A DNA stretch of 40,889 bases from assembly GCA_903858185.1 (NCBI GenBank), contig CAIOHT010000090.1:1-40889 (forward strand). The letters run 5' to 3'. This DNA is from an uncultured Caulobacterales bacterium (lineage in GTDB: Bacteria > Pseudomonadota > Alphaproteobacteria > Caulobacterales > Caulobacteraceae). The translations under genes were made by a program, and so were the position numbers. Each line of letters opens with the position of its first letter. Position 1 is the first letter of the stretch. The notes under the pieces are model-generated. The model did no database searches. It saw only the letters and a program-made list of their open reading frames with translations, and was not told the DNA's origin. Below are positions 1-40,889 of this stretch, piece after piece.

Positions 1-560
1 TCACGCCATGTGATGACGAACCCGCCGTTCGACAGGGGGGTGATCTGGGCTTGATCCTGGCCGCCGGCGGTGGCGGTGTTGACTCGGAGTTCCGACCCCA
101 CCCGCGTGCCGTCGGCGGCGAACACCTGGGCCTTGACGGCGTTGCCGTTCGTATCGCCGGTCGCGCCGCCGACTCCAAAGCTGCCGTCCGTCCAGGTGAC
201 CACGAAGCCGCCGTTAGACAGGGTCGTGATCTGGGAGGCAGTCTGATTGCCGGCGGTGGCGGTATTGACGAGGATTTCCGACCCCACCCTCGCCACCGGC
301 TGGATCGCTACCGACGGCCCGCCCGTCCCCGCGAAGGCCTGCGGCTTGTCGCCGACGGCCTTGGGATCGAGGATCAGGGCGCCGGTCGTTGTCGGCGCGG
401 TCGGCGCCGGCGCGCTGCCTCCGACCGTCGGGGCGGCCGCGCCACCGCTGGCGCCGCCGCCCGCCGACCATCCGGCGGCCTTGATCGACTGCGGCGTCGC
501 GTCAAGCGCGTTCTCGGTCGCCGCAGGTTCCTTCAGGCGGGTCAGTCGTGCCGGTGCCAT
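1..560 (-). CDS. N-terminal part of a repeat-containing, probably type I-secreted protein (runs off left edge)
   Basis: Reading leftward from ATG 558-560, an open frame of 186 codons reaches the window edge with no stop. A GAGAAGG ribosome binding site lies 7 bases before the ATG. The first ~75 residues are low-complexity (Ala, Gly, Pro and Thr rich) with no Sec signal peptide. After that come two copies of a module containing VGSE, VNTATAG, QIT.LSNGGFV and TW. The DNA of the copies repeats with a 186-base period (for example 63 and 249), which is 62 residues. Such modules are common in very large RTX or adhesin-like proteins of alphaproteobacteria that are exported by type I systems using a C-terminal signal, which would lie outside the window. 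The export route is inference. The gene may have no link to the pectin genes next to it. Confidence 0.7.
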   Translation of the reverse strand, partial: MAPARLTRLKEPAATENALDATPQSIKAAGWSAGGGASGGAAAPTVGGSAPAPTAPTTTGALILDPKAVGDKPQAFAGTGGPSVAIQPVARVGSEILVNTATAGNQTASQITTLSNGGFVVTWTDGSFGVGGATGDTNGNAVKAQVFAADGTRVGSELRVNTATAGGQDQAQITPLSNGGFVITWR

Positions 561-846
561 CGTCGGGCCTTCTCACAGGATCTCACGCGCGAGCGCCGCG
601 CGAGCTCCAGACCAACCTCGGATATCGGCGATTTTCCAGCGGCGACTTGCCCGATTTCCGGGATTTGGCGCGCGACCGCGCCAGCCGCGGTTTCCTGTGG
701 CCCGAATGCAGCACCGCACGGCGTCGATACGAACTCTGACGCGCCGGGAACAGACGCGTATCCGTTCCGCGCGCGCACCCTGTATCGACAGCTGCGGCGC
801 CTGGCCGGGACCTGCCTCAACGCCCCTGCCCCTTCGCTCCGCGGCT

Positions 847-2220
847 TCAGGTCCCCTTCGCCTTTGCCCCCGAATCCAGCAGCTCCGGACGCTTCGGGGT
901 CATGTCCTCGAGGTTCCAGTCAGCGTCGACGAACGGGCGAGCGGTCGGCGCATAGACCGGGTAGCCGTGGAGATCATTCTCGGAGTCGATGATGTTGCCC
1001 CGCCCCTCGGCGACGTCCGAGATCAGCTGGACGTCGTAGGCGTCGCGGTCCCAGGGACGGGCGCCGGCGTTCTTCAGCACCCACTGCTGGACCTGCTCGA
1101 CCGGGATTGCGACCAGCCCGGCGGGCCAGACCGGAGCCCGGTTCATCAGGATGATCTTCGCGGGCGTGGTGGTGTAGCGGCCGAACATCGGCAGCGGCTG
1201 GCCCCAGCGATCCACGGCGGTGTTGTCGCGACCGAAGTACTCCACGTCGGCGTAGCCGCCGAGCATGAACAGCGGCAGGCCCTCGGGCGTGTCCAGGCCG
1301 CCACGCAGAACGTTGCCGACGACCGACAGCTTGCCGATCTGCCAGGGATTGGCGCCCCATTCCTCGGCCATCAGGTTGTAGTGGATCGCCCGCTGGCCGG
1401 GGTTGAAGATCAGGTTGTTGACGATCGCCGCCCAGACACCGCCCTTAAGCATCGGATTGCGCTCGTAGTTGTGGGCGTAGAGGTTCCCCCAGATCAGGAT
1501 GCCGGTGACGTTGTCGTGCACCAGGGTGCCCTTGGAGTGCTCGATCTTGCCGTGGGTGCTGTAGCGCAGGCTCTCGGCGATGATGTTTTGCGAGAAGGTG
1601 ATGTTGCGCGAGGTGCCCGCGCGCCACTCTTCCGGGGTCTTGCCGACGAACCGGGGGCCGGAGGCCGACAGGTTCTCGTCGGTACCCCAGGTCAGGGTGC
1701 AGTGGTCGACGATGATGTTGTAGGCGATCCCCTGGGTGGAGATGGAGTCGAAGTCCTTGCCACTCTTCTTCGGGAAGCCCGCCTCGCCGGGGCGGACCCG
1801 GATGTGACGCACGACGACGTCGTGGGTCGCGATGTCGATCCCGCCGCGAATGAAGGTCACGCCTGGAGACGGCGCCGTGTGGCCGGCGATGGTCATGAAC
1901 GGTTCGCGGATGGTCAGGGTCTTGCCGCCAAGATCGACCACGCCGCCGACCTCGAACACGACGATGCGGGGTCCCTTGGTCTCGACCGCCTCGCGGAACG
2001 AACCAGGCCCCTCCCCGGCCAGGGTCGTGACCCGCAGGATCTGGCCGCCGCGTCCGCCGGGCGTTGTCGCTGCCCAGCCCTGGGCACCCGGGAAAGCCAG
2101 CTGGACAGGAGCCGCCGGAGTCGCGGGCGACGAATCACGCCTGCCGAAGGGCCACTGGGCCAGGGCCGCCGACGCCATCACGAGGCTCACGCCAAGGCCG
2201 ATCAGAACAGGTCTCAACAT
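847..2220 (-). CDS. secreted pectate lyase, polysaccharide lyase family 1-like
   Basis: Predicted to cleave polygalacturonate by beta-elimination outside the cytoplasm, giving unsaturated oligogalacturonides. The ATG at 2220 follows a GGGAG site and begins a clean signal peptide (MLRPVLIGLGVSLVMASAALA). The open frame extends further upstream, but that extension crosses the operator and has no such signal. The mature part starts with the LAFPGAQGW...GGRGG motif typical of this lyase group, followed by right-handed beta-helix style strands (TIAGHTAP, VVVRHIRVRPG, IIVDHCTLTWGTDE). About 457 residues. It shares the fold and N-terminal motif with the lyase at 11160-12548 but is clearly a different sequence. 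A copy of the shared operator lies about 60 bases upstream, in the region divergent from the hydratase gene. The family is clear; the exact pectin substrate is not. Confidence 0.85.
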   Translation of the reverse strand: MLRPVLIGLGVSLVMASAALAQWPFGRRDSSPATPAAPVQLAFPGAQGWAATTPGGRGGQILRVTTLAGEGPGSFREAVETKGPRIVVFEVGGVVDLGGKTLTIREPFMTIAGHTAPSPGVTFIRGGIDIATHDVVVRHIRVRPGEAGFPKKSGKDFDSISTQGIAYNIIVDHCTLTWGTDENLSASGPRFVGKTPEEWRAGTSRNITFSQNIIAESLRYSTHGKIEHSKGTLVHDNVTGILIWGNLYAHNYERNPMLKGGVWAAIVNNLIFNPGQRAIHYNLMAEEWGANPWQIGKLSVVGNVLRGGLDTPEGLPLFMLGGYADVEYFGRDNTAVDRWGQPLPMFGRYTTTPAKIILMNRAPVWPAGLVAIPVEQVQQWVLKNAGARPWDRDAYDVQLISDVAEGRGNIIDSENDLHGYPVYAPTARPFVDADWNLEDMTPKRPELLDSGAKAKGT

Positions 2221-2279
2221 GTGTTTCACTCCCGGACTTCGGTTCATTCGCGGGTCTTCGCACCGCATGCCGTTGAAAA

Positions 2280-2293
2280 TGACACCGGTTTCC
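2280..2293. promoter_or_regulatory. candidate operator, copy 1 of 5
   Basis: TGACACCGGTTTCC matches the palindrome TGACACCGGTGTCA at 12 of 14 positions, with the left half intact. It lies between the divergent pectate lyase (start 2220) and hydratase-transporter (start 2351) units, so one site could control both. The central CG is typical of LacI-family operators, and a LacI gene lies in the same region (15977-17092). Confidence 0.6.
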
Positions 2294-2350
2294 TCTAGAC
2301 ACAATCGAGAGCCTGAAACTGGGGCCATCGCGTAGGGGAGGACAAGAGGC

Positions 2351-3196
2351 GTGACAGCAGGGGCGAGCGCTTCAATGACTCCCGCGACGACCGGCGCCAC
2401 GCCGGTCGAGATCGCGCGCGCCTTCGTCGCCGCGCGGCTGGCCGCCCGATCGCTGCCGGCTTTCCCCGGCGCCATCCCGGCAAGCCTGGCCGAGGCCTAT
2501 GCCATCCAGGACATCGCTGTCGGCCTCTATCCTGACGATATCGCCGGGTGGAAAGTCGGCCGTGTGCCGCCCGAGCTGCAAGGCCGGCTGGGCGAGGAAC
2601 GGATCGGCGGCCCCAGCTTCCGCAAGGCCTTGCGCCTGCCGCTGCGCGGCGAAACCGTCCGCCTTCCGGTGATTGCCGGGGGCTTTGCGGCGGTCGAGGC
2701 CGAGTTTGTCTATCGCCTCGCATCCGATGCCCCTGTGGGCAAGACCGACTGGTCCGTGGCCGAGGCGCTGGCGATCACCGCCGCCCTGCACATCGGGGTC
2801 GAGTTCGCCGGCAGCCCGCTGAAGACGATCAACGATCTGGGCTCGACGGTCGTCGCCGCTGATTTCGGCAATAACGCAGCGCTGATCGTCGGGCCGGAGA
2901 TTCCCGACTGGCGGGATCGCGCGGACGCATCCCTCCTCTGCGAGACCTTCATCGACGGCGTTTCCGTCGGCGCGGGCGCGGCGGCTTCGGTCCCCGGCGG
3001 ACCGGCCCCGGCGCTGGCCTTCCTGCTCGGACATTGCGCTGCGCGCGGCCTGCCGCTGAAAGCCGGCATGTACGTGACGACCGGCGCGGCGACCGGCATC
3101 CACGAGATCACGGCGGGCCAGACCGCCCGCATCAGTTTTGGTGAGTTCGGCGAGATCCTCTGCACCGCAGAGATCGCGAGACCGAGCCCCCGCTAG
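2351..3196 (+). CDS. 2-keto-4-pentenoate hydratase / FAH-family protein
   Basis: About 281 residues, a usual length for MhpD-type hydratases and decarboxylases of the fumarylacetoacetate hydrolase superfamily. These act on 2-keto acids with a divalent metal. Visible features are a VEAEF segment around residue 118 (the acidic metal-binding motif region), the IND.GS...DFGNNAALIVG block, and a C-terminal GEFGEILC segment. I chose the GTG at 2351 because GGGGAGG lies 9 bases upstream; the in-frame ATG at 2375 has a poorer site. The ExuT-like transporter starts 14 bases after its stop, so the two are probably one operon under the operator at 2280. The substrate is unknown. In this setting it may act on a keto-acid from pectin breakdown rather than on an aromatic meta-cleavage product, but that is inference. 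Confidence 0.75.
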   Translation: MTAGASASMTPATTGATPVEIARAFVAARLAARSLPAFPGAIPASLAEAYAIQDIAVGLYPDDIAGWKVGRVPPELQGRLGEERIGGPSFRKALRLPLRGETVRLPVIAGGFAAVEAEFVYRLASDAPVGKTDWSVAEALAITAALHIGVEFAGSPLKTINDLGSTVVAADFGNNAALIVGPEIPDWRDRADASLLCETFIDGVSVGAGAAASVPGGPAPALAFLLGHCAARGLPLKAGMYVTTGAATGIHEITAGQTARISFGEFGEILCTAEIARPSPR

Positions 3197-3210
3197 GGAG
3201 TCGAAACGTC

Positions 3211-4512
3211 ATGGCGGAAGCCGCTGCTGCATCCGAAGGCCGGATGACTCGCCAACGCTGGGTGATCTGCGCCCTGCTGTTCACCGCCGTGGTGATCAAC
3301 TACGTCGACCGGCAGATGCTGGGGGTGCTCAAGCCCTTCATCTCCGAGGACCTCGGCTGGTCGGAGACCGACTACGCCGACATCGTCTTCTATTTCCAGG
3401 CCGCCTATGCGGTGTCCTACCTGCTGTTCGGCGCCTTCGTGGACCGGGTGGGGGCCAAGATCGGCTATGCCACGGCCTTCATCATCTGGCAGGTCGCGCA
3501 CATCGCCCATGCCGGGGCCAGCAGCCTGGGCCACTTCTTCGCGGTCCGCATCCTGCTCGGCATCGGCGAAGGCGGCAACTTCCCCGCCGGGATCAAGGCG
3601 GTCACCGAGTGGTTCCCCAAGAAGGAACGCGCGCTCGCGACCGGCATCTTCAATGCCGGGGCCAACATCGGGGCGATCATCACGCCGCTGGCGGCGCCGG
3701 CGATCATGCTGCTGTGGGGCTGGCAGGCGGCTTTCGTGATCACCGGTCTGATCGGCCTGCTCTGGCTGGTGGCCTGGTTCGCGCTCTACAACGAGCCGCG
3801 CAAGGCCCGGGGCGTCAACGCGGCAGAGCTGGCGCACATCGAACAGGACCCGGCCGACGACGAGAAGAAGGTCGGCTGGTTCAGCGTGCTGACAAGGCGC
3901 GAAACCTGGGCCTACGCCCTGGGCAAGTTCCTCATCGATCCGGTCTGGTGGATGCTGCTGTTCTGGCTGCCGGACTTCTTCAAGAAGACCTTCGACCTGA
4001 AGCTGTCGATCGGCGGGTTCCACCTGGGCGAGATCGGCACCTACGGCCTTGTGCTGGCGATCGTCTACATCATCTCGGACGTCGGCAGCGTCGGCGGCGG
4101 CTGGCTGTCCTCGCGGTTCATGACCATGGGCTGGAGCATCAACCGGGCGCGCAAGACCACCCTGCTGATCTTCGCCATCGGCGCCCTGCCCTACTTCATG
4201 ATCACCGGCGTCACCAACCTGTGGGTCGCGACCCTGCTGGTCGGCTGGCTGGCTGCGGTGCACCAGGCGTTCTCGGCCAACCTCTACACCCTGCCCAGCG
4301 ACGTCTTCCCGCGGAAGGCCGTGGGCTCTGTCATCGGTATCGGCGGCATGGTCGGCGGCATCGGTGGCATGGTCATGGCCAAGTCGGTCGGCCATGTGCT
4401 CGAGGGTATGGGCGGCTACGGCCCGATCTTCGCGGTCTGCGGCGGGGTCTATCTGCTGGCGATCCTGGTGATCCATCTGCTGACGCCGAAGATGGAGCCG
4501 GTGGCGCTCTAG
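3211..4512 (+). CDS. MFS transporter, anion:cation symporter type, ExuT-like hexuronate importer
   Basis: A 433-residue inner-membrane protein with the twelve hydrophobic segments of the major facilitator superfamily. The first helix ends with NYVDRQMLGVLKP, a signature of the ACS family that includes ExuT and glucarate carriers. The region around residues 111-135 (RILLGIGEGGNFPAG, then EWFPKKER) is also characteristic. A GGGAG site sits 9 bases before the ATG, directly after the hydratase gene. In this region it probably brings galacturonate, glucuronate or small unsaturated uronates into the cytoplasm by proton symport. Substrate assignment rests on family and neighbours. Galactonate or glucarate transport is the main alternative. 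Confidence 0.85.
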   Translation: MAEAAAASEGRMTRQRWVICALLFTAVVINYVDRQMLGVLKPFISEDLGWSETDYADIVFYFQAAYAVSYLLFGAFVDRVGAKIGYATAFIIWQVAHIAHAGASSLGHFFAVRILLGIGEGGNFPAGIKAVTEWFPKKERALATGIFNAGANIGAIITPLAAPAIMLLWGWQAAFVITGLIGLLWLVAWFALYNEPRKARGVNAAELAHIEQDPADDEKKVGWFSVLTRRETWAYALGKFLIDPVWWMLLFWLPDFFKKTFDLKLSIGGFHLGEIGTYGLVLAIVYIISDVGSVGGGWLSSRFMTMGWSINRARKTTLLIFAIGALPYFMITGVTNLWVATLLVGWLAAVHQAFSANLYTLPSDVFPRKAVGSVIGIGGMVGGIGGMVMAKSVGHVLEGMGGYGPIFAVCGGVYLLAILVIHLLTPKMEPVAL

Positions 4513-4583
4513 GCCGCCGCTGTTGTGCGCGACGCCGAAAGGCCTGCTAAAGCTTGTGCCGGTTTGAACCCCGGGAGGCGACC

Positions 4584-4952
4584 ATGGCCGTGACAGGCAT
4601 TGGCGGAATCTTCTTCCGCGCAAAGGATCCCAAGGCGTTGACCGCCTGGTATGCAGACCATCTCGGCGTGGGTTCATCTCCCTACGGCGAATGGCAGACC
4701 CAGGCGGGCCCGAGCGTCTTCTCGCCGTTCAAGGCCGATACCGACTACTTCCCGGCCGATCGCCAATGGATGCTGAACCTGCGCGTCGACGACATCGACG
4801 GCCTCTGCGCCTCGCTGCGGGCGGCCAGCATTGAAGTTATCACCAAACCGGAGTGGGACATGCCGGGCGTGGGCCGCTTTGCGCGGCTGCACGATCCGGA
4901 AGGCAACGCGATCGAACTCTGGCAGCCAGACCAGGCGGCCGGAGACTCCTAG
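4584..4952 (+). CDS. VOC (glyoxalase/bleomycin resistance) superfamily protein
   Basis: A 122-residue single-domain protein. It has the paired beta-alpha-beta-beta-beta pattern of the vicinal oxygen chelate fold: IGGIFFRAKDPKALTAWYADHLG at the start and ARLHDPEGNAIELWQP at the end, where the Glu is the usual metal ligand. GGGAGGCGACC precedes the ATG. It follows the transporter by 71 bases and could be the last gene of that unit. The family covers glyoxalases, dioxygenases and resistance proteins, so the reaction cannot be named. Confidence 0.8.
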   Translation: MAVTGIGGIFFRAKDPKALTAWYADHLGVGSSPYGEWQTQAGPSVFSPFKADTDYFPADRQWMLNLRVDDIDGLCASLRAASIEVITKPEWDMPGVGRFARLHDPEGNAIELWQPDQAAGDS

Positions 4953-4965
4953 GGACCCGTCCTGA

Positions 4966-5016
4966 CCAGCGCGGCTTACGGCCCATCCTCCGACCAGACA
5001 CCCTCAGCCGCGCTGG
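4966..5016. repeat. perfect 11-bp inverted repeat between convergent genes
   Basis: CCAGCGCGGCT at 4966-4976 is the exact reverse complement of AGCCGCGCTGG at 5006-5016, with a 29-base spacer. It sits in the 86-base gap between two genes whose 3' ends face each other (stops at 4952 and 5039). It may protect or end transcripts from both sides. There is no T tract, so a Rho-independent terminator is not shown. Confidence 0.5.
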
Positions 5017-5038
5017 GAACGGGCGGTGGGCTAACCGG

Positions 5039-5827
5039 TCAGGGGCGATCGACCTTGCGCATCCCCTCGCCCGTGACTTCCCACAGCTGGCCCGGATCGG
5101 AAATCATCACGTAGACCGGCTTGCCGATCCAGCGCGACAGCCAGACATGGATCTCCGTTGGCATCGGATCGAGCATATGGCTGACCATCGCGGCGACCGC
5201 GTTCGCTGGCAGCGCCTGGACCATGCAGCTCTTCATGAAGGGGCGTGTCGAGGCGACCTTCCCGTCCGCGCCCACGGTCACCAGGTAGTGCAGGCCGAAC
5301 GGATAGGCCCCGGCCTTGACCTGCGGCGTCAGCAGATAGACCTCGACCGGCGCGGTCTCCGAAGCGGGTGGCACGATGATCGTGTTGAAGGGCTTTTGAA
5401 CACAGGCCGGAGGATTGCTCGCCGCCGCGATCCTGCGGGCGTCGGCCATGCGCCTTTCGACGAGGGTCAGCGTCCGTTCCGGCGCATCCGCCGCGATCAG
5501 GACCGGCTCGACGACCCTGCCGTCGCGGAATCCTGCGCGGAAGACGCCGTAGGGCGCCTCGCCATCGTAGCCGTAATAGAGCACCGACAGACCGCCGCCG
5601 TCGGGCTCGACCAGCCAGCCCTTGATCTCGGCCAGCCGCTTGCGCGGGACGGTCTCGACCATGACATCGGTGGTGTGCCAGGCCGCCTGGTCGTAGTCGT
5701 AGAGCAGCTCGCCCCGCGCAACGATGGCGGCGATACGCGCATTCTCAGTAGGAGCCCTGGCGGCGGCGAAGGAGCCGGCGGCGAGCATCAGGACCAGGGC
5801 CAGAGCGATCCGATGGAAGATGGTCAT
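5039..5827 (-). CDS. hypothetical secreted or periplasmic protein
   Basis: A 262-residue protein I do not recognise. It begins with a clear Sec signal peptide (TIFHRIALALVLMLAAGSFAAARA), preceded by GGGAG. The mature part is mixed alpha/beta with no membrane segment and has two cysteines in the second half (ACVQKP and KSCMVQ), which could form a disulfide. It lies between the transporter unit and kdgK but has no operator of its own in view. Any link to pectin use is unproven. Confidence 0.65.
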   Translation of the reverse strand: MTIFHRIALALVLMLAAGSFAAARAPTENARIAAIVARGELLYDYDQAAWHTTDVMVETVPRKRLAEIKGWLVEPDGGGLSVLYYGYDGEAPYGVFRAGFRDGRVVEPVLIAADAPERTLTLVERRMADARRIAAASNPPACVQKPFNTIIVPPASETAPVEVYLLTPQVKAGAYPFGLHYLVTVGADGKVASTRPFMKSCMVQALPANAVAAMVSHMLDPMPTEIHVWLSRWIGKPVYVMISDPGQLWEVTGEGMRKVDRP

Positions 5828-6058
5828 GGCGAACTCCCTGTCCTCAACCCGAGCCTAGCCGGGGGGATGCGGTCCGGCCAGACTCTCGTCAGGGTCGGAG
5901 CTTGAGGCGCGCTCGTTCCTCCGCCACGCTACGCAGACGGGCGGGACAATCCGGTCCTCTACTGGTTCTTCACCGTCTTGATCGGGCTGATGACCCTTTA
6001 TGGCCTGGGTGAGCTGGCCAAAGGGCTGATTCCGGGATTTGCCCTTCCGCCTCTGCGG

Positions 6059-7165
6059 CTACCGGATAACCCGAGCGCCCTTGCCTTTCATCACAGCCTC
6101 GACCTCGGCGGCGCGGACCATCGAGGTGTCGCCGGGCGTGGTCATGGCAAGAGCGCCGTGGGCGGCGCCGTACTCGACGGCGGCCTGGGGACCCTTGCCC
6201 TCCATGAAGCCGTAGGCGAGGCCCGAGGCGAAGCCGTCGCCGCCACCGACCCGGTCGTAGATCTCCAGGTCGTTGCGTTCCATCGACTGATAGAACTGCC
6301 CGCCGGCGTAAAGGATGGCCGACCAGTCGTTGATGCTGGCGGTCTTCGCATTGCGCAGCGTCGTGGCCGCGACCTTGAAGTTCGGGTACTGCGCGACCGC
6401 CGTCTCGATCATTTTCTTGAAGTTGGTCGGGTCGATCTCGCTGATGTGCTCGTCGAGACCCTCGACCTCGAACCCGAGGCAGGCGGTGAAATCCTCCTCG
6501 TTGCCGATCATCACGTCGACGTATCTGGCGATCTCGCGGTTGATCTTCTGGGCGCCGGGCTTGCCGCCCTGGCTCTTCCACAGCGAGGCGCGGTAGTTGA
6601 GGTCATAGCTGACGATCGTGCCGTACTTGCGGGCTGCCTCGACCGCCTCGATCACCGCCTCGGCGGTGTTGCTGGCCAAAGCCGCGAAGATGCCACCGGT
6701 GTGGAACCAGCGCACGCCCTCCTCACCGAACAGCCTCTCCCAGTTCACCTCGCCGGGGCGGATCTGCGAGGCGGCGCTGTGGCCGCGATCGCTGCAACCG
6801 AGCGCCGGCCGGACGCCAAAGCCCTTCTCGGTGAAGTTCAGGCCGACGCGGGTGTTGCGGCCCAGGCCGTCGAACTCGCGCCAGACCACGTGGCTCATGT
6901 CCACGCCGCCCTGCATGATCAGGTCCTCGACCAGCCAGCCGAGATCGTTGACCGGCAGCGCCGTCACCGCCGTGGCGCGCTTGCCCCAGCATTTGCGCAT
7001 GGCGCGGGCGACGTTGTATTCGCCGCCGCCTTCCCAGACATGGAACTGACGGGCATTGCGCACCCGGCCGAAGCCCGGGTCGAACCGCAGCATCACCTCG
7101 CCAAACGAGGCGCAGTCCCAGCGGGTCTCGCTGGCCGGGCGGATGTTGAGGACGTTTTCGCTCAC
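6059..7165 (-). CDS. kdgK: 2-keto-3-deoxygluconate kinase, PfkB family
   Basis: Phosphorylates 2-keto-3-deoxygluconate (KDG) to KDPG with ATP in the cytoplasm. PfkB features are a GGEYNVA block at 47-53, DLNYR at 188-192, and the nucleotide/catalytic loop DRVGGGDGF at 304-312, where Asp310 should be the base. The usual loop is GAGD; here it is GGGD. At 368 residues it is about 60 longer than the E. coli enzyme. The GTG start overlaps the kdgA stop as GTGA, so translation is probably coupled. KDG is where the KduI/KduD and UxaC/UxuB/UxaA branches in this window meet. Confidence 0.88.
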   Translation of the reverse strand: MSENVLNIRPASETRWDCASFGEVMLRFDPGFGRVRNARQFHVWEGGGEYNVARAMRKCWGKRATAVTALPVNDLGWLVEDLIMQGGVDMSHVVWREFDGLGRNTRVGLNFTEKGFGVRPALGCSDRGHSAASQIRPGEVNWERLFGEEGVRWFHTGGIFAALASNTAEAVIEAVEAARKYGTIVSYDLNYRASLWKSQGGKPGAQKINREIARYVDVMIGNEEDFTACLGFEVEGLDEHISEIDPTNFKKMIETAVAQYPNFKVAATTLRNAKTASINDWSAILYAGGQFYQSMERNDLEIYDRVGGGDGFASGLAYGFMEGKGPQAAVEYGAAHGALAMTTPGDTSMVRAAEVEAVMKGKGARVIR

Positions 7166-7839
7166 GCGAGCTCGCTCCGTATCTTTCGAATGAGATCCAC
7201 GGTCTTGCGCACACGGGCTTCGATGCCCGCCCAGTCGCCTGCCTTCAGCAGGTCATTGGTGATCAGCTTGCTGCCCATGCCGGCGGCGACGATGCCGGCG
7301 CCGAACCATTCCCGCAGGGACGCCTCGTCGGGGTCGACCCCGCCCGTGGGCATGATCTTGGTCCAGGGCATCGGCCCCAGAACGTTCTTCACGAAGGTCG
7401 GCCCGCCGACGCTCTCGCCCGGGAACACTTTGACGATCTCGCTGCCCAGCTCCTGGGCGTAGCTGATCTCGGTCGCGCTGCCACAGCCGGGGCTATAGGG
7501 CACCATGCGCCGGTTGCAGACGCGGGCGACCTCGGCGTTGAGGATCGGCCCGACGACGAATTTGGCGCCGTTGGCGATGAACAGGCCGGCTGTGGGCGCA
7601 TCGACGATGCTGCCGACGCCCATGATCACGCTCGGGTCGGCCTTTGCGAAATGCCGGGTGACATCAAGGAAGGTGTGGGCCGCGAACTCACCGCGATTGG
7701 TGAACTCGATGCAGCGGGCTCCGCCGTTGGCGCAGGCCTGGATGACGTTGACGCAGGTCTCCACGTCCGGGTGATAGAACACGGGGATGACCCCCTGATC
7801 GATCATGGCGGCCAGTACGGCCATGCGGTCCTTGGTCAT
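7162..7839 (-). CDS. kdgA: KDPG aldolase (2-keto-3-deoxy-6-phosphogluconate aldolase)
   Basis: Splits KDPG into pyruvate and glyceraldehyde 3-phosphate, the last step of uronate breakdown. It is a class I aldolase. Lys137 in EIVKVFPGE matches the Schiff-base lysine, and Glu45 and Arg49 in CIEFTNRG match the catalytic pair of the Eda family. The 225-residue length fits a single TIM barrel. It lies upstream of kdgK and overlaps it by four bases. A strong terminator (7890-7924) separates it from the receptor gene upstream, so the pair probably has its own promoter in the ~50 bases before 7839, or depends on read-through. I see no copy of the shared operator there. Confidence 0.9.
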   Translation of the reverse strand: MTKDRMAVLAAMIDQGVIPVFYHPDVETCVNVIQACANGGARCIEFTNRGEFAAHTFLDVTRHFAKADPSVIMGVGSIVDAPTAGLFIANGAKFVVGPILNAEVARVCNRRMVPYSPGCGSATEISYAQELGSEIVKVFPGESVGGPTFVKNVLGPMPWTKIMPTGGVDPDEASLREWFGAGIVAAGMGSKLITNDLLKAGDWAGIEARVRKTVDLIRKIRSELA

Positions 7840-7889
7840 GGGTGTCTCTCACGTCCTCGCGCCTTGTCCAGCCTTACGCCGGATGGTGG

Positions 7890-7924
7890 AAAAAAGAAGG
7901 GCGCCGGGGGTGTGCCCGGCGCCC
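7890..7924 (-). terminator. Rho-independent terminator of the TonB-dependent receptor
   Basis: A perfect 10-bp stem (7899-7908 with 7915-7924) around a 6-base loop, all G and C. In the minus-strand transcript it is followed by CTTCTTTTTT. It begins 21 bases after the receptor stop at 7946 and is the clearest intrinsic terminator in the window. Confidence 0.85.
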
Positions 7925-7945
7925 AGTCTGCGCAAGGAGGTTGAA

Positions 7946-10939
7946 CTAGAAGGTGTACTTGAAGCCGAAGTTAAACTGCCGGCCGGTATGGTGGTAAACC
8001 GACGTGCTCTGGCGGTCGTCGCTGCCGACCCACTGGCGGTTGAAGGTGTCCAGCAGGTTGAGGCCCTCGAACGTCAGGCTGACCTGCGGGCTGACCTTCC
8101 AGCTGGCGGCGGCGTCGACGTTGAAGCTGTCAAGCTTGCCTTCCAGCGCATTGGCGTTCCGGCCCGGGATGTTCTGCAGGTAGCCTTCGCGATAGGCGGC
8201 CGACACCCGGGCGCTCAGACGGTCATCCTCGTAGTAGAGGGTGGCGTTGTAGGCCGTGGGCGAGAGGTTCACGAGATCCTCGGTGATGAACGCGGTGCAA
8301 AGCGCGTTGACCGTGGTGTCGCAGTAGTCGATTTCCGACTTCACCTGGGTGTAGTTGGCCTGGATGCCGAACCGGTCGAACGGCGCGGGCAGGAAGCTGA
8401 ACGGGGCCTGGAAGGCAATCTCGAAGCCGGTCAGCGGGCCGCCATCGGTGTTCACCGCGCTGGTCAACTGGAACACCTGGGTGGGCGTGCAGGCCCCGAT
8501 GCAGAGCGCCGGAGCGAACGCGATCGGATTGATCGCGGTCAGTTCCTGGTACTGCAGGTCCTGGCGGATGATCTGGATGTAGCTGTTGATGTCCTTCTTG
8601 AAGAGCGACACCGAGAACATGGACTCGGGCGCGAAGTACCATTCGAAGCTGAGATCGTAGGTGTTGGCCAGGAAGGGGGCCAGGTCCACGTTGCCGATGC
8701 TGGCCGTGAAGTTCGGGCCGCTCGCCGCCAGGGAGGTCGTCGGCACGAGGTAGTTGGTGCCTGCCAGCGTGTTGCCGATCTGCGGGCGGGCCATGACCTT
8801 CGCGGCGCCGAAGCGGACCATGACGGTGTCCGTCACGTCGAGGGCGAGGTTCAGGGACGGCAGGGTGTTCTCGTAATTGTTGGCGCCGGACACGAGCGTG
8901 CCGCCACCGGTCGAGCTGTAGCCCTCGGCATAGAGTCTGGTTTCAACCTGACGGAAGCCGAAGTTGCCGCGCAGCGGCATGTCGAAGATGTCCGTCCGGA
9001 AGTCGGCCTGCATATAGTAGCCGCGGCTCTCTTCGCTGATGAAGCGGTTGCCGCCGCGGGCGTTGCCGTTGGTGATGCCGGTCAGGGTGAAGTTCCCACC
9101 CGCGACGCCGGTGTCACAGTTGCAGTTGATGTTGAACAGGCTGGTGATCGCATTGAGGTTCGGGACGATCCACTGCGTGGCGTTGCTGCCCGGCATGTCG
9201 AGGTTCCGGCCGAAGCCCGACAGCAACTGCGAGATGTCGGCGATGGTCGTGCCGACCGGCAGGACCGGCACGACCGTTTCGTCGGCGCGACGGTTCTCGA
9301 AGGAGTCGGATTCGAATTTCTTGAAGTTGTAGCCGAACTTGATCGTCAGGAAGTCGGTCGCTTCCCACTGGAAATCGAGCTGCGCGGCGTTGAACGTCGT
9401 CAGTACGCCGTTCGGACGCATCCGGATTTCCGACCGCGGCAGCGCCGCCGTCGCGTTGCCCAGCGACGTGTCGCGCCACGACCAGTTGGCCGGGTTGGCG
9501 ACGTCGAAGCCGTAGTTGATCAGCGGTGTGCTGTTGTTCCCGCCGGTGAAGTCCCAGGAATAGCCCTGGGTGTTCTGGCGATCGAACGTGACCGTCGTCT
9601 GGATCGGGTTCTGGAAGTCGGACTCGGACGTGCCCAGGAAGGCGCGCATGCTCAACCGGTCGCCGAAGTCCTGCTCGAGGGTCAAGGTGTACTGCGTGAA
9701 CTGGGTCTGCAGTTCGTCGTACCGCTGCTCGCTGCGCACATCGACGTTGTTGAACGTGCCGCGCGCCAGCTGGCCCGACGGGTCGATCAAGGCGTCGACC
9801 ACGTGGATCTGCGTCTTGCCGGCGGCCGCCGCGTTCCGGCTGAAGGACAGCGACTCGAGGAAGTTCTCCTGACGGGTCGAGCTCAGGTCGGAATAGAGGA
9901 CGTCGAGGCTGATGGTGGTGGAGTCCGTCGGGCGATACTGGATCGCGCCGGTGAAGCCGGTGCGGTCCTGTTCGTGGACCAGGCGACCGTAGCGAGGCAG
10001 CCGGGGAATGAACACGGTCGCCTGGTTGGCGGTGGTGTAGGCGGTGTTGTTGGCTGCGGTATTGGCCGGGCGTGCGACGCCCGTCGCGCAGTTGGCCGCG
10101 CTGCTGCCGGTCGCCCCGCTGTTGGCCGGGTTCTGCGGCGCGAAGCCGAACGGGCTGCAGAAGCCGCCGTTGTCGGTCGCCCGTTCCCAGCGAACCGAAC
10201 TGAAGCCTTCTTCAAACGAGCTGCGCTGGCTGTACGCCAGGGACGCCAGCACGCCGATTTTCCCGTCGAAGAAGGTGTTGCTGTAGAGCAGCGCCGCGCG
10301 CGGGTCCCACTCTTCCGACAGGTCGTTGTAGCCGTACTGGAGCGAGCCCCCGAGCTTCATCCCCTTGTAGTCGAACGGTCGGCTGGTCCGCAGGTCGACG
10401 GTCGCGCCGAGCGAGCCCTCCTCGACCTCGGCCGAGGCGGTCTTGCGGATCGTCACGCTGTTGAACAGTTCCGATGCGAAGACGTTGAAGTCGAACCCGC
10501 GTCCGCGGTTCGCGCCGCCCGAACTGTCGGTGCCGCCGGTCGTCGCCTGGCCTTCCATGCCGTTGATGCGGGTGCGGGTGAAATCGGGACCAAGGCCGCG
10601 AACGGTGAGCGTGCGGCCCTCGCCCGCGTCGCGGTCGATCGAGACGCCCGGGATTCTCTGGATGGCTTCGACGAGATTGGAGTCGGGGAAGTCAGCGATG
10701 TCTTCCGCCTTGATGGCGTCGACGATTGCCGTTTCCAGCCGCTTGGTCGTCAGGGCGCTTGCGAGACTGCCGCGGAACCCGGTCACCACCAGGGCGTCGA
10801 CCTCGGTGTCCGCTGCGGTCGTGGTTGGCGCGGCATCCTGCGCGTGAACGGCGCCGGCGGTCGCCAGGCTGAAAGCGATTACGGCCATAGAGGCGCCGAG
10901 ACGCAGACCCCCTTGACGCGAACGGTTAGCATTCGACAC
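7946..10939 (-). CDS. TonB-dependent outer-membrane receptor, probable oligogalacturonide importer
   Basis: A 997-residue outer-membrane beta-barrel driven by TonB. In order: a signal peptide (about 1-33, ending AVHA), a TonB box (EVDALVVTG, 46-54), a plug domain with IQRIPGVSIDRD and the VRGLGPDFTRTRINGM block, then a long barrel ending in a terminal Phe (FGFKYTF), the usual outer-membrane insertion signal. GTG 10939 is preferred because GGGGAGGAG ends six bases before it; TTG 10945 abuts that site. Two operator copies lie upstream, shared with the divergent lyase gene. Receptors of this size in Caulobacterales often take up plant oligosaccharides. Oligogalacturonides are inferred here from the neighbours. 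Confidence 0.92.
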   Translation of the reverse strand: MSNANRSRQGGLRLGASMAVIAFSLATAGAVHAQDAAPTTTAADTEVDALVVTGFRGSLASALTTKRLETAIVDAIKAEDIADFPDSNLVEAIQRIPGVSIDRDAGEGRTLTVRGLGPDFTRTRINGMEGQATTGGTDSSGGANRGRGFDFNVFASELFNSVTIRKTASAEVEEGSLGATVDLRTSRPFDYKGMKLGGSLQYGYNDLSEEWDPRAALLYSNTFFDGKIGVLASLAYSQRSSFEEGFSSVRWERATDNGGFCSPFGFAPQNPANSGATGSSAANCATGVARPANTAANNTAYTTANQATVFIPRLPRYGRLVHEQDRTGFTGAIQYRPTDSTTISLDVLYSDLSSTRQENFLESLSFSRNAAAAGKTQIHVVDALIDPSGQLARGTFNNVDVRSEQRYDELQTQFTQYTLTLEQDFGDRLSMRAFLGTSESDFQNPIQTTVTFDRQNTQGYSWDFTGGNNSTPLINYGFDVANPANWSWRDTSLGNATAALPRSEIRMRPNGVLTTFNAAQLDFQWEATDFLTIKFGYNFKKFESDSFENRRADETVVPVLPVGTTIADISQLLSGFGRNLDMPGSNATQWIVPNLNAITSLFNINCNCDTGVAGGNFTLTGITNGNARGGNRFISEESRGYYMQADFRTDIFDMPLRGNFGFRQVETRLYAEGYSSTGGGTLVSGANNYENTLPSLNLALDVTDTVMVRFGAAKVMARPQIGNTLAGTNYLVPTTSLAASGPNFTASIGNVDLAPFLANTYDLSFEWYFAPESMFSVSLFKKDINSYIQIIRQDLQYQELTAINPIAFAPALCIGACTPTQVFQLTSAVNTDGGPLTGFEIAFQAPFSFLPAPFDRFGIQANYTQVKSEIDYCDTTVNALCTAFITEDLVNLSPTAYNATLYYEDDRLSARVSAAYREGYLQNIPGRNANALEGKLDSFNVDAAASWKVSPQVSLTFEGLNLLDTFNRQWVGSDDRQSTSVYHHTGRQFNFGFKYTF

Positions 10940-11042
10940 GTCCAACTCCTCCCCTACGGCGCGTTTGCCCGGCGATCTCCGCCGCCGGTGATTGTCATTA
11001 GCCGCCCTGATCGTCGACCGCGCTCCGCGCCGCCGATCGGGG

Positions 11043-11056
11043 TGACACCGGTGTCA
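11043..11056. promoter_or_regulatory. candidate operator, copy 2 of 5 (perfect palindrome)
   Basis: TGACACCGGTGTCA, a perfect 14-bp palindrome centred on CG. It lies between the divergent receptor (start 10939) and pectate lyase (start 11160) genes. This is the best copy and defines the motif. Confidence 0.75.
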
Positions 11057-11075
11057 TTTCCAGATGCAATCTGTT

Positions 11076-11089
11076 TGACACCGGTATCA
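11076..11089. promoter_or_regulatory. candidate operator, copy 3 of 5
   Basis: TGACACCGGTATCA, 13 of 14 matches to the palindrome. Its centre is 33 bp from copy 2, about three helical turns, so both would lie on nearly the same face of the DNA and could be bound cooperatively. With the T before it, it contains TTGACA (11075-11080), a good -35 hexamer for the rightward lyase gene. A weak -10-like GATACC follows after 17 bases. A repressor here would block that promoter. Confidence 0.7.
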
Positions 11090-11159
11090 TCGATATGGAT
11101 ACCGTAAGACCGATGCCAATGACAAGTCATTCGCGCCACACCATCGTCACTTTCTCGCC

Positions 11160-12548
11160 ATGAGCGAACCAGGCCGCAGAACCGGCCCGCGATATCGGAG
11201 CCCTGCCTTGTTTCTCAAGCCCTTGACTGCTCTGGCCTTCGCGATCGCCTCCGTGGCCAGCGCGTCGGCAACCCCGGCTACGAGGCAACAGGTGGCGTTC
11301 CCGGGAGCGGAAGGCTTTGGGCGCTATGCCCTCGGCGGACGCGGCGGGGCCGTCTTTCACGTCACCACACTCGATGATTCGGGCCCGGGCAGCTTGCGCG
11401 CCTCAGTCGAGGCCAGGGGGCCCCGCACGGTGGTCTTCGACCTGGGCGGCACGATCACATTGCTGAGCCCGCTGAAGATCAGCCGGTCCAACATCACCAT
11501 AGCCGGCCAGACCGCACCGGGCGACGGCATCACCTTGCGCGGCCAGCCGCTGATCATCGCCGCGAACGACGTGATCGTCCGCTACCTGCGCGTCCGGCTC
11601 GGCGACGAATCCGGCGTGCAGGAGGACGCCCTGTCGATCACGCGGGGCCGCCGGATCATCATCGACCACGTCTCGGCCAGCTGGTCGGTCGACGAAACCC
11701 TCTCGGCCGGTAGCCGCTACAGCCCGCCCGAAGAGGGTATTCATGACCTGACGGTCCAGTGGTCGCTGATCGCGGAGTCGCTGAACGCGTCGGTCCATCT
11801 CAAGGGCAGGCACGGCTACGGCAGCCTGATCCGGGGCGGCCATGGCGCGCGCTTTTCCTGGCACCACAATCTGTGGGCCAATCACCAGGCGCGTATGCCC
11901 CGGCCAGGGAACTACAACAGCGCCGCGATCGACCCCGAGGGGCCGCTGTTCGAGTTCCGCAACAACGTCTTCTACAACTGGGGCGGCGGTCGGGCGGGCT
12001 ACAATGCCGACACGGATTCCCGGGCCGGCTACGACTTCATCGCCAACTGGTACCAGCCTGGACCGGACAGCGAGGGCGCCCTCGCCTTCTGCGAAGAAAA
12101 CCCGGTGGCCCGCGCCTTTTTCGCCGGCAACGCCATGAACGGGATCGAGCCGGCTGACCCCTGGAGCCTGGTGGGCTGCACGCCGGGCCCAGACTATCGC
12201 GCGCCTGCACCGCTGGCCGATTCCGGTCTGGCCACCGACACGGCTGCCCGCGCCTTCGAACGCGTGTTGGCGGGCGCAGGGGCCTCGAAGGCCCGCGATG
12301 CGGTGGACCAGCGGATCGTCGCCGGCGTCCGAAACCGGACAGGCGGGCTGATCAACAGCCAGACCGAGGTCGGCGGCTGGCCCGTGCTGAAGAGCGGCCC
12401 GGCCTGGATCGACTGTGACGGCGACGGCATGCCCGACGACTGGGAACGGTCGCATGGGTTCGATCCGACCAACGCTTCCGATGGCGCCCAGGACCGCAAT
12501 GGCGACGGCTGGACCAATCTCGAGGATTGGCTGAATTCGCTGGTCTAG
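11160..12548 (+). CDS. secreted pectate lyase, polysaccharide lyase family 1-like, with C-terminal Ca-binding-like motif
   Basis: A second extracytoplasmic pectate lyase (462 residues from ATG 11160). The N-terminus is Arg-rich, then a hydrophobic signal segment (FLKPLTALAFAIASVASASA). The in-frame TTG at 11208 has a better GGAG site and begins right at that segment, so it may be the true start. The mature part has AFPGAEGFG...GGRGG, beta-helix strands (TIAGQTAPGDGI, VIVRYLRVRLGDE, IIIDHVSASWSVDE) and WHHNLWANHQARMPR. The C-terminus ends with two acidic loops, DGDGMPDDW and DRNGDGWTNLEDW, which resemble dockerin or thrombospondin type 3 calcium sites. It diverges from the receptor gene behind two operators. 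Confidence 0.87.
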   Translation: MSEPGRRTGPRYRSPALFLKPLTALAFAIASVASASATPATRQQVAFPGAEGFGRYALGGRGGAVFHVTTLDDSGPGSLRASVEARGPRTVVFDLGGTITLLSPLKISRSNITIAGQTAPGDGITLRGQPLIIAANDVIVRYLRVRLGDESGVQEDALSITRGRRIIIDHVSASWSVDETLSAGSRYSPPEEGIHDLTVQWSLIAESLNASVHLKGRHGYGSLIRGGHGARFSWHHNLWANHQARMPRPGNYNSAAIDPEGPLFEFRNNVFYNWGGGRAGYNADTDSRAGYDFIANWYQPGPDSEGALAFCEENPVARAFFAGNAMNGIEPADPWSLVGCTPGPDYRAPAPLADSGLATDTAARAFERVLAGAGASKARDAVDQRIVAGVRNRTGGLINSQTEVGGWPVLKSGPAWIDCDGDGMPDDWERSHGFDPTNASDGAQDRNGDGWTNLEDWLNSLV

Positions 12549-12566
12549 GGGACATGTCCCCGCAGA

Positions 12567-13322
12567 TTAACGCGCCAGCCAGCCGCCATCCACCGGCAGC
12601 GTCACGCCGTGGACATAGTCGCTCGCCGACGACGCCAGGAACACCGCCGCCCCGCCAATATCGCCGGGCTGGCCCCAGCGGCCGGCCGGGATCCGTTCGA
12701 GGATCGACCTGTTGCGCGCCTCGTCGGCCCGCAGGGCCTCGGTGTTGTTGGTGTCGAAATAGCCGGGCGCGATGGCGTTGACGTTGATCCCCTTCGCCGC
12801 CCACTCGTTGGCGAGGATCTTGGTCAGTCCGGCCAGGCCGCTCTTGGAGGCGGTGTAGCTCGGCACCCGGATGCCGCCCTGGAAGCTCAGCAGGCTGGCG
12901 ATGTTGATCACCTTGCCGCCGCCGCTCGCCAGCATGACCTTCGCCACGGCCTGGGTCAGGAAGAACACCGTCTTGAGGTTGGTGTTCATCACCGCGTCCC
13001 AGTCGTCCTCTGAAAAGTCGATCGAGTCCGCCCGCCGGATGATGCCGGCATTGTTGACCAGGATGTCGATCCCGCCGAGCGCTGCCAGGGTCTCCTCGAC
13101 CACCCGCACCACGGGCTCCGTCGAGCCGAAGTCCGCCTGGATCGAGACGAACTTTCGGCCCAGCGCTTCGACAGCAGCCTGCGTCTCCGTCGGCGCGGAC
13201 CGGCCGGCAGCGGCGATGTCAGCCCCCGCTGCGGCGAGCGCCACGGCGATCCCCTGGCCGATGCCGGTATTGGCGCCGGTAACCAGGGCCACCTTGCCGC
13301 TGAGATCAAAGGGACTGCGCAT
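12567..13322 (-). CDS. kduD: 2-dehydro-3-deoxy-D-gluconate 5-dehydrogenase (SDR)
   Basis: Reduces 2,5-diketo-3-deoxygluconate to KDG with NAD(P)H, the second step after pectate lyase products are opened. It is a classical 251-residue short-chain dehydrogenase: TGANTGIG cofactor loop (15-22), NNAG (90-93), and YTASK with catalytic Tyr156 and Lys160. The N-terminus (FDLSGKVALVTGANTGIG) and the LPVDGGWLAR end are KduD-like. ATG 13322 is used; an in-frame TTG 12 bases upstream lies closer to a GGAGGGG site. It follows kduI after about 124 bases that contain a large hairpin. Its stop is 18 bases from the stop of the convergent lyase gene. Confidence 0.87.
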   Translation of the reverse strand: MRSPFDLSGKVALVTGANTGIGQGIAVALAAAGADIAAAGRSAPTETQAAVEALGRKFVSIQADFGSTEPVVRVVEETLAALGGIDILVNNAGIIRRADSIDFSEDDWDAVMNTNLKTVFFLTQAVAKVMLASGGGKVINIASLLSFQGGIRVPSYTASKSGLAGLTKILANEWAAKGINVNAIAPGYFDTNNTEALRADEARNRSILERIPAGRWGQPGDIGGAAVFLASSASDYVHGVTLPVDGGWLAR

Positions 13323-13353
13323 TGGGATATCCAAGGCTTGAAACGCCCCTCCT

Positions 13354-13440
13354 CCGTCTCCCCGGCGCAGGCCGGGGCCCAGATTCAGTCTGAGCGTTCA
13401 GTGAGTTTCATCTGGATCCCGGCCTGCGCCGGGAAGACGG
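13354..13440. repeat. REP-like inverted repeat between kduI and kduD
   Basis: Two 30-base arms, 13354-13383 and 13411-13440, match as inverted repeats at 27 of 30 positions, separated by 27 bases. The core is CCCGGCGCAGGCCGGG. It lies inside what otherwise looks like a uxaC-kduI-kduD operon. The form resembles the dispersed palindromic intergenic repeats of many high-GC alphaproteobacteria. In RNA it would form a very strong hairpin that could slow transcription into kduD or protect the 3' end of the upstream message. Confidence 0.8.
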
Positions 13441-13446
13441 GGGAAG

Positions 13447-14295
13447 TTATTTCAGCTGGCAGATGTCGAGGACGTTCATGTCGGTGTAGTCGAGGTTCTC
13501 GCCGCCCATGGCCCAGATGAAGGCGTAGTTGGCGGTGCCCGAGCCCATGTGGATCGACCACGGCGGGCTGATCACGGCTTCCTCGTTGGCGACCACGATG
13601 TGGCGCGCCGCATCGGGCTCACCCATGAAGTGGAACACCCGCTCATCGGGCTTGAGGCCGAAGTAGAAATAGATCTCCGACCGCCGGTCATGCAGGTGCG
13701 GCGGCATGGTGTTCCACACGCTGCCGGTCTTCAGGATCGTCAGGCCCAGCAGGAGCTGCGCCGACTGGCAGACGCCCGGAATGACGTACTGGTAGATGGT
13801 CCGTTCGTTCGACGTTTCCAGCGAACCGCGCTCGAGCGGCGTAGCGTCGGCGATGGAGATCTTCTGCACCTTGTAGGCCGCATGGGCCGGCGTCGAGGCG
13901 AGATAGTAGCGGGCAGGATTGGCTGGATCGACACTCTCGAACACGACCGACCTGGCGCCCATCGGCACATAAAGGCCGTCCTTGGGGCCGATATCGTAAG
14001 CGACTCCGTCGACCGTCACCCTGCCTGCGCCGTCAGCCACATTGATCAGGCCGAGCTCGCGGCGCTCCAGGAACGGATGGCCGGCGGCCGAGGCCGGCTC
14101 GGTCTGGTCGGGCAGGCTGACGGGCGCATCGATCGGGGCCGCCCCGCCGATGACGAACCGCTCGTTGTGCGAATAGTTGAGCATCACCTCGCCGGGCACG
14201 AACAGGTCGGTGACCAGATAGCGGTCGCGGAGCTGGTCGTTGTCCACCAGCTCCATCATGTCGGGATGGGTGGCGTGATAGGTCTTGTTGAACAT
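13447..14295 (-). CDS. kduI: 5-keto-4-deoxyuronate isomerase
   Basis: Isomerises 5-keto-4-deoxyuronate to 2,5-diketo-3-deoxygluconate in the cytoplasm. The 282-residue length is typical. The cupin metal ligands are visible as His200, His202 and Glu207 in [10 protein letters not shown], and His249 in PPWSIHMG, matching the His-His-Glu-His set of the E. coli enzyme. The gene begins 18 bases after the uxaC stop, so the two are probably cotranscribed. Confidence 0.93.
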
Positions 14296-14313
14296 GTCGG
14301 AGCTCCGGGTCGG

Positions 14314-15726
14314 TCAGAGTTTGTAGGCCCGTTTGGGCAGGGTGTAGGCAAGGTCGACAGCGACGTCCCGGGCCTCGTCGAGATCCAGGCGATGCTCGGT
14401 CACCAGGCGGGCGAGGAAGGAACAGTCCACCCGCCGGGCCACGTCGTGCCGCGCCGGGATCGACAGGAAAGCACGGGTGTCATCGTTGAAACCGACGGTG
14501 TTGTAGAAGCCGGCGGTTTCGGTGGTCTGTTCGCGGAACCGGCGCATGCCCTCGGGGCTGTCGTGGAACCACCAGGCCGGACCCAGCTTCAGGCAGGGAT
14601 AGTGGCCGGCCAGCGGGGCGAGCTCGCGGCTGTAGGCGGTCTCATCCAGCGTAAACACGATCACCGACAGGCTCCGATCGTTGCCGAAGGCGTCGAGCAG
14701 CGGCTTGAGCGCGCGGACGTAGTCTGTCTGTGTCGGGATATCGGCGCCCTTGTCCCGGCCGTAACCCTCAAACAGCATCCGGTTGTGGTTGCGGAAGCTG
14801 CCGGGGTGGATCTGCATCACCAGCCCGTCGTCGAGGCTCATGCGGGCCATCTCGGTCAGCATCTGGGCGCGGAACAGCTCGGCCTCGGCCGGTGAAACGG
14901 GCCCGGCGATGATCCGGCTGAACAGCGCCTCGGCGTCGGCCTGCGGCAGATCGGCGGTCGCCGCCGTCGGATGGCCATGATCGGTCGAGGTTGCGCCCAG
15001 CGCCGCAAAGGCTGCCCGGCGGATGCGGTGCGCCTCGAGATACCCCTGCCAACTGTGGACGTCCTGCCCGGTCAGGCGGGCGAAGGCCTCCAGCGCGGGG
15101 CGGAACTGCTCATGCTCGGCGTCGATCACCGGGTCGGGCCGATAGGCGGTGACCACCCTGCCCGGCCAGCCGCTGTCGCGGATCGCGCGATGATGGACCA
15201 GGTCTTCCTGAGGTCCCTCGGTCGTGGCCAGCAGTTCGATATTGAAGCGCTCGAACAGCGCCCGGGGCCGGAAGGCGTCGGTTCCCAGAGCCGCGCCGAT
15301 CGCGTCGAAATGGGCGTCGGCAGTCCCGGCGCTGAGGCGCTGGGTGAAGTTGAACACCTCGGCGAACACGTGATCCAGCCACATCGCCGACGGCGTGCCG
15401 CGGAACAGATGCTGGTTCGCCGCGAACAGCCGCCAAGCCTCGCGCGGATCCATATCCGAAGGCCGCCCGTGGGCCGGAATGCCCAGCAACTCCAGCGAGA
15501 CACCCTGGCTGTAGAGCATGCGGTAGAGGTAGTGATCGGGCTGCAGCAACAGCTCGGCGGCATTGCCGAACGGGTCGTTGGTCGCGAACCACTCCGGGTC
15601 CGTATGCCCGTGCGGACTCAGGATCGGCAGCCCCTTCACCTCCGCGTACAGCTCACGCGCCACTCCCCGCGCCGCCGGCTCGGCGGGAAACAGGCGGTCC
15701 TCGTGGAGGTGAAGCGGGGTGGACAT
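14314..15726 (-). CDS. uxaC: uronate isomerase
   Basis: Interconverts galacturonate and tagaturonate, or glucuronate and fructuronate. At 470 residues it has the usual UxaC length. The metal-binding SPHGHTD motif is at 37-43 (His39 and His41). Other family blocks are RFNIELLATTEGP, the VMQIHPGSFRNHN segment and the GFNDDTRAF segment. The N-terminus (LHEDRLFPAEP) fits the family, so the ATG at 15726 is probably right even though I see no good ribosome binding site. A partial operator lies only 8 bases upstream. It is first of the uxaC-kduI-kduD set. Confidence 0.94.
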   Translation of the reverse strand: MSTPLHLHEDRLFPAEPAARGVARELYAEVKGLPILSPHGHTDPEWFATNDPFGNAAELLLQPDHYLYRMLYSQGVSLELLGIPAHGRPSDMDPREAWRLFAANQHLFRGTPSAMWLDHVFAEVFNFTQRLSAGTADAHFDAIGAALGTDAFRPRALFERFNIELLATTEGPQEDLVHHRAIRDSGWPGRVVTAYRPDPVIDAEHEQFRPALEAFARLTGQDVHSWQGYLEAHRIRRAAFAALGATSTDHGHPTAATADLPQADAEALFSRIIAGPVSPAEAELFRAQMLTEMARMSLDDGLVMQIHPGSFRNHNRMLFEGYGRDKGADIPTQTDYVRALKPLLDAFGNDRSLSVIVFTLDETAYSRELAPLAGHYPCLKLGPAWWFHDSPEGMRRFREQTTETAGFYNTVGFNDDTRAFLSIPARHDVARRVDCSFLARLVTEHRLDLDEARDVAVDLAYTLPKRAYKL

Positions 15727-15734
15727 GCACGCTA

Positions 15735-15748
15735 GGTAACCGGTGTCA
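15735..15748. promoter_or_regulatory. candidate operator, copy 4 of 5 (half-conserved)
   Basis: GGTAACCGGTGTCA keeps the right half of the palindrome and 11 of 14 positions overall. It is 8 bases from the uxaC start codon, so a bound repressor would cover the start region. Being half-degenerate, it is the weakest of the five sites. Confidence 0.45.
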
Positions 15749-15949
15749 TATCACGGAGCAAGGTCCGACACTCTCCAGCGCGTCATCATCTGGCGCCGAA
15801 GTACTGCTTCATTCGATCAAGGACTTCCGACGTCGGGGTCGCGCCGGGGCGCGCCCAGACAAACCTTCGCCCACGCCGCCGATGCCTCTGTCGCGATCTG
15901 AAGCGAGCGCCTGGCGCTTTGCACCTCGATGGAACGCCCGTTCAGTATG

Positions 15950-15973
15950 AGGATTGAACGCGCGATCAATCCT
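15950..15973 (-). terminator. possible terminator hairpin after the LacI-family gene
   Basis: A perfect 8-bp inverted repeat, AGGATTGA (15950-15957) and TCAATCCT (15966-15973), with an 8-base loop. It starts three bases after the regulator's stop codon. There is no T tract, so termination is only suggested. The remaining ~200 bases up to the uxaC operator show no gene I can support. Confidence 0.4.
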
Positions 15974-15976
15974 GTT

Positions 15977-17092
15977 CTACCCCCTCGGCCCGCTCGTCGA
16001 CTCCCGCACCACCAGCGACGGCAACCGGTCCGCCGGGTCGCGCTTGTCGTCACCGGCCTGGCCGATGAGCTTTTCGGAGGCCAGCCGGCCGATCTCGCGG
16101 GTCGGCGAGCGCACGGTGGTCAGCGGGGGCCAGACGCGCGAGGCAATCTGGAAGTCGTCGAAGCCCACGACAGACAAGTCCTCCGGAACCGACAGTCCGG
16201 CCCGCCGGGCGGCGTGCAGCGCGCCGGCGGCCATCTCGTCGTTGCCGGCGAAGATCGCCGTCGGGCCGTTCGGCAGGGCCAACAGTTTCGCCGCGCCCTC
16301 CAGCCCGGACTCGAACGTATAGGCGCCCTCGGCGACGTGCTCGGCCGCCAGGGTCAGACCGTGCTCGGACAGCCCTTCCTCGAAGCCTCCTCGCCGCTCG
16401 TGCGACGAGCGGAAGGTCAGCGGACCGGAAATGAACCCGACCCGCCTGTGACCCAGCTCCGCCAGATGGCGCCCGGCGAGCAGGCCGCCGTGCCGGTCCT
16501 GGGTGACGATCGAATGGGAGGCCTCGTCGACGGCCACCGAGGCGACGCGCACATACTCGCAACCGATCTCACGCAGCATCGCCGCCACGCCCTCGTCTTC
16601 CGATACCGACGGAGTCAGGACCACGCCGAACAGCTTCTGTCGCTCGATAAAGGCGCGGATGTCGGGCACCAGGGTGGTGCTGCCGCGGTCGCAGGGGTGG
16701 ACCACCAGCTCGAAGCCGGACCCGCGCATGCCGTCCAGCAGGCCCAGCTGCATGTTCACGACATACTGCGGGTTGGGGTTGTCGTAGATCAGCCCGATCA
16801 GGAACGACCGCCGGAAGGCCAGGCCGCGCGCCTGCGGGTCGGGCGCATAGCCGTACTTCGCGATGACAGCCTCGATCTTCTCCCGCGTTTCCGGGCGCAG
16901 CGACGGCGAGCGGTTGATGACCCGCGAGACGGTCTTCTTCGAGACCCCCGCGATCCGGGCGATGTCGTTGATCGTGGCCCTGCGCCGGCCGCCTTCGAGG
17001 GCGGCATCATCGGCGGGCTTCGGCGTCCTGGGACTCAAGCGGAGACTCCGGCAAGGCTGTCTGACCTGTGATAGCCCGCCCGCGTGTGACAT
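15977..17092 (-). CDS. LacI-family transcriptional regulator of the pectin/uronate genes
   Basis: A 371-residue DNA-binding repressor with an N-terminal helix-turn-helix (TINDIARIAGVSKKTVSRVIN, about 40-60), a hinge helix with the Leu that contacts the central CG of LacI operators (ARGLA, Leu91), and a periplasmic-binding-protein-like sensor domain (GLIYDNPNPQYV, HLAELGHRRVGFISGP, FAGNDEMAAGAL, VVGFDDFQIA). ATG 17092 is used. TTG 17038 has a better GGAG site and would remove 18 residues. A longer GTG form from 17122 would read through the operator and is unlikely. The gene is divergent from uxaA, with one operator copy between them, so it probably controls itself too. The inducer is unknown; KDG or a uronate intermediate is the likely type. 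Confidence 0.88.
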   Translation of the reverse strand: MSHAGGLSQVRQPCRSLRLSPRTPKPADDAALEGGRRRATINDIARIAGVSKKTVSRVINRSPSLRPETREKIEAVIAKYGYAPDPQARGLAFRRSFLIGLIYDNPNPQYVVNMQLGLLDGMRGSGFELVVHPCDRGSTTLVPDIRAFIERQKLFGVVLTPSVSEDEGVAAMLREIGCEYVRVASVAVDEASHSIVTQDRHGGLLAGRHLAELGHRRVGFISGPLTFRSSHERRGGFEEGLSEHGLTLAAEHVAEGAYTFESGLEGAAKLLALPNGPTAIFAGNDEMAAGALHAARRAGLSVPEDLSVVGFDDFQIASRVWPPLTTVRSPTREIGRLASEKLIGQAGDDKRDPADRLPSLVVRESTSGPRG

Positions 17093-17116
17093 GCCAGCGG
17101 GCTGCCCAGGTTCGAT

Positions 17117-17130
17117 TGACACCGGTGTCG
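17117..17130. promoter_or_regulatory. candidate operator, copy 5 of 5
   Basis: TGACACCGGTGTCG, 13 of 14 matches. It lies between the divergent regulator (start 17092) and uxaA (start 17151). With the preceding T it contains TTGACA, as copy 3 does. It is 20 bases from the uxaA ATG, so a repressor here could block both transcripts. Confidence 0.65.
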
Positions 17131-17150
17131 GAGGAAGTCATGCCTTACCC

Positions 17151-18638
17151 ATGGCCGATGCCTTGCCCGTGACCGCCGCCGTTCACCGCGTCGATCCCCG
17201 TGACGACGTCGCCACAGCCGTGCGCGACATCACCGTCGGGGAGCGGGTCGGCGACGTGATCGCGCGGGCCTACATTCCGAAGGGTCACAAGCTGGCGCTG
17301 ACGGCCGTCGCCGCCGGTGCGCCCGTGCGCAAGTACGGCTTTCCCATCGGCCTGGCGACCGCAGACATCGCGGCCGGCGACCATGTCCACAGCCATAACC
17401 TGGGCACCGGCCTTGCAGGAGAGCTCGACTACCGCTTCGTGGGTGCAGCGGCGATTGCAGCCCCGGTCGCGGACAGCCGGACCTTCCTCGGCTACCGCCG
17501 TGCCGACGGACGAGTCGGCACGCGCAACGAAATCTGGATCCTCGTCACCGTCGGCTGCGTTGCCAACACTGCCCGGCGGCTGGCCGAGACCGCAGCGCGG
17601 GAATTTGGCGGCCGCGTGGACGGCATCCATGCCTTCCCGCACCCGTTCGGCTGTTCGCAACTGGGCGACGACCTGTCCGCGACCCGGCGAATGCTGGCTG
17701 CGCTGGCACAACACCCGAATGCCGGCGGGGTTCTGATCCTCGGTCTTGGCTGCGAATCCAACCAGCTCGATGCCTTGCTCGGCGACATCCCCGACCGGTC
17801 TCGCATCCGGGCCTTCACGGCCCAGGGCGAGGGCGATGAGTTCGAAGCCGGTCTGGCGGCGATCGCTGATCTGGTCGCCATCGCCGAACGGGACCGCCGC
17901 GTCCCCTGCCCGCTGTCGGACCTGGTGATCGGACTGAAATGCGGCGGCTCCGACGGCTTCTCCGGCCTGACGGCAAACCCGCTTGTCGGTCACGTCGCAG
18001 ACACCCTGGCTGCCGCGGGCGGAACGCCGGTACTGACTGAAATCCCCGAGATCTTCGGCGCCGAGCACCTGCTGCTGGACCGCGCTGTCAGCCGGGCGGT
18101 GTTTGATGGCGCGGCCGGGCTGGTGAACGGGTTCAAGCGCCACTTCCTCGAGCAGGGCCAGCCGGTTCACGAGAACCCGTCTCCCGGAAACATCGCCGGC
18201 GGGATCACCACGCTTGAAGAGAAGTCCCTGGGCGGGGTGCAGAAGGCAGGACACGCCGTACTGACCCAGGCGCTGGCCTATGGTGAGCAGGTGCGCGAAC
18301 CCGGCCTCGCCCTGCTGGAGGCCCCCGGCAATGACGCGGTCTCCTCCACCGCCCTGGTGGCGGCCGGCGCGACCGTGGTGCTGTTCACGACCGGGCGCGG
18401 CACGCCGCTCGGCTTTCCGGCCCCTACGCTCAAGATCGCCTCCAACTCAGCCCTGGCCGGGCGGAAGCCACGCTGGATCGATTTTGATGCCGGAGTCGTC
18501 CTGGGCGGTGTCGACATGGCGGCCGCCGGTGAGGCGTTGATGGATCTGATCCTGGCGACGGCGTCAGGCCGGTCGACCCGGGCTGAGGAGAATGGCGAGC
18601 GCGAGATCGCGCTCTGGAAGCGGGGCGTCACCCTGTGA
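17151..18638 (+). CDS. uxaA: altronate dehydratase
   Basis: Dehydrates D-altronate to KDG. A 495-residue protein carries both parts of the family: an N-terminal SAF domain (about 12-90, with IPKGHKLAL and DIAAGDHVHSHNLGTGL) and the long UxaA/GarD catalytic domain with VGTRNEIWILVTVGC, HPFGCSQLGDD, GLGCESNQ and GLKCGGSDGFSGLTANP. The cysteines and GCES/KCGGSD blocks are those expected for the metal site. ATG 17151 is the only plausible in-frame start; the GAGGAAG site is rather far at 13 bases. Its stop overlaps the next start as GTGA. Confidence 0.93.
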   Translation: MADALPVTAAVHRVDPRDDVATAVRDITVGERVGDVIARAYIPKGHKLALTAVAAGAPVRKYGFPIGLATADIAAGDHVHSHNLGTGLAGELDYRFVGAAAIAAPVADSRTFLGYRRADGRVGTRNEIWILVTVGCVANTARRLAETAAREFGGRVDGIHAFPHPFGCSQLGDDLSATRRMLAALAQHPNAGGVLILGLGCESNQLDALLGDIPDRSRIRAFTAQGEGDEFEAGLAAIADLVAIAERDRRVPCPLSDLVIGLKCGGSDGFSGLTANPLVGHVADTLAAAGGTPVLTEIPEIFGAEHLLLDRAVSRAVFDGAAGLVNGFKRHFLEQGQPVHENPSPGNIAGGITTLEEKSLGGVQKAGHAVLTQALAYGEQVREPGLALLEAPGNDAVSSTALVAAGATVVLFTTGRGTPLGFPAPTLKIASNSALAGRKPRWIDFDAGVVLGGVDMAAAGEALMDLILATASGRSTRAEENGEREIALWKRGVTL

Positions 18639-20047
18639 CGCGGCTGTCGGCGGCGACCCTGCCGCGCTCGCTGGCATACGATCGTGACGCGACGGTCATC
18701 GGCATCGTCCACTTCGGCCCAGGCGCCTTCTTCCGCGCCCACCAGGCCGCCTATATCGACTATCTGCTGGCCCGTGACCCGCGATGGGCGATCAGCGCCG
18801 TGGCCTTGAAGACCGCTGGCGTGCGCGATGCCCTCGGCCCGCAGGACGGGCTCTACACGCTGCTGGAACTGGGTGAGACGACGCGGGTCCGCACCATAGG
18901 GGCGATCCGCGAGCTGCTGGTGGCCAGCGAGGATCCTGCCAGGGTCGCCGCACGGCTGACGTTGCCGGAGACCCGCGTCGTGACCTTGACCGTCACCGAA
19001 AAGGGCTACTGCCTGAAGCCCGACGGGACACTCGACCTCGACCACCCTGACATCCGCGATGACCTCGCAGCGCCCGAATGGCCCGTCAGTGTCATCGGCT
19101 GGCTGGTGGAAGGACTCGCACGCCGCCGGGCGGCGGGCCTCCCGCCGTTCGTGACGCTGAGTTGCGACAACCTTCCATCCAACGGCCGCAAGCTCATGGC
19201 CGCCGTAGTTCGGCTTGCCGAGGTGCGCGAGCCGCCGCTCGCTCGCTGGATCGAGACCGAGGCCCGCTTCCCCTGCTCCATGGTCGACAGTATCACGCCG
19301 GCCACTGACGACGCCCTGCGCGCCCGCGTCCGGGACCTGACCGGCCTGGACGACGCCTGGCCGATCCAGCGCGAAACCTTCACCCAGTGGATCATCGAGG
19401 ATGACCTGGGCCCCGACGCACCGGACCTGGCGTCGGTTGGCGTGACCCTGACCGACGATGTCGAGGCCTGGGAGCGCGCCAAGCTGCGCCTGCTCAACGG
19501 CGCCCACTCGACGCTGGCCTATGTCGGACTGCTGCGCGGCCACGAGACGGTGCGCGAGGCGATGGCCGACATAGCGCTCGCGGGCCTCGTCCGCGCGATG
19601 ATGCTGTGGGACATCGCCCCGACCCTGAGCGCGCCGGCGGGACTGGATATCACGGCCTATGTCGACGCCCTTCTGGGCCGGTTCCGCAACCCGGCCATCG
19701 ACCATCGCCTGTCGCAGATCGCCTGGGATGGTTCGCAGAAGCTGCCGATCCGGATTCTCGGGACCGTCTCCGACGCGTTGGCGGCGGCGCGACCGGTCGA
19801 ACGTCTGGTCGTCGGGCTGGCGGCGTGGATGCTGTTCGTCGAGCGGCAGTCGAAAGTCGGTCTGACGGTGGTTGATCCTCTGGCCGAGCACTTGCGGCTG
19901 GTCGGCCGCGCGGGCGGCGTAGATGCGTTTCTGGCGATCGGGGCGATGTTCCCGCCGACGCTGGCCGGCGATCCGGCGTTTACAGGCCCGCTGCGGAAAG
20001 CCTACGAGGCGCTGCAGTCCGGCAGCCTTCCCGCACAGAGACCATGA
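18635..20047 (+). CDS. uxuB: fructuronate/tagaturonate reductase, long-chain polyol dehydrogenase family (UxuB type)
   Basis: An NAD-dependent 470-residue reductase of the mannitol dehydrogenase family. Family blocks are the cofactor loop FGPGAFFRAHQ (27-37), SLTVTEKGYC-like LTVTEKGYC (118-126), LSCDN (175-179), PCSMVDSITPA, WIIEDDLG, and the catalytic Lys283 with NGAHS (288-292). These resemble E. coli UxuB (fructuronate reductase) closely. It is translationally coupled to uxaA, which needs altronate, the product of tagaturonate reduction. No mannonate dehydratase is in the window. It may therefore reduce tagaturonate, or both sugars. Confidence 0.88.
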   Translation: MTRLSAATLPRSLAYDRDATVIGIVHFGPGAFFRAHQAAYIDYLLARDPRWAISAVALKTAGVRDALGPQDGLYTLLELGETTRVRTIGAIRELLVASEDPARVAARLTLPETRVVTLTVTEKGYCLKPDGTLDLDHPDIRDDLAAPEWPVSVIGWLVEGLARRRAAGLPPFVTLSCDNLPSNGRKLMAAVVRLAEVREPPLARWIETEARFPCSMVDSITPATDDALRARVRDLTGLDDAWPIQRETFTQWIIEDDLGPDAPDLASVGVTLTDDVEAWERAKLRLLNGAHSTLAYVGLLRGHETVREAMADIALAGLVRAMMLWDIAPTLSAPAGLDITAYVDALLGRFRNPAIDHRLSQIAWDGSQKLPIRILGTVSDALAAARPVERLVVGLAAWMLFVERQSKVGLTVVDPLAEHLRLVGRAGGVDAFLAIGAMFPPTLAGDPAFTGPLRKAYEALQSGSLPAQRP

Positions 20048-20280
20048 CAGACCCCATCCTCGTTGACGCCCGCGGCCATCATTGCCCTGTGCCAACCCTG
20101 CGACTGCGGCGGGCGCTGGACGAGGCTGGTCCGGGCGCTGTCGTGAGGTTGCTGGCGGACGATCCCATGGCCCGCATCGACGTGCCCCACTTCGCCGGCG
20201 AGAAGGGTTACACCCTGATCGACAGCGGCGAACTCAACCCGCCGCCGGGGCTTTTTTTCGTCGTCTCAAGACCGGCTTGA
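20044..20280 (+). CDS. TusA-family sulfurtransferase-like protein
   Basis: A 78-residue protein with the TusA/SirA/YeeD fold. It has the N-terminal LVDARGHHCPVPTLRLRRAL segment with Cys14 in the CPxP motif, the site that carries persulfide in this family, and a C-terminal FFVVSRPA strand. The ATG overlaps the uxuB stop (ATGA), so it is coupled to the uronate operon. Its 3' end overlaps the convergent yihY-like gene by 47 bases. Family is clear; the reason it rides with uronate genes is not. Confidence 0.85.
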   Translation: MTDPILVDARGHHCPVPTLRLRRALDEAGPGAVVRLLADDPMARIDVPHFAGEKGYTLIDSGELNPPPGLFFVVSRPA

Positions 20281-21169
20281 TCTTCCGCGTGTGCAGGGCG
20301 ATTTCCATCTCGGTCGCCAGCGCCCCGCCGAAGAACAGGGCGTTCACGTTCCAGCTCAGCCAGATCAGGAACACGACCACGGTACCGACGGAACCGTAGG
20401 TGGCTCCCAGATGGGCGATCTGCTCGACATAGATTGCGCAGAGCCAGGACGCGACCAGCGCCAGTACCGCCGAGGCCAGGCCGCCGACGATCGACGCCCG
20501 CCAGGCGACCGGCTCGCGTGACATGGCGAACCGGTAGATCAGGCTCATGGCCAGCAGCATACAGACACTGGTCCAGGTCCATTCGCTGTAGAGCCAGCTC
20601 AGGCCGGCGAGCGGCTTGAGGCCCCAGGCCGTCGCCGCAACCCGCAGGCCGAGGAACAGGACGGAGACCAGACCCATCAGCACCAGTGAAGCGACCAGAA
20701 CAATCAGCGCCATGACATTGAAGCTGACGAACCCGCGCTGGTTCTCCTCGTCATGGATAAAGGACAGGCCCGCGAGCAGCGCCTTGTAGCCGCGATGGGA
20801 GGCATAGGCCCCGATGATCAGCGCGACCAGGCTCTGGGCCGAGACCGCGACATGGGGCGCATGCGCGAGCCGTTGAAGCTCGCCCTGAAACAGGCTCCTG
20901 GCGTCAGCCGGCAACATGCGCGCCAGGGCTGCCGCCTGACTTGCGACCTGCTCGGGCGAAACGAGGATCCCGTAGAGGCCCACCGCAATGACCAGCAGCG
21001 GAAACACGGCCAGCATGATCCAGAAGGACACGCCGCCGACGTAGAGCATGACGTCCCGCCCCCAGAGGCGTTGCAGGGCCTTGCCCAGCACGTCCAGGGT
21101 CGCGCGCGCCCAGTGCACGGGATCCAGGTCCAGCTTTCCCGGAACGTCCGGGTCCTTCGCAGTCGACAT
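20234..21169 (-). CDS. YihY/virulence factor BrkB family inner-membrane protein
   Basis: A 311-residue integral membrane protein of the YihY (formerly 'ribonuclease BN') family. About six hydrophobic segments are visible, including LYVGGVSFWIMLAVFPLLVIAVGLYGIL near residue 45 and the family's YGSVGTVVVFLIWLSWNVNALFFGGALATE near the end. A basic tail (RRRKK) follows. ATG 21169 was chosen because it begins a family-like N-terminus with AGGG before it. The open frame continues upstream for 99 more codons with no family character. The older RNase name is not supported by any catalytic motif. Confidence 0.88.
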   Translation of the reverse strand: MSTAKDPDVPGKLDLDPVHWARATLDVLGKALQRLWGRDVMLYVGGVSFWIMLAVFPLLVIAVGLYGILVSPEQVASQAAALARMLPADARSLFQGELQRLAHAPHVAVSAQSLVALIIGAYASHRGYKALLAGLSFIHDEENQRGFVSFNVMALIVLVASLVLMGLVSVLFLGLRVAATAWGLKPLAGLSWLYSEWTWTSVCMLLAMSLIYRFAMSREPVAWRASIVGGLASAVLALVASWLCAIYVEQIAHLGATYGSVGTVVVFLIWLSWNVNALFFGGALATEMEIALHTRKIKPVLRRRKKAPAAG

Positions 21170-21210
21170 CCGGAGACCCTGCCCGCGCGGCCCCTGCTGC
21201 GCAACGTCAA

Positions 21211-21243
21211 AGGCGCGCCGCGGCCTTTGGCCACGACGCGCCT
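21211..21243 (-). terminator. possible terminator hairpin downstream of the racemase gene
   Basis: Arms AGGCGCG (21211-21217) and CGCGCCT (21237-21243) are perfect inverted repeats, and the interior holds GGCC-TTT-GGCC, so a longer nested hairpin can form. In the minus-strand RNA only a short T run follows. It lies between the racemase stop (21384) and the YihY start (21169). Confidence 0.35.
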
Positions 21244-21383
21244 GACAGGATGACCTTGCCTTCTTCCTGTGTAACCGAGCGCCGCTTCGAGGGACGGGAG
21301 AGCAGGACGACCGGCTACAGGTGCGAAGATGGAATCGGCCGGCTGAACCGTGGCTGAACGCTTCTGGCAGCCGGCGTTGTCGA

Positions 21384-22511
21384 TCAGATCGCGCCGGATG
21401 CCCGCAGCGCATCGACTTCGGCAGCGGAGAAGCCCCACTGACCCAGCGCCTCGTCGTTGTGGGCACCGATCTTCGGCGGCGGCCCCTGAATGGCGCCCGG
21501 CGTGGCCGAGAACCGTGGCGCGGGCGCGGGCTGGACGACGCCCTCGACCGTCACGAAAGTCTCGCGGGCGACGTTGTGCGCGTGGTTGGGCGCCTCATCG
21601 AGCGTCAACACCGGGGCGAAGCAGATATCGGTCGCGTCCATGATCGCGCACCATTCCGCCTGGGTCTTCTTGCTCAGCACGTCCGCCAGCTTGGCCTTCA
21701 GTTCCGGCCATTCATCACGGCTCATCTGATTGGCGAACTGTGGATCGGTAATCCCCGTCTTTTCAAGGAGAAGTGCGTAGAACTGAGGCTCGATTGATCC
21801 GATCGAGATCCACTTCCCGTCCGAGCACTGGTAGGTGTCATAGAAGTGGGCGCCGCCGTCGAGCAGGTTGCTCCGGCGCTCATCCTTCCAGATGCCCGCG
21901 CCCTTGAAGCCGTAGAACATGGCCATCAGCGAGGCCGCGCCATCGCTCATCGCGCAGTCGATCACCTGCCCCTCACCGGTTTCCCGGGCGTGGATGATGC
22001 CGGCCATCAGGCCGAACGCCAGATAGAGGGCGCCGCCCCCGAAATCGCCGACGAGGTTCAGCGGCGGCACCGGCTTCTCGGTCGTGCCGATCGCGTGCAG
22101 CGCGCCGGTGATGGCGATGTAGTTCATGTCGTGCCCGGCGGCCTTGGCGTAGGGCCCGAACTGCCCCCAGCCCGTCATCCGGCCGAACACCAGCTTCGGA
22201 TTGCGCTTCAGCACGACATCCGGACCCAGACCGAGGCGCTCCATCACGCCGGGACGGAAGCCTTCGATCAGGCCGTCCGCGTTTTCCAGCAGCTTCAGCA
22301 CCGCCTCAATGGCGTCAGGCGACTTCAGGTCCAGCGCCACGGAACGGCGGCCGCGGCTGGTGACATCGGCGGGCGAGGCCCGGCCGGAGCCCTTGCGGTC
22401 GACCCGCACCACGTCGGCGCCAAGGTCCGACAGCAGCATGCCGCAGAACGGCCCCGGCCCGATGCCGGCGAACTCGACGATCTTCAGACCCGAAAGCGGA
22501 CCCTTGCCCAT
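21384..22511 (-). CDS. alpha-methylacyl-CoA racemase, CaiB/BaiF family
   Basis: Moves the alpha-methyl configuration of 2-methylacyl-CoA thioesters, as in branched fatty acid or sterol side-chain breakdown. The 375-residue length is typical. His127 (AAGHDMNY), Asp156 (VGDFGGG) and Glu241 (GSIEPQF) align with the catalytic His/Asp and the conserved Glu of the mycobacterial racemase. [22 protein letters not shown] at the N-terminus is the family's CoA-binding block. A GGGAG site precedes the ATG. It is 58 bases after the SDR gene on the same strand and may be cotranscribed. Confidence 0.88.
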
Positions 22512-22569
22512 GGTGTTTCTCCCGTTTGGGAGAGAGTTAGAGGCGCTGACGCATGGTCAGGCAAGCCGC

Positions 22570-23337
22570 CTACAACGTCTGCCCGTCGTCGAGGCTGATC
22601 AGTGTCCCGGTGATGAAATGCGCCCTCCGGCCGGCCAGCATCAGCAGGGCCTCGTCCAGCACGTCCTCATCCATCAGCCGGCGGCGCGGGAAGCCCTTGA
22701 TCTGCTTCTGGCCGCCTTCGGTGTGGAACCAGTCGCTGTTGATCTCGGTCTCGATGTAGCCCGGGCAGATGGCGTTCACCGCGATCCGCGGCCGCGCCCA
22801 TTCGCGGGCCAGCCCTTTGGTCAGCGACGCGCAGGCGGCCTTGGAGGCGCAGTAGACGCTCAGCCCGGGCAGCTGGTTGAACGCCGCGATCGAGGCGATG
22901 TTGATGATGCGCGCCTCGCCCGCCTCGGCCTCGCCGCTGGCGATCATCCGCTTGGCTGCCTCGACGGCCCCGAAGTAAACGCCCCGCACATTGACCGCAA
23001 AGGTCTGGTCGAAGGTCTCGACCGACATATCCATGGCCATGCCGTCGCCGCCGACGCCGGCGTTGTTGACAAGGATCGAGATGGGCCCCAGGGCGGCCTC
23101 GGCGGCGTCGAACGCCGGGCCGATGGCTGCAACGTCCTGGACATCGAGCGGAATCGCGATGGCCTTGCCGCCCTTTGCGACAATCGCGGCGACCTCCGAA
23201 TCAAGCCGGTCAGTGCGCCGCGCCATCAGCGCGACGGCCGCGCCGGCGTCTGAAAGCACGTGCGCAAAGCGACGGCCAAGCCCGCTTGAGGCGCCAGTGA
23301 CGACTGCAACCCGTCCGGCCAGTGGTTTATCGCTCAT
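22570..23337 (-). CDS. short-chain dehydrogenase/reductase
   Basis: A 255-residue classical SDR: TGASSGLGRR cofactor loop at 14-23, NNAGVGG, IINIASIAA with the catalytic Ser, and YCASK with Tyr and Lys. The C-terminal part (FPRRRLMDEDVLDEALLMLAG) differs from the common acyl-carrier reductase form. It lies upstream of the racemase gene on the same strand, so it may act on a CoA-linked or lipid substrate. The substrate cannot be told from sequence. Confidence 0.85.
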   Translation of the reverse strand: MSDKPLAGRVAVVTGASSGLGRRFAHVLSDAGAAVALMARRTDRLDSEVAAIVAKGGKAIAIPLDVQDVAAIGPAFDAAEAALGPISILVNNAGVGGDGMAMDMSVETFDQTFAVNVRGVYFGAVEAAKRMIASGEAEAGEARIINIASIAAFNQLPGLSVYCASKAACASLTKGLAREWARPRIAVNAICPGYIETEINSDWFHTEGGQKQIKGFPRRRLMDEDVLDEALLMLAGRRAHFITGTLISLDDGQTL

Positions 23338-23468
23338 CCGATGCCTCCTGCGGCGCTGTATCGCTATGCCGGCCCCTTGCCTCTGCTATGGTGAACCGTT
23401 GCGAATCCTGACGCGCAGCGGATAGCCGACGGGGGCCCGGCGGCGTCAAGGGCGGGAGTTCAGACGGC

Positions 23469-24794
23469 TTGTCAATTCAGGCCCGCATTTTGATCGTGGC
23501 GCGCGACGACGCGCTCGCCGGACCGCTGGCCGAAGGGCTGGATCGGCTTGGCTGGCGCACGATCACGGCGCGAGGGCCCTATGCGGCCATCGCGGCGCTC
23601 GGTGATCTCGCCATTGAGGCCGCCATCGTCGACGTCGCCAGCGGCGGTCACGATGCCCTGACCCTCGCCCGGCGGCTCAAGGCGGCCTGTGCGCCGCGCC
23701 GGCTGCCGGTCATCGCCATCGGCGATCCCGATCCACAGCTGGACAGCTACGCCTTCGACCTGACGCTCGCCCCGCCGCTGCACCCGGCCCAGGCCGTCCT
23801 GCGGCTGGAGTCGCTGGTCCGGATGGCTGTCGCCGAGGAAGAGTTCGAGCTGCGGCTGGAAACCTTCGCCGAGCGGGGCCGCCGCCTCGACCTGCCCGAG
23901 CCCAAGGCTGATCCCTATCGCGTCCTCGCGGTCGGCGAACCGGCGCCCCAGTTCCTTGCCCTCAGCAACGCCCTGACGCGCAGCGGCGCAGACGTGGTCG
24001 GCGCCTTCACGGCGTTCACGGCCTTCGACTACCTGCACGAGCGGGACTTCGACTCGGTCGTGCTCTGGGCCGGCGACAACAGTTCCGAGGCGCTCAGCAT
24101 CGCCGCGGGCATGCGCCGCAACACCCGGCTCTATCACATCCCTGCCCTGCTCTATCTGCGCGGCGAGAGCTATGTGACCACGGCCGAGGCCTTCCACCGC
24201 GGCGTGTCCGACGTCGCCTCCCCCGAAACACCCGAGACAGAGACCGCCAAGCGGGTCATCGAACTGTCTCGCAGCTACCGACGCGCGGTGTCGATCCGCA
24301 AGGCGCTGGAACGGGCGCGCAGCAGTGGGCTGATGGATGCGGCGACAGGTCTGTTCACGCGCGACCTGTTTGCCGGACATCTGGTGCGGCTGGCCCATGC
24401 CTCGCGGGTGCGCAATCGTCCGATGAGCGTCTGCGTGCTGCGTCTGGCCGACCGCCCCGAGACCGCGGCAGCCCGCGCCGGCGGCTACCTTGATCGTGCG
24501 ATTCCGCAGATCGGCTCGATGATCGGTCGGCTGGTGCGGGTCGAGGACACCGCCGCCCGGCTTGGGCCGGAGGTATTTGCCCTGGCCCTTCCGGCGACCC
24601 CGGCCTCCGCCGGTCGCGCCGCCGCCGAACGGATCGCTGCGGTCATCGCCTGCACCGCCTTCGAGGCCGGCGAGGGCAAGACACCCTTCACCGTCGACTT
24701 CGACATCGGCATCGCCCAGCTCGAACCGGGCGAGAACGCCGCCCGTGCGCTGGAGCGGGCCGCCAGCCGCGCCCTGCAGCGCGAAGCCAGCTAA
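23469..24794 (+). CDS. popA: PopA-like c-di-GMP effector: two receiver domains plus degenerate GGDEF
   Basis: In Caulobacter, PopA binds c-di-GMP and helps bring CtrA to ClpXP at the cell pole during the G1-S step. This 441-residue protein has a first receiver domain (about 5-120) with Asp55 at the phosphoacceptor site, a second receiver-like domain (about 150-260) where the expected Asp is Trp200, and a C-terminal GGDEF domain. The GGDEF active-site motif is replaced by GPEVF (366-370), so no cyclase activity is expected. The inhibitory-site RxxD is kept as RVED (Arg357 to Asp360), five residues before it. The start is TTG with GGGAG upstream. PleD has the same domain order, but an intact GGEEF. 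Confidence 0.9.
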   Translation: MSIQARILIVARDDALAGPLAEGLDRLGWRTITARGPYAAIAALGDLAIEAAIVDVASGGHDALTLARRLKAACAPRRLPVIAIGDPDPQLDSYAFDLTLAPPLHPAQAVLRLESLVRMAVAEEEFELRLETFAERGRRLDLPEPKADPYRVLAVGEPAPQFLALSNALTRSGADVVGAFTAFTAFDYLHERDFDSVVLWAGDNSSEALSIAAGMRRNTRLYHIPALLYLRGESYVTTAEAFHRGVSDVASPETPETETAKRVIELSRSYRRAVSIRKALERARSSGLMDAATGLFTRDLFAGHLVRLAHASRVRNRPMSVCVLRLADRPETAAARAGGYLDRAIPQIGSMIGRLVRVEDTAARLGPEVFALALPATPASAGRAAAERIAAVIACTAFEAGEGKTPFTVDFDIGIAQLEPGENAARALERAASRALQREAS

Positions 24795-24812
24795 CCTTCG
24801 GGAGATCCCACC

Positions 24813-25445
24813 ATGCAGATCGACTTCATCGCCGATGTGGTCTGTCCCTGGTGCTACCTCGGCTGGAGACGGCTGGAGAAGGCTTTGGCCATGCGGCCGG
24901 ACCTTGAGGCCACGGTGACCTGGCGGCCGTACCAGCTCGACCCGACGCTTCCCGAGGAAGGCGTCGACCGGAAGAACTACTATGCCGCCAAGTTCCCTGA
25001 TCCGGAGCGGCGCGAAGCGGGCGCGAAGGTGCTCAATGCTGCGGCGGCCGAGGACGGCATCACCTGGAACCTCGCCGAGATCCCTGTCTCGCCCAACACC
25101 AACGCCGCCCACCGCCTGATTCGCTGGGCCCAGGGCGAGGGCCTTCAGGGTCCCGTGCTCGAAGGTGTGCTGGCCGCCTATTTCACCGAACTGAAGGACA
25201 TCGGCGATCCCGTGGTGCTCGCGGACATCGGCGAGAAAGCCGGTATGGACAGGATGCGGCTGCTTCAGGCGTTCTCCGAGGGCGTCGACAAGGAGGCGGT
25301 CGCCCGCGAACACTTCCAGGCCCACCAGGCCGGTGTGTCGGGCGTGCCGTTCATGATCTTCGACGGCAAGATCGCTGTTTCGGGCGCCGAGCCAGCCGAG
25401 CGACTGGTCAAGGCAATCGACAAGGCGCTGGAACTGGCGGCTTGA
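24813..25445 (+). CDS. DsbA-family thioredoxin-fold oxidoreductase, FrnE-like
   Basis: A 210-residue protein with CPWC at 11-14, directly after the first beta strand. It has no signal peptide, so it acts in the cytoplasm. The long helical insertion and the cis-Pro loop (GVSGVPFMIFDGK) fit the FrnE/DsbA subfamily, as does the FPDPERR region. It starts 18 bases after popA behind GGGAGATCCCACC. Its stop overlaps the next start (TTGA). Confidence 0.9.
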   Translation: MQIDFIADVVCPWCYLGWRRLEKALAMRPDLEATVTWRPYQLDPTLPEEGVDRKNYYAAKFPDPERREAGAKVLNAAAAEDGITWNLAEIPVSPNTNAAHRLIRWAQGEGLQGPVLEGVLAAYFTELKDIGDPVVLADIGEKAGMDRMRLLQAFSEGVDKEAVAREHFQAHQAGVSGVPFMIFDGKIAVSGAEPAERLVKAIDKALELAA

Positions 25446-25969
25446 GCGCGCTCGACCGGGAGACCATCGGCCCGCTCATCGGCATTGCGGTCCTGGTGGT
25501 CGTGATGTCGATCCGGCTCCTGCGCGGCCAGAAGCAGCGCCCGCTGAAGCTGGAGTGGATGTGGGTGATGCCGCTCGTCCTGATCGCACTCGCCTGCGCG
25601 CTGATCTCCCAGTTCCCGCCCCAGGGCCTCGAATGGCTCTGGCTCGCCCTGGCGTTTGGAGCCGGCGCGGCGCTCGGGTGGCAACGCGGCCGCCTGATGG
25701 CCATCACGGTCGACCCGCAGACGCACATGCTGAACCAGCAGGCGTCGCCGGAGGCGATGATCTTCCTCGTCGTTCTGGTTGCCATCCGTTTCGGCCTGCG
25801 ATCCGTCCTGAGCGAGGAAGCGGGCGCGCTGCACCTGTCCGCCGCCTTCCTGACGGACGTGTTCGTCGTCTTCGCGGTCGGCCTGCTGGCGGTTACGCGG
25901 CTGGAGATGTTCCTCCGCGCGCGCAGGCTCCTCGAGGACGCCCGCGCGGCCGGAAAGATCGTCAGCTAG
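25442..25969 (+). CDS. CcdC/DUF1453-like integral membrane protein
   Basis: A 175-residue protein with four to five hydrophobic segments (IGIAVLVVVMSIRLL, WVMPLVLIALACALI, LWLALAFGAGAALGW, AMIFLVVLVAIRFGLR, FVVFAVGLLAVTRLEMFLRAR). It has the GWQRGR...VDPQTHMLNQQASPEAM stretch seen in DUF1453/CcdC proteins. TTG start coupled to the thioredoxin gene. The 3' end overlaps the convergent iorB gene by 8 bases. Function unknown; the pairing with a disulfide-type protein may be meaningful, since some CcdC-like proteins are linked to cytochrome c maturation. Confidence 0.7.
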   Translation: MSALDRETIGPLIGIAVLVVVMSIRLLRGQKQRPLKLEWMWVMPLVLIALACALISQFPPQGLEWLWLALAFGAGAALGWQRGRLMAITVDPQTHMLNQQASPEAMIFLVVLVAIRFGLRSVLSEEAGALHLSAAFLTDVFVVFAVGLLAVTRLEMFLRARRLLEDARAAGKIVS

Positions 25970-28088
25970 CCAGCGCCGCCGCGATCGGCAACTTGCGGAT
26001 CGGCTTCCCGGTCAGGGCGAACAGCGCATTGACCAGAGCCGGCGTCGCCGGCGGCACGGGCGGCTCGCCGACCCCGCCGATCGTCTCGCTGTTCTCTATG
26101 AACACGGTGGTCACCACATGCGGCGCCTCGTTCATCCGCATGATCCGGTAGCCATCGAAGTTGCGGTTGGTAGCCTGCCCGCCGGCGATCTCGATGCCTT
26201 CGAACAGCCCCGACGACAGACCCTGGATCATCCCGCCCTCGACCTGGTTCCGGGCCCCGTCCGGCGTCACCACCTGGGCGCAGTCGAGCACGCAGGTCGC
26301 CTTGTGGATCGTCACAGCGCCGTCCTTCAGCGAGACCTCGACGACCTGGGCGCAGAGGCTGCCGTAGCTTTCGACATAGGCGAATCCGCGAGCGCGACCG
26401 GCGGGAAGCGGTTTGCCCCATTCACCGGCCTTCGCCGCCTCGTCGATCACCTTCAGTGCACGGGGGTCATGGGCCAGAAGCTCACGCCGCAGGGATACCG
26501 GGTCCTTCTTCAGCGACCGGGCCAGCTCATCGACGAAGGCCTCCATGAAGTAGCCGTTCTGGGTTGCGCCAACAGCCCGCCACGGGGCCATCGGCACCGC
26601 CTGATCGACCCGGACCCAGTCGACCCGATAGGCGCCGGTGCGATAGCGGGTGTCGGTCAGGGTCTGCACCGAGGATCCGTCGATCTCACCCTTGGGCAGC
26701 CCTGCCGGGGAGAATGTATGGCGCATCGACGGGCCCGCCGTGCGGACATGCAGGGCGACAACCTTTCCCGACGCATCGATGCCGGCGCGAAGCCGCGCGA
26801 CCTGGGCCGGGCGATACCAGCCCTGGCCGATTTCGTCCTCGCGGCGCCAGAAGAACTTCACCGGCTTCTTCACGGCCAGCGCCACCAGCACCGCGCCCGG
26901 CGTGCCGTCATCGCCCAGACGCCGGCCATAGCCGCCGCCGAGCATCAGGGTATGCAGGACGACCTTCGACGGATCGATGCCGGCCGCCTTCGCCGCCGTA
27001 TTGCGATTGCGATCCTGCGTCTGGAACGGCCCCCAGATTTCCAGTCCACCGTCAGCCGTCGGCTCCACCGTGACGGACCATGGCTCCATGGGCGCGTGGC
27101 AGAGATAGGGAACTTCGTAGTCCGCTTCGAACACGCGCGCCGCACCGGCAAGCGCTACGGTCGTATCGCCCTCGACCTTGCCGACGATGGCCTCGGCGTC
27201 ATTGTCCAGGCCCATGTGCATGGCGGCGGATATGGCGTCGGAGGACAGGCCGTCGATTGATGTGGATTTCCAGCGCACCTTGAGGGCTGCGGCGCCCTTC
27301 ATGGCCGCCCACTGGGACGTCGCAACCACGGCCGCGCCGCCGGGGATCGGCACCACCTGCTCAACGCCCTTCACGACCAGGGTCGCGCTGTCGTCGAACC
27401 CGTCCGCCTGACCGCCAAACACCGGAGCCAGGACCGCGCAGGCATAGACCATGCCCGGCCGGGTGAAGTCCTGCGAGAAGATCGGCTCACCGCGCACCTT
27501 GGCCGGGATATCAACCCTGGGCGTGGCCTTGCCGACGTATTTGAATGTTGCAGGATCGCGCAGCGCGCCCTGCACTGGCGGCTGTCCCGCGGCCAGTGCG
27601 GCCGCCTCACCGAGCGTGACCGGCAAAGCCTTGCCGGCCCGCAGAAACCGGCCGTCCACAAGGGTGATCTCGGCGACCGGCGCGCCGGTCTTTCCGGCGA
27701 CCGCGGCGATCAGGCTGGCCCGCGCATTGGCGCCGACCTGGCGCAGGGCCGCGTACCACGCCCGCACGCCGGCCGACCCGCCCGAGCCCATGGAGCCATT
27801 CCGACGGAAGGGATCGGACGGCAGGGCGGTTTCGACGCTGACCCAGCTGAGCGGTACGCCGATCTCGTCGGCGATGATGGCGGCGTGGGCGGTGTGGGTC
27901 CCCTGCCCCATCTCGGTCGTCGGCGACTGGAGCGCGACACGCCCGTCGGTTCCGACAGTCAGATAGGCGGACCAGGGCGGCGGCGCAGTCCCGGCCTGCT
28001 GCGCGCGCGCGTCAGCAACCGTGAAGCTGAGGGTGAAGGCACCGGCTGTCGCCAGGAAGGCGCGGCGGTCGAGGCTGGGAGCGTTCAT
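25962..28088 (-). CDS. molybdopterin-binding subunit of a xanthine oxidase-family hydroxylase, IorB type
   Basis: The large Mo-cofactor subunit of a two-gene hydroxylase that oxidises aldehydes or N-heterocycles. 708 residues, with a twin-arginine signal (RRAF at 8-11, then a hydrophobic stretch ending DARAQQ), so it is exported folded. Family blocks are GQGTHTAHAAIIADEIG, the ALRDPATFKYVGK linker, PYLCHAPMEPWSV, LGGGYGRRLGDDG, the AVGATQNGYFMEAFVDELA segment and the GVGEPPVPPATPALVNALFAL end containing the active-site Glu. The small 2Fe-2S subunit lies directly upstream. The substrate is unknown; isoquinoline oxidoreductase is only the namesake. Confidence 0.88.
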   Translation of the reverse strand: MNAPSLDRRAFLATAGAFTLSFTVADARAQQAGTAPPPWSAYLTVGTDGRVALQSPTTEMGQGTHTAHAAIIADEIGVPLSWVSVETALPSDPFRRNGSMGSGGSAGVRAWYAALRQVGANARASLIAAVAGKTGAPVAEITLVDGRFLRAGKALPVTLGEAAALAAGQPPVQGALRDPATFKYVGKATPRVDIPAKVRGEPIFSQDFTRPGMVYACAVLAPVFGGQADGFDDSATLVVKGVEQVVPIPGGAAVVATSQWAAMKGAAALKVRWKSTSIDGLSSDAISAAMHMGLDNDAEAIVGKVEGDTTVALAGAARVFEADYEVPYLCHAPMEPWSVTVEPTADGGLEIWGPFQTQDRNRNTAAKAAGIDPSKVVLHTLMLGGGYGRRLGDDGTPGAVLVALAVKKPVKFFWRREDEIGQGWYRPAQVARLRAGIDASGKVVALHVRTAGPSMRHTFSPAGLPKGEIDGSSVQTLTDTRYRTGAYRVDWVRVDQAVPMAPWRAVGATQNGYFMEAFVDELARSLKKDPVSLRRELLAHDPRALKVIDEAAKAGEWGKPLPAGRARGFAYVESYGSLCAQVVEVSLKDGAVTIHKATCVLDCAQVVTPDGARNQVEGGMIQGLSSGLFEGIEIAGGQATNRNFDGYRIMRMNEAPHVVTTVFIENSETIGGVGEPPVPPATPALVNALFALTGKPIRKLPIAAALAS

Positions 28089-28102
28089 GGCGGGTTTCTC
28101 CC

Positions 28103-28546
28103 TCAGGCCTTGGCCGCGGCCTTGATGGCGGCGCGAATACGCGGATAGGTCCCGCAGCGGCAGATGTTTCCGGCCATGGCCGCATCGATGTCGTCGTCAC
28201 TCGGCGCCTTGTTCTCATTGAGCAGGGCAGCCGCGCTCATGATCTGGCCGGGCTGGCAGAATCCGCATTGCGGGACCTGTGCGGCGACCCAGGCCTGCTG
28301 CACGGGGTGTTTTCCGTCAAAGCTCTCGATCGTGGTGATCGACTGACCGTCGAGATCCCCGACCGGCACACTGCAGGACCGCACCGGCTGCCCGCCGATG
28401 TGAACCGTGCAGGCGCCGCACTGGGCGATACCACAGCCGTACTTGGCGCCCTTGAGATCCAGTTCGTCGCGCAGGACCCAGAGCAGCGGCGTGTCCGGAT
28501 CGGACGTTACCGTCACCGCCTGGCCATTGATGGTCAGTTTGGTCAT
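28103..28546 (-). CDS. 2Fe-2S subunit of the xanthine oxidase-family hydroxylase, IorA type
   Basis: A 147-residue electron-transfer subunit. The plant-type cluster is bound by the cysteines in [15 protein letters not shown] and the later RSC. The second, four-helix cluster is bound by QCGFCQPGQ and [15 protein letters not shown] 28546 follows GGGAGG and begins MTKLTINGQ, the normal family start. It has no signal of its own and presumably travels out with the Tat-tagged large subunit, 14 bases downstream. No cytochrome c subunit gene is next to the pair. Confidence 0.92.
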
Positions 28547-28650
28547 CGTCGCCTCCCGCGCCTCGTCGAACAAGGCTATGCGCTGAGGGATACATGCGCC
28601 ACCGATCGAAAATGACAAATTCGTGGGAGGGCTCGATAAAGCCCTGACGC

Positions 28651-31600
28651 TTACGCTTTCGCCAGTTTCGCCAGCGTCGTCAGGATCCGCTCGGCGGCAT
28701 CGAGCCGCTGGGCGGGGGTGTCCCACTCGCCCTTGATGACGATCTTCTGGTCGGGCCGCAGTTTCCAGACGATCTGGTTGGCCTGGATGAATTTCAACAG
28801 CGCCATGGGATTGGCGAAGGTGTCATTGCGGAAGCTGGCTACGGCGCCCTTCGGCCCAACGTCGATCTTGGCCACATTGGCCTCGCGGCACAGGCCCTTG
28901 ATCGCCACGACCTTCAACAGGCTGCTGGCTTCCGGCGGGATGGGGCCGAACCGGTCGATCAGCTCGGCGGCGAGCGCCTCGCGGTCCTGGGCCTGCTCGG
29001 CCTCCGAAAGGCGTCGATAGAGCGCCAGCCGCACGTTCAGGTCGGGCACATAGGCTTCCGGAATCATCACGGCGGCCCCGGTATTGATCAGCGGCGACCA
29101 GCCGCGATCCGCCAGCGCTTCGGCACCCTGGCGCTGGCGCAGTTCGGCGACGGCGTCCTCCAGCATCTGCTGGTACAGCTCGACGCCGATTTCCTTGATG
29201 TGGCCGCTCTGTTCGTCGCCCAGCAGGTTGCCGCCGCCGCGCTGGTCGAGGTCGTGGCTGGCCAGCTGGAAGCCGGCGCCCAGGCTGTCGAGTGACTGCA
29301 GCACCTTCAGCCGCTTCTCGGCCGACAGGGTCAGCTGCTTCTCCGCCGGCGTGGTCATGTAGGCGTAGGCGCGCGCCTTGGCCCGCCCAACGCGACCGCG
29401 CAGCTGATAAAGCTGGGCCAGGCCGAACATGTCGGCCCGGTGGATGATCAGGGTGTTGGCCGTCGGAATGTCCAGGCCGCTCTCGACGATCGTGGTCGAC
29501 AACAGCACGTCGTACTGGCCGTCGTAGAAGGCGCTCATCACCTCCTCGAGCTGGGTCGGGCTCATCTGGCCATGGCCGACGACGAACTTCACCTCCGGAA
29601 CCTGCTCACGCAGGAAGCGCTCGATGTCCGTCAGGTCCTTGATCCGCGGCACGACGAAATAGGCCTGTCCACCGCGATACTTCTCGCGCAGCAGCGCCTC
29701 GCGCAGGGTCACGGGGTCCCACGGGGTGATGTAGGTCCGCACCGCCAGCCGGTCGACCGGCGGGGTGGCGATGATGCTCATCTCGCGGATGCCGCTGAGG
29801 GCCATCTGTAGCGTCCGCGGGATCGGGGTCGCGGTCAGGGTCAGCATGTGCACATCGGCGCGCAGCTCCTTGAGTTGCTCCTTGTGCTTGACCCCAAAGT
29901 GCTGCTCCTCGTCGACGATGACGAGACCGAGGTCCTTGAAGCTGACCTGCTTGCCGAGGACGGCGTGGGTGCCGACGACGATCTCGATCTCTCCGGCGGC
30001 CAGACCCTCGCGGGTCTCGGCGACCTCCTTCGCCGGCACCAGGCGCGACAGCCGGCTGACCTTGATCGGCCAGCCCTGGAAGCGCTCGCTGAAGGTCTTG
30101 AAGTGCTGCCGGGCCAGCAGGGTCGTCGGGCAGACGATGGCCACCTGCTTGCCGCTCATCGCCATGATGAAGGCCGCGCGGAGGGCGACCTCGGTCTTGC
30201 CGAAGCCGACGTCGCCGCAGATCAACCGGTCCATCGGCTTGCCCGAGCCCAGGTCGGTCAGCACATCGGCGATGGCGTTGAGCTGGTCGTCCGTCTCCTC
30301 GTAGGGGAAGCGGGCGCAGAACTCGTCGAACAGGCCGGACGGCGGATCGATCTCCTCGACGGCCTTCAGCTGGCGGGCGGCGGCGATCTGGATCAGGCCC
30401 TCGGCCATCTCGCGCAGGCGCTGCTTGGCCTTGGCCTTGCGGCTCTGCCAGCCGGCGCCGCCCAGCTTGTCCAGCTGGATGTTCTCGCCGTCCGCGCCGT
30501 AGCGGGTCAGCAGGTCGATGTTCTCGACGGGCAGGTAGAGCTTGGCCTCGCCGGCGTAGTGAAGTTCGAGGCAGTCGTGCGGGGCGCCCTGCACATCCAG
30601 TGTCTTCAGGCCGGCATAACGGCCGATGCCGTGATCGATGTGCACGACCAGATCGCCCGGCGTCAGGGCGCTGGCCTCGGCGAGGAAGTTTGCGGCCCGG
30701 CGCTTCTTCCGCGGTCGCGCCAGCCGGTCGCCGAGGATATCGGTCTCGGAGATGACCGCCAGATTGTCGGTCTCGAACCCCGCTTCCAGCGGCAGCACGA
30801 CGCGCTGTGGGACCTTGGGATCCGCCGCCTTGGCCGCCTGCCAGTAGGGCGAGAACGGCACGCGCTTAAGGCCGTGATCCGAGAGCATGGTCCCCAGTCG
30901 CTCGGATGAGCCCTCGGTCCATGAGGCGAACAGCACGCGCTTGCCGGCGGCGGACCGGGCGGTGGCGTGATCGGCCGTCGCCTGGAAGAGGTTGACGCTG
31001 TCCTGTGAACGCTCGGCCGCGAAAGTCCTGCCAAGCTTCGCGCCCATGTCCACGGCGCCGATGGCGTCGCTCTGGAAAGGCGTGAACCACCGGTTCGGCC
31101 GCTCCGACACGCGCGCGGCCAGTTCCTCGGCGGTCAGATAGAGGGCGTCCGGCTCGACCGGACGGTAGGACGACTTGCGGTCGGCGCTCGCGCGGGCATC
31201 GTAGGCGTCGGCGATCATCGCCATCCGCTCGGCCTCGGCCTCGCCGACCAGGTGATCCATGGCGACCAGGGTATCCCCCGGCAGGTAGTCGAACAGCGTC
31301 TCCAGCCGCTCGTAGTAGAGCGGCAGCCAGTGTTCCATGCCGGCCCGGCGGCCGCCGGCGCTGACCGTTTCGTACAGCGCGTCGTCGCCCGGGGCGCCGA
31401 ACCGCGAGACATAGCCCTTGCGGAACCGCGCGATGGCGTCGGGATCGAGCAGCACTTCGCTGACCGGCAGCAGGTCGATCTCTTTCAGCTGCTTCGTCGA
31501 GCGCTGGGTCTCGGGATCGAAGGCGCGGATCGACTCCAGGGTATCGCCAAACAGGTCCAGCCGCACCGGCTCCTCGCCGCCCGGCGGGAAGACGTCGATC

Positions 31601-32109
31601 ACCCCGCCGCGGATCGCGAACTCGCCACGCTCGGATACGGTCGAGGCCCGGCTGTAGCCGTTGACGGCGAAATAGCGCTCCAGGTCGCCGATCGCGACGT
31701 CCTGACCCGGCTCTGCGCTGTAGCCGGCCCGCTTGAGATCGGCCCGCGACGGCAGCCGCTGCAGGATCGCCGGTGCTGCCGTAACCAGCAGCGTCGCCTT
31801 GCCGGAGAAATCACCGCGCGCCAGCTGCGACAGCGTCGCCATCCGCTGGGCGGCGATCCCGGCGGAAGGGCCGATCCGGTCGAACGGCAGGCAGTCCCAC
31901 GAAGGCAGCTGCAGGATCGGAATTTCCGGCGCGAAGAACCGCATCGCGTCGATGAAGGCGCTGGCGCGGGCGCCGTCCCGCGCTACGAACACGGTCAGAC
32001 CACCGCGCGCCCGGGCGATGTCAGCCATGACCAGGGCGTCGAAGCCCTCCGGCGCGCCGGTCAGCTCGAGCCGGCCGTCCGCCTTCGCCACATACTTCAG
32101 ATCAGCCAC
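28651..32109 (-). CDS. mfd: transcription-repair coupling factor
   Basis: An ATP-driven DNA translocase that pushes stalled RNA polymerase off damaged DNA and recruits UvrA. About 1152 residues, the family length. The N-terminal UvrB-homology region ([14 protein letters not shown]), the RNA polymerase-interaction region with [17 protein letters not shown], and the RecG-like motor follow in order. Motor motifs are Walker [36 protein letters not shown] and the [24 protein letters not shown] block. The GTG at 32109 overlaps the sdhE stop by 8 bases; the longer open frame upstream is sdhE read in another frame. Confidence 0.96.
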
Positions 32110-32371
32110 CGGGCGGACGTCCTGAAGGGTCGAACGCCTGCAGCAGGGCGAAAATCTCGGGATCGATATGGTCGGCGACCGGAGTCTTGCCGAGGTACCA
32201 GTCGTAGATGTCCTGGTCAGCCTCATCCATCAGCGCCTCGAAGGCGTCGAGCTCGGCGGAGGTCATGCCCGGGACGTACTTGTCCGCAAACGGCCCCAGA
32301 ATGAGGTCCGCTTCCCGGAAGCCACGGCGCCAGGCCCGCAGCCTGATCTTCTTGAGGCGGTGCTCGTCCAT
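32102..32371 (-). CDS. sdhE: FAD assembly factor SdhE (succinate dehydrogenase flavinylation)
   Basis: An 89-residue protein that helps attach FAD covalently to the flavoprotein subunit of succinate dehydrogenase. The family core is clear: RLRAWRRGFREADLILGPFADKY, where R-R-G-x-x-E-x-D is the conserved motif, then the LDAFEALMDEADQDIYDWYLG helix pair. ATG 32371 is used; the open frame continues 32 codons upstream into the repeat before recG without family similarity. It is coupled to mfd, an arrangement seen in related alphaproteobacteria. Confidence 0.92.
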   Translation of the reverse strand: MDEHRLKKIRLRAWRRGFREADLILGPFADKYVPGMTSAELDAFEALMDEADQDIYDWYLGKTPVADHIDPEIFALLQAFDPSGRPPGG

Positions 32372-32478
32372 GTGGAGGCGGCGGATATAGAGCGGGTTGA
32401 GAGGTAGCGCCAGTGTGCGTGGTTCGAGACGCTCGGCTGATGCCTCGCTCCTCACCATGACGGGCAAAAGTGGTCGTC

Positions 32479-32520
32479 ATCCTGAGGAGCGATCCCTCAG
32501 GATCGCGTCTCGAAGGACGC
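32479..32520. repeat. tandem short hairpins, REP-like element before recG
   Basis: ATCCTGAGG (32479-32487) and CCTCAGGAT (32495-32503) form a perfect 9-bp stem with a 7-base loop. Right after it, GCGTC (32505-32509) and GACGC (32516-32520) form a 5-bp stem around TCGAAG. The form resembles dispersed intergenic repeats of Caulobacterales. It lies between the divergent sdhE and recG starts and shows that the open frames extending into it are not coding. Confidence 0.7.
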
Positions 32521-32546
32521 ACCAACTCCGCGCTACACTCCCTCCG

Positions 32547-34619
32547 ATGCGACCCGAGATTCTGTTCCCCCTCTTCGCCCCGGTCAGCACGCTGAAAGGC
32601 GTGGGGCCGAAGGTTGAGCCGCTGGTCGAGCGGGTCGCCGGGCCGCTGGTGCGCGACGTGCTGTTCCTCGGACCCCAGTCGCTGATCCATCGCACGCCCA
32701 CGACGGTCGACAGTGTCGTCGACGGCCAGGTTCACACCCTGACGGTCGATGTCGAACTGCATACGAAGCCGGCCCGCATGGACATCCCGTGGAAGATCCG
32801 CTGCTTCGACGGCACCGCCTTCCTGACCCTGATCTGGTTCAAGGGTCATGGCGAGCATCTGATGCGCCAGCACCCGGTCGGGTCCAAACGGGTCGTCAGC
32901 GGCAAGATCGAGCGCTGGGGCAACGAGATCCAGATGGCGCATCCGGACTACATCGTCCCGGTCGAGCGCGCCGCCGAGATCCCCGAAACCGAGGCTGTGT
33001 ATCCCGCCACGGCCGGCCTGCCCGCCCGCAACGTGCGCAAGATGGCGCATGAGGCCCTCTCGCGCGCGCCGGAGCTGCCCGAATGGCAGGACCCCGCCTG
33101 GATGGCCCGCGAGGGTTTCCCCAACTGGCGCGCGGCGCTGGAGCGGTTCCACAACCCGCAGAGTGACGCGGACCTGTCACCACTGTCCGCCCATCGCCGA
33201 CGGCTGGCCTTCGACGAGCTGCTGGCGCACCAACTGGCCCTCGCACAGCGCAAGGCCGCACGCCGATCGCAGCCTGCGCCCGTAATCCCGGCCGGCACCA
33301 TGGCCGACCGCATCGAAGCCGCCCTGCCCTGGAAGCTCACCGGCGCCCAGATCCGCGCGCTTTCGGAGGTGCGCGGCGACCTTCAGTCCGGTGAGCGGAT
33401 GAGCCGGCTGCTGCACGGCGACGTCGGCGCCGGCAAGACCATCGTCGCCATGCTGGCCATGGCCGATGCAGCCGAGGCCAGACTGCAGTCGGTGCTGATG
33501 GCCCCGACCGAAATCCTCGCCCGCCAGCATTTCGAGACGATCGCCGCGCCGCTGGAGGCCCAGGGCCTGCGGGTCGTGCTGCTGACCGGTCGTGACAAGG
33601 GCGGGGTCCGCACCGAAAAGCTGATGGCCCTGATGGACGGCACGGCCGATATCGCCGTCGGCACCCATGCCCTGTTCCAGGATGACGTCCGCTATCGCAG
33701 TCTCGGCCTGACGGTCATCGACGAGCAGCACCGGTTCGGCGTCAGCGAGCGCAAGCGCCTGCAGGACAAGGGCGAGAGCGTCCATCTGCTGGCCATGTCG
33801 GCCACGCCGATCCCGCGCACCCTGGAGCTCACGGTGTTCGGCGACCTCGATGTCAGCCGTATCGACGAGAAGCCGCCTGGCCGCACGCCCGTCGCGACAC
33901 GCGCCGTCCCCTCCCCGCGCATGGGCGAAATCATCGCCCGGCTGCAGGAAGCCGTGCGCGGCGGCGCCCAGGCCTTCTGGATCTGTCCGATGGTCAGCGA
34001 AAGCGAGTTCGCGGATCTCGCCGCTGCCGAGATCCGCGCCCGCGAACTGCAGAAGATCATGGGCGCCCAGGTGGGTCTGGTGCACGGCCAGATGCCGCCG
34101 GCCGAGAAGGACGCCGTGATGGCGCAGTTCGCCGAAGGCCGTCTCCCGGTCCTGGTCGCGACGACGGTCGTCGAGGTCGGGGTCAATGTGCCAAACGCGA
34201 CGATCATGGTCATCGAACAGGCCGAGCGGTTCGGTCTGGCCCAGCTGCACCAGCTGCGCGGTCGCGTGGGTCGCGGCCGGCGCGAGAGCGCCTGCGTGCT
34301 GCTCTACGACCCGCCTCTTTCGGAGACGGCCCAGCAGCGCCTCGATATCCTGCGCAAGACGGACGACGGCTTCCTGATCGCCGAGAAGGACCTCGAACTG
34401 CGTGGCGGCGGCGATCCGCTCGGACTAAAGCAAAGCGGTTTCCCGGCCTATCGCCTGGCCGATCCGGTCGCGCACCGCGCCATGATCGCGGCCGCCGCGG
34501 ACGACGCCCGGCTGATCCTGAACCGCGATCCGGACCTGACCTCGCCGCGCGGACAGGCCGTCAGGGTGCTGCAGGAGCTGTTCGACTGGCGCGCGGCCGG
34601 TTTGACTGACGCCGGGTGA
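32547..34619 (+). CDS. recG: ATP-dependent DNA helicase RecG
   Basis: Remodels stalled replication forks and Holliday junctions. 690 residues. The N-terminal wedge domain starts at LFAPVSTLKGVGPKVEPL and contains the OB-fold region (about 60-150). The motor has Walker A GDVGAGKTIVA, VIDEQHRFGV (motif II), [13 protein letters not shown] (motif III) and [19 protein letters not shown] (motif VI). ATG 32547 starts the normal family N-terminus; upstream frame lies in the repeat. Confidence 0.95.
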   Translation: MRPEILFPLFAPVSTLKGVGPKVEPLVERVAGPLVRDVLFLGPQSLIHRTPTTVDSVVDGQVHTLTVDVELHTKPARMDIPWKIRCFDGTAFLTLIWFKGHGEHLMRQHPVGSKRVVSGKIERWGNEIQMAHPDYIVPVERAAEIPETEAVYPATAGLPARNVRKMAHEALSRAPELPEWQDPAWMAREGFPNWRAALERFHNPQSDADLSPLSAHRRRLAFDELLAHQLALAQRKAARRSQPAPVIPAGTMADRIEAALPWKLTGAQIRALSEVRGDLQSGERMSRLLHGDVGAGKTIVAMLAMADAAEARLQSVLMAPTEILARQHFETIAAPLEAQGLRVVLLTGRDKGGVRTEKLMALMDGTADIAVGTHALFQDDVRYRSLGLTVIDEQHRFGVSERKRLQDKGESVHLLAMSATPIPRTLELTVFGDLDVSRIDEKPPGRTPVATRAVPSPRMGEIIARLQEAVRGGAQAFWICPMVSESEFADLAAAEIRARELQKIMGAQVGLVHGQMPPAEKDAVMAQFAEGRLPVLVATTVVEVGVNVPNATIMVIEQAERFGLAQLHQLRGRVGRGRRESACVLLYDPPLSETAQQRLDILRKTDDGFLIAEKDLELRGGGDPLGLKQSGFPAYRLADPVAHRAMIAAAADDARLILNRDPDLTSPRGQAVRVLQELFDWRAAGLTDAG

Positions 34620-34638
34620 AGGAGCCCAATCCAGACCC

Positions 34639-35616
34639 ATGAGCGATCTGCACGCCGCCCTCACCGCCATAGCCCCGCAACTCGGCGGGACCACGATCGA
34701 AAACCTGCGTCGCCTGTCCGGCGGCGCCAGTCAGGAAACCTGGGCATTCAGCCTGAATACGGGCCGGCCGTTGATCCTGCGCCGCAAACCCCCGGGCACG
34801 GCCGGAGTCACCGGAACCGCGACGCCGCTGGCCACGGAGGCCGCCCTGATCCGCGCGGCGGCGCTGCAAGGCGCGCCTGTGCCGGAGGTGCTGGCCATCT
34901 GTGACCCCGGCAGCGAGGTCGGTGAAGCCTATGTGATGGCCGCGATCGAGGGCGAGACCCTCGGCAAGCGCATCGCCCGCGATGAGAACTTCGCCGCCAT
35001 CCGTCCGAAGCTGGCCTTCCAGTGCGGTGAGGCCCTGGCGAAGATTCACGCCATACCGCTCGACGACAGCCTGCCGCCGCTCAACCGGTCCGGCGCGCTG
35101 GACGAGCTGGACAAGTACGAGACGGTCTATCGCAACCTCGGCGCCCGTCGTCCGATCCTCGAAGCGGCGTTCCGATACCTCCGCGACCGCGCGCCGCCGC
35201 TCGATCGCCCGGTCATGCTCCACGGCGATTTCCGGAATGGAAACATCATGTTCCAGCCGGAAGCTGGTCTTGCTGCGGTGCTGGACTGGGAGCTGGTCCA
35301 CATCGGCGATCCGGCCGAGGACATGGGCTGGGTCTGTACCGCCTCCTGGCGCTTTGGCGGCGCAAAGCCCGTCGGCGGCTTCGGCGACTACGCGGACCTG
35401 CTGGCCGGCTATGAGGCCGCGGGCGGAACGCCGATCCCGCTCGAGCGCGTGCTCTACTGGCAGATGCTCGGGTCTCTGAAATGGGGCGTGATGTGCGAGG
35501 GCATGTACGCCTCATTCGCCAACGGCACCGATCCTTCGGTGGAGCGCGCCATGATCGGCCGGCGGACCTCGGAATGCGAGATCGACCTGATGGCCCTGCT
35601 GGAGCGTGCGGCATGA
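34639..35616 (+). CDS. APH-fold phosphotransferase family protein
   Basis: A 325-residue kinase-like protein of the aminoglycoside phosphotransferase superfamily. RLSGGASQETWAF (25-37) is the nucleotide-loop region. HGDFRNGN (195-202) holds the catalytic Asp and Asn, and DWE (216-218) holds the metal-binding Asp. This subgroup (ACAD10/11-like) is more often tied to acyl-CoA or small alcohol metabolism than to antibiotic resistance. It overlaps the next gene as ATGA, so the two products probably act together. Substrate unknown. Confidence 0.85.
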   Translation: MSDLHAALTAIAPQLGGTTIENLRRLSGGASQETWAFSLNTGRPLILRRKPPGTAGVTGTATPLATEAALIRAAALQGAPVPEVLAICDPGSEVGEAYVMAAIEGETLGKRIARDENFAAIRPKLAFQCGEALAKIHAIPLDDSLPPLNRSGALDELDKYETVYRNLGARRPILEAAFRYLRDRAPPLDRPVMLHGDFRNGNIMFQPEAGLAAVLDWELVHIGDPAEDMGWVCTASWRFGGAKPVGGFGDYADLLAGYEAAGGTPIPLERVLYWQMLGSLKWGVMCEGMYASFANGTDPSVERAMIGRRTSECEIDLMALLERAA

Positions 35617-35981
35617 TCACCCATCCGACGGCCCCTGAACTGATCGACTCGGTGATCCGGTTCATCGAGGAGCGCGCCGCGCCACAGTTGAAGGACCGCG
35701 ATGCCTTCCTCTGCCGGGTCGCCGTCAACGCCCTGGCCGCGGTGAAACGCGAGATCGAACAGGGCCCGGCGGCGGAAACCATGGCCGTCGAGCGACTCCG
35801 GGTCCTGCTGGGCCGGGACGGCGACTTCGCGACCCTGAACGCCGCCCTGTGTGACGGCATCCAGGGCGGCGACATTGACCCGCTCGACCCGGCGGTGCTG
35901 GCGCATATGAAGGCCAGCATCATCGACCAGGTCCGCATCGACCAGCCGCAGTACAGCGGGCTGAAGACCCTGACGTCCTGA
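35613..35981 (+). CDS. DUF6285-like small protein paired with the APH-fold kinase
   Basis: A 122-residue, mostly helical protein with no membrane segment. ATG 35613 overlaps the kinase stop. Conserved-looking blocks are PTAPELIDSVIRFIEE near the start and QGGDIDPLDPAVLAHMK near the end. Proteins of this type often follow APH-family kinase genes, which suggests a partner or regulatory subunit. The family name is from memory of that pairing and should be taken as probable. Confidence 0.7.
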   Translation: MITHPTAPELIDSVIRFIEERAAPQLKDRDAFLCRVAVNALAAVKREIEQGPAAETMAVERLRVLLGRDGDFATLNAALCDGIQGGDIDPLDPAVLAHMKASIIDQVRIDQPQYSGLKTLTS

Positions 35982-35986
35982 GCTGA

Positions 35987-37168
35987 TCAGTCGATCCGGT
36001 GAACGGGCGAGGTTCGGACCTCGACGGGCGCCGTCAGCGGCGGGGCCGTCCGACCGTAGACCTGTCGCCCCAGCAGCGCCGACACCCTCGCCTGCCCGTC
36101 GGCTTCAAGATCTCCGTAGAACAGGTTGTAGGGCGAGACCTTGAGCTTGTCGGCCCACCGTCGCGCAGGCCGGAACACCGACGACTTCGCCTTCGAGACG
36201 TCCAGGAAGCCGTCAACGCATCGGGTGCTGACCACGCGCTTGAGATAGGGCGGTCTCACGCCATAGCCCATGCCGCTGGCGTTTGCGGCGCCCAGGCTTT
36301 CCTGCTCGCTGACCGCTGCGTTGGTCGTCGTTCCGCTGAGCGGGTTCACGCACAGCACCTCGCGACCTTGCAGACCGGTCAGGATGCCGCTTTCGTCCCA
36401 GATCAGCGCGCGCTCGCGCATCCGCCGGCGATCACCGTCGCGCGGCGTCGCCCAGGCGACCACACAACGGGCCTGGTTGCGGCTGGTGCAGGCCGGCACC
36501 GGCGCGGTCCCGTCAAAGCTGCTCGCGGGAACCACTGTCTCGATCAGGTAGACGCCGGCAAGCCGTGACCGCAGCGCAGGGTCGGGCGCGATCTCCTCGC
36601 GCAGCAGCCGTTCGAGCAACAGCCCTCCCTGTTCGACGCCCACGATCACCAGCGGCCGCCCGCTGTTGTAGTGGGCCTTCCAGTATCGGAACGCCTCGCG
36701 CACATCGCCGTAAGCGAAGCCTCGCGCGGCCCGGGCGTCTTCGCGAAGGGTAAGCTGCGAATAAAGGCTGGCCTGCCGGTAGCGCGGCGCGAAGATCCGG
36801 CCGACACGGGCGAACGGCCCGGCGTAGTTGGGCAGCATGACCCGGTCCAGCTGGCGCATCGCGTCCTGGTCCCGGAGCGGCGAGTTCCAGTGATCGCCGC
36901 CGTCGTAGGTCGTCGGGTGAACAAAGAAGACGTCGGCGGGCAATTCCGCGACCGGATGCAGGCTGATCGGAATCGCCCAGGCCTTGGGGTCGGCATAGTT
37001 GGGGGCGCTTGGCGGCGTATAGGCCTGGAACGGCACCTTGGGGTCCAGCGACGTGCGCAGGATGTCGGCGCGGAACACGAAGGCTGCGACCGCCACGAGC
37101 ACGAGAAGCGCCGCCAGCCCCAATGCGATCCAGCGTTTGAACCCGGTCACGGTCATAGCTCTGAGCAT
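35987..37168 (-). CDS. DUF3089 family protein lacking the usual serine nucleophile
   Basis: A 393-residue protein with one N-terminal membrane segment (about 12-33, ALGLAALLVLVAVAAFVF), so it is probably membrane-anchored with its bulk in the periplasm. The alpha/beta-hydrolase-like DUF3089 pattern is visible: DVFFVHPTTY, RYRQASLY, DVREAFRYWKAHYNSGRPLVIVG and YLIETVVP. At the nucleophile elbow, where the family normally has GHSQG, this protein has GVEQG, so the Ser is replaced by Glu. It may be a binding protein or a modified enzyme. Start could also be the ATG four codons later. Convergent with the DUF6285 gene, 5 bases apart. Confidence 0.78.
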   Translation of the reverse strand: MLRAMTVTGFKRWIALGLAALLVLVAVAAFVFRADILRTSLDPKVPFQAYTPPSAPNYADPKAWAIPISLHPVAELPADVFFVHPTTYDGGDHWNSPLRDQDAMRQLDRVMLPNYAGPFARVGRIFAPRYRQASLYSQLTLREDARAARGFAYGDVREAFRYWKAHYNSGRPLVIVGVEQGGLLLERLLREEIAPDPALRSRLAGVYLIETVVPASSFDGTAPVPACTSRNQARCVVAWATPRDGDRRRMRERALIWDESGILTGLQGREVLCVNPLSGTTTNAAVSEQESLGAANASGMGYGVRPPYLKRVVSTRCVDGFLDVSKAKSSVFRPARRWADKLKVSPYNLFYGDLEADGQARVSALLGRQVYGRTAPPLTAPVEVRTSPVHRID

Positions 37169-37195
37169 TACACGACAGACCGGGAGCCGAGAACC

Positions 37196-38197
37196 CTACC
37201 GGTAGGGATCACCCGTGTTCAGGTAGCCACCGACATAGTCGGCGATGCCGTCTTCCAGCGGCGTCATCTGCCCCGCGTAACCTGCCTCACGCAGACGGTC
37301 CATCTTCGCCTCGGTGAAATACTGGTATTTGTCGCGGATCGAGGTCGGCATCGGGATGTAGTCGATCTGCGGCTCACGGCCGGCGGCCCGGAAGACGTTC
37401 TCGGCCATGTCGCGGAACGAACGCGCCTTGCCCGAGCCCAGGTTGAAGACGCCGTTCACCTCCTCGGTCTGGCTCAGCCACTGGACCACCTCGGCGACGT
37501 CGCGGACGTAGACGAAGTCGCGCAACTGACCGCCGTCCTCGTAGTCGGGGTTGTGCGACTTGAAGAGCTGGACCGAGCGACCGTCCTTCACGTGCGGCCA
37601 GATCTGCGAGGCGACTGACTTCATCGACGCCTTGTGCTCCTCGTTGGGGCCGTAGACGTTGAAGAACTTCAGACCCACCCACTGCGGCGGGGCGTAGTCG
37701 CGGGCGGCCTGACGCGCGGCGAACAGGTCGAACAGCGCCTTGGACCAGCCATAGGTGTTCAGCGGGCGCAGCGCCTTGAGCGACTCGATGTCGTCTCGGT
37801 CCTCGAAGCCCTGGGCCCCGTCGCCGTAGGTCGCGGCCGACGAGGCGTAAATGAACCGGCGCTGGCGGTCGGTGCACCAGCGGAACAGGTCACGAGACAG
37901 GCCGAAGTTCTGATGAATGATCTTGTCGGCGTCGGGCTCGGTGGTCGAGCTGATCGCGCCCATGTGGACGACCAGCGCAACGTCCTGCCAGCGCTTCTCG
38001 AGCCATTCCATCATGTTCTCGGGCGCGACGAAGTCGCCGATGGGATGCTTGGACAGGTTGCGCCACTTGCCCAGGTCCGCCTCCTGCAACCAGTCGCAGG
38101 CGACGAGGTCCAGCGACGGGTCCTCGGCCAGTCTGGCGATGATGTTGGAGCCGATGAACCCGGCCCCGCCGGTGACGAAAACAATGCGGCGGCTCAT
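37196..38197 (-). CDS. hldD: ADP-L-glycero-D-manno-heptose 6-epimerase
   Basis: Makes ADP-L-glycero-beta-D-manno-heptose for the LPS inner core from the D-form. A 333-residue extended SDR: GGAGFIG cofactor loop (10-16), SSAATYG (119-125) and YGWSK with Tyr149 and Lys153. FFNVYGPNEEHKASMKSVA is a strong HldD signature. It lies 3 bases after the hldE stop, so hldE-hldD form one operon. Confidence 0.95.
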   Translation of the reverse strand: MSRRIVFVTGGAGFIGSNIIARLAEDPSLDLVACDWLQEADLGKWRNLSKHPIGDFVAPENMMEWLEKRWQDVALVVHMGAISSTTEPDADKIIHQNFGLSRDLFRWCTDRQRRFIYASSAATYGDGAQGFEDRDDIESLKALRPLNTYGWSKALFDLFAARQAARDYAPPQWVGLKFFNVYGPNEEHKASMKSVASQIWPHVKDGRSVQLFKSHNPDYEDGGQLRDFVYVRDVAEVVQWLSQTEEVNGVFNLGSGKARSFRDMAENVFRAAGREPQIDYIPMPTSIRDKYQYFTEAKMDRLREAGYAGQMTPLEDGIADYVGGYLNTGDPYR

Positions 38198-38200
38198 GGG

Positions 38201-39667
38201 TCAGGCTTTCTCGATCATGCGGGCGATGGCGGCGGTGGTGGAGTAGCCCTCGACAATGGCGGCGAGTTTCACCTCGCCACCCCAGCCCTGGACAAGGTCA
38301 TGCCCGACGACCCCCTCGATGGTGTAGTCGGCGCCCTTGATCAGGACGTCGGGCCGGGCGGCGCGGATCAGCTCGACCGGCGTGTCCTCACTGAACGGGG
38401 CGACCAGATCGACCGAGCCCAGCCCGGCCAGAACGAGCGCGCGGGATTCCAGGTCGTTGACCGGCCGGCCCTCGCCCTTGAGCGCCCTCACCGAACTGTC
38501 GCTGTTCACGCCGACAATCAGCCGGTCGCACCAGGCGCGGGCCTGGGCCAGATAGGCCACATGACCCTTGTGCAGGATGTCGAAACAGCCGTTGGTGAAG
38601 CCGACCTTCAGACCCTGGGCGCGCCAGGCTGCGGCCTTTTCGGCCATCTGCGCGGCCAGGACGACCTTGGCCTCGGCGGGCGCCATGTGCGCGGCGATCT
38701 CGGCCTCGATCAGGTCATGCGGCGTGGCCACCGCGGTGCCGGCCTTGCCGACCACGACGCCGGAGGCCAGCAGGGCGAACGCGACGGCCAGATCAGGCGA
38801 GGCCCTGGCCGCCAGCGCCAGCCCCAGCGCCGCAAGCGCCGTATCGCCGGCCCCGGAGACATCGAAGACCTCGCGCGGCCGGCCCGGGAAATGGCGCACA
38901 GCCTCGCCGCGCACGGCCAGGCTCATGCCCTTGGCGGCGCGGGTGACCAGCACGGCTTTCGCCCGCGACAGGTCCAGCGCGCGCAGCAGGGCGGCCTCGA
39001 CCTCTTCATTGGTGTCGGTGGGAAGCTCGGTGGCTGCCGCCAGCTCGGCGGCGTTCGGCTTGACGATGTCGGCCGCGCCGTACCGGGCAAAGCTGCGCGC
39101 CTTGGAATCAACGATCAGCACGGCGCCGGACGCCTTCGCGGCGGTGAGGCAGGCCTCGATCACGGCAGGCGTCACGGCGCCCTTGCCGTAGTCGGACAGC
39201 AGGATGGCTCCGGCCCCGCCTGCGGCGTGGCGCACGGCCGTGACCAGCCGGACCTCGGCGTCCTTGCCCGCCGGGCGGGCGTCTTCCGAATCGACGCGCA
39301 AAAGTTGCTGGCCAGCGGCGACGTAGCGGGTCTTCACCGTGGTCGGCCGGCCGCGCTCGGCGACCAGATGGCCTTCCATCCCGGCTTCCGCACCGACCAG
39401 GCCGAGCGCCTCATTGGCGGCGGCGTCATCGCCGATCACGCCGGTCAGCGCCGCCAGGCCGCCAAGAGCAGCGACATTGCGCGCCACGTTGCCGGCGCCG
39501 CCGAGCATGGTTGTCTCGCGGCCCCGCGCCAGCACGGGTACGGGCGCCTCGGGCGAGGTGCGATTGACCTCGCCGTAGACGAAGCGGTCGATCATCACGT
39601 CGCCGACGCAGACCACGCGCACGCCGCTCACGGCGGTCAGCAATGACTGAAGGGAAGCCAGATCCAT
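38201..39667 (-). CDS. hldE: bifunctional heptose 7-phosphate kinase / heptose 1-phosphate adenylyltransferase
   Basis: Carries out two steps of ADP-heptose synthesis. 488 residues: an N-terminal PfkB-type kinase domain (about 1-320, with GDVMIDRFVYG, MLGGAGNVARNVAALGG and DVSGAGDT at 269-276) and a C-terminal nucleotidyltransferase domain (about 345-488, with GCFDILHKGH at 360-369 and VNSDSSVRALKG). The domains are fused, as in E. coli. It shares a 111-base divergent gap with kdsA. Confidence 0.95.
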   Translation of the reverse strand: MDLASLQSLLTAVSGVRVVCVGDVMIDRFVYGEVNRTSPEAPVPVLARGRETTMLGGAGNVARNVAALGGLAALTGVIGDDAAANEALGLVGAEAGMEGHLVAERGRPTTVKTRYVAAGQQLLRVDSEDARPAGKDAEVRLVTAVRHAAGGAGAILLSDYGKGAVTPAVIEACLTAAKASGAVLIVDSKARSFARYGAADIVKPNAAELAAATELPTDTNEEVEAALLRALDLSRAKAVLVTRAAKGMSLAVRGEAVRHFPGRPREVFDVSGAGDTALAALGLALAARASPDLAVAFALLASGVVVGKAGTAVATPHDLIEAEIAAHMAPAEAKVVLAAQMAEKAAAWRAQGLKVGFTNGCFDILHKGHVAYLAQARAWCDRLIVGVNSDSSVRALKGEGRPVNDLESRALVLAGLGSVDLVAPFSEDTPVELIRAARPDVLIKGADYTIEGVVGHDLVQGWGGEVKLAAIVEGYSTTAAIARMIEKA

Positions 39668-39778
39668 GCGGTCAGGGTGTGAGCTTTGACGCTAGGGTGG
39701 TCAAGCGGGCCGTCCTATATACCTGCCCACCAAATGTCGGCCCGGCCGCCGACTCGCTCAAGATCCGGAATGTGACCG

Positions 39779-40630
39779 ATGCCTGTGGTGACCCTGAAAC
39801 GCTGGAACTTCGCCATCGGCGAGGGGCATCCCCTGGTCGTGATCGCTGGCCTCAACGTGCTGGAAAACCTCGACCTGGCCCTGAGCGTCGGCAAGGAGCT
39901 CAAGGCGATCTGCGCCGATCTCGGCCTGCCCTACGTCTTCAAGGCCAGCTTCGACAAGGCCAACCGCTCCTCGATCAGGAGCTATCGCGGCCCCGGCCTG
40001 AAGGATGGCCTGGCCATGCTGGCCGAGGTGAAGGCGCAACTGAACGTGCCGATCGCCACCGACCTGCATGAAGCGGGGCAAGCCGAGGCGGTCGCCGCGG
40101 TCGCGGACCTGGTGCAGGTGCCGGCCTTCCTCTGTCGCCAGACCGACCTGATCGTCGCCACGGCCCGCGCCACGGCGGCTGCCGGCGGCGTGATGCACGT
40201 CAAGAAGGCGCAGTTCATCGCCCCCTGGGACTGCAAGAACATCATCGACAAGGCCCGCGAGGCGGCCCCCGACCTCGACATCATCCTGTGCGAGCGCGGC
40301 AGCTCGTTTGGCTACAACAACCTCGTCGTCGACATGCTCGGCATCGGCGAGATGCAGAAGCTGGGCGTGCCGGTGACCATCGACGCGACCCACGCGGTCC
40401 AGTTGCCCGGCGCGGATCCGCGCACAGGCGGGGCCTCCACGGGCGGCCGCCGCGCCGGCGTGCCTGTGATCGCCAAGGCGGCCGTCGCAGCCGGCGCCGA
40501 CGGCGTGTTCCTCGAGTTTCACCCGGAGCCGGACAAGGCCCTCTGCGACGGCCCCAGCTGCCTGCCGCTCGACGGCGCAGCCGGCCTGCTGACGACGTTG
40601 AAGGCCCTGCACGAGGCCGCCAGGGCCTGA
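39779..40630 (+). CDS. kdsA: 3-deoxy-8-phosphooctulonate synthase
   Basis: Condenses arabinose 5-phosphate with PEP to make Kdo 8-phosphate, the precursor of the first inner-core sugar of LPS. 283 residues, family length. Asn26 in GLNVLEN shows the metal-independent class, as in E. coli; the metal-dependent class has Cys there. Other family blocks are FKASFDKANRSS, TDLHE, QVPAFLCRQTDL, KKAQF and FLEFHPEPDKA. It diverges from hldE-hldD, so core-sugar genes are grouped here. Confidence 0.96.
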   Translation: MPVVTLKRWNFAIGEGHPLVVIAGLNVLENLDLALSVGKELKAICADLGLPYVFKASFDKANRSSIRSYRGPGLKDGLAMLAEVKAQLNVPIATDLHEAGQAEAVAAVADLVQVPAFLCRQTDLIVATARATAAAGGVMHVKKAQFIAPWDCKNIIDKAREAAPDLDIILCERGSSFGYNNLVVDMLGIGEMQKLGVPVTIDATHAVQLPGADPRTGGASTGGRRAGVPVIAKAAVAAGADGVFLEFHPEPDKALCDGPSCLPLDGAAGLLTTLKALHEAARA

Positions 40631-40690
40631 TCCGGTTGCCGTATTTCGCGGCGGGCTGATCCGACGTTCCGGTCGCGACGTAGACCAGTT

Positions 40691-40889
40691 GTGACCAGCG
40701 CGCTTCACCAGGTTCCGTCCTCCCCCGCCGGCCCGGCCATCGTCTGGTTCCGTCAGGACCTCAGGCTGACCGATAATCCGGCGCTGGCCGAGGCGGTCGC
40801 GACGGGCCGTCCGATCATTCCCCTCTACATTCTGGATGAAGCGCCGGGCGCGCGACCGCTTGGCGGCGCTACCCTGTGGTGGCTGGACA
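40691..40889 (+). CDS. deoxyribodipyrimidine photolyase, N-terminal fragment (runs off right edge)
   Basis: 66 complete codons from GTG 40691 to the window edge. IVWFRQDLRLTDNPALAEAV is the classical N-terminal block of the DNA photolyase/cryptochrome family, followed by the IIPLYILDEAPGARPLGGA strand. The protein would use FAD and blue light to split pyrimidine dimers, or be a cryptochrome; the catalytic part is outside the window. No clear ribosome binding site is seen before the GTG, and there is no ATG in range. Confidence 0.85.
   Translation, partial: MTSALHQVPSSPAGPAIVWFRQDLRLTDNPALAEAVATGRPIIPLYILDEAPGARPLGGATLWWLD

Follow-up and report, generated by a model that had tools for sequence, protein, structure and literature searches.

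The window analysed here, a whole 40,889-nucleotide stretch of DNA from an uncultured Caulobacterales bacterium, contains a cluster of pectin and uronate genes, among which five predicted operators are interspersed:

847..2220, minus strand: PelZ-like pectate lyase (NF041900, E 2.4e-117, below the curated cut-off)
2280..2293, plus strand: predicted operator TGACACCGGTTTCC, between the pelZ-like gene (minus) and hydratase-exuT (plus)
2351..3196, plus strand: hydratase-like protein, FAA hydrolase superfamily (weak NCBIfam matches; the orthologue in genome G003 matches PF01557)
3211..4512, plus strand: MFS transporter, hexuronate/galactonate type (TIGR00893, E 1e-69, below cut-off; PF07690)
6059..7165, minus strand: sugar-acid kinase, probable KdgK (PF00294; KDG kinase families below cut-off)
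7162..7839, minus strand: KDPG/KHG aldolase, eda (NF005499, over cut-off)
7946..10945, minus strand: TonB-dependent receptor, TBDR (TIGR01782, over cut-off; PF00593, PF07715)
11043..11056, unstranded: predicted operator, exact palindrome, in the region of TBDR-eda-kdgK (minus) and pectate lyase (plus)
11076..11089, unstranded: second predicted operator TGACACCGGTATCA, 33 bp away from the 11043 site
11160..12548, plus strand: second pectate-lyase-like gene (NF041900, E 1.8e-51, below cut-off)
12567..13334, minus strand: kduD (TIGR01832, over cut-off)
13447..14295, minus strand: kduI (PF04962)
14314..15726, minus strand: uxaC (PF02614)
15735..15748, minus strand: predicted operator TGACACCGGTTACC, facing uxaC, whose ATG is 8 bases off
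15977..17092, minus strand: LacI-family regulator, the proposed binder (PF00356, PF13377)
17117..17130, plus strand: predicted operator TGACACCGGTGTCG, between lacI (minus, ATG at 24 bases) and uxaA (plus, ATG at 20 bases)
17151..18638, plus strand: uxaA, altronate dehydratase (PF20629, PF04295, PF08666)
18635..20047, plus strand: uxaB/uxuB-type uronate reductase (PF01232, PF08125; fructuronate reductase family below cut-off)

The five sites lie where an earlier note on this DNA had placed them, with 12 (2280), 14 (11043), 13 (11076), 11 (15735) and 13 (17117) matches out of 14, and all precede pectin or uronate genes, in the hydratase-exuT/pelZ-like, TBDR/pectate lyase, uxaC and lacI/uxaA regions. 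That note had also held that no other ACCGGT in the window has matching flanks, which is incorrect: one at 6691, inside kdgK, matches at 11/14 positions and thus equals the 15735 site. The TBDR gene contains a further 12/14 match at 9103, whose core is GCCGGT. Because these two match as well as the sites at 15735 and 2280, mismatch counts separate poorly, and we dropped them as a classifier. At up to three mismatches the window holds seven matches, compared with a mean of 1.85 and a maximum of 5 in 100 dinucleotide-preserving shuffles. Requiring the half-site TGACACCGGT to be intact on one strand or the other sets the five promoter sites apart from those at 6691 and 9103. Chance expectations were obtained from Markov models of order 1-3, trained on 203,699 bases of the same genome and applied to both strands; between 2280 and 17130, TGACACCGGTNNC is found at five places, compared with 0.008-0.014 expected. 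We based no statistic on a reversed-pattern control (157 vs 61), since reversal changes the dinucleotides of the word. All five sites are real, and their number far exceeds chance.

The half-site is conserved among 80 Caulobacterales loci, a sample of related sequences in which counts are not independent: it is kept before uxaC (52/52 loci), uxaA (49/50), the hydratase gene (21/22), the TBDR gene (25/25), the second pectate lyase gene (14/14) and pelZ (5/5). For comparison, 300 permuted 10-mers at the same anchors were found on average in 0.00-0.07 loci, the largest value being 9. Paired operators spaced 33 or 34 bp apart are present in 30/80 loci. The 14-mer at 15735 recurs upstream of uxaC in 52/52 loci. 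There, TTG[CA] stands 13 bases ahead of the operator in 45 of 46 distinct sequences, and operator positions 11-14 read TACC in all 46. Counting against a strict pectin association, some half-sites in relatives precede typA, an S41 peptidase gene or a biotin carboxylase gene.

The protein encoded at 15977-17092 has the domains of a LacI-family regulator, namely the helix-turn-helix PF00356 (61.6 bits, cut-off 27) and the periplasmic-binding-like effector domain PF13377 (138.1 bits, cut-off 26.5), and ACCGGT is the centre of all five sites (5/5), giving the even, CG-centred palindrome. It is the sole PF00356 match found in the genome, which is rated 100% complete; with a single LacI-family protein, there is one candidate to which the operators can be attributed. 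The two specificity residues of the recognition helix are KK in 80/80 orthologous loci (67 by pattern, 13 by direct reading), and the LacI gene and uxaA have one site in common, although the half-site upstream of lacI itself is found in just 53/79 loci. The proposal of the earlier note that this protein is the likely binder is thus strongly supported by sequence evidence, in that it is the only candidate, its specificity residues are invariant and the adjoining sites are conserved. We consider it very probable that the five sites are operators of this LacI protein.

Across the 3.49 Mb Caulobacter genome, TGACACCGGTNNC occurs at 10 places (12 strand matches, as two places are full palindromes), compared with 1.9-3.2 expected. 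Besides the five window sites, these comprise one place each before a pectin-acetylesterase-like gene and before ppc (PEP carboxylase) and one inside pdhA (pyruvate dehydrogenase), all three on other contigs, and two chance-like matches; in all, 8/10 places are at pectin/uronate genes, ppc or pdhA, while 2/10 fall within unrelated genes, which counts against. Matches on contigs C8 and C12 were set aside as probable chance, as was one at C26:47684, which is without the central CG and precedes a DUF2807 gene. The genome-wide scan that the earlier note had proposed therefore adds a further pectin-type gene, and it also brings ppc and pdhA among the predicted targets, so the compact local regulon envisaged there does not hold. 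Within the genus, five genomes whose single LacI protein is the orthologue of that in the window contain TGACANCGNTGTCA exactly twice each, 19 genomes with more LacI genes contain it 3-11 times, and it is absent from G014, whose single LacI protein is only 39% identical to the window's.

In most relatives ppc lies within the pectin cluster (16/21 genus loci), and in three genomes of the window's clade (G000, G019, G021), where it is located elsewhere, it has its own predicted operator. Against this, in G009 and G012 ppc neither follows kduD nor has a site.

In the window's genome the first base of the pdhA site is base 45 of the coding sequence, and 24/25 genus genomes retain the site. Its ACC, GGT and GTC codons are invariant wherever the residue is kept (23/23, 23/23 and 24/24), and the amino acids change while the site in the DNA stays, consistent with constraint at the DNA level. 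Two observations count against: G011 keeps the site (with two mismatches), yet its assembly, 93% complete, yielded no LacI orthologue, and in LacI-bearing genomes outside Caulobacter 20 of the 23 pdhA loci that could be read did not show the site. We do not claim co-loss of site and LacI protein for G014, which is without the pdhA site, as a tree of pdhA alone does not resolve that fork and places Phenylobacterium within it as well.

As the pdhA site is in frame within coding sequence, and 23/24 copies encode DTGV, ETGV or ATGV, selection might keep this peptide and the palindrome be a by-product rather than an operator. We regard this as unlikely, given how the codons behave: GGT makes up 131 of 1032 glycine codons in pdhA and yet is invariant at the site, the sole such column among 38 glycine columns; the codon following GTC begins with A in 24/24 sequences, while encoding N, S, K or T; and T is the last base of the codon preceding GAC in 11/16 cases, compared with 439/7581 elsewhere in pdhA. 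Additionally, G022 keeps a perfect palindrome although its peptide reads DNVV, and only 0.010-0.017 exact sites are expected by chance genome-wide.

The G022 site is exactly TGACAACGTTGTCA, the operator at zwf of GluR, a LacI-family governor of central metabolism in Caulobacter. This operator, which differs from the pectin motif only at positions +-2, is present in 6/6 regions where a LacI gene follows zwf-pgl-edd-glk. GluR is the closest described regulator: it shares with the window system the LacI family, the near-identical palindrome TGACA-N-CG-N-TGTCA and central-metabolism targets, as predicted for its regulon by Ravcheev et al. 2014 (PMC4052901). The pdhA site, and perhaps that of ppc, could then belong to GluR and persist in the window's genome as a relic without a reader, a reading to which we give little more weight than to the peptide. 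GluR and the window LacI protein are ~40% identical, and they differ in operator centre (AACGTT in GluR, ACCGGT at all five window sites), in gene order (GluR directly follows zwf-pgl-edd-glk, while the window LacI gene sits between uxaC and uxaA) and in targets (zwf-pgl-edd-glk, pykA, ppdK and sucABCD for GluR; PMC4052901, in part). ACCGGT is the centre of 23/24 pdhA sites, in genomes that have GluR as well, and the exact pdhA site is kept in G000, G015, G019 and G021, whose one LacI protein is the window's orthologue. TGACAACGTTGTCA, the palindrome with AACGTT, is absent from G000, and a PF00356 search of the window's genome found the window LacI protein and no GluR. Still less probable, in our view very unlikely, is that the palindrome is recognised by a regulator from outside the LacI family, with the neighbouring LacI gene being incidental. 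Binding by the LacI protein is itself a prediction, and uronate regulators of other families do exist in other bacteria, such as the GntR-family UxuR (PMC5507952, in part). However, even palindromes centred on CG are a LacI-family hallmark according to PMC4052901, the LacI gene has a site in common with uxaA, and the protein differences between GluR and the window LacI at residues AA-15 and AA-5 parallel the operator difference at position 2, a correlation described in PMC2978694.

Control of glucuronate and galacturonate catabolism by LacI-family proteins is shared with ExuR, KdgR, UxaR and UxuR (six groups in Table 1 of PMC4052901), and the accessible text of PMC4052901 names Bacteroides for these and does not mention ppc or pdhA there. 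The same text describes intragenic operators in lacZ (LacI) and purB (PurR) and places <1% of LacI-family sites in coding sequence; the pdhA site is likewise intragenic but differs in lying in an unlinked central-metabolism gene, in beginning at base 45 there and in being kept genus-wide. A literature search found the 14-mer in none of the papers covered, shorter and sister words returned titles on other subjects among the matches listed, and no title among those listed dealt with ppc or pdhA being under LacI control in Caulobacter.

We therefore favor predicted LacI operators that would serve to repress pectin use and that extend to ppc and pdhA, which is very likely the best explanation as a whole; the sites, genes, conservation and sole PF00356 protein are observed. 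The LacI protein would repress pectin uptake, the pectate lyases and the enzymes leading from uronate to pyruvate, and would be released by a sugar acid of the pathway, perhaps KDG or galacturonate. At uxaC, the operator fills the gap between the conserved TTGCA element and TACC, a promoter-like spacing, and a bound repressor would stand in the way of RNA polymerase; in the TBDR/lyase region, the paired operators with their 33 bp spacing would allow cooperative binding; and the pdhA operator may act as a roadblock or looping partner. With copies of the operator upstream of ppc and within pdhA, the regulator would also adjust PEP carboxylase and pyruvate dehydrogenase, both of which act at the pyruvate/PEP node that pectin feeds.

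The pectin core is a LacI regulon of the usual kind and may already be listed in RegPrecise; the surprising part is the extension to ppc and pdhA. Repressors specific to one sugar mostly act locally. It seems reasonably likely, with less assurance than for the operators themselves, that a pectin-specific LacI protein acts as a direct brake on pyruvate dehydrogenase and PEP carboxylase, with a pdhA operator in a variable N-terminal coding stretch, so that incoming uronates open the sugar pathway together with the pyruvate node beyond it, and that a single operator base pair at +-2 (C for the pectin regulator, A for GluR) prevents cross-talk between the sister LacI paralogues. Having only one LacI protein makes this genome a clean case, with two operators at the pyruvate/PEP node, one of them in pdhA coding sequence. 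GluR and the window LacI protein are a natural pair in which to study how paralogous regulators are separated by one base pair and, if the extension is true, one switch would couple polysaccharide uptake to central flux.

The earlier note had placed five copies of the palindrome TGACACCGGTGTCA at 2280, 11043, 11076, 15735 and 17117, and all five were recovered with the match counts it gave. Allowing up to three mismatches to TGACACCGGTGTCA, the window contains seven matches, compared to a mean of 1.85 and a largest value of 5 in 100 shuffles. The further statement that no other ACCGGT hexamer has matching flanks proved wrong, as two extra matches were found:

6691, inside kdgK: core ACCGGT, 11 of 14 bases matching
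9103, inside the TBDR gene: core GCCGGT, 12 of 14 bases matching

Unlike these two, the five sites each keep the half-site TGACACCGGT intact on one strand. Across the 3.49-Mb genome, TGACACCGGTNNC occurs at 10 distinct places (chance expectation 1.9-3.2), with five in 2280-17130, where 0.008-0.014 would be expected. The exact palindrome is present twice (0.010-0.017 expected) and its one-mismatch forms four times (0.45-0.70 expected). A 13-of-14 match without the central CG, TGACACAGGTGTCA, lies close to where a DUF2807 gene begins (L099:5185-5198, contig position C26:47684 of the window's genome, G000).

The predicted binder is the LacI-family protein encoded at 15977-17092 (minus strand), between uxaC and uxaA. 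It is the one PF00356 protein found in a profile search of G000, a search that, run on 14 control genomes, recovered LacI proteins in 9, including C. vibrioides. G000 belongs to Caulobacter, and six of the 25 genomes from this genus have a single LacI-family protein (G000, G014, G015, G019, G021 and G022). TGACANCGNTGTCA occurs exactly twice in each of the five where this protein is an orthologue of the window's LacI (73-100% identity), 0 times in G014, whose single LacI is 39% identical to it, and 3-11 times in the remaining 19 genomes. Orthologues at ≥70% identity were found in 23 of the 25 genomes and not in G011 or G014, and KK occupies the recognition-helix specificity positions in 80 of 80 orthologous loci (67 by pattern, 13 printed).

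The genes around the sites are a PelZ-like pectate lyase, a hydratase-like gene with an ExuT-like transporter, TBDR-eda-kdgK, a second pectate lyase, uxaC-kduI-kduD, lacI and uxaA-uxaB. Within 400 bp upstream of genes in 80 fetched loci with LacI orthologues, the half-site precedes uxaC in 52/52 loci, uxaA in 49/50, the hydratase in 21/22, the TBDR in 25/25, the second pectate lyase in 14/14 and pelZ in 5/5; for 300 permuted 10-mers, averages at these anchors were 0.00-0.07 loci (largest, 9). lacI itself is preceded by the half-site in 53/79 loci. It is rarer upstream of eda (23/37), kduI (9/53), kduD (8/76) and uxaB (2/39), and was not found within 400 bp upstream of kdgK (0/52) or exuT (0/8), both of which come after other genes in the window. 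The hydratase-like gene (2351-3196), which keeps its predicted operator in 21 of 22 loci, is a candidate uronate-catabolism enzyme without an assigned step. It has no Pfam match at 1e-3 and weak matches to 2-keto-4-pentenoate hydratase, and its G003 orthologue matches PF01557; we know of no pectin step for it. In 30 of the 80 loci, neighbouring sites are separated by 33 or 34 bp, and in others by 44, 80 or 100 bp; pairs 56 and 89-91 bp apart are the divergent hydratase/uxaC sites. Ravcheev et al. describe a site-spacing peak at 32 bp, taken as cooperative binding (PMC4052901).

The predicted uxaC operator is TGACACCGGTTACC, oriented toward uxaC, in 52/52 loci. Among 46 distinct upstream sequences, TTG[CA] begins 13 bases before it in 45 and 14 bases before it in one, and TACC occupies operator positions 11-14 in all 46. 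This distance corresponds to a -35/-10 pair with 17 bp between, suggesting that the asymmetric half of the operator may double as the -10 region. Protein on the predicted operator would block RNA polymerase. KDG is the meeting point of the lyase and isomerase branches, and KDG or galacturonate would be our guess for the effector. The geometry at uxaA is looser, with TTG[CA] at -12 in 16/46 and at -11 in 3/46, and TACC in 26/46. In the window, 8 bases separate the end of the uxaC operator (15735-15748) from the ATG, compared to a median of 56 in relatives; the leader seems to have been shortened in this genome.

The earlier note had also asked whether further genomic hits precede pectin genes, and one stands before a pectin-type gene. 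A 14-mer identical to that at 2280 lies at C132:35730, 10 bases upstream of the called start of a paeX-like gene whose best NCBIfam match is pectin acetylesterase PaeX (E 4.7e-94, 315 bits, not reaching the cut-off of 550). Two other places, C8:85712 inside a patatin-like gene and C12:105953 inside a gene without Pfam match, are probably chance matches, since two or three would be expected. The pectin/uronate core represents a common kind of LacI regulon that may already be listed in RegPrecise. The two remaining places concern central metabolism: C38:57309 lies 40 bases upstream of the PEP carboxylase gene (NF000584, over cut-off), and C94:86705, an exact palindrome, begins at base 45 of pdhA (TIGR03182, over cut-off). 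Among the titles listed by searches of open-licence papers, none dealt with a LacI-family protein acting on ppc or pdhA in Caulobacter.

In 16 of 21 genus ppc loci, ppc follows kduI-kduD in the same orientation, and the half-site is absent from the kduI-kduD-ppc stretch of those 16. In G000, G019 and G021, ppc lies elsewhere and is preceded at about 40 bases by its own predicted operator, which reads AGACACCGGTGTCA in two of them and TGACACCGGTGTCG in one; in G009 and G012 it has neither arrangement.

Twenty stretches around further half-sites were examined in G003, G005, G007 and G009. They lie before or next to genes for three hydratase orthologues, four TBDRs, a pectic acid lyase, a GH3 enzyme and Laminin_G-type large proteins (one tested, two look-alikes), as well as typA (two), a biotin carboxylase and an S41 peptidase. 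Larger genomes have more genes within the motif's reach, some not pectin-related, and other LacI proteins may read part of these sites. The asymmetric operators TGACACCGGTTACC and TGACACCGGTTTCC lie 116-119 bp before typA/bipA (L277:3133-3146 in G003, L287:2859-2872 in G007). In three Caulobacter genomes, such large-protein genes lie 26-39 bp downstream of an asymmetric operator: the product of L274:2933-5998 is large, looks secreted and contains a Laminin_G_3 domain, and L283 and L290 have look-alike N-termini.

With ≤2 mismatches allowed, 24 of the 25 genus genomes, all but G014, have the pdhA site, which lies in frame at about codons 15-20. It is exact in 10 of the 24 and in four reads GGAAACCGGTGTCA, the hydratase-type operator reversed. 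G011 (93% complete) keeps it, with no LacI orthologue found. Among 23 readable pdhA loci reached through named loci, those of C. ginsengisoli, C. segnis FS and one uncultured Caulobacter carry the site exactly, and it was not seen in the other 20 (Phenylobacterium, Brevundimonas, Maricaulis, Hyphomonadaceae, unassigned). Where the residue is kept, its codons are ACC in 23/23, GGT in 23/23 and GTC in 24/24, in sequences that share ancestry and hence are not independent; GGT makes up 131/1032 glycine codons of pdhA overall, and of 38 glycine columns, 10 invariant, only that of the site is invariantly GGT. The codon after GTC begins with A in 24/24 while encoding N, S, K or T, and the one preceding GAC has T as its last base in 11/16, compared to 439/7581 in the rest of pdhA. 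Given this codon usage and the varying residues, selection at the site looks to act on the DNA.

A less probable reader of the pdhA site is GluR, a sister LacI-family regulator with a predicted central-metabolism regulon, whose gene follows zwf-pgl-edd-glk (PMC4052901). Six regions have a LacI gene in that position, and in these the palindrome at the 5' end of zwf is CATGACAACGTTGTCATA. This zwf position, TGACAACGTTGTCA in six other genomes, reads TGACAGCGTTGTCA in G009 (L260:3059) and CGACACCGCTGTCA in G021 (L261:3968), where zwf could have been rewired to another LacI protein. The G000 contig ends inside zwf. In G022, the pdhA site (L142) is TGACAACGTTGTCA, which differs from the exact site by two symmetric changes, is still a perfect palindrome and turns DTGV into DNVV; this sequence was not found anywhere in the G000 assembly. 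This G022 site is GluR-type (core AACGTT), although the single LacI protein of G022 shares 92% identity with that of the window and ACCGGT sites are present at the G022 lacI locus (L171). The GluR motif differs from the window motif only at ±2, and, numbered by our own alignment, the two proteins are unlike at AA-15 (K against I) and at AA-5 (N against H) and alike at AA-55. Camas et al. correlate operator position 2 with AA-55, AA-15 and AA-5 (PMC2978694). Because its core is ACCGGT in 23 of 24 genomes, the predicted operator inside pdhA appears to fit the window's LacI better than GluR.
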